Translations under genes and position numbers: made by a program | The notes under the pieces: model-generated | The model's database searches: none | Told to the model about the DNA's origin: nothing | Seen by the model: only the letters and a program-made list of their open reading frames with translations | Source of the DNA: Siphonodentalium dalli | Lineage: Eukaryota > Mollusca > Scaphopoda > Gadilida > Siphonodentaliidae | NCBI GenBank assembly: GCA_032622095.1 | Contig: CP136066.1 | Location: forward strand, 56,138,609-56,202,608 | Reading direction: 5' to 3' | Length of the DNA stretch: 64,000 nucleotides | Shown here: positions 1 to 64,000 of the stretch, piece by piece | Layout of the letters: every line of letters starts with the position of its first letter | Numbering within the stretch: position 1 is the stretch's first letter

Positions 1-249
1 ACAGTTTACATTTAATTCATGCAACCAATCACAGCCCAGAGTGTTTTAACTGTGAAACTCTATACTCCTCCCGCAACCGCAGGGGGAGCTGCCTATAGTA
101 TTTACACCAGTGTAACCTATAGGAGACAGCTCTCGGCAAACCAGAAGGCGCATTTTCTGGGTGAGGTGAAATATAATAACAATTCCCACTTATATTCTTT
201 TATTTTAATTAAACATGTTTGACGTGGCATGTTATTAATTAAGTCTTAA
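1..249. other. Non-coding flank
   Basis: Mixed AT-rich sequence with a short imperfect inverted motif around 78-135 (gcctatagta ... cctataggagac). No exon or family recognised. Confidence 0.4.
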
Positions 250-2745
250 CATTATTCACACTATGTAATCAAGTAATGGTGTGGAAACAATCACGTCAGC
301 GCGGACGGCGGTAATCGAGTTACGACATTTAACGGCAAACAACGGTGGATATTGTTACTATTTTTAGAATAATCGAGGCGAGGAGTTTTATAACACGTTA
401 TTTTAAGGTGTGTATTTATCTCACGCTTTTGTTGAAATACATTTATTAACGCTCCAATTTATATAGAATATATCCGTTATATATACGCAGCTTTAAACCA
501 CGTACCAGTAGTCTAATTGTTTTGCGGAAAATACCTACTCCAGTTTCTAGCTTGAAATTGTAAATTTTTCTACGACATTCGACAGTATAACAGCCACATT
601 GTTTAATTTATTGTACGTTAATTTATTGTACATGTCTCGGTTACGCGTAGCACATATCACCCATGTTAGTGTTCATTCCGTCTCGGGTATGCTTTCCTCA
701 CGATCATTTGTTTTAAAAAGGTCCAGGTTTCATCGAATCAGAAGGAAACGGCGGTGACGTGGGCGAACAACGGCGTTGAACGATCTCCCCACTGACATAA
801 ATGATTGAAATCTTGTTTGGATTTTATTTTAGAACTTATCTTTTAGTCAATTATTGCGTTTAGTGCATAATTCCATTACTTACTGTACAGTTCTTCCCAG
901 TTTAAGATCCCAAAACGTATTCACAATGGGATATACCGTATCACATCGGATATATTAGGTCTACGCCAAATATATGGTATTATTCAGTCTGGAGTAAACT
1001 ACATACCCACATATACAAAACAAAAAACAGTATCAGTATGAATCTGAGTGCATGTTTACACAGACTGCATGGTATTAGTATGCAGCCGTACGAAGGTCTG
1101 TAGGTGTATAATCGATGTCTCTGTCCGTCCGTCCGTCCGTCCATACAAACATTTTGCATTATAACTCAAGCATCAGTTATCTGATTTTGATGTCATTTTG
1201 TGTGGTGATATAGACCAATATGGGGGAACAGACATCCAAATATTGTGGGTTTCGTCCTCGCATAACTACCACAGTTATGGCCCTTGTTGGACTTAGAAAG
1301 CATCATACAACGAACGTGTTGCATTATAACTCATGCATCAGTTTTCGGAGTTTGATGTCATTTTGGTATGATGATAAACTAGCATGTGGGATATGATATA
1401 CACATATCGCTGGTTTTATCCACACTTTCATACTAGAGTTCTGGCCCGTGTAGGACTTACAAAAATAAAACGCCACTGTCTGGGGCATATGCCCATATTT
1501 CCCCACAGATGGAAGAATTTTAAATAGTAAAGACACATAATGTGACATGGCGGTGTATTAGATAGGTAGTGGTACGCGAAACAATGGGTTAACCCGGAAT
1601 AAATTGAAGGGATTTTTGTGTCAAAAGACGCTGCAAAGTCCCCAGTATAACATATATCAAATCTCCTTTGGGGGAACTTTGTTATTCAAGATGGCGCCCA
1701 ACAAGGTTGCCTATATGACATCAGTTCTCGAAATAAGTCATTATACGATACCAAAAACGGCTTCGCTACCAATTTATTCCGGGTCATACGGCCATACTAT
1801 AGAGGGCGTGTATATATATAGGTTGGGCCTAAATCTTTTGACATAACTTGGAATGTTTTTCGAGTATTAAGTAACTTACGATGTTTATAGTACCTATATC
1901 ATTTATACCTAAATATTGTCCGATGTTGGTTCAGCATAATACATTATGTCTGGTTGTTTTGGTCTGAAACTCGTTGTTTGAAAGATAACAGTAAAAAATA
2001 GTCTGTATAGTGATCGATACACTAATGGTCAATGCCAAACGAAGCACCACCTGAACGTGTAGTTATGATGCAAAGTATATGTACAATAGACAATAATAAC
2101 ATATACCTATATTTACATAGATTTTGGTAAATTAGCAGGTTCTCAAATTGTTATCAAACGTCGAACGTTATCTGAAATATGCAATAATATATCACTCGTT
2201 CACCACCGTTGTTGACCGGTAAATGCCGTTGCATACTGATCGCCGCCGTTTTCTGTGATCTTCCCCGCCGCAGCAATATTTGTTTAAAAATTACCGAATT
2301 TCGTCAGTTTCCTTATGTTTTATGCAGATTTTTGCTTCAAATTAACTATAAACTACACATGCAACCATATATTAAATATCTGCGACATTCAGTTATTAAA
2401 TATACATGTAGATGTTATATTATGGAAACATCACCACGCCGTGGGAAAATCTCGGCATTGACCAATGTTCTGTGCCTATTTGTGAATGAAAAAAGTAAAT
2501 TAATGTCATATCTCGATCGTTTTAGACAGCTTAATAATTTTACTAATCGGCAATGTCATGTACGATTCCATTACTTACCTCTTGTTATCCATGGTGTTCA
2601 GTTGTACTGACATACAATCAATCAATTGCAACCCGACGCCGTTGTAACTCGATCACCGCCGTTAGACATCGATCCGCGCCGACGTAATTGTTTCCCCGCC
2701 GTTACTTGATTACATAGTGTGATTATTATAAATTAAATTTCAATT
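250..2745. mobile_element. Inverted-repeat element about 2.5 kb (non-autonomous DNA transposon candidate)
   Basis: The left end (about 250-350) and right end (about 2620-2740) are reverse complements: both contain cacactatgtaatcaagta, then the aaacaat(c/t)acgtc, gcgcgga and ggcgg(t)aatcgagtta-like blocks. Further CGCCGTT-rich blocks recur subterminally near 745-780 and 2205-2270. No transposase reading frame is evident in between. Superfamily and exact edges are not determined. Confidence 0.55.
1110..1560. repeat. GTCC microsatellite followed by tandem core (two units)
   Basis: (GTCC)n at about 1124-1142 is followed by two diverged copies of a unit with 'gcattataactca(a/t)gcatcagtt' and 'ggcccttgttggactta' / 'ggcccgtgtaggactta'. 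The same architecture, with different unit sequence, recurs at 11.95-13.04 kb. Such microsatellite-plus-tandem-core repeats occur in several invertebrate Helitron-like families; assignment here is inference. Confidence 0.5.
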
Positions 2746-4176
2746 GAACAGAAACCTAAAAGAATATTGTGAAAAAAAACCCATGTTCATTATCCAATAT
2801 GCGCAGATTAGTTCGCGTGAAGCCAATTGCAAATTTTAGTTACAATAGTTACCACGCTTATTGATCAATTATAATTATGAGTAGTAAATACTAATGTGAT
2901 TCAGTTACAATTATGGCAAGAAACTACCAGGTACAATTGTGTCCTGTACTTTACTGCTGCTTAGATTAAACCCGTTAGAACTCGGCGGTTTAGATGGCTA
3001 TGCAGCTCAATTGGAACAGTATTAGTCGTGCTGGTTCAAGTAAACTGCGTCGGGTAAACAACATATAGTTCATATTGGCAATCCATAGCATTATGAACTT
3101 TCAAACTGTTGAAATGTATTATCGTAGTTTGGGTTGGGGTGTCGCCGCGTTGCTGTTCCCATGCAAAGACGTTCTAATGAGAACGTGGTCACGTTATTTG
3201 GAAATAAGTATACGCCTATATTATAATCAATAGCACGTGCATATATGGGGTGAAACAAGTGATTATGTTTTTTTGCCAAATCAGATGACCCCACTCATTG
3301 AGATATCATATGAAGTTTCCTAGAGTTGTGGATTTGGTTTGGTTCGTGGGCTGTGGGGTATATCACGTTAAAACACATACAGGGCTGTATCGACATGGGA
3401 ACCCATCCCGTCAACTATGGTCATTTTGTCAACATTTGGAAATTTCATACATGACACAATCGTAGTTGGAAATTTCACACCAACAATGGGTCGAAATTGT
3501 TCTTGCAGTATGATTTTACAACAAATAATGCATGTGAAGTTTGTTTGTTTTGCATATCTTGCCACCTTTGGTCACTATATTGGTTTGAAATTTCCGCTAG
3601 GTCCCTCCCACCCAGTATCCATCCAAATTCAAGTAAAACAATATATAGAAACAAGGAATGTGAGGTACCAGTTGGGAAATTCAAAGCCGATGGATGAGAT
3701 GCAGATTGAATTATGAGAGCTTGGGAGTGTGGCTTGGTTCAAGTGGGTGCCATTGGAAATCCCACATGGACATCCTCCGTCCACGGAAATCCACAAGCTA
3801 CGTCCCTAAACATATCCATATAATACTTCAGGGATAATATCAACCCATATAAAAATTGAATTACGAAGTTAGTTGTTGAAACAGACGATAATATTGATGG
3901 ATCATAACCCGAGTGCAAGAACGGTTACGAATATATACATTAGCGATTATTTAACGGTTACCGATTACCACCAATCAAGGTGAACATAGATCAGCAACTG
4001 GTGATAACATAGCACTGCACTGTCTCCGTCTGATATGTTCCTGTATTATCTATTTCATTGGTCAAGTAAGTCACATGGGTCTGACATTATCTTGCTCGTC
4101 ATGTGAACGTGCCATTTGCATTGGTTTTAAGCTGAACTGACTATTGTATTGACATGCATCGTGTCTATCGTTTCAG
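2746..4176. other. Intron or upstream sequence with one dispersed repeat
   Basis: No exon seen. Positions 3406-3560 hold a dispersed repeat built on ttggaaatttca(t/c)ac and aatgggtcgaaattgtt; a diverged direct copy lies at 17270-17400. The rest is unremarkable AT-rich sequence. Confidence 0.45.
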
Positions 4177-4248
4177 GCATTTTTACAAGCTGCTAGTAAC
4201 ACTATAGACAAAGAGAATAATGCCAACTGGGAGGTCATCAATAAAAAG
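4177..4248 (+). CDS. Adhesion GPCR exon 1 of window (GAIN subdomain A helix)
   Basis: Encodes 24 residues beginning AFLQAASNTIDKENN and ending NWEVINKK, in phase 0 at both ends. The pattern 'LL..A.N.(L/I)D..N...W' is the characteristic helix of GAIN subdomain A in adhesion GPCRs. The acceptor is a pyrimidine-rich tract ending tatcgtttcag; the donor is AAAAAG|gtattt. It joins in phase to the exon at 5606 to read NKK-DKNVASVMKF, the next GAIN helix. Exons further 5' (signal peptide, other ectodomain modules, first GAIN helices) are not visible in 1-4176 and presumably lie upstream of the window. Confidence 0.75.
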
Positions 4249-4586
4249 GTATTTCAATAGTCAGTTGTCGTCAGTATAAATACCAGCAGTGACTGTATAT
4301 TATATATCACGCAACTGGTGTATATAACACAATACTAGCACGAAGTTGAAATGTATCCAGCCTGTCAAATGTAAAGACTTCGTTCGGTAACTGGTTAATA
4401 GCGTTACATTATTTATTTTAAAAAAAATATATATATATACCTTACCGATAATTATTGACGTTGACAAAGACATGTATATGTACCTGTTGAAGTTGGAGTG
4501 TCTATCCTCAATTTCTCACATGCATGTGCTCTAACATACCATACCAATACTTAGTGAATTGGCTTTGGCCAAGGGTGCGGTATATG

Positions 4587-5410
4587 TACCAGTTCTGATT
4601 AAAATCAGTACTCAATTTTCGCTCCACTTACTGAGTCTGACGAAATTGGGTGGGGTTCTATTCTTGCCAGCAGGAATTACGTAATTGCCAGCCAATCGCA
4701 ATGTCATAAGTAAAGCGATGTAATCAATCAGGCGATAGTCGCATGGAATCCCCAAGACTATGGGAATTCCTTCAGTCAGCGCAAATCCAGTAAACCCCGC
4801 CCAATAGCTATAGTGTGAGAACTTTTCCGCCGCATGGCTAATTTCACAGTGTTTACAAAATCAGAGTTTACAGAAACACACGTAACACTGAAAAGCGTAT
4901 ATACAGAGTCCAGAATCGACAAATATTATCTAATATGTCCAATATAATTGAATATTATTAAGAAGTTCAACATTTAGTACCAAATAATTTAGAAGTCGCG
5001 ATGTCGTAATTAATTAATTAATTTCCCGCATATGGTGTTAATTTCGAAGTGAAACAAAGAAAATATTGTTTTGTTTCGATTCATAAATGCATTAAAAGTG
5101 ATTGATCGCAGTTAAAATAATGTCACAAGGCGCAGAAGATATTCTTAGAGAATACGTTGCATCAATTCTCACGGGAACTGGCATAAAGAGAAAGTGGTTC
5201 GGAAACGAAATCGAAAGTACATTATGTCGATCAAAGCTATTTTAAAGACAGATGTGGACGGTGACGTCTTACTGCAGGGGTTGCCTGTGGAAGTTACTTA
5301 TAGCGACGGTAATGCAACAAATAGCTGATTTCGTCAGACTCAGTACGTGCAGCGTAAACTTGAGTATGATTTTAATCAGAACTGTATATGTACCAGCTGA
5401 AGTATATACT
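4587..5410. mobile_element. Foldback element about 0.8 kb in intron 1
   Basis: About 70 bp at the left (tctgattaaaatcagtactc ... ctgagtctgacgaaat, 4592-4645) is repeated in inverse orientation at 5325-5395 (atttcgtcagactcagta ... gattttaatcagaactg). A 41-codon open frame inside (5120-5245) matches no family I recognise. Non-autonomous DNA transposon candidate. Confidence 0.55.
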
Positions 5411-5605
5411 CATTTTTCACATGCGTGTGCGTCCAATGCCAATTTGCGTGCGTGAAGATCACAATTGAGTTAATTAAAACAGTCACATGCATCAATCACC
5501 GTTGGCTAAAATAGCGAATCAAAACACAAGGTCGTGTCCACATATCGAAATCGTTGGATGCCACTGCAGTTAGCATATTACGTTCTTTTTCCCATGTATA
5601 CACAG

Positions 5606-5714
5606 GACAAAAACGTTGCCTCTGTGATGAAATTTGTGGAGCGATTTGGAAGACTAGTTAGTAAGAGAACAACTACCGAGGATGGAGTCCTAACAATCGT
5701 CACACCAAACATAG
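5606..5714 (+). CDS. Adhesion GPCR exon 2 (GAIN subdomain A, VEXFG..VTPNI segment)
   Basis: 36 codons plus one base, from DKNVASVMKFVERFGRLV to VLTIVTPNI. Family hallmarks are the helix 'V...VE.FG.L(V/L)' and the strand 'V.TPNI'. The acceptor is ctttttcccatgtatacacag; the donor ATAG|gtaaat leaves one base (G). Joined to TT of the exon at 6681, it makes GTT (Val), giving TPNI-V-LQV, the usual adhesion GPCR sequence at this point. An upstream in-frame extension exists in the genomic sequence, but the pyrimidine tract and phase support the start given here. Confidence 0.85.
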
Positions 5715-6680
5715 GTAAATACACTACACCCATGTAATTAGTTTTATGTGATCGGCTTCCATTTGAAAATGTGTAAATAAGATGGAGATGGTAATGCGTT
5801 TGGCACAATGGTCTTCGTGCTAAGTGTATACACATGCACCCTACATAATATGCACTAGACTAGCCAGCCATAATAACCGAGATATACCTACCCTTGAACA
5901 AGCCATTTTATATCCAGATATATATGCAAAACAACGCCGCATTTTACTAACTTCATCACCACAAAGCATACATGTATGCCTCGACAAGAGTACTGCTCAT
6001 GGTGATTCACCATACTAAATGTGGTAATTACACAGGTAAATGTTGATTGATTGATTGATTTATTTATTGCACAAGTCACATAACAGTGAAACAAGCAAAA
6101 CGTATATACACTATGTACACAAATTCGGATATCACATTCATCATTGTTCATATACACATGCATGTTTATATATACAGCAGTAATTAAATTAGATTACACA
6201 ATAATAGGCAATAAACTTAACAAGTATGATAATTACATGTGATCACCCTTAACAATAAATGATTTCGCTCATATAGAATAAGACACCTTCTTAAAGGCAC
6301 ACCTTAGGAATATGCATAGTCTTTTTATGAGGCTTATATTTTGAAGAGATAGGAGACTATGGAATTTCTCTCTCGTAGGGTTCTTCCAAAAGTATTCAGG
6401 GATATATTGTTTTCTGATTTCATCCAAATGACTGCATATAACAGATATACTTGTCATATAGAACACGTGTAGGGTCAGTTTAAATGGAGAATACAACTGT
6501 GCACATGTACATGACGCATCAAAAATGCACACATGAGCAGATGACAGTATTGTATATGTTCAATATTAACCTGGCCACCACTGAATAAACCACAAACTAG
6601 CACCGACTTGGTATCACATAGATAATGCTTGGAAATATCAACAATACATTTTACAATTCTAACAATATTTCACGATGCAG
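5715..6680. other. Intron 2, nothing recognised
   Basis: AT-rich intron with a short TTGA tetranucleotide run at 6043-6062. No inverted-repeat element, exon or RNA gene seen. Confidence 0.5.
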
Positions 6681-6818
6681 TTCTCCAAGTAAAACGGACA
6701 AAGGCAGACACGATCCAGTTTCCTGAATCGCCACAGAATGGATCTCTTCCAAGATGGACCGAAAGTGAAGCCGGTTCACTGCGAATAGAGAAGTCATCTC
6801 TTGATAAAATATATGGAA
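6681..6818 (+). CDS. Adhesion GPCR exon 3 (GAIN A/B boundary, IxFP motif)
   Basis: Two bases complete the Val codon, followed by LQVKRTKADTIQFPES, then PRWTESEAGSLRIEKSSL, ending KIYG plus one base. The 'I.FP' strand followed by 'W......(S/I)L.I.K..L' is standard GAIN sequence entering subdomain B. The acceptor is tttcacgatgcag; the donor is GGAA|gtgagt. The single leftover base A is completed by AT of the exon at 16280 (AAT, Asn). The 138-nt exon has no internal stop. Confidence 0.88.
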
Positions 6819-6890
6819 GTGAGTGCAAAAACCTGTTACCATAGCAATTGTCCTGGTGCAGTACTATGCAATACATAGAGGATACCTATG

Positions 6891-7032
6891 TTTTTGAGTG
6901 AATGCCATAATTAGTGCATGAGTGACTAGCAGTGGAAATATCAATTTTCAATGAGAGACCACAGGTCGCGAGTTGAAAATTTATATTTCCACTGCTTGTC
7001 ACGAATAAAATAATATGGGATTCACTCAAAAC
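6891..7032. mobile_element. Foldback MITE, 140 bp
   Basis: The ends ttttgagtgaat / attcactcaaaa are complementary, and the arms stay complementary through agcagtggaaatat(c/a)aattttca. The central loop is gagaccacaggtcgc. Too short to code; a hairpin remnant of a DNA transposon is the likeliest reading. Confidence 0.6.
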
Positions 7033-8694
7033 ACCATCGGTGTTCTCTTTGTGAGATGCTTTAACAATGTCGATAATTATTAATTTTAATGCTTACAGTT
7101 GCTAAAGTATGCATCATTTGCACTTAAAATAGCACAACAATTAAACAATAGACGGACCGATTAGCTGATGGGTAGCACACCGAGTTCAAGTGATGACGTC
7201 ATGACGTCATTCAGTAAGCTATAGTTCAGCTGATTTTACCGGAAGTAAGCGACAGTGACTATATAATTTTTGAATAAAATTTTATCATTACGCTCGGTCT
7301 AGATACTAAATACGATATTTACGTTGCGGCATTTATTATTATATCTTTTCGGAAGGTGGATGATTCTTGAAATTCAATCACGAATCGTTTTAATATGAAA
7401 TTCACTGAGCGCATACATGTATGTAGCATGCGCAAAAGACATGTGGTTCGAACAGCAACCGTTATTGGACATACGTCATTGTAGATCCATCAACCATTGT
7501 TATTATATGATCATAATCTTTCTTCTAAAAGTCCCATACTAAATGATAGGGAAAGAAGTTGATAAGTATAGGTTATAACCCGCTTGGTTAGCTGTACAGG
7601 AAGTATAGACCATGGCGCGTTTAGCGCCGCGGTCTATATTTCTTGTACAGATACCCAAGCGGGTTATGACATATTTATAAATAGATTCACATCCGAAGGC
7701 AAACAGAATTGAGCCACATTATATACGACCATTACCTATCAATTACCATTCAATCACAATTTGATTGAATGGTTTGTGGCGTTACATTTTCCTGTTGAAC
7801 AATTAGTCAAATGCTCGTTGACAATCGGATCACTTGCGTCCGCATTATTTACCCTCGAGGGTAACATTGTCTCAGTTATTGACCGCTCAGCTATTATATT
7901 ACCAGTAAACATAGAACTACGAAGAACTCAACGTGCAGAGACACTCTCACAGCTCTCTAACAATTTTCGAAAACACTGTTTTTATAAACCCCACTGTATC
8001 ATAACAACCGCGAACTGTGGTGTTTGCTAATTTGCATAATTGTGTGTTTTTTTAGTTGCAATTAAAGCAAACTATGTATAAACGGTGTTATCGCGGACAC
8101 AAATCCGTTATAATGTGTAATGTTCCTATTGGACCTTTTTATATCAATAATAAAGACCGTGGGATAAATAGATAAACCTTATTATGCAGTTGGTGTGTGC
8201 TGCATGCAATCGCACATACGATGTACATACGTTACAAATACGTTTATGTACTTTAGTTCAAATAGCCACTCTTTACTGTTTGTCAATTGACTATTTCTTT
8301 TCTTCAATACATTCCTCAGACTTCAGAGAAAACCCGTATGTTGCGTAACAATCTGTGACATATGTCAATTTCTTTTTGCACTACTACAACGTGTTAGTTT
8401 CACATTTTAGCAATCTGGAAATGAACACGTCTGTCGGGTCTTCACGGCCATTTGAAACGAAACCAAACATTTCGCTGCATGGCTACTCAACTTCGAAATT
8501 GCTTTACTCCTGTTTCCGTGAACCGATTTCCACCATGCAGCCAGCAAACTGACCGGAGAATAGCTGCGCAAACGACGGGTCTGTTAATTGATCCAGATTA
8601 TGAATGTTTTTATTTTCTAAATAGCGATGATTCCAACATAAAATTTACTTTTCGATCTGGATTAAAGAATATATGCGCGCATGTATGCCCGCTG
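7033..8694. other. Intron 3, 5' part
   Basis: Apart from the hairpin at 7572-7669 there is no feature I can support. A palindromic tgatgacgtcatgacgtca stretch lies near 7190-7208 (overlapping CRE-like octamers TGACGTCA); function unknown. Confidence 0.4.
7572..7669. mobile_element. Hairpin MITE, about 98 bp
   Basis: Left arm gttataacccgcttgg ... tatagacc and right arm ggtctata ... ccaagcgggttatgac pair over about 45 bp, with a short GC-rich centre (atggcgcgtttagcgccgc). Confidence 0.65.
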
Positions 8695-9690
8695 GTAGGA
8701 TTCCCCTAAATTTGGGAATATGCATTGTCGATGAGGGTGGGCTAGGTTCGGAGGCTCGTTTTTGACGATAACTGCGAGCACAGACTAAAGTGATATATCA
8801 AAATGTAAGTCCAGGTTTGGAGTATCGGAAACCAGTGGCACTTTCCGCAAGAATGTATTATAAGTGGCAGAAAACTGTCTTGGAATATAGCCTTTGGCAT
8901 TCGTACGCAAACAACGCGAAACCACATTTCACCCCAAAAAATAACTTAGTGACAGATGACCACGTGTCCCGACTACAATTCCATTTGAAAACACTTTAAC
9001 GTTTTTCACATGCAATACCCATACAGCCGAATGCACCAAACCCACAAAACACGTGGAGTCGGAAGCCATTTTATCGATTTATTCGTTATCCGCAGCCAAA
9101 GTGCAAAGGTCAACTGCGGCGAGTGCAGATACCGGTATATATGGAAGACCATAATTGTCACTTTTAAAAGCTATTTGCGCCATATGAATATGCATTGCTC
9201 AAATGGATGTGCGACAAGTAAGACGTCCTTTCTGAACGTGATTCCGGTAATAACTATATTATATTGCAGTGACTCCGTGCACAAACAACGTCTCCACCAC
9301 CACCACCACCACCAACAACAACAACCACCATACAACAACACAGTACAGTTTGGAATCTCGAATTACGTTCCCGTTTGTTAGAACCCCATTGGCATTAGAT
9401 CATAATTTACGTAACGGAATGTAAAAAAAATGAGTTTTACTGTGTATCCATTACCCAATACTATACGACACAATATATTTGCATAAATATTAATAAAGGA
9501 GCAGTACGCTACAAAACAATACAATATAATAATACTAATAAATAAAACTCATTTCTGTTTTGTTTGTCTATCGGGCTTTGTTTATGTAGCTTTTTATTCC
9601 GAATACCCAATAATCCGAAGGTCTCATACTCCGAAGGTCCGATACTACGAATATCCGGTATATATTCTGCAAGATCCGAACGCCTCCTGA
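8695..9690 (+). repeat. Dispersed repeat copy A, about 1 kb
   Basis: The whole stretch is the reverse complement, with modest divergence, of 14765-15757. Shared blocks include the end ggattcccctaaatttggga, cacgtggagtcggaa and attgctcaaatg. It contains (CAC)n/(CAA)n at 9294-9325. Both copies retain a similar short open frame (WHSYANNAKPHF), more likely shared ancestry than proof of coding. Family unknown. Confidence 0.75.
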
Positions 9691-10516
9691 GAAAGATGAC
9701 ATTATAATTACACCAAGAGGCGTAATTGCAATGCATATTTGTGGTACAATTATGCTTTAAATATGGCCATTTGTTATTAGCATCTTTTGGATTAGTATAG
9801 TATCAGACTCAGGACTGTAAATTTGTGCCATTTTGTGGTTATCACAGGCGTCTACTTGTAGTTCAATCTGGTACTCGGTGCGGGGTCCAGAGAGTTTTCA
9901 GATAAATATTTAAGAATATTTCAGCACACATATCGCTGAAAAACAATTTGTGTAAGAACACCCATTGTCAGTGTTTGGCACAAATTTATTTGCCAAATTG
10001 CTGTTTGCCGATTTAGCAAATTTCTTAAATCAACCCATTGCGAATAATTGCCATTATTATGAATTTATTATCATTTAAATTTCTTCTAATGCAAGGCGAG
10101 TGTGTCTGTTTTTACATACACAGGGACATATCAAAGCCAGTTTTCATACTGCTTACCGATGTGGGCACCCAAACTGCAGGTGCCAAAAAAAATATTCAGG
10201 TCCCAATTCATATCATAACAAAACATTTATATACCGGTACCAGTATATTGACATAAAAACATATTATACAAAAAGTTGGTTGGAATCATATTGTAAAGCA
10301 TGTTTGGCTTTCATCTGTGAAAACTTTAAATAGTTTGAGTTCAGATTTGTTACCATTCAGCTACTTCCGTATTTCAATCAAATTCAAGTGAAATTACACA
10401 ATACAGTGCAGGAACAGACAATTTGATCAATTCAACATGGTTATTATGTGGAATATCATAATACCAAATTAATAATTAACATAAGAGATTAGTACTAATA
10501 ATAATTACTAACTTAA
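9691..10516. other. Intron 3, unremarkable stretch
   Basis: AT-rich intronic sequence with no exon, RNA gene or inverted-repeat element recognised. Confidence 0.45.
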
Positions 10517-10960
10517 AGGTACTCAATCCGATCAGAGGGTCCTATATTATTATTTTATTGGCTTTGGGGGTGAAAAATAATTGATTTGAGTCGAGGAACA
10601 TACCAATCAACACTCAAGGTGATTATCGATACTTGAAGTTTTGTCATTTCTATTCTTTCTGTCCCAGAACATGGCGTCAAAAGGATGTTCTCGGTCAAAA
10701 TTGCTCTATTATTACCACTGGATTTTAAAGTTATCCATCCTTGTCTGTTTGAATAGTGTTTCTGGTGTACACATCTCGAGCAAATTACGAAGTTATGGGC
10801 AATTATTAGTACTCATCTCGGGGAAAATAAAAGATTTCAAAAATCAATATCTAATAACCCTGAGCTTTGTGTGATGGGTTCCTTGACTTGAATCAAATAC
10901 GTTTTACCCACAAAGCCAAAGAAATGGTAATATAGGAACCTCTGATCGGATTGAGTACCT
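10517..10960. mobile_element. TTAA-flanked MITE, 444 bp
   Basis: Terminal inverted repeats AGGTACTCAATCCGATCAGA (left) and its complement (right) extend imperfectly to about 85 bp per side and are flanked by TTAA at 10513-10516 and 10961-10964. TTAA duplications occur with piggyBac and Kolobok superfamilies; the AGG-type terminus fits Kolobok better. No transposase inside. Confidence 0.8.
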
Positions 10961-11949
10961 TTAATATACATTGTTTCTGCACTACTACATGTAGTATATT
11001 ATATGTACATGTAAGTGCTCTCACTTGAATATATAAAATAGCCTAATATATGAATTAGAGTGATATTAAACGGTACTGGTAAATCTAATTTCAAGCAGGA
11101 TAATCATAATCCATTGAACCAAAGGATATCTGACAATAACTTATAATCATTTACAATCCCATACATATATAAAAATTTCCAAAGTTACACTTGACAAATT
11201 AAACCCTCAATACAACGGATTTAACAAAAAAGTTCAGGGGGACAACCGCCAGACCCGACCATCAGCAGGGGGACACCCCCTCCCGAACCTCCCCGCTCAG
11301 GCTTTTTGGATATGCTTTTGGCAGATCATTCCCCGATAACAGTGTTCCCAAAAATCCCTGGATAATTTACTGATACATTATGATTTACCGTATATGTAAT
11401 GTATAGGCGAGTGGTCGCGCATGGGCCTTCAGCCACCAAACACGTTTTTTATCAAAATAATATTGTATTTGACCAATAAAACATTATAAATTAGTACATG
11501 TAAATAAACAATATAACATATAGCATCAGATAGTTGCTTAGTTCGGTTTCGAGATCAGATATCGGATGCTTCAGGTCGAGTCATTTTATGTACACAACAC
11601 ATGTATGTCTTAATGGGACCTTTAAAGCTTAATTTTTAAAAATGCATTGCAATTATATTGGATATATTGTCTCGGTGTGATTATATTGTCACCTTTATTA
11701 GGAGGTGTTATAATGTGTCATAAAAGTGAAATGAACCCCATTCTTTGGTAAATAATTGAACACCCAGGCATATTCGTCAATTGGATTGAGCCAGTGTCGA
11801 ACTTGGACCCAGGTATTCTAGTAACTTGACTCAAGCTTTCCAACTCCATGCTGGAAATTTCTTACCTAGCAACCACGTTTTATGTGTACCCATACCTGGG
11901 CATACCATAGTATGGTACACATAGTTTCAACATCCGGATTGACCACTCG
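10961..11949. other. Intron 3, unremarkable stretch
   Basis: No exon seen. A CCCCC/GGGGG-rich patch at 11236-11310 (cagggggacaaccgcc and cagggggacacccc) forms two near-identical 20-bp direct repeats. The remainder is AT-rich. Confidence 0.4.
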
Positions 11950-13045
11950 TTGTTCGTTCTTTCGTCCACCCGTCTGTCCGTCCGTAGACACTTCACATAT
12001 AATTCGATAACTCAAACATTTTCAAACCAATCAGAACCAAATTCCGTACATGGGATTCTCAGCCCAACATACATATCGAGTTCGAATTGGGGTTCAATTT
12101 GACTTTCTTTGACGGAGTTATGGCCCATTATTTTACTTAAAAATTTACAAATTCTATGATAACTAAAAAATATTATCTGATCAGAACCAAATTTGGTATG
12201 TCAGTTTCTCCACCTAAAATACAGTTCTAGTTCGATTATGGGTTCGATCAGATTATTTTTGTTCCCCGAAATGTTTTTTCAGGGGGACTATTAAAATAGC
12301 CGGTCTCCATCCATCCGTACGTGCGTCCGGAAATGGTTTCCGGATGATAACTTTACTTTCGGTCATTATAGATCAAAAGCAAATTTCATAAGCGAGTTCA
12401 TCAGACCAAAATACAGGTCAAGTTCGAATATGGGTTTGCTCCGCCCATTTTTGCGAAAGTTGTGGCCCTTTTTCGACTTAGAATCTCCTAATTTTCTGGT
12501 TTCCCGATGATAACTTCAATAGTTCGATTATATCTGAACCAAATTTGGTATGTGAGTTTGTCAGACCAAAATACAGGTCAAGTTCGAATATGGGTTTGCT
12601 CAACCCATTTTTTGCGAGAGTTATGGCCCTTTTTCGACATAGAATCGTGTTAATTTCTGGTTTACGGATGATAACTTTAGTTTGTGTGATCATATCTGAA
12701 TCAAATTTATAGTTTATCCACCTTTTCACGGGACACTGGTTGGATTGTTCTGAAATTTAGTCTCGGATTTAGGGTCCTTGTTATTTATTTCAGAAAAGAT
12801 GAAGCCACTTTTTTCGGGGGACACTGTGGCCTGACGGCTTTTTATTAATGGCGTTATGACCCTTTGACATAGAATCCATGCATGCTTCGCTAAATCTACC
12901 AGTTTTCATCTGATAGGAACCAAATTTGGCATGTGAGTTTGTCAACTCAATATACATATCGAGTTTGAATATGGGTCACATCCTGTTTTTATACCAGAGT
13001 TATGGCCCCTTTTAAACTAAGCATTGAAAAGATTGGACAATTGCT
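11950..13045. repeat. GTCC microsatellite plus diverged tandem core, unit about 170-180 bp
   Basis: Starts with tctgtccgtccgt, then five or six diverged units. Each has gataact, gaaccaaattt(g)gtatg, ccaaaatacaggtcaagttc and gttatggcccttttt; the last block falls near 12118, 12459, 12640, 12850 and 13010. Sequence and layout resemble the repeat at 1110-1560. Confidence 0.65.
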
Positions 13046-13329
13046 TACAATATATAACCATAGCAGTAATGGTAATTTGGCTAAATTTGGTGGAAATGTT
13101 ATGCAAATAACTCCAATACCGAAGCAGATGATATACATGTACTACTATCCGATTGAATAGCCAATCGTTCAATCAATTATCCAAAACATGGATTCGATCA
13201 TGGTACGTTGAGATGCATATCAATAGTGTGTTTGATTCCTTCATTTCATAATAATGGTTTATTAGCAAAGTCAACATTTAAGTTGCAACATGCTATATAT
13301 ATACAACTTATATACATATATGCAAACAG

Positions 13330-13760
13330 AGATTGCTGTTGGTGTTAAAGATGCATAATCCGAATTAATGCTCACAAATTAATATATCTTTGGCTGGGGG
13401 GGGGGGGGGGGGGGTGTAACAAATATTTGATTCGAATCAAGGAACCCATAAATTAAGGCTCAGAGTAATCAGATACAGATTAAAAACAACATTCTCGAGA
13501 TATGTCATTTCGACGGCTTGGCGAAAATTCATCAAGACGGCGTTCTCGGACCAAATTGCAGATGAAGATCATAGCAGAACAAATGTTGATAAATAAACAC
13601 ATTACATAACATGTTTTGGCCAATGTTATACTATACTGTGGTATTATTGTTTGGGCAATTCGTCGATTCTGATAACTGAAGCCGCATTTCAAATAATGTT
13701 GTTTTTAAATTGTTGTTGGAATCTGATGATATGGGGACCATCGAGTCAGATTAAGTACCT
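13330..13760. mobile_element. Degenerate relative of the 10.5 kb TTAA MITE
   Basis: The right end (agtacct then TTAA at 13761-13764) and subterminal blocks (ggctgggg, tttgattcgaatcaaggaac) match the element at 10517-10960. The left terminus is no longer recognisable. It includes a pure G run at about 13396-13414. Confidence 0.55.
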
Positions 13761-13764
13761 TTAA

Positions 13765-14764
13765 TTTATGAAATGTCAACATTTTATCCAACAGTTGTGT
13801 TGCGATTGGTGTGGGGTGAAGTTTTTATATATTTGCTGTTATCTCCCCACGAATTTAGTGTCGAACAGGCCATTACAGTGATAAATAAAATCTATTTAAT
13901 ATGACTATATATAGGTAACTTTTATAGTGACAAATTCGCATATGCCTCTGAACCACTATTTTAAAGCCTCTACCATTATATAATATATGCAATGGATGCA
14001 ATAATTCAGTGATGTTGCGATAGTGGGGGGGGGGGGGGTTACAATCCCAACGCAGCCACTGCTAGGCAATTGACCATATAGGGTCAAATACTAAAATACT
14101 AAATAAATTTACCATAAGACTCACAAGTCCCGTATTTTAAATTGATGAATGGAAATTAGGTTGGAATTGTGCTGAAAGACACAATTTCAACTCTATTCGG
14201 GTGCGTGTTCACGATGTTATTTTAATTTTCCATATATATTCCCCGAGTGTCCCGTATGCCTATATAGCCTATATTCACAATACTTTTTCGTTCATTCAAG
14301 TCCATTCGTGACAGTGCCAAATTATACGAGGTTGAAGATGCGCTGAAAGACAATTTACTTGAACAGATACTATCTCCAACCATTTAATACCGGATGGTAT
14401 GATTGTTTATGCTATCCATATGCAATTAGAACTCCAGCTTCAAAATGTTTTATCGGCAATTTATCTCATCTCAATGCTGAATTTATAAATAGATTCAAAA
14501 ATGTTGTTGAAACGTTTATTAAACTTTTCGAAACGAATATCATTATACAAGCAAAGCTTTTTAAATTGAGTAATTTGACTTATTGTTCCTATAACTGTTC
14601 ATCAATTAACGTGTTGATTAAATCAGATACAGATTTCCAAATTTTTCGTTGTTACTCGTTACACAACCGATGAATACAAACCGCCAACAAATTATAACTC
14701 AACGTGCGAGTAGACACATCTATCAACAAGACTAGACAGTGTAATTCATATTTCGGACTATCGC
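13765..14764. other. Intron 3, unremarkable stretch
   Basis: AT-rich, with a second pure G run at about 14025-14038. No exon or family recognised. Confidence 0.4.
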
Positions 14765-15757
14765 AGTATTTAGCTAGCCTTCGGAATATTGGAAATTCGC
14801 AGTATTGAACCCTTCGAATAATATCGGATATACGTGGTTTCGAAATATAGGAACTTCCGATTATTGGGTTTAAGGAATAAAGCTACTTTTAATCCTAGCC
14901 CGACAGACAAACAAAAAAAAGAAATGAGTTGTATGATTAGTATTATTATATTGTATTCTTTTGTAGTGTACTACGCCTTTATTGATGTTTATGCAAATAA
15001 ATCCTGTCCTATCGTATCGTACTGTGTGCATATAAAACTATTTATTTTATGAAATTCCGGTATGAATTATGATATCATGGAACCGATTCGGGCTCTAACA
15101 AACGAGAACTTAATTCGAGATTCCAAACTGCAATATATAGGACTTGTGTTGTTGTTGTTGTAATGTTGTTGTTTGTGATGATGGTCGATGATCATTATTA
15201 CTGGAATAATTCCAGTGGAATCACGTTCAGAAAGGGCGCATTACTTGTCGTAGCCTACATTCATTTGAGCAATGCATATTCATATGGCGCAAATCGCTTT
15301 TAAAAGTGACAATTATGGTCTTCCATATATACCGGTATCTGCACTCACCGCAGTTGACCTTTGCACTTTGGTGCTGATAACGAATAAATTGATAAAATGG
15401 ATTCCGACTCCACGTGTTTTTCCACGTGTTTTATGGGTTTGGTGAATTCGGCTGTATGGGTATTGCAGGTGGAAAACGTTAAATGTTTTCAAATGGAATT
15501 GTAGTCGGGACACGTGGTCATCTGTCACTAAGTTATTTTTTGGGGTGAAATGTGGTTTCGCGTTGTTTGCGTACGAATGCCAAAGGCTATTTTCCAAGAC
15601 ATTTTTCTGCCACTTAGAATACATTTATGCGGAAAGTGCCACTGGGTTCCGATACCCCAAACCTGGACCTACAGTTATCGTCAAAAACGAGCCTCCGAAC
15701 CTAGCCCATCCTCATCGACAATGCATATTCCCAAATTTAGGGGAATCCTACCTTAAG
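14765..15757 (-). repeat. Dispersed repeat copy B, about 1 kb (inverse of copy A)
   Basis: Reverse complement of 8695-9690, for example tttaggggaatcctacc at 15751 against ggtaggattcccctaaa at 8695. Copies A and B are 5.1 kb apart in opposite orientation, so a transcript through intron 3 could fold into a kilobase-scale duplex. Confidence 0.75.
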
Positions 15758-15790
15758 GAGGTTCGTGTGTACTCCTTTGTCAGATAACAA

Positions 15791-15943
15791 AACAGTTATC
15801 ACCCTTGTTTCGTGAGACACGGGGATTTGTCGCCGCTCTCTACCTGGAATGTCACACTCGGGCCTGGCGGCCCTCGGGTGACATTCCAGGTCTTGAGCGG
15901 GCGACAAATCCCCGTGTCTCACTCAATCGCGGGCGATAACTGT
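15791..15943. mobile_element. Strong foldback MITE with GC-rich stem, about 150 bp
   Basis: Nearly perfect 54-bp arms: gtgagacacggggatttgtc at 15812 pairs with gacaaatccccgtgtctcac ending at 15922. They continue through acctggaatgtcac / gtgacattccaggt to a ggcctggcggcc centre. Weaker complementarity (acagttatc / gataactgt) extends the ends. Much more GC-rich than its surroundings. Confidence 0.75.
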
Positions 15944-16279
15944 ATATTGTCAACTCCCAACTGGGTAGTGCATCAAGTTCATTGTTCTGAATGACTGCAG
16001 CTCTATAGAATAACAATCTTAATCTGATTTGCATGATATTTATATTAGTTGCGATCCTTCTCAGTTTTGGAAGTAGAAACTGCAACCCACTATTTCTAGT
16101 TAATATACAACGTGTTGCGCAATAATGAAGCCATCAATAATTTCCAACTTATTTCCCATCATGGAATTGCGTCTCTATACCTAGAATAAAACGTGTAGTT
16201 ACTTTACACCGCTGAGGCTATAGCAACTATCTCCATATGCGAGTTATTATGTAAATAATAAGTTTTCAATATATTCTAG

Positions 16280-16340
16280 ATGAAACAGTTATCTTCTTCA
16301 GTGCAGTTTTCTATAGCAACTTGGAAATCATCATCCCAAA
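16280..16340 (+). CDS. Adhesion GPCR exon 4 (GAIN subdomain B core strand)
   Basis: Two bases (AT) plus 19 codons plus two bases: ETVIFFSAVFYSNLEIIIPK. It matches the GAIN-B hydrophobic strand and following helix, 'V.VV.VLYKNL..(L/I)LP'. The acceptor is caatatattctag; the donor CCAAA|gtaagt is near-consensus. The trailing AA is completed by T of the exon at 22770 (AAT, Asn). It is small and isolated by introns of 9.5 and 6.4 kb, so gene predictors could easily miss it. Confidence 0.85.
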
Positions 16341-16883
16341 GTAAGTCGCTTATATTCGACAGCATTAGGTAGAATCATATTACAAGTGTATCCATGCATC
16401 TGTCTTCACTTTTCGCTTCTCATTGCTATACGTTGTGTTTAACCATTTCAGTGCCAAGTCCGATTTTTGAGCTCTTTCCATCAATGTATCACATTATTAT
16501 AATCAATAAATTTGAAAAATGATCAAGGAAATATGGGCTGATACAAAAATCGGACTTGGCACTGGAAGGGTTAAATGGATATTAGTGCCATTGTGTGTAT
16601 ATTATTCTATAACGAAACAGTCGATGTGTTGTGTAGTATGTCATGCATGATTTGTCTATCATTCATATAGATAACTGCACTTTTGGGATAGCATCCTGCC
16701 TTCAACGATTAACTGTGTATGGAGATTCCGATAATTCGCTCTACATGTTGATTATATACTGGTTATTTGTTGTCTTGTGGCCGTGCGATACTGGTTATTT
16801 ATCAGACTTAAATCACAATAAAGGTAGCTATGGTAACAATGGAGGTGACATTCATGGATTGAACTTATCTGACTGAACGGTGT

Positions 16884-17055
16884 AGAATAAATACAGAACA
16901 CAACTTGCATCATAATCTCGAATCTTTTATCGAACTCGTTGCGGACGGCGCAAAGTTATATTTCGCTCGAGCTACGCTCTCGCAAAATACATCCGCAACT
17001 CATTCGATAAAATATTCTCGATTAAGGTGCGCGTTGTGTTCTGTCTATATATTTC
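16884..17055. mobile_element. Foldback MITE, about 170 bp
   Basis: cagaacacaac ... tttatcgaactcgttgcgga on the left pairs with tccgcaactcattcgataaa ... gttgtgttctg on the right. The centre is TTTCGCTCGAGCTACGCTC. Intron 4. Confidence 0.6.
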
Positions 17056-17261
17056 ATCTTAAATATACGGATTGCCTTCGCGGTGGGTATTGCTGTTACA
17101 AAAAGTCACATCCGTTAAAACCACCATAAACAGAAATAATATTAAAATATGGACATATCTTGTTATTGTACCAATCATATCTATCATGTTATTGTCAAGA
17201 TCTTATGGCTTGTTAGTAAACAAATGCCATATTATGATAGTGTCAGGGACGTGGCGACATA

Positions 17262-17550
17262 TGGGGGATTTGGGATGTCTCACCCCAACTTTGGTCGAAA
17301 TGTTCAATAGTTGGAAATTTCATACCGGACAAATCAGTCGTTGGAAATTTCACCCTAACAATAGGTTGAAATTGTTATCGTAATTTGATATTCCAACGAA
17401 TTAGCAGTGGGGAATTTGTTGTATACCAACAGTGATATATTTTCCTGTTTTGGTCAAAATATTGGACCGAAATTACCATAAGTTGGAAACGTTCCAACCT
17501 TAGGTGTATGTCAGGTCGGAAATGTCCAACACTCGGAGATCTGGTGCCAG
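17262..17550. repeat. Dispersed repeat related to 3406-3560
   Basis: Repeats the blocks gttggaaatttca(t/c) and aataggttgaaattgtt in the same order and orientation as near 3.4 kb. Further ggaaattt-type blocks continue to about 17530 and reappear at 18195. Family unknown. Confidence 0.45.
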
Positions 17551-18110
17551 TCTAGATGATAGGATTTTGCAGTGTTCATGTTCAGAATTTCAAATTTTCT
17601 CCCACTGGTTATGAGGGGTCCTGATCCCTCCTTGGTGGCCAGTCAAAAACTTCTAATTAATTAAACAAAATTGAGGCCTGAAAATTTGCCTGGAGTTACA
17701 TATTTAGATGCTAGGATTTTGCAGTGTTCGGGTTCAGATTTCAAAATTTTCTCCCACTGGTTATGAGGGGTCCTCATCCCTTCTTGGTGGCCAGTCAAAA
17801 AACTGCTAATTAACTAAACAAAATCGAGGCATGAATGTGCCTGGAGTACATATTTAGATGCTAAGATTTTGTAATTTTCAGATTCAGATTTCAAAAGTTT
17901 CTCCCACTGGGCTGCTGAGGGGTTCCTGGTTACTCCCCGGTGGCCACTTAAAATCTACTGAACAGCTTTAAAAATCGACGCCCGAATTTTCCTGCAGTTA
18001 GACATCTAGATGCTAGGATGATTTTGCCGTTTTCAGGTTCAGATTTCAAAATATTCTCCCACTGGGTCCTCTTCCATCCTCGGTAATCAGTCAATCAAGG
18101 CTGTGTAGTG
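17551..18110. repeat. Tandem repeat, four units of about 150 bp
   Basis: The block ctaggattttgcagtgttc recurs at about 17560, 17712, 17862 and 18013. In each unit it is followed by ttctcccactgg, a gagg-tcct segment and (g)gtggcca(gtca). Units have diverged by roughly 15-25 percent by eye. Confidence 0.75.
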
Positions 18111-19619
18111 CCAATTCGGGAAATTGCAAGTCAAGGGGAGTTGCAGTTGGATTTACACAAACTTTGGAGTTTAGCCTGGTAGATGGGGAGGTGCAGTTGG
18201 AAATTCCAAAGGTGACACCCCAACGAAGACCCTCTAGCCGCGTCCCTGGATAAAGTACAGTTAATAGAGAGTGTGCGATACGCAAAACACTCTACATATG
18301 GGGAGACCCCACTACTTTGGTTAAACTTAGCACCATATTGTTTACAACATACCGATACAGCGCTCGCTAATTCTCGCCACACAATATTTCGGTGTTGAAT
18401 GGGTCCCCGTGAAGAACTTTCCCCAAAAATAGCCAGGGTATTGAGTGTTTGGCTTATCGCACAGCATTTATACTCTTTGCTTGTTGTATATAATAAAAAC
18501 ATGCTCGGTTCACACAGCGTGTGTTCTGTGGGTAATATCGCATTCAAACTATCATTATACTATACTATTAGTATATTTTTCAGGAAATTCATAATTTTGT
18601 AACGTGTATTTCTAAAGTATAACCTATAACCGAGTCCATCCCTGCCTTTAAGTTGACACTCAAAAACCACCAGCAATCCGGATTTTGTTTGTTCAGATGC
18701 ATGATTACAGCATAATTTATTTCACAAACTGTTGATCAGTGCACTGTGTAGGAAATATTACATCGGAATTCATTCTATCGCCGGTTTGTGATGGTTCTTG
18801 ATTGATTCGTTAGGGTTCCTTGTCATTAAAAACAATCATTTTCGGGACAAAATCACGCATAAGTATAGATAACTTAAATACATTAAACATTCCCGAACGA
18901 ACGGAGGCCGCATAAGTGCCGTTTTACCGAAATCTGAACTCTAGATCACAATTAACTCGGATATATAGCGTGCTAACGTATAATTATCAACATGCAATCA
19001 CTGAAAATCAAACCATGTAAACGTAATTCCTTTGTTTGTTGTTACATATCGACAGTGAAACGCATTCTGATGACGCACACTGCATGAGTCAAAAGTTTAA
19101 ACCTGTGTTTTGGAGTATTAGCATCGTAACTTATGAGTGTTCCGGTTCTATTTCAAGGTAATAACAGCTGTTACGATTCTTTACAGGGTATTTATTCGAA
19201 CGATTTCTACGCTTTGGGCCGAGTATATATTTGCGTATCAAACGTTTTAAACCAGATAATGACAGTAGCGTTTTTTATCTACATAACCCAACAGGTAACT
19301 GGAGACTAATACTACTGCCCACATAAATAATATGTATAAGGTGGGTCGCCCACCACCCCATCCCGCCACCCATAGTATTTTATGCGACGCAGTCGCCCTT
19401 AGATTTGTCCACAGAGGAAGCAGACTGAACCCACCTCCCATAGTATCTTATGCATAGTTTGGCCTGATACAGATCTAAAGGCGGCCCATTTGTGCGCTTT
19501 GCGTTCATTTTAATCATTTAAACAGTTAGATTTAAAACAAAACAAAAATTGTAATTGTTGTTTTTAAATTATTGTTCCTTGCTCAAATTAAGAAACTTTT
19601 TTTTTTATATTTTTTAATT

Positions 19620-19775
19620 AAATTTTGATAAATCAAAATGTTTGAAAAACTAACGCCGTTAAAACCTTCACCGGGGTACCCCGAGTCACCACACCAGATT
19701 TGGTTGCAATCGTTCAAGAGGTCTGGGGAAAAACCGGACAGACAGACAGACGGACAGACGGACAGACAAATCCTA
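19620..19775. repeat. Dispersed repeat ending in a GACA/GACG microsatellite
   Basis: aacgccgttaaaacc, ggggtaccccgagtcacc and tggttgcaatcgttcaag precede (GACA/GACG)n at about 19735-19766. A comparable run with similar lead-in style is at 59141-59162. It suggests a microsatellite-tailed repeat family. Confidence 0.45.
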
Positions 19776-20254
19776 CTTTTGTTATATATAGCTATCTAGT
19801 TTAACAGAAAATTAAGTGACATTACCTTCGCTTCAAGTGACAGTGAACATAATGATAGTCATATGGGGCATAGGGTCATATATAATCATGCTTGCCCATA
19901 TAATTGACTCAATTTAATAGACATCTACTGATATTCTGTTCATTTTAAACGGATATGGCTCATTCGAGCTTCCAAATTGTGTCTAAGTAATTTGAAAGTA
20001 TGTATAATATTGGTTGCAAAATACACGCACTGAAACAGACGCTCTCTATTTCTGCTATTATCAAGAATATACTAACATGGAACGCTCTTTTCTGTTCCAT
20101 GCCGTGCAAATGGCTGTTTTGTTTGGAACCCGAACATCGGGTTCAAAGTTGCATTTTCCATGACTCCAATGCGTCTTTCTGTAACGTAATTATACTGCTC
20201 GTAGAAAAGTAGTTCAAGTGTTTATCGACCAACTTCTATATCGGGAGCGCTTAA

Positions 20255-21469
20255 GGACTTTGCTAACCCAAATTTCCCCAAATGTTATGGAATCAAAATA
20301 AAGGTTTATGATCACTTTTATTAGTAATCACAGTAACCAAACCCATGAATGCAACATTTTAAGAGTATAATTCAACAAACACAAAGTCCATGTCTAAGAA
20401 AATATATGGCAATGTGTACTGAACACTGAAGAATGATGAACAATGTGTACTGAACACTGTGAAGAATGATGAACAATGTGTACTGAACACTGTGAAGAAT
20501 GATGAACAATGTGTACTGAACACTGTGAAGAATGATGAACAATGTGTACTGAACACTGTGAATAATGATGAACAATGTGTACTGAACACTGTGAAGAATG
20601 ATGAACAATGTGTACTGAACACTGTGAATAATGATGAACAATGTGTACTGAACACTGTGAATAATGATGAACAATGTGTACTGAACACTGTGAAGAATGA
20701 TGAACAATGTGTACTGAACACTGTGAACAATGATGAACAATGTGTACTGAACACTGTGGAGAATGATGAACAATGTGTACTGAACACTGTGAACAATGAT
20801 GAACAATAAATTAATATTAATATTTATCAAGCATTCTTTGGTAAAATTACTAAGAACCAATTGTTTACAAATTATTGAGTAACTTGCCTGTTGTGAGGTG
20901 ACAGTTAAGTGCTAATATCTGTGGACAGTGTTGTGTTGTGAATCTCTTGACAAAAGAACTGTGTAATCCCCAATCTAGGGGTACCCCATAGCCCATAAAC
21001 TAGGTCACCAATGAGGATATAATATTCCCATGGGTCAGCACCTGCTGGTCATAATCCCAGCTGGCTTGAGTGAACATTAACTTAACCCATCAAATTCAGT
21101 TCCCAAATAGCTTTACTGAGCAATGAAATCTACCATGTGTAAACAACTGCTTCCAAGCCAAAAATCTGAATAACACTAAAGAAATGTGAGTATATCTTTA
21201 TTGTTCTTCATTCTTCAGGGTGTTCAGTACACATACCAAATTCTTTTTCTTAGATATGGTCTTTGAATTTGTTGAATTTGGGTTCGAAAAAATAGATTTA
21301 AAAAACTTCTATAAATTTCACATTTTGAATTTCTAACATAATCTACCATGAATTATACTCTTAAAGTGTTGCATCCATGGGTTTGGTTACTGTGATTACT
21401 AATAAAAGTGAACTTAAACCTTTATTTTGGACTCCATTAAATTTGGGAAAAATTGGGTTAGCAAAGTCC
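20255..21469. mobile_element. TTAA-flanked element with internal 33-bp minisatellite, 1215 bp
   Basis: Ends GGACTTTGCTAACCCAA and TTGGGTTAGCAAAGTCC are perfect inverses, flanked by TTAA at 20251-20254 and 21470-21473. The inverted arms continue for about 190 bp (ggtttggttactgtgattac and complement). The 33-bp minisatellite starts exactly at the inner end of the left arm, and a single related piece (ttcttcagggtgttcagtac) sits at the inner end of the right arm. No transposase. Confidence 0.85.
20411..20807. repeat. 33-bp minisatellite, 12 copies
   Basis: Unit: aatgtgtactgaacactgtg followed by aagaatgatgaac. Copies vary at one position (aagaat / aataat / aacaat / gagaat); the first copy lacks two bases. 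The period is a multiple of three, so several frames stay open on both strands, giving repeats such as NDEQCVLNTVK that are not evidence of a gene. Confidence 0.95.
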
Positions 21470-22769
21470 TTAACAAGCAAATAGTATTACGTGTGTTTTG
21501 GAGCGCAAACCGCCAAGTGACTTTAATTGATACATGCAGGTCCGTGGTTGAATAATCCAGGTGGGATATTTGCTTGATGTGTTCGATTTGTTATATGCTT
21601 AGCTGCCTATGTATATATGATGCATATATAACCCAATTGCACAAGTAAGCCCAAAATAGAGTTAAAAAGAACCTAATTACAAACTATATGCCGGTACATT
21701 AAAGCAACCGAGAATTGGACAGCGGCCATTTCGAATAAGTAATGGTAGTCACATTCATTGTTTAAGTTGAGTACAAGCTGAAAATGGCAGATGTTTTGAA
21801 AAAAGGTGGCGGCCATTATGATTGGTGTGTTAGAAAAAAATCAGTATTCACAGTTCACACTGACTTTTCATGCCAAATTGCATGACACATTCTTATTTTT
21901 TGGAAGGCAGTGTAACTTACCGAAATTTATCGTAAGTGGTGAAAATCAACTAAATGCATATTTCGTTGCGTTTACTTGGTTATTTTCACTAATTTTTCCA
22001 AATAATAGTGATTGTATTTCCCGTACACTGTAGAACCGACTAAAATGAGAGAGAACCGACTCGATCGAGAGAGAACCGATCGAGATATCAAATTCGCGGT
22101 TTTCGTCGTTATTACTTGCACAATGGGATTTTCATGATTTTACGTCATTTTGGGACCGTATATTGTGAGGGCAATGGATAAGTTTAATAGAATAATCACC
22201 TAGAACGCTCAAACATTGCAGGTCAACTATAACAAAATCGCGAACATTTATAATTTGGATCATAAGGAACCGTAACAATTCAGTCAAGAACCATCACAAA
22301 CCGGCGATAGAATGACTTCCGATGTAACAGTTCCTAAACAGTGGAGCAGTGGAGCTGTCAAATCATAATGTATTGCAATTTTGAAATGTGCAATGATTTT
22401 GAACATTCATCCTTGACTAGAACACTATTCTTCATAGCTACTCAATTAGAGACGACATATTGTATGCTCTCGGATGTATTATAGCATATAAATGGGTAAT
22501 GTAAACTATTTCTGAAGACGCCCTGTATCATAGCAACCTTACTCCCACAGATAGAGCTTTCCATACATAGTGACCAGGGGGTGTGCTTACGGTTGCTATG
22601 AGACAAGGTATCTGAATAAATAGGTTAATTGGTTTGTCAGTGCTTGCCATTATGTTACGTGTATAACTAGCTGAACCGGCTCAGTCGGTGATTGGTCGAA
22701 AATGTCTGCTGATTATTATTTGATTGACAGCTGTGGAAAGGTCTATTGATATTTATGTGTGATTTGCAG

Positions 22770-22896
22770 TGCTAGTGTTCCCTCCGGCATGGATGACGAT
22801 GTCAGCGTAAACTCTAAAGTATTAGCCCTTTCAGTGACACCAAATATTACGAGGAAACTTGATCCACCATTCTCCATTCGTTTTCCACATTTGCAG
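22770..22896 (+). CDS. Adhesion GPCR exon 5 (GAIN subdomain B beta strands)
   Basis: One base completes Asn, then ASVPSGMDDDVSVNSKVLAL, SVTPNITRKLDPPFSIRF and PHLQ. 'VNS.V(I/L).(L/V)SV.P' followed by 'L..P..I.F.HL' is the GAIN-B signature immediately before the GPS. NIT is a potential N-glycosylation site in what would be the extracellular fragment. The acceptor is tatgtgtgatttgcag; the donor TTGCAG|gtgaag ends in phase 0, matching the exon at 29068. Confidence 0.92.
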
Positions 22897-24482
22897 GTGA
22901 AGTATTTCAATATTGTATTATGTGTGAACCCATATAAATTTCCAACCCGAAAGTGTTAAGGGCCAGACGCACGTTTTGCCAAAATGTCCTGATATTTTTT
23001 GAATGGATTTGCTCAAAATCTGTCTGGTATTTCTATTTTTTAAAAGTTCGTACAAGCGATTATATTGTAACACCTTATTTAACAACAATCGATCCGTTAG
23101 CAAGTATAACTGCATTCACTGTACTTTGACAAAAACTCCTGTAAAATATAACGTTTTGAAAAGTGCAGTTTATGTATGTATTTATCATATCTGAAGAACT
23201 TGAGTGGAAAGTTATATTCTTGATTCATGTATTTTTATAATAATTGTTCACTTATAAACAATACAGTCAGCCGAAAACAATAGTATTCTGTTTGAGAATG
23301 GGCATGCCATGCCAATTGCTCAATGAAGAATTGGGATGAGATGAGTTCGAGGCCATCGGTTTTTATCCAAATACCAGCTGACCACTTTAGCTATATACCG
23401 TTGCCTATTTCCAGTTGACTTACTTCAGATATCATACGTTTGTCTTCATTGGATGAACATTTTGTGGCTGATTTAGTTGTAATTGTAATATATGGGGTAT
23501 GATGTCATGTCTCGTCATTGAACATTTAACAAGATATTATGACACAGATGATGCTTCTTCTCATAGGGCCAATACCAATGATATATTTGGTATATCGATT
23601 GATCTATTTTATTACTTATTATTATATATAGAGGATCTCACATGAGCTTCTATTTTATACGGAATTTATCAACCGAGTTCACTAAATTCGGTTTGAGCCG
23701 AGGTTTACCGAGGCTCAAATAGAATTTAGAGGACGAGGTTGATAAATTACGTATAAAATAGAACGAGTTTGAGATACTTTTTATCACATGATCATATAAT
23801 CGCTAAAATTTTATCGAAAAGAACAACAATTAACCGTGACTGCAGCCAGCGAACATTGTCACAAAGAGCAGCGTGACGTCATTGCACGCGACAATATTAC
23901 ACGTGTCTATTACGCTCGAATATTACATCGGAAAATAGTGCTAATCATGTGATAAAACAGTTTCTGGTACACATATCACATGTACAAAAAGAAAATGATA
24001 TTGTCAACCTGTCAACCGTATTAATATCCCTTGATTTGGTCTTCTCGTAATAACTGTTCAGATTACATGTAGAATGAAGATTAACCCAGATAAATTATGT
24101 TTTGAGAATGTCTTGCGATTTGTTCCTGGATTTATCCAAAACGCTCACCTGGCATTTATCCTTAATATGTGTCACCGCATGTTGTTTTCGTTTCCCCAAT
24201 ACAACCTGACTGTGAATGTGTTGGCACAGTTAACAGTTTTCTCAGACGAACGAACATGGTGGTTCGTTTTTAACCCTGATCGTAGTTTTGTACCTATTAG
24301 TTTAACCAGACCTATTATTTATTAAACGGTTGTGGATAATACAGAACATCATTGGGATAACTAATTTTAAGATATAAGGGAAAACTGACAACTTTAATTC
24401 GTAATCCCATTTGTTAATGTCATACCAAACTCCACGAAAGTCCTACAAGATATATCGGTGAAATCGGTAGGGATAATATATA
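22897..24482. other. Intron 5, 5' part
   Basis: Apart from the hairpin at 23633-23778 no feature is recognised. Confidence 0.45.
23633..23778. mobile_element. Foldback MITE, about 145 bp
   Basis: Left ttctattttatacggaattt, atcaaccgag and actaaatt pair with right aatttagag, aggttgat and aaattacgtataaaatagaa. The centre is ggtttgagccgaggttt. Arms are about 60 bp. Confidence 0.65.
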
Positions 24483-24631
24483 GAATATACGCATAGTGTT
24501 TCTGAATAACAAATTTAATACACTCGTGGCCATGGGATTGGCGATTTACACCACGAGCTTCAGCGAGTGGTGTAAATCGCCAATCCCACGTGTGGATTAA
24601 ATTTGTTATTCAGAAACACTATGCGTATATT
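24483..24631. mobile_element. Foldback MITE, about 149 bp, beside the 45-bp satellite
   Basis: aatatacgcatagtgtttct and the following gaataacaaattta pair with taaatttgttattc and agaaacactatgcgtatatt. The inner stem gattggcgatttacaccac / gtggtgtaaatcgccaatc closes a short loop. It ends 139 bp before the satellite begins. Confidence 0.75.
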
Positions 24632-24770
24632 TTGTTTATGCCACGATCTTTACAATGCGATGGATAAACACTTTTCAGTTCAAATTGTATGGAGAAAGTT
24701 TAATCCACTCTGCAAAGTTTAATCAACAGTAGGCACGTTTAATCAACAGGTGTTGATTAAATGTAAAATT

Positions 24771-26660
24771 TAAACACATGGCTTTATTTATATAGTAAGA
24801 TAGGCGATCGTGGTATAAACATTTGGCTTTATTTATATAGTAAGATAGGCGATCGTGGTAAAAACACATGGCTTTATTTATATAGTAAGATAGGCGATCG
24901 TGGTAAAAACACATGGCTTTATTTATATAGTAAGATAGGCGATCGTGGTATAAACACATGGCTTTATTTATATAGTAAGATAGGCGATCGTGGTATAAAC
25001 ACATGGCTTTATTTATATAGTAAGATAGGCGATCGTGGTATAAACACATGGCTTTATTTATATAGTAAGATAGGCGATCGTGGTAAAAACACATGGCTTT
25101 ATTTATATAGTAAGATAGGCGATCGTGGTATAAACACATGGCTTTATTTATATAGTAAGATAGGCGATCGTGGTATAAACACATGGCTTTATTTATATAG
25201 TAAGATAGGCGATCGTGGTATAAACACATGGCTTTATTTATATAGTAAGATAGGCGATCGTGGTATAAACACATGGCTTTATTTATATAGTAAGAAAGGC
25301 GATCGTGGTATAAACACATGGCTTTATTTATATAGTAAGATAGGCGATCGTGGTATAAACACATGGCTTTATTTATATAGTAAGATAGGCGATCGTGGTA
25401 AAAACACATGGCTTTATTTATATAGTAAGATAGGCGATCGTGGTATAAACACATGGCTTTATTTATATAGTAAGATAGGCGATCGTGGTATAAACACATG
25501 GCTTTATTTATATAGTAAGATAGGCGATCGTGGTATAAACACATGGCTTTATTTATATAGTAAGATAGGCTATCGTGGTATAAACACATGGCTTTATTTA
25601 TATAGTAAGATAGGCGATCGTGGTATAAACACATGGCTTTATTTATATAGTAAGATAGGCGATCGTGGTATAAACACATGGCTTTATTTATATAGTAAGA
25701 TAGGCGATCGTGGTATAAACACATGGCTTTATTTATATAGTAAGATAGGCGATCGTGGTATAAACACATGGCTTTATTTATATAGTAAGATAGACGATCG
25801 TGGTATAAACACATGGCTTTATTGATATAGTAAGATAGGCGATCGTGGTATAAACACATGGCTTTATTTATATAGTAAGATAGGCGATCGTGGTATAAAC
25901 ACATGGCTTTATTTATATAGTAAGATAGGCGATCGTGGTATAAACACATGGCTTTATTTATATAGTAAGATAGGCGATCGTGGTATAAACACATGGCTTT
26001 ATTTATATAGTAAGATAGGCGATCGTGGTATAAACACATGGCTTTATTTATATAGTAAGATAGGCGATCGTGGTATAAACACATGGCTTTATTTATATAG
26101 TAAGATAGGCGATCGTGCTATAAACACATGGCTTTATTTATATAGTAAGATAGGCGATCGTGGTATAAACACATGGCTTTATTTATATAGTAAGATAGGC
26201 GATCGTGGTATAAACACATGGCTTTATTTATATAGTAAGATAGGCGATCGTGGTATAAACACATTGCTTTATTTATATAGTAAGATAGGCGATCGTGGTA
26301 TAAACACATGGCTTTATTTATATAGTAAGATAGGCGATCGTGGTATAAACACATGGCTTTATTTATATAGTAAGATAGGCGATCGTGGTATAAACACATG
26401 GCTTTATTTATATAGTAAGATAGGCGATCGTGGTATAAACACATGGCTTTATTTATATAGTAAGATAGGCGATCGTGGTATAAACACATTGCTTTATTTA
26501 TATAGTAAGATAGGCGATCGTGGTATAAACACTTGGCTTTATTTATATAGTAAGATAGGCGATCGTGGTATAAACACATGGCTTTATTTATATAGTAAGA
26601 TAGGCGATCGTGGTATAAACACATGGCTTTATTTATATAGTAAGATAGGCGATCGTGGTA
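24771..26660. repeat. 45-bp satellite, 42 near-identical copies
   Basis: Unit: taaacacatggctttattta then tatagtaagataggcgatcg then tggta. Exactly 42 units fit 24771-26660. Only scattered substitutions occur, mostly t/a at the unit boundary plus a few singletons such as aagaaagg, ctatcg, gtgcta and cattgc. The period is 15 codons, so long frames stay open on the minus strand (24723-26084 and 26118-26624); these are by-products. It lies in intron 5 of the receptor gene. Confidence 0.97.
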
Positions 26661-26699
26661 TAAACTAGTATACGACGACGACGAACGTTTGCCTTATTA

Positions 26700-27092
26700 G
26701 ATACCTTTCGCAAAATCACGAATACGATTACGGATAGAGTATATTGTCCTAGTATAAGGTTGACTCCATCACAATTTACCTGCGATGGCTAATTGGTGAG
26801 ACGGCATATGCCCAACTATATTCAGTTACACATATATTTAACGGAAAGAGTAATATGTGTCTCTTGCAGACCCCATTTTCTTATCCGTGTGTAATACACC
26901 ACACGGATAATGTTAGAGTGCCCCAAGCAGGACCACTGGCACATTCTTGACAATTTGCACATAATTAAACTGCGTGGGTATATTTCGTCTCACATAAGAA
27001 CCCCCGTGCGTAAAGATTGAATTTTGGCCGTATACTGGCAGGATATTTTCATATCCGTAATCGTATTCGTGATTTTGCGAAAGGTCTCTATT
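26700..27092. mobile_element. Inverted-repeat element, about 390 bp
   Basis: 26702-26755 (cctttcgcaaaatcacgaat, acgattacggata, ..gtcctagtata) is inverted at 27036-27092 (tatactggcaggat, tatccgtaatcgt, attcgtgattttgcgaaagg). A short hairpin (ttatccgtgtg / cacacggataa) lies between at 26881-26909. Confidence 0.65.
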
Positions 27093-27856
27093 ATTCTATA
27101 TCGGACGTTTAGCATAAATTTCTGCTCATTTAAAATCAACAATGACTGTAGTAAAATGTCGCGTGAAATTAACCCGGTTTATTACATACAAAACATAAAC
27201 GTTTGTTCTGAACTCCACAAGAGGTGGCAACTGAAAGTAGTAATTAAGTTAGCACAAAGATGTTAGATTTTATCACAAAGACTACATAATTTCAAAATAA
27301 TGCGAACTCATTTGACCTCGCGACTTGTTAACCGTTCGTGTATTCTTTGAGCGTAAACAAACACAGATATAACGTCAGTTGCTCCTAATTACACGGCATA
27401 ACTGTTAGATTATAATACACCATTGCGCCTGTATGATATTACTCTTTCCAATAAAATATTATTTTGGATTGTTTTTTAAGGTAAAGTCGATTAAAATTAC
27501 CGAAAAATCCCGATTATTCACCAAAAACCACAGTGCACCATATCGTTCCAAATAGCAGTTACAAGTAAACACCTCAAAATAATAAGTCCCCATGATATTT
27601 TAGAAGATGTGGTAGTCAGAACGCGATGAAAATTTGGGATAATCTATCATATGTGACCAGCACAAATTACAGCTAATGCTTTGGTGAGTGGCTTTATGCT
27701 CGAATGAACATATGTAATCACCAATTGAATGGGAAGAGTCCAAAATTCACACAATAGAGGGAACATGTATGCTGGGCATTCGGATATGTTCAAATGTCAG
27801 AATTCTTCGTTAAAAATAGGCGTACATCTCCATTGTGACTTAGCACCTACTGCAAC
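27093..27856. other. Intron 5, unremarkable
   Basis: AT-rich, no exon, RNA gene or repeat recognised. Confidence 0.4.
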
Positions 27857-28366
27857 AATGGCTGCGGACACACGTACCACAGTAGCGATGGCATAGTAGG
27901 TGTGACAATTAATTATGGTAGAGTTTGGTGACAATTGGTCAACATAATTTATATGCCATATGGAGTCGTGTCGCGGGCCGCATTTTCGCACAGTGAGGAC
28001 TGACCAATTAACCCATTGAGTTTCACCAAGGTTGATCTCTACTCATTACGTTTAGCCACATTGTATTCTCTACGATACATAAAATTGCACGACCGATCGT
28101 CCAGAATTGTCTTGTGTGTTAGCATTAAAACATTGCGTGTTGAGTAACGATCAACAGCGACAAGACATTCGGTTTGATAAATCATTGAGATGTCGATCTC
28201 GACGCTGATAGAGCTTGGAAAAGACTCATTGTGTGAATGTGCGGCGGGCGACATGTCTCGCTATGGCACAGGAATATGACGACCATTTGTCACCAAAATT
28301 GCACCATAATTAATTGTCACACCTACTATGCCATCGCTACTGTGCTACGTGTGTCCGCAGCCAATG
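27857..28366. mobile_element. Inverted-repeat element, about 510 bp
   Basis: About 80-bp ends: ggctgcggacacacgtacca, cagtagcgatggcatagtag and gtgtgacaattaattatgg on the left return in inverse order at 28286-28364, ending cgtgtgtccgcagcc. The two ends differ at only a few positions. No coding content recognised inside. Confidence 0.75.
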
Positions 28367-29067
28367 TAAGCGAGCAGTCTACAACAAGTGGGTAATGACA
28401 CAAAGCGATATGATATTCCTCATCTACGAATTGGATACCCATGTCAGTATTTATTTCGGTGTCTACACAGCACCTACTAGGAGGGCACGGTGCCTCGAAG
28501 TATGGTTGTGGCACGGGTTATAAGTGATTCATGTAGTGTTAGTTACACGGGGATACAATGGTAATTGAGCAGTATTTAAATGAAATGTTATACCCTCAAC
28601 GGTTTTGTGACTTTTGAGTTGAGTTCTACCTATATGCACACACGGTGGTCACTCAAACAAGAAAGCACTCGGCGGATCGACAATACCGCATTATTCATGC
28701 CTAACATACTGGAGATACATGTAACATTTGCCGACGATCTTCTTTGGGATTCTGGAGGTACAATGTAATATATGAGGGAGGAAATTACTTATTTTGAGGC
28801 GTTTATATAGAAATCCACATTCATTAAATATTTAATCTTTCAATTGGTAGCATCATTATTAGTGATGTTATTTGCGGTTGATAATTATTATTCTACACCA
28901 TGATTTAAAAACAAAAGTTACTTTCATATCGCCTTCCGAATGTCCGTTGATGACCTATGACTATACGATATATAATTATTCAATCTATTCTAATTTCTCA
29001 GATATAATTTGTTGTTATGCATATCTCTCGAAACTGTTTGACATCTCTCATTGCGTTATGTTCACAG
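28367..29067. other. Intron 5, 3' end
   Basis: No feature recognised before the GPS mini-exon at 29068. Confidence 0.4.
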
Positions 29068-29114
29068 AAAGACCACATTGATGCGACGTGTGTTTATTGG
29101 AAATTTGACAACAG
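29068..29114 (+). CDS. Adhesion GPCR exon 6 (first half of GPS motif)
   Basis: 47-nt mini-exon: KDHIDATCVYWKFDN plus two bases (AG). 'C(V)(F/Y)W(K/D)F' is the start of the GPS, with the first conserved Cys and Trp. The acceptor is gcgttatgttcacag; the donor is ACAACAG|gtgaat. The trailing AG is completed by C of the exon at 32358 (AGC, Ser), giving KFDN-S-EVGGTWSTEGC. It is shorter than any reasonable open-reading-frame cut-off and was found by searching for the missing GPS half in the right phase. Confidence 0.92.
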
Positions 29115-29754
29115 GTGAATATTCGTCAACGAAACCGTATGTATATGTATATAAACCGTACAAACTACGCCTTTGAACTGGGATGCCCACTTCCAAAGTT
29201 TCAACTCCACTCGTCCCTGTACAGGCTGATTTAACACAGTGTTGCCATTGTATTCCCTTTCAGATATATTGGAATATATTTGTATTGTTCATTTGGATGA
29301 GCATTTTTGATCACCCTTGCGAAAAATTCTAAATTAGTAATTTGGAGGAAATATTCAGATAATACATTTGTTCATCACGTTTTCGATCTTATTGTTTTAA
29401 CAGTAGCCACACGAACAACCCGCCATAAATATTTAGACATTAAATGGTTAAATAATTCCATTTTATATCTACCTTGACTAGGAACCTTGGCACCATCTCC
29501 AATATTTCCAAAAGTTCCGATCTACAGTAATATATTCAATTATAGCATATGTTCCAATTACCTCTCTGGTCTGCTCCCTGTTTTGGTATCATATTAGTAC
29601 GTGTTACTAGGTTCTATACACAGGAAACATCTGGTTCCACGGGGTACCAAAACTGATTCTCATGTCTGTCCCAGTAGGGGAACCAAACAAAGAACCAAAC
29701 ATATATGTTTTGTTCTTCACGAAGAACCAGAATAAAGAACCAAATGAAGAACTA

Positions 29755-29904
29755 CAGTAATGCTCTAATTAATCGACTCCATAACCACAGCAGAATTATG
29801 GGTAATTTTTCAGGATTTAGTCGGAAATATGGCTTGTTGCCATTCCTGAAAAATTACCCATAATTCTGCTGTGGTTATGGAGTCGATTAATTAGGGCATT
29901 ACTG
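29755..29904. mobile_element. Tc1/mariner-like MITE, 150 bp
   Basis: Ends CAGTAATGCTCTAATTAATC and GATTAATTAGGGCATTACTG, flanked by TA on both sides. The arms are about 60 bp with few mismatches, through ccacagcagaattatgggta to ttttcagg. CAGT ends and a TA target site are characteristic of Tc1/mariner non-autonomous elements. Confidence 0.85.
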
Positions 29905-30838
29905 TACACATGTGATGGTTGTTCGAAGAATCAAGTTAAAGTATCAAATAAAGTACACAACATACATTCTGGTTCCACATGGAACCAAACTTGTTTATAA
30001 TTGTTGTCTTGATGGGAGAACAAAGGTGACCTGCATTCGTCCTCTATCGAGTTCACGGATAGAACCAGAACATGGAACCAAATAGTTACGTTGCGTTCCC
30101 CATTTGGTTCATTAAATGCCTACCAGGAAACAATTATGACTGCTTGTGGAACACAATGTTCCGTGACACTACGTGTAGGTTATAAGCACGTTTGCTGTGT
30201 CTTTATGTTATATTAGTTCGAATATGTTATACAATTTAAAATTATATCTCACGATGGTGGTTCACCGAATAGACACCGATGATGTTCTGATGCTCTGTAG
30301 TGTGAACAAAATAGTTACCCCCGCCAGCAATAAAATTATCATAATCAACAAATGACTCGAACACATGCAGTCTAAGCATGCGTGCATTGGTATTTCAAAT
30401 GAATCCCGCTTGATTAGAAGTCCCCATATCAACTTAACCCAAAATGCATGGACATATTGTTAAATTTTAGACTAGGACATATACATGTAAGCTAGGCCGT
30501 GGTCCCACACAAACCTGGACTTCGGTGGTTTCTTTGAAGCACCAAACTAAGGATTACCAGGTGGAACTAAAAAGTGTAAATCCAAACTGTGTGGTTTTAT
30601 GTTGGTATTTCGTTCTCCTGTGAACCAAATTTGGAGCTGTTTTCTTAGAGTATATGACTTAATATTGAGTTATGATATTTCATAAGTTCAGAGCTAATCA
30701 CATATAAATAATAGAATATTGTTTATTATTCTATGGTCTTAAATATCTCCAACAAGCATGTCCAACTGAGAAAATGATTGTCGCACAATATCATTTTATG
30801 AACTAACTACTCTGGACATGTGGCTGAACTTGACTTGA
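29905..30838. other. Intron 6 with ggaacca-type simple motifs
   Basis: From about 29600 to 30150, motifs such as gaaccaaa and ggttc recur irregularly on both strands (for example ggaaccaaac, aagaaccaaat, ggaaccaaat). No period or exon can be defined. Confidence 0.35.
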
Positions 30839-31745
30839 ATGAAGGCTCAAGACCAAAGCCTGCAACATCATTTCATCTTATGGCTTGTAGGGATGGTGGA
30901 GTTCCAAACCATGACATTCTATCCATTGATTATTGTGTCAATATGCCGAACGAACACGACGACAGATGGAACCCATGGACAGAATCGCCAATATAGGGAA
31001 ACAGACAATCTCCATTACGTAGGGGCAACACGATATACACTAAACATAGGCGCCCCTGCGACATATCGAGAAGACCTTATGTGGCGAAGGAGAAGACATA
31101 GCTATCGGACCAATTTACGGATTAGCGCGAGTAGATGTCGCCGAAAGATGACCATTGGAAGCTAATGCAGCGCGCAGACGAGAGGGGAGACCGATAGACG
31201 ACTTAGAGGATGACGTTCGCCTGATTGCGCAAGGTACGCCCCACCTGACCAGCCATGAAAAATGCCTCAGGCAGGCCACGTCAGCAACAACTATAAAGAA
31301 TCCCGGATTTTCGTAGCAAAATCAGTATGCTCTGGGACCTTCTCCCGTCGACACTATTATACCCGTACGACTGACGCAGATATACCAAGAAGAAAGGACG
31401 CTAGCAGCAAGATGGACGGAAATACGAGGTAAGCAAAACAATCTTGTATTTCCGAACAACGCATCCCTGATGTACCAACGACGAAGCAGACCCGACGACA
31501 GCATACGACAGGCCGATGAACGCAACTAGACATCAACCACGCCGACGACAGGAAGACGCACTCAACTTATGAAGTTAAGAGAAGACCCCGATTCATCCAG
31601 ATGACAGGAAGACGCACTCAACTTATGAAGACACGAGAAGACTCCGATTCACGCAGACGACAGGAAGACGAACCCAACTAGGAGAAGCCATACGACGAGG
31701 AAGATATTCTATTGAACTGTTTGTAAATAAATGATCAAATCATTT
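30839..31745. other. Compositionally distinct block of unknown origin
   Basis: Unlike the AT-rich neighbourhood it is richer in G, C and A, with many gacga/gaag words. It contains a tandem pair and a half of about 56 bp (gacaggaagacgcactcaac ttatgaag) at 31545-31675. Short frames such as that from 30839 to 31165 give Arg-rich translations without a recognisable domain. It ends near ctgtttgtaaataaatgatc, like a transcript end or a retroelement boundary. Possible retroelement fragment. Confidence 0.4.
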
Positions 31746-32357
31746 TAATGGTCTGAACGTTATATGTCCCCCGTCTTGGCACATTATTTTAGCAATGTTT
31801 AATCCCAATTGTAATTCAAGTTGAACAGTTTTGTTGAATCAGTTTGAACACGTCTATCTGTCAAACAGAACTAGCATAAACATATTTTATTTGCCATTTG
31901 TTTATTCAAGATATATAATATTGCAAATACGAGTTCAGCAACAAGAATATGGATATATGGATGTGATAGTAAGTTTATGATTACTTTGGCCAATTCGGGA
32001 TGCATGAATAATTATGAGTATGACCTCAAAAAAGTATCTGTGGCACATTGAGCAGAAATCACTTTATAAATGAAAGGGATTGGGCTGGTAGACATTATAA
32101 TAGAGAGAAATTTGGCTGGTTTACAGTATAATTGAGAGTTTCCTCTCTCTAAGGTTTCTGCATACAATTATATACTATTGACACATATTTGTCCTATGGT
32201 CTGGATTCAAGTCAGCCTAAACTAGAGTATCGTAACATTATCCCATAACATGCATCCGCTGGCCATGTATGAAGTATATCACTGAACCATTCCTTTACTT
32301 GAGCTGAGTATGTGGTTTATTTGATGTACACTATTGCGATTTCTTTACTTTACTTAG
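31746..32357. other. Intron 6, 3' end
   Basis: A short direct repeat pair (gggctggtagacattataat / ttggctggtttacagtataa) lies at 32089-32131. Otherwise nothing recognised. Confidence 0.4.
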
Positions 32358-32478
32358 CGAAGTCGGTGGTACATGGTCAACAGAGGGATGTGTACTAGTT
32401 CGTTCCACCGACAGCGAAACACATTGCGCATGCGATCACTTCACCAACTTTGCCATACTGATGAGCCCGAGTGAAACG
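32358..32478 (+). CDS. Adhesion GPCR exon 7 (second half of GPS, cleavage site, tethered agonist)
   Basis: One base plus 40 codons. EVGGTWSTEGCVLV holds the second GPS Trp and Cys; ETHCACDHFTNFAILM holds the CxC pair and the cleavage tripeptide. In this family, autoproteolysis occurs between residues 2 and 3 of His-Leu-Thr/Ser; here the tripeptide is His-Phe-Thr. The predicted new N-terminus TNFAILMSPSE is a typical tethered agonist (Stachel). The acceptor is gatttctttactttacttag; the donor is GAAACG|gtgagc, phase 0. Confidence 0.95.
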
Positions 32479-32883
32479 GTGAGCGTATATGTTGCAAATT
32501 GGAACATTAGCTGCCAACGATCCTATAAATATTAAGCTAAACTGGCGGCTATAATAATCTATCGAGGGACGTGAAATAATTGTAGTGATAATTGCAGACT
32601 TACGAATGTCTGGTGTTGGGGAACTCTTTAAAAAACAAATAAGATAAACTGAGGTACATATCAAGTGAACTGATTACAACTTTTAGTCAAGTTTATATAC
32701 GAAACACGTTGCGTGGTAAATTAAAAAAATATTGTTCTTCGAATAATACCTTTTCGAATCTCATTCGTCTCTTCGTCACCCGTGACATGGATTATATTTT
32801 TAAAGTTACAATTGCATAATCAAGCAATATAAGCATTCAAAACACCAGTTTGAAAAAATATTATTAAATACATTTGTTCGCAG

Positions 32884-32987
32884 GAGGGTATTCACAAGGA
32901 GATACTCAGCTACTTGTCAGCTGTTGGGTGTGGAATATCTATATTCGGGCTGGTGATGACAATAGCTGTCCATGCCGTTCTGTTGAA
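32884..32987 (+). CDS. Adhesion GPCR exon 8 (TM1)
   Basis: 34 codons plus two bases. HKEILSYLSAVGCGIS is followed by IFGLVMTIAVHAVLL, the typical B2 TM1 ('L..(I/L)SY(V/L)GC.(I/L)S...L'). The acceptor is catttgttcgcag; the donor is TTGAA|gtgagt. AA plus the G opening the next exon gives Lys. It lies only 405 bp after the GPS exon. Confidence 0.95.
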
Positions 32988-35782
32988 GTGAGTACTGCTA
33001 ATCTGGCACGAATTCAGTAAAATAATAATAAAATGGGCCTACTGCGACCACCGTGACCAAAATGACAACAAGTATTTTATTTTGCCGAACAGTGGTCAAC
33101 GGAACAACATTACACATATGTATCAAAACACATAGGTACATCCCACAAGTGGTTTGGATACATTAGTTGTATAATGTGCACTACTATTTCCATCCTTTCA
33201 TTATCACTCCACTGCATTAGTTGCCACTTCCTGTTTGTATACGTAGGGGGACAGGAAGACGGCCCATCTGAGCCACACCGTTCCTGTATAATATATAATA
33301 TATTTTTTGTTAATTATAACCATTGTCATAATCTTGTAAATATTTCTTAAATAAACATATATATCTACGTGGCCGCCTTATGAAATATGAACAAATCGTT
33401 CTAGTTGATCAAGATAGGAATTGGGATTGTATACAACAACTGGATTTATATATACGTGCACATGTAGTCAATGTAGTTCATATCTGGATCGGATAGATAT
33501 CGCGTTTGATTAAAGGGATTTTACGGCTATCATAGATTGACCACATTGTTGATCGCCTTAGCATGTAATAGTATAATGATTGGTTCATGTTCTATAATAT
33601 ATTTTGGAACTTGTGTCTGTGTGTATGTATGTATGCGTGCTATAGACTCGAAAACTGCTCGACCGATCCGACTCAAATTTTGTACTTTCATCCCGGGAAC
33701 AATACGGGCGGGTCCCATTTTATGTGCGACCATGCCCTTGACATTGACGCTCATATACATGTAGGCATGTTTCTGGACAGATATTTTCAACGTTCGCTCA
33801 GTATTTTTCAACGTTGTCACTTTAAAGTTTTTATCTTTCTCCTAATACTTTTCAACGTTGTTTTTTATATGTCCCGGATGGTAGGACAAAAGCTGTTGTC
33901 TATAATTAGACAATCATTTTAAACTCGCAATCATATAATAGCAGCGTTGTTGTGTACTGACGTCAGCGTTCTTGGAGAAAAAGTGACAGGAAGTATCCAT
34001 CAGCCAAAATTAGATCTGAAACACATATATTGCAGAGAGATTCAGTCTGTGGCTCTTCCTATATCTGCGGATTTTATCCGGTGAGTGTTCGCGAGTTTGT
34101 CATGAGGAGGTGCCAGTTGATAAATGGCAAATATGATAGAATGGGTCAATCATATCACCGATAGCGTGTGTCGTAAACACTATAGCGAATATATCGTGTA
34201 TTAAGCCGCTACCAAATAAACTACCTGGTTTATAAAAAAAAGACCTAGTTGGTGAATACGAGCCTTTGTGTTTTATTGGATTCCGCTGTACTCTCTCGAT
34301 CACAGGGGTGTGTCGTTAAATATAAATAAAAAACATAAAATATAAATACAAGAAATATAACGCCTGAACTGATTCCTAAAATTACAATGCGAATCGATCG
34401 AGTAAAATATATATTTCAATGATCGGGTGTACAATTCTAGGACAAGCTGCTTGGCAACTTATAAAACAAAAACGATGAACAAATGATTAATGGAGAGGAC
34501 CGGTTATGTGACCTCGATTTAAAACAGGAGAGAACTAGACCGTCGATTTCAAACTCAATATATAACGATGAAAAGCCACCTTTTATACAAAACTTCTAAT
34601 GTATCGACATATATAATGTAAATCTGCCCAAATCAGTTGTACATTTTATTCCAAGTCTCCACTCTTTGCCTAAAATTAAAGATAACTACGAAGCGACTTC
34701 CTGGTAAACAAAATATGTGTGCATGATGGCGGTTTAACAGTGAACAACGATCAGAATACTAAATGGGTATTCATCAGTCCGGTCATTTAGTTCATGTTCG
34801 ATGCAATCATAATTTGAAATTATTGTATAAATATCGGAAATGAGCGGAGAAATATGCGACTGTTTGAAATGTGCTGTTCATGTAAAATACATATTATTAT
34901 ATGCAAACCGCCATGGTACTTTAAAGAATATAGAGTCCGGTATTAATTTTCTTGATACTCATCAGAATCGCTTATTTTCCTTTAAGAATTATATTTCCGT
35001 TCTATTTCTTACTCTCTTCAATTATAGTAATTATAGTCACCATTCAGTTGAGTGTCGTGATAAACCGAAACAAAAAGTGAACATTACATGTATAACATGA
35101 CTTAAAACTTCAAATCATTATCTATTGTATATAACGATTTAAATTACAATATAACAAATTGAGTGCTCGCCTGTTTAGAGGTGACGCCCGTTGATGAAAG
35201 CAACAGTGAAAGCGTGAGCGCTTGATGGAATTTATGCTTAAATGTATGTATCAGATGCATGTTATCTATTATGCCCAACCTGTATAACCATTCATTCTGT
35301 TGTAAAATCATCTGACTCGTTTGACGAACAGCTTAGTTCTGCATGAAACCGCATGCCTTGGAGGTATCGTTCCGTTCGTGTAATGGGTAGGCACTGCATT
35401 CAATACTACCAGGAGACTGTCAGTTGTATTTGCAGTAGATAAGGAATGTCATAATTTGTATTGCCATCATCCACTTTTGTAGACTGCTCGCTCCTATCGG
35501 TGCCATGTGAGCCAATGCGCACATAAGGGGTCCAAATGTCGATAACCGAGACGTCGGACGTTGGACGGTGACCAAGTGACCATCATACGTGAACATGTTC
35601 TCTTAGTGAGACGACCTTCCAAAATTGTCATGGCATTCTGATTACCACATCTTCATATATCCCAGGAAATAGTATGGGGAACTTCCTTTTGGTATGTGTT
35701 AATATACAAACTAGGTTGACAACAATAGACCATGACTTTATGTCGTTTCACTGTGTATAAACTACTCCATTTTAAATTTCAG
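32988..35782. other. Intron 8
   Basis: No exon. The segment about 33610-33770 (actcgaaaactgctcgaccg, atccgactcaaattttgtac) reads like a widespread invertebrate dispersed repeat with 'ctcgaccgatc...aaattt', but I cannot name it. The rest is unremarkable. Confidence 0.4.
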
Positions 35783-35885
35783 GTTCCTCAAAAGAGATAA
35801 GACAGTCTTGCATTTGAACCTGTGTGGATCCTTGCTTGTGGCATACACTGTTTTCTTGGCTGGTGTTACTGAGGTCGAAAACAAG
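35783..35885 (+). CDS. Adhesion GPCR exon 9 (ICL1 and TM2)
   Basis: One base plus 34 codons: (K)FLKRDKTVLHLNLCGSLL, then VAYTVFLAGVTEVENK. 'R.....(I/L)HLNLC.SLL......LAG' is the canonical B2 ICL1/TM2. The acceptor is ctccattttaaatttcag; the donor AACAAG|gtacca ends in phase 0. The strong match and clean phase link to TM1 and TM3. Confidence 0.94.
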
Positions 35886-36504
35886 GTACCAAGCACTAAT
35901 CTGGACCACATTGATGTGGTATCTTGTTCCGTGACCCGTATGTCCCCAGCTAACAAGTGAATGATTCAGTTGGTTATATACCTCCACACTGTTAATCTTC
36001 TGGACACTATATTTCAGTGCATGCACATTCCAACCTGCATGTGTTCCATACATGTCATTCCGTGCGGTTGGAAAATATATATCATAACGCGATGATTAGA
36101 GCTGCTACCTTATATTATATTTGTCGCAAGTATTGTAATATATCACATGAAACCTCTATTATATCATTACAATAGCAATTACATATTTCCTTTATCAACG
36201 CGCCAACAACATGTCTATATGATTCGGGTGGACTAATACTATTTCGAAGGGCCGCGCACGACACCAACAACAGACAATGCGAAATAATTGCTTTGTTCTT
36301 TAAAGTTAAATTCTGGTCCAACTGCACTAACGAAAATAGACACAACAAATTGGGGGACAATATTTTCCGTCGCCAGCACCAAAGCGCGCAATACTGACGT
36401 ATACAGTTGTGAAGCGTCTCAGGCAACGCTGTAAATATATGCATTTTGCAGCTTCTTTTAAGGATTTTGATTTGCTAGAAAGGTATGAAGCGCTAGTTTT
36501 TTCA
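35886..36504. other. Intron 9, 5' part
   Basis: No feature recognised. Confidence 0.4.
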
Positions 36505-36617
36505 GGCGATATACAAGATCTTCAACTCGTTATGTTGGGATATATGATTTTATCAAACTCGATCGTTTCATTAATTCTTATATCCCAACATAACTCGTTG
36601 GAGATCTTCAATATATC
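36505..36617. mobile_element. Imperfect inverted repeat beside the 24-bp minisatellite
   Basis: gatatacaagatcttcaact ..tatgttgggatata is followed, after about 35 bp, by tatatcccaacataa and the inverse gagatcttcaatatatcg. The right arm ends 20 bp before the minisatellite starts. Confidence 0.55.
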
Positions 36618-36636
36618 GTTTTCGTTCTAAGGAACG

Positions 36637-37728
36637 ACTGGAGACATTAGCATTGTCGTGACTGGAGACTTTAACATTGTCGTGACTGGATGCTTTAGCA
36701 TTGTCGTGACTGGAGAGTTTAACATTGTCGTGACTGGAGACTTTAACATTATCGTGACTGGAGACTTCAACATTGTCGTGACTGGAGAGTTTAACATTGT
36801 CGTAAATGGAGTCTTTAACATTGTCGTGACTGGAGACTTTAACATTGTCGTGACTGGAGACTTTAACATTGTCGGGACTGGAGGCATTAACATTATCGTG
36901 ACTGGAGACTTTAACATTATCGTGACTGGAGACTTTAACATTATCGTGACTGGAGACTTTAACATTGTCATGACTGGAGACTTTAACATTGTCATGACTG
37001 GAGACTTTAACATTGTCGTGACTGGATGCTTTAGCATTGTCGTGACTGGAGACTTTAACATTGTGGTGACTGGAGACTTTAACATTATCGTGACTGGAGA
37101 CTTTAACATTGTCATGACTGGAGACTTTAACATTATCATGACTGGAGACTTTAACATTGTCATGACTGGAGACTTTAACATTGTCATGACTGGAGACTTT
37201 AACATTGTCATGACTGGAGACTTTAACATTGTCATGACTGGAGACTTTAACATTGTCATGACTGGAGAGTTTAACATTGTCGTGACTGGAGACTTTAACA
37301 TTGTCGTGACTGGAGTCTTTAACATTATCGTGACTGGAGGCATTAACAGTATCGTGACTGGAGACTTTAACATTGTCATGACTGGATGCTTTAGCATTGT
37401 CGTGACTGGAGACTTTAACATTGTCGTGACTGGAGACTTTAACATTTTCGTGACTGGAGACTTTAACATTGTCGTGACTGGAGTCTTTAACATTGTCGTG
37501 ACTGGATGCTTTAGCATTGTCGTGACTGGAGACTTTAACATTGTCGTGACTGGAGACTTTAACATTGTCATGACTGGAGACTTTAACATTATCGTGACTG
37601 GAGTCTTTAACATTGTCATGACTGGAGACTTTAACATTGTCGTGACTGGAGACTTTAACATTATCGTGACTGGAGTCTTTAACATTGTCGTGACTGGAAA
37701 GTTTAACATATGACTTTAACATTGTCAC
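36637..37728. repeat. 24-bp minisatellite, about 45 copies with variant classes
   Basis: Unit: actggagactttaacattgt then cgtg. Common variants are gtcatg or atcgtg at the end, gagagttt, gagtcttt, gaggcatt and the ggatgctttagc form. Six consecutive gtcatg-type units near 37129-37280 show local homogenisation. The period is a multiple of three, so long frames stay open on both strands (such as VVTGDFNI and SSHDNVKV repeats); these are not genes. Located in intron 9. Confidence 0.95.
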
Positions 37729-38109
37729 CCGTTAACGAATTGACATAGACAACATTTGTTTTGCGTTTAATACATAGTTTCACGTAACTATGCATTATTT
37801 GCCCGTGTAAAGAAATAGTCCAAGATAAATAAAGACTCTTTGGCGTATTTAATGGCGTATATTTAATGACACTACTTTTCAAACTTTTCATTCATTATTG
37901 CTTGTTGGAAACATATTGGAAGCCATATTATTTTGAGACGTAGCGTACGCAATGTAAACAGACGACATACTGGAAGTCAAAGGTCACCTCACACTGTTTC
38001 CTGTTGCTCACAATTTATAGAATGGGTTTATTGAATGGAATAAGGGTATGATAATGTATTAAATATGTGCTCATATTTCACCTTAGAAACAAGAATTGTT
38101 TACTTTCAG

Positions 38110-38260
38110 ACAACCTGCATCATTGTTGCAGCCTTGCTTCATTTCTTCTATTTGGTGGCGTTTTTCTTCATGCTGGCCGAAGGAGTCGACTTAGCAATAA
38201 GCATTTTATACGTTTTTGCTACACGAGATCGACTCAGATACTGGCTCTGTCTTGGTTGGG
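38110..38260 (+). CDS. Adhesion GPCR exon 10 (TM3, ICL2, start of TM4)
   Basis: 50 codons plus one base: TTCIIVAALLHFFYLVAF is TM3, with the conserved Cys that is disulfide-bonded to extracellular loop 2 in this family. FFMLAEGVDL matches the 'W(M/L)L.EG(V/L).L' motif, with Phe where Trp is usual. YVFATRDRLRYWLCLGWG spans ICL2 into TM4. The acceptor is gaattgtttactttcag; the donor is GGTTGGG|gtatgt. The leftover G is completed by GT of the next exon. Confidence 0.95.
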
Positions 38261-38599
38261 GTATGTTGAACTGTATAGTGCTGATACACATGTCACAGTT
38301 GAACGCCACACGTCCCTTGATTTTGCCCATGGGAACAAAATATCTCACACGAAAACAGATAAACTGCTACTATATCACAATGTTGAATTTCGATATGTTC
38401 TAGTATGCTTATTGGTGACGCAAATTCATCAATATTTTTCTCCAATTGGAAGAATATCAATCTAATTGTTCTAATATCTAATTTGGATGTAAATTTCATA
38501 AATGCGTGGTAATATGATGGGTTCATATCACAGTTTGCTAACAGTATCGTGGATATATGTCATAATATTGGAAAATCACACAACGCCCTCTCTGTTCTT

Positions 38600-39095
38600 C
38601 GTCTGATATGTCCTACCTCTTATCCCGATTTGCTTATTTACACTAATCTGCCGGTTTACATTGACCTGTATGTCTACCCTTATCTGCCCGTTTACATTGT
38701 CTTGTCTAGTTTTACACCGTCCTGTCTGTTTATACTTTCCTGCCTGTTTATACTGTCGTGCATGTTTACACCGATCGGAGCCGGCCCTGCCAGTTAACAC
38801 TGCCCTGTCTGTTTATACTTTCTCGCCTATTTATACTGTCCTGCAGGTTTACACTGATCGGAGCCGGCCCTGCTTGTTTACAATTTCCTGCCTGTTTACA
38901 CTGTCATGTATGTTTATACGTTCTGGCTTGTTTACACTGATCTGCCTGTTTGCACGTGCGCCTGTTTATACTGCCCTGCCTCTTTAGACTAATCGGATCA
39001 TGTCCAGCCTATTTACACTGATCCGCCTGTTTACACTGTCCTGTCTGTTTACTATGCACTGCATGTTTACACTATCCGGCCTGTTTACATTACCT
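38600..39095. repeat. Degenerate minisatellite, 15-16 bp unit
   Basis: Loose repetition of ctgcctgtttacactg, with variants such as ctgtctgtttatac and ctgatctgcctgttt, about 25-30 units. A larger near-identical block (cggagccggccctgc) occurs twice (38775 and 38861). In intron 10. Confidence 0.75.
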
Positions 39096-39409
39096 TATTT
39101 GAATGTCAGGCTATGTTGTCTGCTGCATCCGCTGCATGCAATACATGGTCGGAATATCAGCAAATACCATCCGGGTATCCTGAACGTTTTGCACATGTGG
39201 CAGTTTATAGACATTAGCAATCCTACCATTGTGTGCAAATGATCAAGCCGACACGATGAGAACCAGTGAAATTGATATAAATGGTGTACACGCGTATATC
39301 CAAAATATATCAAGAGCAATCCCAATAAACATCGAAGTGCTAAAAATACTAAACTGTGCTCCGACATGATATAATTTATGGAGTGAATTATTACCAATTG
39401 TTTATCCAG

Positions 39410-39479
39410 GTGCACCGGTGGTGATTGTCGCAGTGTCGCTGGGCGCCACTCAACTTGAAGGATATGGTAATGACAAATA
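39410..39479 (+). CDS. Adhesion GPCR exon 11 (TM4 and ECL2 start)
   Basis: Two bases, 22 codons, two bases: (G)APVVIVAVSLGATQLEGYGNDK plus TA. 'GWG.P..IV..S(L/I)' is TM4 and 'YG....CWL' is the expected ECL2. The donor used here is AAATA|gtaagt, which gives TAC (Tyr) with the next exon and the correct GYGNDKYCWLS. A second possible donor 13 nt upstream (TATG|gtaatg) would break the frame. The acceptor is ttgtttatccag. Confidence 0.93.
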
Positions 39480-41635
39480 GTAAGTTGCCTGAATGACGTC
39501 ACTGGGCTACCTGTGGCTGTACATGAAAATGCTCTGGTTTTTGTTGTTGTTGAAATGTAATCACGGGCGAAGCGTATAAGTGAAGTCGACTAAATGCTGA
39601 CGTTAATACATATTGATTGCAACTGGGGATTAACATACACACGAATAACTTGATTGGAGTATGTTGTCTTGTGCTTATAGTATCTGGACATCCCTTCCAA
39701 CGAAGAACGAACCATTATTGCTAACCCAGTCACGATAATGCAAATTTAAGCACGGTGTTGCAAAGCTCAAAACTAATGAAATAATAGTTAACGAAAACAA
39801 TATATCAATGTTCGATGATAGTATTGAATATGATTGTGTAATTGTGACAGTGCTATTTTATATACAAAACAGTATGTTCCTTTAATGTTGTAGCATACAT
39901 AGTACACATGTATACTAACTCAGTTATAACACCTAACTCACTAATATACATATTATAGCCGCATCGTAATCATTTCATTTCGCGTGCTTGGTTCCTTTCC
40001 ATTCTGCGCTGTTCCGTCTCTACATTTCTTGTTCCCACTTGCATTTCTGTTCTGAATTTTGCTATATTCATATTCTAAACTAAGCCCAATATATTATCCA
40101 CTCACTCTATCTTCCGTCTATGTTAGCTCCCAATCTGAGACCAAGCAGTCGGAGACTAATGATAGCCAGCCAATCACAGGTAAGGGAATTCGCGCGTTTT
40201 GTCATTCAATTTCGACTACGGTAGAGTAAACATAGGTCTCCGATTACTGTCAAGTGCAGCCTTGAAGATTTGTACACAGTTAGAAGTAATGAATAGTGCG
40301 TAATGACATCTGACCTATGCTTCCCCAGGATGGCATGTGATATTTACTTGCGCCAGTCCATGCTGGACGCAAGTAATGTTTTCGATCCGGATCTTTGTCT
40401 GTTTATTTGTTTGTCCTTCCGCGAATGTTACGTCATACCGGAAGTACATACTGTAAATAATGCACACGCTAATATGAGATGGTTGCATCAATTGTAATTT
40501 AAATCCACATATATTATTAATTTGCATCGTTATCTGATTTTATTTTGATAATAAATCGTTCATAAATGAAAATGTTTGAATGATTTCTTCCTGGAAACCG
40601 ATCAAGACGCCATGACGTCACGACGCACATCAGGACGTCACGAGCTACATGGTCGCGCAAAACAACAGACATGACTGCGTCGATGTCCAGACAGCTGAGA
40701 CTCGTATTACACGGACTGGCTAAACCATTCCATCTGCCAACAACTTCGTGTTTTATTATTATAAATATGTATATATATACTGCATTGAAACAAAAGTGGG
40801 CAATAGTACTGCCCATTAAAAGTTTATTTTATATAACTTGAAACTCGAGGAAATGAGTCAAGATCAAGTATAAAAAATGCGTGCGGAATCGTTCTTTTTT
40901 TCGCAGAGACAGTAAGGTGCCAACATATTTCTAGAAAGTTCAAAACATTTTCGAAAGATCCTGGTGCATATAAATCATGTCCGGCCAAACAGTCGAGCGC
41001 GTGGTTCAATTGAAAACAATTGCAGTGAAAATGTGAATGTGGAAACATGGATTATTAAAATGCCTTATTAATTGACTGGGGAAACAAGCTTTCTCATTCT
41101 CAACGCGATAGGCTTTTTTATGGTATGTTTCCGAAGATTGTAGATCAGTCGCTAATGAAGGAACGTTCCCATTGACACAATGTTAATCAAAGACTAGCCA
41201 TTGGTCGCGTGTCTTTTATTTAATTGTGTCGGTATTTGTAATTATGTCATTCTAGTCAAACTAATAATTTAACCCAATATGTATATAATATAGCATCATC
41301 GGCAACCAATTGTTTTCATACCCTTTCTATAAATATGTCGAACAACTTGTACGTATCACTAAGACTAGCATTAGTGTAATAGATCACCTTGATATAACAG
41401 AGATATTATGTCCGTACACACAACTATTTCAGCGATGGGTGAACTGAGATTTGAAATCTAGAGTTTTGTTATCGATCTCTCTCAAGCGAGAGGCCAACAC
41501 CCGTGGTTCAAACTGTTGTTGGTAAGACGCCACAAACATGCCCAATGTGTGATGGGCGCAAGTATAGGCAGCGCCAGTGAGTGCATTCTAGTTGTTATAT
41601 GTTTTACTCGTTAATATCATGTTTTTAATAATATT
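39480..41635. other. Intron 11, 5' part
   Basis: No exon or mobile element recognised. cgtcacgacgcacatcagga and cgtcacgagctac near 40615-40650 form a short direct repeat. Confidence 0.4.
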
Positions 41636-41639
41636 TTAA

Positions 41640-42031
41640 CCCTTTACCCAACAGAAGGGCCCTGTGCCAATGCATTCTCTTATATATGCGAGTCGACCAT
41701 AGGTCGCCTCGCATATATAAGAGAATGCATTGGCTTAACACATTAAAAATTATAAAATTGTTAAAGAATGTAAGAAAAAATGGTAAAAAGTGTTAAAAAA
41801 AGATTGTTTTTAGGCCAATGCATTCTCTTATATATGCGAGGCGACCTATGGTCGACTCGCATATATAAGAGAATGCATTGGCACAGGGCATAACTGTAAC
41901 TATCACAATGTGGTCAAGGAGCCGGTTCCAATGATATCCATATTTTTATGGTTCTATTGAGACAGACCGAAGATATTTTAGGCTGTTGAAGCTTTATTTG
42001 GCCGGTTTTGGCCAGTTTGTTGGGTAAAGGG
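41640..42031. mobile_element. piggyBac-like MITE, 392 bp, with nested perfect palindromes
   Basis: Termini CCCTTTACCCAACA and TGTTGGGTAAAGGG are perfect inverses, flanked by TTAA at 41636-41639 and 42032-42035. CCC ends next to TTAA are the piggyBac hallmark. Inside, a 76-bp block at 41659-41734 is repeated, base for base by eye, in inverse orientation at 41814-41889. Each block is itself nearly palindromic (ccaatgcattctcttatata ... tatataagagaatgcattgg around gtcgaccataggtcgc). No coding capacity. Confidence 0.9.
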
Positions 42032-42035
42032 TTAA

Positions 42036-43534
42036 GTCTTCGTTTGTAACTTTAGAGTTGGTCACATTTGCTTAAATATACTTGCCCAATAGTGTATGGA
42101 TATATAAATCACATGCTGCGTTCATAATCCTCCCATTTATACCAGTAAATAGGTTTTGTTTCTAAATATGTCCTCATAGTTATGATTGTGACAAAATATA
42201 TGTCATATCGACAATAGGGAAGTTGGTTAATGACACATCACATTTTGTTTATATTTATACCTATCCATTCTGGATATGGTCAGGCAACAACTGCAACCTG
42301 TGTATTTGTTTGCCAGGGTCAACACACATCTCTCGATGTCTCCTATTATTGTATACACGTCAATTCGTCGGATCGTGTCATGTGATGTTGTATGTCAAGT
42401 TTATAGATGTTTGTGATGTCGTCCATATGTGTCTTGTAATGTGATGTTGGATGTGTGCAGTTTGGTATTGCATGAGTATTCATTAAATGCATGATCGAAG
42501 ACTCCTAAAGGTAGGCTCAGTTTTTCGTTGATCCTGCTTGATGTTCAGACTCCGAGCTCTACAAATATTTTGTGACTAGCAAGAAAGGTTCACTTAAGAC
42601 CAACCCCGTGCACTACCACATAATCAAGTGTCTTTATAAAATGTCATAATCTATGTTATTGGCAAAGTGACAACCCATGCAGAGATGTGTGTAACTTGCA
42701 GTGGATGATGATGGCCCCTATAACATTCGCCAACGTTTGTGCCGGACGATCGGCCGTTTTTATTATTATAGATTATTAGTTATGTATTTTAAGTTTAACG
42801 CCGCAATAAACATTGCCCGTGACATATCATTGTCGCATAATATATTCACTTGTTTACATGTATACATTTTCAGCCACGATTGTTCAATGCCATGTATGAA
42901 CTGAAATATGAAAGCATATTTACCTCAACATTATTTCCCTTTTTAGTGTTTCCTCAATAACCACACATGTATAATATGTCCTATGTTTGATTGATTAATA
43001 TACATGAATGACGATACATTTGCAATTACAAATGGCGAAATCTTGGGATGGCGGATATATTTTTCAAGTCGTTTACTACGATCGGTTTAGCAGGTCGTTG
43101 CGAATTTGTGACGTCGACTTTGGTTAAACGATTCGTTGTTACGTCGTGGTATAGCACACGAGATTTACGCAGTCGGATGCAATAAGCTGATTTGTTTCAC
43201 ATATTGGGGATCCGACACGTCCAAAAATGTAACTGAGTGGTTTCTAGCAATAGCCTAGTGATAAAGTAGTTAAATATAATTAGATAGAGACAAAACGGCG
43301 AGCCATTGTCAGAAAGCGTATACATGCCCTTATCTGCAAATGTTTTACATATTCTCATTTTGGGATTTTGTGTCAACGAGACAAATTCATATTCTCACAA
43401 GATCGTACATCACATGCTTGACTTGGAATTCCCTGTGAGCCCAATGAAGATATAGCTTCAGCTTATTCTTATACTTTTGTAGGTTAAGTGTGTAATATGC
43501 TTATTATTATCGTACTACTTTCGAAATAGGTTAA
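42036..43534. other. Intron 11, middle
   Basis: No feature recognised. Confidence 0.4.
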
Positions 43535-44056
43535 AGGCACGGGCGGCGTTCGTTGCAGAAATATTCAAATTTGTTCAAATCGCCATCAACAGAAGGAATA
43601 TTAAAATATACATAGTTTTGTTCATATGCCAAACATAATCAGCGCGTAAATAGTTAATTATCGACAAGACGTATGGAGGTGTACGTAAAGAAGAGCCTGC
43701 TCGCGTTACAGAAGATTTGCTTCTGTTTACATAACACATGCAGCGCAATTCTATTGGTTAATCACACACAAATTATATAAACGCTCTTTATTATTTCCAT
43801 GTCAGGAAAACAGTAACAAATAACGCTCTTTATGTTTACCATATCCGGATCTAAATAAAAGCCACTTCTGTAACGTTTTTCGCCTTTGTTTACATAACAA
43901 AGGAAGAACATTTGACAATAACATACTGTTTATGCCATGCTCCTGATTGGTATAAGTACAAAGTATGTCTATATTTTATTATTATTTCTGTTTATGGCGG
44001 TTTTTGACGGAGGTGAATATTTGAACAGCATACCACCGCCAACGCCGCCCGTATCT
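43535..44056. mobile_element. TTAA-flanked MITE, family X copy 1, 522 bp
   Basis: The left end AGGCACGGGCGGCGTT and the right end AACGCCGCCCGTATCT are inverse with few mismatches; TTAA lies at 43531-43534 and 44057-44060. Subterminal gaatatt(c/t)..ttcaaat blocks also pair. The internal part contains (c)gctcttta twice. A second copy in the same orientation is at 61753-62246. Confidence 0.85.
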
Positions 44057-45129
44057 TTAAGGTTGTTAATTATTAATTGACATTAAATTTATGCAGTCTC
44101 ACATAAAGCCAATGTGAGATGTGTTGGTAGCACACGACAGTGCAAGGCTGGGTCAGATATTAATATTAATATTTCAAGTTTGGACTACTGTAAATATACT
44201 AGTATGCTGACTCAAGTTATATGAGTTTTTTTTAGAAGACTTGGAACTGCAATTATAATTATATTAAGTTGAATTTGAGAGTATAATATCAAACAATTGA
44301 TGTAACTGATCTTTGAAGAGGATTGTGAAAGGGAGAAGAAACATAGTCACTATACCATAATGAACATGTATGGGCGATGTTGTTGATGTTCTGATGAATG
44401 TTGATGTAGTCGAGATATCATCAGTCAGCAGTACCTGTAAAGACATGCATCTTTATGAGCAACATACTCTATCAATTTTATCATGTATTTAAAGTATCAA
44501 TTTAAGCAATATTAACTATTTTAAATAATAAAAAATTCATTCGCATATAAATATTGCTTCTCTCTTGTAAGGTGATATCAATAAATTATGTAACTGCTTC
44601 TCATGTCGACCTCTTCAGATGAAATTATTAGATTTAGTTTATCAGTGAACGATATCTATCTGAATACAAACATTGTGTCATTGAGGTTTGAACATGTTTT
44701 TGGCATGTTTTTATTCTTATAAACTAGAATTAGATGGGACTCATCCTGATGAATACCACTTGCTTCACAGATGCACTGACTCTGATTCGAGTTAATGATC
44801 TCCGATGTATATGGCATATTGGTATTACTGGATAGTTTTAGAAGTTGAAATCTTCGTACGAAATTTGTATGTACTTTCTTACTTTCTCTAAATGTTGCAA
44901 TTGTTTAATGGAACTCTGTTCTAAACCACTAATAATGTATTTCTCAATTTTATTGGAAAATGATGTATATTTATTATGCGAAGTCTATAATGGAATAATA
45001 TTATTTTAATATTATACAAAGCTGTTGTTTGACACATGGTCATTGTTTGGATATACACAGATTAGAATCATTGCATATTGAGTTGTCATTTAGTTTTGAA
45101 ATACAAAAGAAATCTTAGAACTTCAAAAA

Positions 45130-46675
45130 TGTTGACTGAAGTAGGGAATCACCTACGTTCACCCCATACTGCACGTTTAGTGGACTTGGGGTTAACACCT
45201 AATATTCTTTTATAGAATATCAATGTAGGGCTTTCGAAAGAATCTGTATTGTGATGGTTAGTCAGGGAAAAATCATTTAGACGGTCTGGTGCTTTTTTAT
45301 ATTTTATTATACTTTTTCAAAAATCCCAGAATAATATTTCATTATCGGGATAATTGTTTTATCGAATAAATTAAAATATATCTAATCGGTACTTTTTTAT
45401 TATTGAAAATGGACTGCTTAAATTTGATTAAATGCTCTGTTTATTCGCTTAGTATATGATTTCACTTTCGAGTGTTCCTGCAAAGGATATTGTAATTCCT
45501 TTACAGTTACATAATATTGTACACTCAATTGGTTTATTGTTTGTTTGAAAGTCTTCTTCACATATTTGGTATGTCTTGGTTATTTTAACTATCTTGGATT
45601 TATCTGGGTTGATGCCGAGTTTCTCCTCGTGACAATATTCTTCAGAAGCGTTAAACTATTTTTGCAATCCTGGTTGAATTATATTTATAAAACAATGCCA
45701 TCCGCATATAACATCATACTAACATGTTAATCAAATAAGCTGGGTTCATCAAAAGTTGTTTCAGGTTTAAATAAATTGGCAATATCTATTTAAAATGGTC
45801 GAGCTAAGTTGGCAAGGTTGTTGTAGTCCAACAGAGCATTCACTAATTGATGTAAGGCCATATTCTATGCTATTATTGTCCGAGGAGTGAAGTACAATGG
45901 CTATCTTATGTTAATCATTTTAGTGCTTATTATACTGTTATAGGTTTTAATATATAACCCTTCTCAGTCTAAACTATCGAATGTATTATTGATGTCAATA
46001 CATACTGTGGTTCAGTCAGGGTCCCCTTTCGTTTCATAGCATATGTGTCTATCAATGTCTTCGCAGTATGGACATTATCAGCTGGTATTTTCCTTTCTTA
46101 AATCCAAATTTGGTAAGCTGATTTATCTTTAACTCTGAACTCAGACAGGCGAATATTGACAACTTATCCAAAATGTTTACATTACACAACCCATGGTCAT
46201 AGAGATATCCCTGTAAGTTTTTGGATCCGATGTGTTACCACTTTGGTATATGGTTCTCAGTACTGATATTCCAGTCCTAGCGATAAATGCTAGAGTTATA
46301 TATGTTGTTAAATATTTTAATCAAAGGGAATAGAAGCATTAACTGACCACACTTCAGCATCGTTTTGGAACTTCAGACAATGTCACTGCCTTTGAATAAC
46401 GTATTAATTGCAACTGCAATTAATTAATTAGTGATAGGGTAAGGCAGTTCGTTAAATACAACTGTGAGACTGCCAGTTAATGTAATTTCATTATTTTCCT
46501 CCGTGTATGATAGTTTGTTGAAATGATCAACCCAAGTTACAGCATCAAATTTATTAGAGAAGCCTTGTTTTGATTTGTTCTGCAGCTTTGATATATACAC
46601 TTTTATATTTTCATGTTTGTCATAAAAAGCGGTCAAATTTGCAACCCCTATATACACATAGTTCCTAGCTGCCAA
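45130..46675 (-). pseudogene. Degenerate LINE reverse transcriptase
   Basis: Reading the minus strand across shifting frames, non-LTR reverse-transcriptase blocks appear in their expected order: TWVDHFNKL (about 46510-46540), LIKIFNNIYNS (about 46293-46325), FGFKKG (about 46092-46114), TLIDTYAMKRKG (46024-46062), MLYADGIVL (the YADD box with Gly for the second Asp, 45690-45714), LGINPDKSKIVKI (about 45582-45620) and ILGVNPKSTKRAVWGE (45158-45206). Stops and frameshifts separate them, so it is dead. Weaker traces may extend to about 44260. The clade is not assigned. It sits antisense in intron 11. Confidence 0.8.
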
Positions 46676-47992
46676 TCACGTCTACGTGTACCTGCGAATT
46701 AATTTCGTTTCCAAGCTTTATTTGCCAAGTAACGTTCAACACTGGCGATAAAACGTCCATTATTGTGGACACAACGGCGATCTCAGTGCGGGTAGTCCTA
46801 TTTATTTGTTTATTTGTTTTAAGTCTTTGAAATAACTTGTGTCAATCTGTATAAACACCTTATTTCAGTCCGATATCATTTGGCCAATATTGAAAAATGC
46901 GCAAAAAATAATCTAATTAGGCTAGTCAGTTGCTTTCAGGGGTCGGTGGTTTCTACACGCATTGGGGTATTTCCCGGTGAAACTTACCCTATGTGTGGTC
47001 TTTCCTCCATCCGTAAAACTGACAACGTCCTGATATGGCACAGCGGATGAAACGACGAAAAAACCCAGATGAGCATTAACCAACTAACCAACCAGCACAG
47101 ACCCTGATCCCAGTTGTCAATTCCGTATACGTCTACATGCGATTGAATTCGTTTACAAGCTTTATTTTCCAAGTGATGTTCAACACGAGAGATAACAAGT
47201 CCCTAATTGCGATTCAACAGCGATACAAGTGTGGGTAGTCAACATATGGACACAATCAACCATTTTAAATTCGGAATTGCTGCATAATAAGAACATATGC
47301 ATGTATGTGATAATCATTCGATATCATACTATTCCTCGAATCGAAAATGAATAGATATGTTACAAAGTTACTATTGTGCATTACAAACACAATTTACATT
47401 CAGGTTCACTTGAATTCGGTTAACGTATGAAGCCACATGATGATGTTACACGTCGAGTTGTGTTGAAATCGTAATGTATATGGGTGACCAATTATTGATG
47501 ATATTAACATTACGAAATGGACAACCAACACACTTGTCTATTTGGATATTACCAATATCAAGAAAAGAGCTTCCCTAGTGAAACACAACTGTTTATTTCA
47601 ATAAAATACTATACACTCCCATCCGATATCATCTATGTCTTTGTCATTTAACTGCTTTGATTGTGGTAGTTTATATTCTACCAATTATTAATACGAAGAT
47701 AACAATTTCTTATATATCATTAGGTTTTAATCTTCGATACGGTATCGCGTGGCATATTATGAGAGTTGCATTCACATGCAGTAACTCGGATGTGTTACTA
47801 ATCTAATTAAGGGACATTCCAAAGCTGGTCTACACCTTTAACAAACACATATATCTGGAGTGTAATTATAATCACAATCATTTCACGCTATATGTCATAT
47901 GTAAAATACACATTTGGTATTGGCCTATGTTGCCTCAAGTATATATACATGTACCATGCTAACCAGTTCCTTATATACTTTGTTTATTTCAG
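46676..47992. other. Intron 11, 3' part with a short direct duplication
   Basis: About 46678-46810 and 47128-47240 are diverged direct copies (gtctac..tgcga..gaattaatttcgttt versus gtctacatgcgattgaattc; shared caagctttatttgccaagt; shared gtgtgggtagt/gtgcgggtagt). Otherwise nothing recognised. Confidence 0.5.
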
Positions 47993-48059
47993 CTGTTGGC
48001 TCTCGATATCCAATCATCTCATTTGGGCATTCGTGGTTCCTGCTTTGTGTATAATCACG
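47993..48059 (+). CDS. Adhesion GPCR exon 12 (ECL2 Cys and TM5 start)
   Basis: One base plus 22 codons: (Y)CWLSISNHLIWAFVVPAL then CIIT. 'CWLS....(I)WAF..P' contains the ECL2 Cys expected to pair with the TM3 Cys, followed by the first half of TM5. The acceptor is atactttgtttatttcag; the donor is ATCACG|gtgcgt, phase 0. It is separated from exon 11 by an 8.5 kb intron holding three mobile elements. Confidence 0.93.
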
Positions 48060-48261
48060 GTGCGTACATCATAGTTGGCGGCTTATCGCTCGACTATTTT
48101 CCACCGTTAGACGTTAATGATGATCTATCTCTTCCCAGCAAGATTCACGTAGAATCAAGGGTACAACATAATATATATGAATCGTGGACACCTGTCTGGA
48201 AAAGCTTCTAAGATTGCATTTGGAATTGCTTATGACATACTTAGTTATTGTTAGAACAGAA

Positions 48262-48460
48262 ATCTGCGCGATAATAGTCTAGGCACCGCAGGAGGCCACG
48301 TGTCCCCCCCCCCATTACCGAATTTGATGGGACCACTATTTTCGTGAAGCTGAACCTTTCCCATTTGAGAAACCGGATGTTGCCGACCCCCAACAGGAAG
48401 CAAAATAAAATAATTTTGACGTTTCCAATGGTACCCACCCAACAATTTAGCATTTTTAGA
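48262..48460 (-). repeat. Dispersed repeat, copy inverse to 51980-52145
   Basis: Shares, in inverse orientation, blocks such as gggtaccattggg/cccaatggtaccc, (a)ggggtcggtaa and gaccac(t)attttcgtgaa(g)ctgaa with 51980-52145. About 170-190 bp, perhaps 80 percent identical. Contains a C run. Confidence 0.6.
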
Positions 48461-48740
48461 TGACACCACACCCTTTCCTATTCAAAGTAGAAAACACACA
48501 TCTCTTCAATACATTAGCCCCCCAACTCATCTGATCAAAGAGACAGCACATCGCATATTTTATGTAAGACTAATTGTCGCACGCTGTTACCCAACCGGTA
48601 GACAATTGTATTTAAATTGCTTCAGTCGGTACTTTACAACTGGAACAATCATGCTACCACGCAATGCACAATTTTCGTTTTCAGTATCTTATTGTTTGAA
48701 AATAGCTAACCAATACCACCCACGAGCTTGTGCTAAATAT

Positions 48741-48843
48741 CAGGCAATCGGCGTTAGAGCGGTTATCAGGCAATCGGCGTTTGAGCGGTTATCAGGCAAT
48801 GGCGTTTGAGCGGTTATCAGGCAATCGGCGTTAGAGCGGTTAT
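48741..48843. repeat. 26-bp tandem repeat, four copies
   Basis: Unit caggcaatcggcgttagagc ggttat; copies two and three have gtttgagcgg and the third lacks one base. In intron 12. Confidence 0.9.
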
Positions 48844-51800
48844 TTCAGCATTGATAATTCACTTATTGTTGCTATTTATTGTTTTGTGTGCAGCATAACA
48901 TCAGGGAGAATCGGGCACACGCGAAGATGCGGTTGCAGAAAGTGTAGCACGTTTCGAGTATATGTGACATTGGTGAATATAACAACATATAACTTCCAGG
49001 TATAAACAGTCTCTGCTACATGTATGTAGGCAATTTTGGTTAAGTTTAGGATTTATTGAATATGGTCTATGGTACTCCCTTGTGTTTTGATAAATTGCCT
49101 CCATAGTACACCACCATTCATTATTGTGATAAAAGCGAAATATTCGTGATTCATCACTTGATCTGAGGCAACTATGAGAAACGGACAACATGATATACAC
49201 ATTTTGCCCAGTTCTGTATTAATAGGAATCACAACGTTCTATATCAGGCCATTTTGAAAGGTTTGATGTTGTAGATACCAAAATAAATGCTGATCGGTCA
49301 CATTCGTGAGACTGCTCTGAGTGCACATGTTGATTCTAGAAAATGTCACAAAATCAATACATCCCTATAAAGTCCCATTTAAGTGTTCAATGACACATAT
49401 ATCACACGGTTTAAGATAAACAGTACATATAAAACAGCGTTATGTTTCCGTTTCTGGGCGCCCAAAAATAAAGTTTTAACCCTGCTTTCGGTTGCTCTGT
49501 CGTGAGATACATTGGAGATAATTCGTTGTCGCTGATCAAAATTTCTCTTATACCCTGCAACCATTCTTCCTCGAATAATTTGAGCGTTTGTTCAGTATTA
49601 TGTAACTATCTATTCAAGTTTGTACAAAATGTAAATTTCATTTGATTTGGGGCATTTTAGTGGTTATTTTGGAACATATATTTTACATATATGGTTTTTG
49701 ACTAAGCATGGTTTCTGTATATTTCAATTTATTACGAATTTGGCATTAATTGGTGCACAGATCGAAAAAATAGATTTATCCGACTCGAACTGTCATTTTG
49801 GACGGCATGTTGAATTGGGAATTTTCACTAATCCGGATATTAGCGGATGTTCCAGGGGGGGGGGGGGGGGGGTCATCCACTTTTTTCCATACACTAGGTC
49901 GGGGTGGGTGGGTGGTTCAGCTGCGAAAAAGTCACTTTATTCCTTAGTGGTCGCAATTTTTTCCTCTTACAACATTTCTTCAATATAAATGCCTCAAAGT
50001 GTTCAGCATCATTGTTAAGGTGTGTATGACACTTAGGGCAGTGCTTAGGGGGTAGTTAGTGTGGATATGGGCATGATGCTTCTCAGAAATCCAGATTACG
50101 AACCAACTCTCAGGAATTCGCCTTTGACCATGTACCAATGCTACTAGTTCCAGATGAAAATGGACAGTTATGTAGCACATGAATAAACTTTAATATAAAT
50201 AAAATGAAAAAAGCTATTCATTTATCTCATTAATATTTACTCATTATACCTGATCAGACCAGATGACTCAGTCAAAATTGTATCGGAACTTGGCATGGGA
50301 CTGTAGACTGCAACAACGCATATCACTGAGATAATAATCTTGAGATGGTGGGACCCAGATAAAAGATTGGGCGAGCATACATAGACCTTGAATGTGTAGA
50401 TATGGAGAAGGCTGCTAAGTGGAATAAACAAAATCAGAACAGATGAGTGAAAAGAAGGGAAAGAAAATATAATATAACTTAATATAATATGCAAGTCTAA
50501 AAATAATGTGCTGGTCATCAGCAAAATGATCGAAGTCTGCAGAGGGCGAATTTGGCGATACTACCCGGCATAGCATCAACAAATTAAACCTCTAACGACC
50601 TCATTCTATTTTGGTCTCGACCAACCATGGAGAACTAGCTACATATGAGGGTCACATATGGTGAATTTGGTAATGCTATAGCCCACTCTGCTGGGTAGCA
50701 TCACAAAACTCACCCTCCTTGGAGCTTATTCTGCAGACTATATATGACCGTCTTATTTTCAAGTTTCTATTTACACGCAGTACATGTATTTGTATGAATG
50801 CTTGACCTGGGTCTGGCCTTAGCACAGTACCTAGCCCAAGAACTCAGCTCATGGAAATGAAAATTAGTTTTGTGATACATAGTGGATTTCAGGCCAGGTG
50901 GTGTTGCCCTAATAATTTTTTCAAAAATCATAATTGACATAAATTCATGTGATACTATGGGACACATCTAAAGTTACACTTTCTGTGATGAAAAGAAGGT
51001 ACACTAATGCTTTTATATTTGTTTACATGTATAATGAGCATTATGAGCTACCTTAGACAATATTTGGGGAAGAATCAATCAATAATTTACTGATCAGCAC
51101 ATGTATTCTGTGTGTTATTTTGGGTTTTTCCAGGTATTTTTTTAGAACCTGTTTCGTGTTGTTACAAAAGTTGGAATGACTTAGAAGAACCAGAAATGGA
51201 AATAGGGTAACTGGAATACTGACCATCAAGCTTAAATTGTGTGATATTACAGAATTGGAGGTAAAAAGGGGGTGGGTACCCCGCATGAAATTGGATTTTT
51301 TTTCCTTCAAATAGGGGGGTGGTGGGTACCCAAGAGCCGGAAAAAAGTTTTTTCAGCCTAATGTCATGTCACTTTTTTCCGACCCCCCCTGGATGTTCTA
51401 TATATTCTTGTGGAAACCAGTCAGCACATGTTGAGACCAAAATGTCTTCGTTACCGATTTCTTCCGATTGGCCGCTGTCTTTCGAATGAATATGCAAAAA
51501 GTCGAATTTTCTTCACGCAAAACTCATTATATTGTGTATATGATTGTCTGATGTGTTCGGCTATTTCTAGGTGTATTTAGTGGAATGGAATAACAAGATA
51601 TACGCATTTAGTAGAGATATTTTAATTGTGCGGTCGCTATATGCTCAAGCAATGTTCCTATAAAATACCTACATTTGGGAGGGTTAAGTTTTGGACGCGT
51701 TCGAGTACTATGTTATATATCCTCTTCATTGTTGAATCATTTGATGGGATATTGGCTGTAATTTCTAAAGATATCAACCATGTCGCCATATCGTTTGCAA

Positions 51801-51979
51801 ATTTAATTATGTGGATGTTAAAGGAGACCATTTGACTAAATCGATGAATACTTTCATGACACGTCACTATTCTTGCCGTTGTGATGTCATTACTTGATCG
51901 GATCTAGAGACAAATGAATGCTGTTATGCTAGAGTGACCATCGGTCAAACGGGTGAACACCAGGTTTGCTTTCTTGTGT
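48844..51979. other. Intron 12, middle
   Basis: No exon or clear mobile element. A G run (49855-49872) is followed by ggtcggggtgggtgggtggt; a similar G run and GGGTGGGT segment lie at 63640-63690. Another G-rich patch is at 51268-51330 (gggggtgggtacc and ggggtggtgggtaccc). Confidence 0.45.
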
Positions 51980-52145
51980 GAAAAATTGTCGGATGGGTAC
52001 CATTGGGCAAGCCAAATTAATTTTATTTTGCGTCCTGTTAGGGGTCGGTAAATGCGGATTCTCAAATAGGAATAGTTCAGCCTCAAGAAAATTGTGGTCT
52101 CATAAATTGGTTGATTGGGAGACCGCGCCTCCGATTGTGCCTAGA
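51980..52145 (+). repeat. Dispersed repeat, partner of 48262-48460
   Basis: Contains atgggtaccattgggcaag, ctgttaggggtcggtaaatg and agaaaattgtggtctcat, each the inverse of segments near 48.3-48.45 kb. Confidence 0.6.
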
Positions 52146-52189
52146 TCAAAACGTTGTGGGCGTACATCGAGCGTACCGAGAGAGCTCTC

Positions 52190-52209
52190 GCTCTTTCTCT
52201 CTCTTTCTC

Positions 52210-52292
<83 letters not shown>
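52190..52292. repeat. CT microsatellite, about 100 bp
   Basis: Nearly uninterrupted (CT)n, with ttt and at interruptions in the first 30 bp. Open frames of poly Leu-Ser or Arg-Glu across it are artefacts. Confidence 0.97.
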
Positions 52293-52295
<3 letters not shown>

Positions 52296-53095
52296 AGTAA
52301 CAGTCAAGCCAAATTGCAGATCAACTGAGATAATTAGCGCCAACTGCTATCGAAATAAGCTAAATTAGTGTGCCTGTATAGACCAATAATATACCCCTTC
52401 TTCAGTTTCACCTGCATTTTATTCGCAACATTCTGCTGCCCGTCTACACACAGACCATGGATACGTTGGTATATGGGTGCTTTCTGCTTGCAGTTATATC
52501 AGGATAATTTGGGCACTCATAATTAACTTAAATTACTACAATAAAATAAGTCCAAAAGCACCACACATTGCCAATCAGGACAACCACTGGCATTGTTTAG
52601 TACTCCGGATTGTGTGATAGTCACCGAATCACAGTTAGTCGAGCAATTGTTACTGTACTATAGATGTGTTGGCATCAAATAAGTAAACCATCGAAATAAC
52701 AGTTGTAGATATTTCCTGGAACACATGCCCCATGCAGAACTGCACGTCGAGTTCAATAGTATGTTGAATCTTTAAACTGATACTAATTTATATTGTATCA
52801 GTACCCACTGTTTGAACAGATGACTCACTTATATTATGTTCAGAGATGTTGCATGGGGCTGATATTGTGGGCACTGTTCATAGTCCATGAATAGTTGTAT
52901 TAATGTAGGCTAAATTTACTGAAGCAACACGAGAGTCTTCACAATAAAATATTTTAATCATGGTTGGCACTGTATTGTTAAACAGTTAACCATATATATA
53001 GCACACTCATTATAAGTAACAACTTTTCTTGAATTTCATTATTCCCCAAAAACCGCACTATCAGCAGCTCACACGCACATAATTGTTGTTTCCAG
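52293..53095. other. Intron 12, 3' end
   Basis: No feature recognised before the TM5 exon. Confidence 0.4.
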
Positions 53096-53181
53096 GTTAA
53101 TACCATAATTATAATTTTGGTACTTCGAGCGATCTATTCCTCTTCTGCAATGCTGAACCGAAACAAGAAGGACAAAGCCAA
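53096..53181 (+). CDS. Adhesion GPCR exon 13 (rest of TM5 and ICL3)
   Basis: 28 codons plus two bases. VNTIIIILVLRAIYSSS is the second half of TM5 and MLNRNKKDKA a lysine-rich ICL3. It follows TM5 of exon 12 in phase (PALCIIT-VNTIIIILV). The acceptor is ttgttgtttccag; the donor GCCAA|gtaagt is near-consensus. AA plus G of the next exon makes Lys (DKAK-SGVRS). Confidence 0.92.
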
Positions 53182-53735
53182 GTAAGTGATTGGATATTAA
53201 AAGCCACCCACAATTATATTATGTTAGCTTTGCGTAGCGTCGCCTGTTTTTGTTGTTTATAGGTAGCCAATTAACTATATCATTCGTCTCAGAGATATTC
53301 AGCTACATAAACCGATGATCAGTCGAGATTCGTCCTTACAAATATCCGAATAGTTTTTATTGGGTCATTCGTAGTCGATTTGCCACTAAATATTAGGCAC
53401 GTGTCTCTAATGGCAGCTAACGACCACCCAGGTCAAATTGTATTCCTACTGTAAGAAGGAGTAACCATACAGAGATCAAACAACTCCGATTCAATAGAAT
53501 AATATAGAATAATATACCCTCTAAAGTTTTGAAATAATCTGGCATGGTTGCCATTGGCTTGTAACGATGTCGTGATATGTGTCTGCCTTGCTATTGTGCA
53601 ATTTGTTGACCATTGTTCGTTTTAATTACTATGGTACAGTTAGGTATTTCTCTCGCGAGTCGCAACATTACTTTCCCACTGAGCCCGCCCGGACTCTTTA
53701 ACCAATTACGTCTCACATGCGATCGATTTTTACTC

Positions 53736-54115
53736 AACAAGTAACGATATATGTATGTCCTATATTACAAGTAACGATAATAACAACTAACGATACGTGC
53801 ATGTCATATATAACAAGCAACGATACATGTATGACATATATAACAACTAATGATACATTTATGTCATATATAAAAAGGTAACGATACGTGTGTGTCATAT
53901 ATTACAACTAACGATACGTGTATGTCATATATAACAAGTAACGATACATTTATGTCATATAACAAATAACAATACAATTATGTCACATATAACAACTAGT
54001 GATACATGTTTGTCATATATAACAAGTAACGATACATTTGTGGCATATATATCAACTACTGATACATGTATGTCATATATAAAAAGTAACGATGCGTGTA
54101 TGTAATATATGAGTA
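53736..54115. repeat. Degenerate minisatellite, unit about 29-30 bp
   Basis: About a dozen units of the type aacaagtaacgatacatgta tgtcatatat, with aacaacta alternating with aacaagta. A stray similar unit is found at 62289-62330 (catatataacaactatcgat). Confidence 0.8.
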
Positions 54116-54991
54116 AATCATTATATATTCTTCACTAACAGTCACTGATGTATGATAAAGAGAATTGATTTATACCTCAAGCAAAACAATCAGTACCCCC
54201 TGTCTCTTGGAGTAACTATTATTCAGTTCTCCATGATTTGCATTGAATAATACCTCAGTTGTCCCAAAACGACCAAGCTAACCAACATAATTATATTCTT
54301 CGATGAAAGTAATTGATATATGAGAAACTAGAATTCAGTTTTCCATGATTTTCATTGAATAATGCCTCAGTTGTCCCAATGAATGAGTAAACCAGAATAT
54401 ATTGTTCAATGAAAGTCACTGATGTATACCTCAAGCAAAATAGTATGTATATTATATGTCCTGTTTCTTGATGTTGTCATATGAAAAACTACAATTATTT
54501 TCCATGATTGTCATTGAATAATGCCTTAACTGTGCCCATGAATAAGTAAACCAGTACATATTCTTCAATGAAAGTCAGTGATTTTGTAGAAATTATAACT
54601 GAGTTTCTCATGATTGTCACTGAATAATGCCTTAGTTGCCCCACATGAATGAGTAAACACGCATATATATTCTTCAATTAAAGGCATTGATTCATGAGAA
54701 GCATAATTTCAGTTGTCAATGATTTTCATGCCCAAAAAAAAAAAAAAAAAAACAATTTAACAAACCAAACAAAAAAGAAATTCATTGAAGGTGTTATATG
54801 AGAAACTAAAATGCAGTTTCCCTTGATTTTCATTGAACAATGCCTCAGTTGTCCCAATGAATGAGTATACCAGAATATATTCTTCAATTAGTATATTTAT
54901 TATAATTATGTCTTGTCATTTTTGGTGATAAATATATGAGAAACTAGAATTAAGTTTTCCATGATTTTCATTGAATAATGCCTCAAGTGTG

Positions 54992-55464
54992 GCTGATGGG
55001 GTCAATGTCACAAGGCATCGTAGCCAGCTTTTTAAATCGATCACAAATGTAGTCAGCTTTTCTATGGCGATCACATTTGTAGCCAGCTTTTCATATTCAG
55101 GCGAGCCTCAATGAACACGATCAGTTTAATCTCATTTTTATGAATTGATCATTTGATGGATGAACAACAACTTGAATTTTGTTTTGATATTAGATCTTCA
55201 AATAACCTGAGGTTTCCGACCAATGTCGCTGGAATGCTCGAATTATATTGCAATATAAGTTGATAAACGAAGTCAGTTTTGGAGCGTGACGTCGACATTG
55301 TAGTCACGAACGTGATGACGTCATATTTCGCGCCATATAAAGCATGCAATTAGAAAAGCTGGCTACGAATGTGATCGCCGGGGAAAAAGCTGGCTACATT
55401 TGTGACCCATTTAAAAAGCTGGTTACGAATGTGACCGGAGCCTTGTGACAATGACCCCATCAGC
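54992..55464. mobile_element. TIR element with 9-bp target duplication, 473 bp
   Basis: Ends GCTGATGGGGTCAATGTCAC AAGG and CCTTGTGACAATGACCCCAT CAGC are inverse with one mismatch. TCAAGTGTG is duplicated exactly at 54983-54991 and 55465-55473, and the array consensus has it once. Subterminal aagctggctac(g)aatgtgat blocks recur several times on both sides. A 9-bp duplication fits Mutator- or Merlin-like transposons; superfamily is inference. Confidence 0.88.
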
Positions 55465-57024
55465 TCAAGTGTGTCCACGAATAAGTAAACCAGCATATTT
55501 ATATTGTTCAATGAAAGTCATTGATTTATGAGATACTAGAATTTAGTTTTCCATGGTTTTCAATGAATAATACCTTAAGTGTACCAAAGAATGAGTAAAC
55601 CAGAATATATTGTTTTCAACTAAAGTCACTGATATATACCTGAAGCAAAATAATTATGTAGAGCATCAAGAGAATGAGTATAATTATATTCTTCAATGAA
55701 AGTCATTGATTCATGAAACACTAGAATTCATTTTTCCATCATTTTTATTGAATAATGCCTCAAGTGTGTCCATGAATGAGCAAACAAGAAAATAGAATTC
55801 AGTTCTCCGTGATTTTCCTTGAATAATACCATGAATGAGTAAACCAGAATATAATTTTCAATGAAATCCACTGATTGATACCTTAAGCAAAAACAATTAG
55901 TATTTTGTATTTCCTGTATCTTGATGATGTTATATGCATCAGTTGTCCAAATGAATGAGTGAACCAGCCTACATTATTTAATTAATGTCATTGATTTATA
56001 CCCCAAGCAAACCAATTACACAATGCTTCAAGTGAATGAGTAAACCAGCATAATTACATTCTTCAATGTAAGTCATTGAGTTATGAGAAATTTAGTTTTA
56101 GTTTTTCCATAATTGTCATTGAATAATGCCTCAAGTGTGCCGAATGAGCAAACCAGAAAATATTTTTTCAAGTAAAGTCACTGATGTATATACCTCAATT
56201 ATATACTGCCTCAAGTGAATGAATAAACCAGCATAATTATATTCTTCAATGAAAGTCATTGATTTATGAGACACTATACGTTAGTGTTCTATGATGTTCA
56301 TTGAATAATGACTCAAGTGTGCCAAAGAATGAGCAAACAAGAAAATATTTTTTCAATTAAAGTCACTGATGTATACCTCAAGCAAAATAATTATATAGTG
56401 CATCAAGTGAATGAGAAAACCAGAATAATTATATTCTTCAATGAATGTCATTGATTAATAAAACACTAGAATTCAGTTGTCCATTGAATAATGCCCCAAG
56501 TGCGTCCATGAATGAGTAAACCAACATATTTTTATTGTTCAATGAAAGTCATTGATTTTCGAGAAACTAGAATTCATTTTCCATGATTTTCCTTGAATAG
56601 TACCTCAAGTGTGCACACTTAAGCAATAACAATTAGTATATTGTATGTCCTGTCTCTTGATGATGTTATATGCCTCATTTTCCCAATTGAATGAGTAAAC
56701 CAGCCTACATTATTTAATTAATGTCATTGTATTTATACCTCAAGCAAATCAATTACACAATGCCTCAAGTGAATGAGTAGACCAGCATAATTATATTCTT
56801 CAATGAAAGTCATTGATTTATGAGACACTAGAATTTAGTTTTCCATGATTTTCATTGAATAATGCCTCAAGTGTACCAAATAATCAGTAAAACGGCAACA
56901 TTATATTCTTCAATGAAAGTTATTGATTTAGGAGCCACCAGAATTTAGTTTTCCATGATTTTCTTTGAATAATGCCTCAAGTGTACCAAAGAATGAGTAA
57001 ACCAGATAAAAAAAATTCAATTAA

Positions 57025-57666
57025 AGGGGTACTGTACCCCAATTTCAATAAATTCCCGGTTACAATAGCGATCTAATATCAATATTATATTTTAAAATAA
57101 CTAATTTGAGTTGACGATGTTTACTGAAAACGTTCCGGTTAACAGGCTATCATAAAAGTAAAATTTAATTATTTAATATAAATTAATTTATGGCTGGAGT
57201 CATAAAATGGAGAATTATGCCATTACGAGTTACCGTTCTTGAAATCTTATCCGTTGAGTGTCTTTTATCGACGGCCGTTCGCGAACATTATTGAGTTGCA
57301 AACAAAACATGTTACCTGCAAAATGAAGGCCCGCTATAACCGATTCAGGAAAAAAGGAGAAAGAAACAAGTCATAAAGCATAAAGTATTTTTATAGGGAG
57401 TGAGATTGTTCGATGGAAGAGATTGAAGGTATTGAAGCTGTGAGCAATGAACTTCCGGTTCTTCCTGCGACCTGCGTCTTCTCCGGTGAAGGTCAAAAAC
57501 ATGGCGCGTAGTTTGAAATCGTAATATTTTTGTTTCCAAGATCAATATTTTCTTCGCTAAATTAGGTCTATACGAAACTCATATAACACGAACGCTATCT
57601 AACTTGAAAGTTATTTCAATGGGAGTAAATAAAAAAAAATCGCCTATCTCTGTGTACAGTACCCCT
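57025..57666. mobile_element. TTAA-flanked MITE, 642 bp, inside the tandem array
   Basis: Ends AGGGGTACTGTAC and GTACAGTACCCCT are perfect inverses; TTAA lies at 57021-57024 and 57667-57670. The array sequence resumes directly (caattaa | aagccactgactta), giving a clean empty-site reading. No transposase seen. Termini resemble those of the 10517 element (AGG(GG)TACT). Confidence 0.88.
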
Positions 57667-58060
57667 TTAAAGCCACTGACTTATACCTCAAGCAAAATAA
57701 TTATATAGTGCCTCAAGAGAATGAGTAAACAGCATAATTATATTCTTAAATGAAAGTCATCGATTTATGAAACACTAGAATTCATTTTCCCATGATTTTC
57801 ATTGAATAATGCCTCAAGTTTGTCCATGGATGAGAAAACCAGCATCATTATCTTCAATGAAAGTCATTGATTTATGAAACACCAGAATTCAGTTTTCCAT
57901 CATATTCGTTGAATAATGCCTAAAGTGTGCACATGATGAGTAAAATAGAATATATTTTTCAATGAAAGCCACGGATTTATACCTCAAGCAAAACAATTAG
58001 TTATTATATGTCCTGTCTTGATAATGTTATATGCATCAGTTATCCAAAATGAATTATTGC

Positions 58061-59780
58061 TTCAACGTTTCTAAAATTTTACCTTACATTTTTCTGTTTT
58101 AAATTATACCATAAACATTCAAAGCGATAGATTGTAGTGGAATATTCTGAAAATTACTCAAAATCACCAATGTTAATATGACTATCCGTATCACTGAACT
58201 GTGTCATAAATGCCAATTTAATACAACTATGTATGTGTATATATACCAGGTTAAAGTGATGTGAAACCCTCTGTGGATATTTGGTGGGAATAGAGAATAC
58301 TCTTGCTCTCAAAGTGCTACACGTATTCTCATAAATTATATATCCAAATGGTATCACAAAACATGATTCTTACACATGGAATAAAAGTAGTGGCTCACCT
58401 TGTCAGGTCGGAGCGATTATCATTTTGTTTATCGCGTTTAATCCGTCCCACCAATAGAGAAGTATTTATTTATTTACAACTCTGAATACTTCAGACGTTA
58501 AAGCATGAAACATGAACATCATAAACATAAAAAATAAAAGACAACAATTGTGTTTTACATAGAGATGTATCAATCAATCAATCAATCAAGTTTATCATAT
58601 CTTCATGAAGATACAGATGTTTTAAATATATGTCCAGGTGCTCCTCTGTTCTGGTGCTATATACTGGCTAATAATTTTCAGTTTAAAAGAATTGATGTTA
58701 TGCATGTATAGCAGCTACATGTGCCCGACACAGCGAGATTTTGAGTTGTTTATGTTAGGCGATTAGTCTGTTCTAAAAAATTAAAGAAATCCTCTGTATC
58801 GGGCAGATATACTCTTGTCAGATGTCAATATTGGAGGATCCTGAAAAGCCATGTGCTACGGACTGCGCTTTCATTTCTCTCAGAAGTAACCATATTTGAC
58901 TGCACACTGTGACCACTATTTTTAAACCACACCATTATATTCCTCATATTATGGGGATGATTATATATAAGTTTGGTGGCAATCGGCGACAAATTGTTTT
59001 TGCCCCTCCCCCTTTTCTGCCCCTGACAACAACGGCGTCACTTTAGAAAATTCTAACCCACGCCATTATCTTTCTCGTAAAAAGTTACCCCTATTAGACC
59101 CCTGTTGTGCCATCTAGGTGGTCCCCTGTGAATTTATATAGAACACAGACAGACAGACAGACATTCGCAAATATAGATATAGATATATATGTGTGTGTGT
59201 GATTTAATTGAATCACGACATGTGTTTCTACCATGTTGTGATTTGTTTAAAGCATATATTCTATACACAAGTAACACTACGTATCATGTATATACTGCCC
59301 AATGCAAAAACTGAGCCCACCAACTGCCAAAGTGAAAGCCCTAACCCATGATATCCCAATAATTGGGAATAGGCCCTTTACGAGGAACACATAATCATGA
59401 CCCCCTATCTATAACTGCCAAACGAAAGTCCCCACCCATGATTGCTCCAATAACTATAGGACCAGTCTGTATCGTAAAAATGATTATCTACCCCAATACC
59501 TCCGGCCCTGTTTGAAAAACGCCCCTGTATGTAAAATACCATAATTTACCTGTCCCAACTGTCATAAGAGAAATAACTCCAGGTGCTCACTAACGAATTC
59601 CCACCCTGTGGTAAAACATGTATAGCATAAGCACATATATATCCACGCATCGAATCCATCTACATACAAGCATAAGATTGAAGTCTGCTTCCACTAAATT
59701 TCCTTGTTGTGGTACATGACTCCGTTGTATAACAACACCACGTCGCATTTTTCTCGTATTATGCGTGCGCTATCATCTAA
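58061..59780. other. Intron 13 with microsatellite-tailed repeat
   Basis: No exon. caatcaatcaatcaatcaag occurs at about 58570. About 58900-59162 reads like a dispersed repeat (aagtttggtggcaatcggcg, then cccctattagacccctgttg) ending in (GACA)n, comparable to 19620-19775. Confidence 0.4.
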
Positions 59781-59972
59781 CACGAGAAAGTCGTTCTCGT
59801 ACCCCACAGCTCCACGTGATCATGTCACGACCTAATAATTATAACACGAGAAAGTCGTTCTCGTACCCCACAGCTCCACGTGATCATGTCACGACCTAAT
59901 AATTATAACACGAGAAAGTCGTTCTCGTACCCCACAGCTCCACGTGATCATGTCACGACCTAATAATTATGT
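59781..59972. repeat. 64-bp tandem triplicate
   Basis: Three almost identical 64-bp units: cacgagaaagtcgttctcgt accccacagctccacgtgat catgtcacgacctaataatt ataa. Each contains a small hairpin (acgagaa agtcg ttctcgt) and a CACGTG E-box-like hexamer with GATC. Confidence 0.93.
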
Positions 59973-60736
59973 CTCCAGCCTCCTCACACTTTCGACCCAG
60001 TAATGTAAATCACACGACAATTGGAATAGTGACGATACTTTGTTTTCCTTCACTTGTTCAACTTGTTAACACGGGACAACAACAACAGAAACGCCTTGAA
60101 GCAACCCCCCCCCAAATGTTCATGAACGTAACTACACGAATTACTCCTCACGCAATATATAACCGGTAAATCACGCAAACAGGAAAGTTTACATGTACAT
60201 GGGTTGCTATTGACATACTTAATCATCATTTACCAAAGGAGAGGTTTCGCGAAGTTATGACTGCGAGGGCGTATGCATGGTGCTCTCTCAGGGTATTATA
60301 GACTGCATTTCTTGAATCAAGCTGTTATGATAATCAAACATACCTTCATGTAAATGTTCCCAAATCGCTCTTAAAATTAGACTAATTTATCCAAAATTTT
60401 CTCTCAGCACTGGATACATGAGATAGGAACTGGTACTATTTTAGAACCACTACTGAATACTTATAACTTATATTAATTGAATATGACGACATATATTAAC
60501 ATTTGAGCTTTTGTCTGATGATATTGCATGTATAATTCTCTCACCGTGTCTTAATATCATATATAGTATGTGCTATACCATGTTTATTTCGCTTATACCA
60601 GTTGTTTCCAGACTTGAGCAATTCAAAATTACGCACATGTGCATTATGAATTAACACTGTCATTATTTCTCAATTCAATGTGAAATCGATATGATACAGG
60701 GCAAGGGAAGTAACTCTATTTTCATAACCAGAATAT
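59973..60736. other. Intron 13, unremarkable
   Basis: No feature recognised before the LINE fragment. Confidence 0.4.
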
Positions 60737-61330
60737 ATGACGGCTGATAGGATTACACTAGGCGAAATTCAGGAAGATAACTCTTTTAACTTTGCTTCAC
60801 GATACAACGGACCACAAACGGATGATCCAGAAGATAAGACCGACATCATGTCGCCATACAGCGCAATAAGCCATTCTTGTGAATAGTATGTCCCAACCCA
60901 GGTGAAGGATAAACTGGCAGCATCCAAAACGAATTTGTCTATGCTTGGTATTAATTTTCGTAGCCTTAATGCTAACTGGGACTCATTTGTAGATCTTGTT
61001 ACCGATTACCATAGCCCTGGACACTCGATTGATATGCTAGCACTGACCGAAATATTTATAATTAACGAAGATTATTCATTACCAGGTTATCACAACCTCA
61101 TAACTAATTTGCGACCTGAGAATGACGATGGACGAGGCGGCGTTGGTATCTTTATAAAGGATATTTTCTCTTTTAAAATTCGACATGATCTGTCTGTATT
61201 TATACCACATGTCATTGAGACCATATTTGCGGAATTGGATGCTGGACGAAAATCAAAATTGTTCATGGTCGGTTATATTTATAGACCCAACACTGCACCG
61301 CGAGCAGACCCACATCACGTATACCCTTAG
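60737..61330 (+). pseudogene. 5' fragment of a CR1/L2-like LINE ORF2 (endonuclease)
   Basis: The frame opens MTADRITLGEIQEDN, has SPYSAISHSCE then a TAG at 60884, and continues YVPTQVKDKLAASKTNL. Endonuclease-domain blocks follow: NFRSLNANWDSFVDLV, DMLALTEIF (catalytic Glu in the LTE motif), LPGYHNL, GRGGVGIFIK, ETIFAEL and VGYIYRP. It ends at 61330, so the rest of the endonuclease and the reverse transcriptase are missing. Unusual, because truncated LINE copies normally keep the 3' end. In intron 13, sense to the receptor gene. Confidence 0.82.
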
Positions 61331-61752
61331 TCTAGTGTGCCCTCAATATAGTTTGTTTCTTTAATTTCCGCTTCGTGTTCAAGTCTGGAACAGCATTTAT
61401 ATAGCATATACTTAAAGATGTATTCGGAGTTATCGTGTAAACACCATTGCTTGATAAGCACCATAATGCATAACACACGATTGCGTTGGGGAAAATAATT
61501 TTTTGTTGATAATTGCTTATAGTAAAACTGTTCAGCGCCACAAAGCCAGTGGCCTTCCCAGAAATAGACTTTATAAAATATATTGGTACCGTATCTAGAG
61601 GTATCGAACCATGAATACATCTTTGAATTCGTCCGCCATCCTTATGTTTATATATCATTCAGGGGCAGCAGGAAGATGACCAACCATGGTCACGCTGCTC
61701 CTGTACAATACATATCATATACCTGTTCATAATTTTGCTGTAGTATCATTAA
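61331..61752. other. Intron 13, short non-coding gap
   Basis: No feature recognised between the LINE fragment and the MITE. Confidence 0.4.
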
Positions 61753-62246
61753 AGGCACGTGAGGCCTTAGTTGTCGAAAATATTCATATTTGTTTCAATC
61801 ACCGTAAACAGAAAAACATTAAAACGCATACAGTTCCGTTCATATATACCATGACCATCACGTAAACAGCATGTTATCATAAAGACCTACTATATTTTAC
61901 CTAAGCAAGAGCCTGATTGTGTTACAGAAGATAGCACAATGCTACTGGCTAATCACACACAAATGGCATAAACGCTCTTTATTAGTTCCATATCAGGAAT
62001 TCACCAACACAGAACGCTCTTTATGTTTATCATCATAATATAAACAAACACCAGAAAAGTAACTTTTTATGCTTTTGTTTACATAACAATGGTCAAACAT
62101 TTGACAATAACGTACTGTTTATGCGATATTTCTTATTTGTATACGGACAAAGTTTGTCTACGTTTTGATGTTCTTTCTGTTTGTGGCGGTTTTTGACGGG
62201 TGGAAATATTTTCACAGGATACCCACCGCGAAGGCCAACCGTACCT
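61753..62246. mobile_element. TTAA-flanked MITE, family X copy 2, 494 bp
   Basis: Ends AGGCACGTGAGGCCTT and AAGGCCAACCGTACCT; TTAA lies at 61749-61752 and 62247-62250. It matches the element at 43535-44056 in the same orientation along its length (aaaatattcatatttgtt, acgctctttatta, tgtttatgc(g/c)at, ggcggtttttgacgg). Confidence 0.85.
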
Positions 62247-62250
62247 TTAA

Positions 62251-62924
62251 ATTTTGTTATTGTACAAATAAAAAATTAATCAATCAATCATATATAACAA
62301 CTATCGATATAGGTATGGCATATATAACATTTTCTTTACGATATAGTTCATAACTAGAGTTATAATAGAGTTATCATATCAACAAAAAACGCGATAATTA
62401 TTGTGGCCTATCTAAATCAACCAAACTTAGTTGGTACACAGTTATTCTCTTTCTGGTAGCACATCTGGTTCTAAGCATTTGGTTTTGGTAGCTTAGAATT
62501 GTCATAAACGGCCACGCAGTTTTCCTCAGTACAAGACCTGAACGCTGAATACGCAAGGCCAAACAAATGAACATTCCGTGTTTTCAGCCACTGAAATTTT
62601 CTTTTAAAAAGCCTCGTGAATACTATTTTGTTTTCTGGAATATGTTTTCCAGCTTAAAAAAAAAATATATATAAATAAATAGCCCCCCTTCTATATTTCA
62701 AAATTTAGACCTAAGAACCTGAGAACACATATGTGATATTATAATTACCAAATCAGTAGAGTGCAATAAAATAAACACGTTGCTTGTTGATGGAGTTACA
62801 AAACGTATGTATGTGTGTATCTGTATTTAGTATGTTTACTGTGTTATGCCTGTGTCCAAATTTATTGTGTAGCAGTCCGCCAGTTATGTGGGATTTAATA
62901 AATTTCAATGATTGCTTTTGACAG
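62251..62924. other. Intron 13, 3' end
   Basis: No feature recognised apart from an AT microsatellite near 62665-62680. Confidence 0.4.
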
Positions 62925-63051
62925 GAGCGGAGTCCGGAGTATATGTGTGTTGATGCCTCTGCTTGGACTGACGTGGGTGCTTGGTGTATTCTCGGTTAAC
63001 GAGGACCTTGTTGTATTTCAGTATTTGTTTGCAATCTTCAACTCCTTGCAG
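62925..63051 (+). CDS. Adhesion GPCR exon 14 (TM6, ECL3, most of TM7)
   Basis: One base plus 42 codons: (K)SGVRSICVLMPLLGLTWVLG is TM6 with the conserved 'GLTW' toggle motif; VFSVNEDLVVFQYLFAIF and NSLQ make ECL3 and the first part of TM7. The acceptor is gattgcttttgacag; the donor TTGCAG|gtgagt ends in phase 0. In relatives the next exon begins GFFIF to finish TM7; no such exon is visible in the last 950 bases. The 'VN...VVFQY(L/M)FA..NSLQ' wording resembles the ADGRD group, but I cannot place the subfamily. Confidence 0.95.
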
Positions 63052-63822
63052 GTGAGTTATTTTGACGATAGGTGTTATTTGGACGGTAGGTGTTACACTA
63101 TCAGTTATCTCCGGCAACATCGTGGTTACATGGAAATTTAATATATGCATGTTGATTTTGAACCCAGAGGCGAAGGTTATATCATAATGATTTAATCATA
63201 AGCCGTCAATCCACATAATATTGTAAAACCATTGGTTGTCACACATTTAGCTATTAAAGTTATTTCTTGATAACCTAAATTTATTGATTACATTCCCCAC
63301 TACATAAATGACAGCAGCGTCGAGTGACCAGGCCTATATATTCCATGTGCCTAAAAAAGTACATGGAAACTCTTCGATACTTCCTACGATTTAACATGAA
63401 ATTTCGGCGCCGCATCATAATTTCTGCGTGTATGACTGTATTGACGATAACCATACTAGATGCTAATATTCAGTGCACAAGTAATCAGACAAATAAACAA
63501 GATTGAACATTGAAAAGAAATGAACACTGAAATTAAAACAAACACGGGTTTCTGTCACTGCAGTCGAATATATCAATCCCATTTGCAGCTGCCAGGCGCG
63601 TGATAAGTTGCGAATAGCCATAAAAAACGCTGAATCGCCGGGGGGGGGGGGGGTAAATTTGCAGGAAGGTATGCCGGGGTGGGTGGGTGGTCCGAGAGAC
63701 AAAAAACGCGTTTTTTACAACCTCATGTAAATGTTTTACTAAAGTCCTTTTGTGCACATATTTGACATTTCTAACAGTTTAAAACATATCATAACTGCAA
63801 AAACACCTTATCTATGTTACAG
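63052..63822. other. Intron after exon 14, with G-rich repeat
   Basis: If the 63052 donor is skipped, translation would run 29 further codons (VSYFDDRCYLDGRCY...) to a stop at 63139. Tandem-like gacgataggtgttattt / gacggtaggtgttacac lie at 63063-63099. The G run at 63640-63653 and GGGGTGGGTGGGTGG at 63675-63690 resemble 49855-49925. Confidence 0.4.
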
Positions 63823-63936
63823 GTACCTTATATAGGCCTTAGTGGAGGTGACATTAAGCCGAAATGTTGCATATGGGACGGTGAGGTGAAAGACTTCCTT
63901 CCCGACACCTTTCAGAAGAAACTTCGAGAAATGTAA
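63823..63936 (+). CDS. Possible alternative 3'-terminal exon of the adhesion GPCR
   Basis: In phase with exon 14 after an AG acceptor (cttatctatgttacag) are 37 codons and a TAA: VPYIGLSGGDIKPKCC, then IWDGEVKDFLPDTFQK and KLREM. Two overlapping AATAAA signals follow at 63943-63952. Joined to NSLQ it would give a short TM7 end (VPYIGL), a CC pair that could be palmitoylated, and a 30-residue tail. It lacks the GFFIF motif expected of canonical TM7, so it may be an alternative terminal exon or a chance open stretch. The canonical TM7/tail exon may lie beyond the window. Confidence 0.35.
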   Translation, partial: VPYIGLSGGDIKPKCCIWDGEVKDFLPDTFQKKLREM

Positions 63937-64000
63937 AACTGAAATAAATAAACTTGTCCTCATGTAACTAAGACTTTTAAGCCAAGATCATTGTGTGCAT
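63937..64000. promoter_or_regulatory. Possible polyadenylation signals
   Basis: Two overlapping AATAAA hexamers at 63943-63952 (aaataaataaac), seven bases after the stop of the possible terminal exon. AT-rich DNA produces this hexamer by chance, so support depends on the exon being real. Confidence 0.3.

Follow-up and report, generated by a model that had tools for sequence, protein, structure and literature searches.

The window (the whole 64,000-nt stretch analysed, C6:56138609-56202608 in a 2.23-Gb assembly of nine contigs) carries most of a multi-exon adhesion (B2) GPCR gene, in fourteen exons. Our preferred reading, to which we give a probability of about 0.8, is that it is one of a family of about 13 ADGRL/E/D-like receptor genes and that, in this copy, the end of the seventh transmembrane helix (TM7) and the tail are out of frame.

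Exon chain, domains and receptor class

The chain was rebuilt by combining coding scores with splice borders and motif reading, guided by the two ends and the numbers given in an earlier note on this DNA, and is therefore not wholly independent of it. The exon observation in that note is confirmed. On the plus strand there are 14 exons of 47–151 nt, all with AG/GT borders; their phases agree at all 13 junctions, and together they give 1383 nt, or 461 codons, with no stop. Exons occupy 2.35% of the 14-exon span, within the bound of 3 percent put forward earlier.

The GAIN domain is encoded by exon 1 (window coordinates 4177..4248, phase 0 to 0), exon 2 (5606..5714, 0 to 1), exon 3 (6681..6818, 1 to 1), exon 4 (16280..16340, 1 to 2) and exon 5 (22770..22896, 2 to 0); the Pfam GAIN match falls in this part of the joined protein. 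Exon 6 (29068..29114, 0 to 2) carries the first part of the GPS, and exon 7 (32358..32478, 2 to 0) contains CDHFTNFAILM, with His-Phe-Thr at the cleavage position and then a stretch resembling a tethered agonist; both fall within the Pfam GPS match. Alignment with ADGRL3 places TM1 in exon 8 (32884..32987, 0 to 2), the first intracellular loop and TM2 in exon 9 (35783..35885, 2 to 0), TM3 to the start of TM4 in exon 10 (38110..38260, 0 to 1), TM4 in exon 11 (39410..39479, 1 to 2), the second extracellular loop (CWL) and TM5 in exon 12 (47993..48059, 2 to 0), and the end of TM5 with the third intracellular loop in exon 13 (53096..53181, 0 to 2). TM6 and the first half of TM7 lie in exon 14 (62925..63051, 2 to 0), which the Pfam 7tm_2 match supports. 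The helix names are presumed ones, assigned on the ADGRL3 alignment. Each of the 14 exons is also present in the relative at 57.5 Mb on the same contig.

The acceptor of exon 4 at 16280 was picked to match the 461 codons of the earlier note; an alternative start at 16307 shortens the exon to 34 nt and the chain to 452 codons with the frame preserved, and a start at 16302 was dropped since it breaks the frame. A strong candidate exon at 18037-18211 was likewise dropped, as it starts within a 152-nt tandem array (17553-18065) and is not GAIN-like by eye; exon 22770-22896 was used in its place. Other repeats in the window comprise a minisatellite of 42 units of 45 nt (24771-26665) and another of 45 units of 24 nt (36636-37709), each with several reading frames that stay open for hundreds of codons, and a repeat of 12 units of 33 nt (20410-20807). 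The intron between exons 13 and 14 holds an open frame on the plus strand (60887-61330) that matches Exo_endo_phos at E = 0.0064, below Pfam's cut-off, and that we take to resemble a non-LTR retrotransposon endonuclease.

Open AG..GT segments of 47–151 nt number 8709 on the plus strand of the window and 9298 on the minus strand, so that splice borders and phases alone are weak evidence for a gene; it is homology (Pfam) and conservation in the 57.5-Mb relative that lift the chain above chance. A search of the joined protein against Pfam, as the earlier note had proposed, matched all three expected domains, and in the order that it had given for an adhesion (B2) GPCR: GAIN (PF16489; E = 1.7e-13, 50.9 bits, residues 2-150, from profile position 52), GPS (PF01825; E = 3.7e-15, residues 176-219, profile positions 2-45 of 45) and 7tm_2 (PF00002; E = 4.3e-55, 187.1 bits, residues 233-461, profile positions 4-246 of 250). 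The GPS thus ends directly before TM1. NCBIfam yielded no match.

The best matches among solved structures were ADGRL3, ADGRD1, ADGRL2 and ADGRE5. Over the 7TM region the top score was that of ADGRD1 (GPR133; 156.8 bits), whose GPS region is also alignable, followed by ADGRL3 (155.1 bits), ADGRL2 (140.2 bits) and, lower than ADGRD1 and ADGRL3, ADGRE5 (CD97; 125.5 bits). ADGRL3 gave the best match across GAIN to TM7 (215 bits), and both it and ADGRL2 share the GAIN-GPS-7TM order. Because the margin of ADGRD1 over ADGRL3 is less than 2 bits, the gene is not assigned to group D. The subfamily placement sought in the earlier note therefore yields no single group, and on these scores the predicted receptor is ADGRL/E/D-like, with no finer placement. 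There are also differences from the named receptors: the GPS of ADGRL3 has His-Leu-Thr, whereas the window gene has His-Phe-Thr, and neither a latrophilin N-terminal domain nor the EGF repeats of ADGRE5 were seen in the window gene, whose own N-terminus was not recovered. According to the available part of one study, groups L and E arrange the exons of the 7TM region alike, and genes for adhesion GPCRs consist of numerous coding exons spread across large regions (PMC6667449).

The gene extends beyond the window on either side; the earlier description of it as complete does not hold. About 7 kb before the window, at window coordinates -7259 to -7047, a 213-nt exon carries the coding sequence for an early portion of GAIN; with this exon, minus its first three codons, the GAIN match rises from 50.9 to 67.1 bits (E = 1.9e-18) and begins at profile position 18. 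At the other end, the window stops short of the 3' half of TM7 and of the tail. With a GAIN exon upstream and a TM7 exon downstream of the window, the gene must be 75 kb long or more. The stretches conserved with relatives in the 30 kb upstream revealed neither a start exon nor a signal peptide, and the conserved blocks upstream of the added GAIN exon contain no recognisable exon. The corresponding exon of the 57.5-Mb relative (C6:57502398-57502571) is 174 nt rather than 213 nt; comparison with two other copies indicates that a deletion took the old acceptor and that a new in-frame acceptor remains.

A family of copies that retain their introns

A protein search of the genome gave at least 92 matches. 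Counted by hand among the matches listed, about 13 places on C1, C3 and C6, the window gene included, belong to the family, a place being defined by a match to three or more window-gene exons, in most cases with identity above 50%. The weakest of these is C1:204.5 (46–67% identity), and the remaining matches are more distant class B sequences. The nearest copy (C6:57506279-57553317), 1.36 Mb away, has all 14 exons with AG/GT borders and no indel, and a compact copy (C1:72519721-72536744) also has all 14.

The two C6 copies differ at 69 of 1383 nt and at 38 amino acids (Ks 0.098, Ka 0.038, Ka/Ks 0.39). Over 15,243 aligned intron bases in 19 collinear blocks there are 201 gaps (13.2 per kb) and 10.8% mismatches, and the exons in those blocks (1033 of 1383 exon bases) show 6.0% mismatches and no gaps. 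At the intron rate about 18 gaps would be predicted in the exons; none is observed in any of the 14. As the introns align between the two C6 copies, the pair arose by duplication of DNA together with its introns and not through a reverse-transcribed copy. Introns are retained in the C1 copy too. The family of about 13 copies has multiplied within this genome.

The genome also contains a large intron-poor class B set: among the 138 7tm_2 matches listed, 62 (counted by hand) span 200 or more of the 250 profile positions in one frame, and many intron-poor 7tm_2 matches lie in open frames of 500–1300 codons (for example L002-L008). Pieces of L002, L004 and L008 searched against Pfam gave 7tm_2 in all three and GPS or GAIN in none. 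We presume that they may be methuselah-like.

The exon completing TM7 and the state of the gene

Exon 14 ends with FAIFNSLQ, midway along TM7; in the 57.5-Mb copy, the exon that follows reads GLFIFVIYTVLNSH. A whole-genome DNA search with a relative's exon as query located the TM7-finishing exon in 10 of the 13 family places, the window gene included; this search did not find it at C1:52.8, C1:150.63 or C1:204.5, and the frame comparison rests on the nine other copies. In all nine the exon is 42 nt long and in frame. That of the window gene (window coordinates 68241-68277, C6:56206849-56206885) lies 5.2 kb past exon 14, retains its acceptor and donor, and is 37 nt long and out of frame. The five missing nucleotides are more than a simple homopolymer change. 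With 5 nt fewer than its counterparts in the nine other copies, the exon shifts the reading frame for the end of TM7 and the tail, and the seven helices do not continue in frame to the tail. The shifted stretch reads GLFCVLHYLEF. The earlier note had held that no exon carries a stop or frameshift and that the gene is expressed on that ground; the first part stands for the 14 exons, while the next exon is frameshifted, alone among 10 copies, and expression is not supported by this argument.

A separate motif search of 5-kb pieces gave no TM7 exon in two of five (C3:296.9 and C3:11.8), and the DNA search found both: the exon at C3:296.9 lies past its piece, and that at C3:11.8 is within its piece, with the motif unmatched. 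Comparison of the window gene and the 57.5-Mb copy with 2.6–2.7 kb of two relatives revealed nothing recognisable as an exon after the TM7 exon.

Changes in the 14 exons were assigned to branches with the C1 copy as outgroup to the two C6 copies. The window gene branch has 10 synonymous and 14 nonsynonymous changes, and the branch of the 57.5-Mb copy 12 and 10 (7 and 16, respectively, were not assignable). Against a neutral nonsynonymous share of 0.77, one-sided tests gave P = 0.03 for the window gene and P = 0.001 for the 57.5-Mb copy; the two branches do not differ (P = 0.56). These counts point to purifying selection on the 14 exons, and the window gene has probably been under constraint over much of the period since the two copies separated; the Ka/Ks of 0.39 likewise fits a gene that worked through much of its history. 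The constraint on the window gene's own branch argues against an old pseudogene. With the 14 exons constrained, the frame loss would have happened recently, be tolerated, or be absent from the animal itself; we favour recent damage. A frameshifted adhesion GPCR has a counterpart in human ADGRE4, in which a deletion shifts and so interrupts the reading frame, as stated in the available part of PMC8584163; the two genes are from different animals.

The short exon may also stem from an assembly error or a polymorphic allele. In that case, or if another exon replaces it, the gene would be intact and expressed. This would agree with the freedom of the 14 exons from stops and indels amid gap-rich introns, and with a nonsynonymous count on the window gene branch below the neutral expectation. 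We nevertheless consider it unlikely, because the 5-nt loss is not of the homopolymer type, affects one of the 10 copies found and leaves acceptor and donor in place, and because, of the five places that a loosely defined motif picked out in about 31 kb following exon 14, none resembles the GLFIFV exon by eye. Tolerance of the frame change, which would leave a functional receptor with an altered tail, could be explained if GLFCVLHYLEF, still hydrophobic, sufficed and the tail were dispensable; the shifted frame stays open for 36 codons after NSLQ if the exon is unspliced onward, and the remainder of the gene is constrained. Set against the preservation of exon length and frame in all nine other copies found, tolerance seems to us quite improbable. 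With 8709 open segments to choose from on the plus strand, a chain with agreeing phases might have been assembled by chance; this reading is refuted by the domain E-values of the joined protein and by the conservation of the exon set in two relatives.

Cleavage, signalling and significance

Adhesion GPCRs have a GAIN domain that hides a tethered agonist and may undergo self-cleavage at the GPS. By analogy with the adhesion GPCR family, a working member of the family described here would be a receptor whose GAIN domain may self-cut at the GPS, and the buried TNFAILM stretch, which in the window gene immediately follows the GPS, would act as a tethered agonist on the 7TM region. The available part of one report gives His-Leu/Ile-Ser/Thr as the typical cleavage tripeptide and does not there call it required (PMC13197933). 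All five family copies read, namely the window gene and four of four relatives (L034, L032 and L030 among them), have His-Phe-Thr at this position, in which His and Thr of the typical tripeptide are kept and the middle residue differs. As this departure is common to the window gene and all four relatives, self-cleavage is uncertain. A more far-reaching proposal, which we regard as very unlikely, is that the recently multiplied His-Phe-Thr family may stay uncleaved and that one copy, with GAIN and helices under selection and a frame-switched TM7 end and tail, is a receptor with changed signalling or a decoy.

The available part of a study of octopus describes octopus-specific class B expansions of adhesion and methuselah-like receptors (PMC6408891). 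Its groups 3 and 4 resemble the window-gene family in their recent lineage-specific multiplication; the octopus copies are co-localised, whereas the present family is spread over three contigs. The receptor is of a well-known, ordinary kind, and each element found has a known parallel, since similar features are reported in the available parts of PMC6667449, PMC6408891 and PMC8584163.

A correct exon reading can miss the state of a gene: here the frame is lost 5 kb past the last exon read, outside the window. The close relatives, with their long introns, form a set suited to tracing how adhesion receptors arise and decay.
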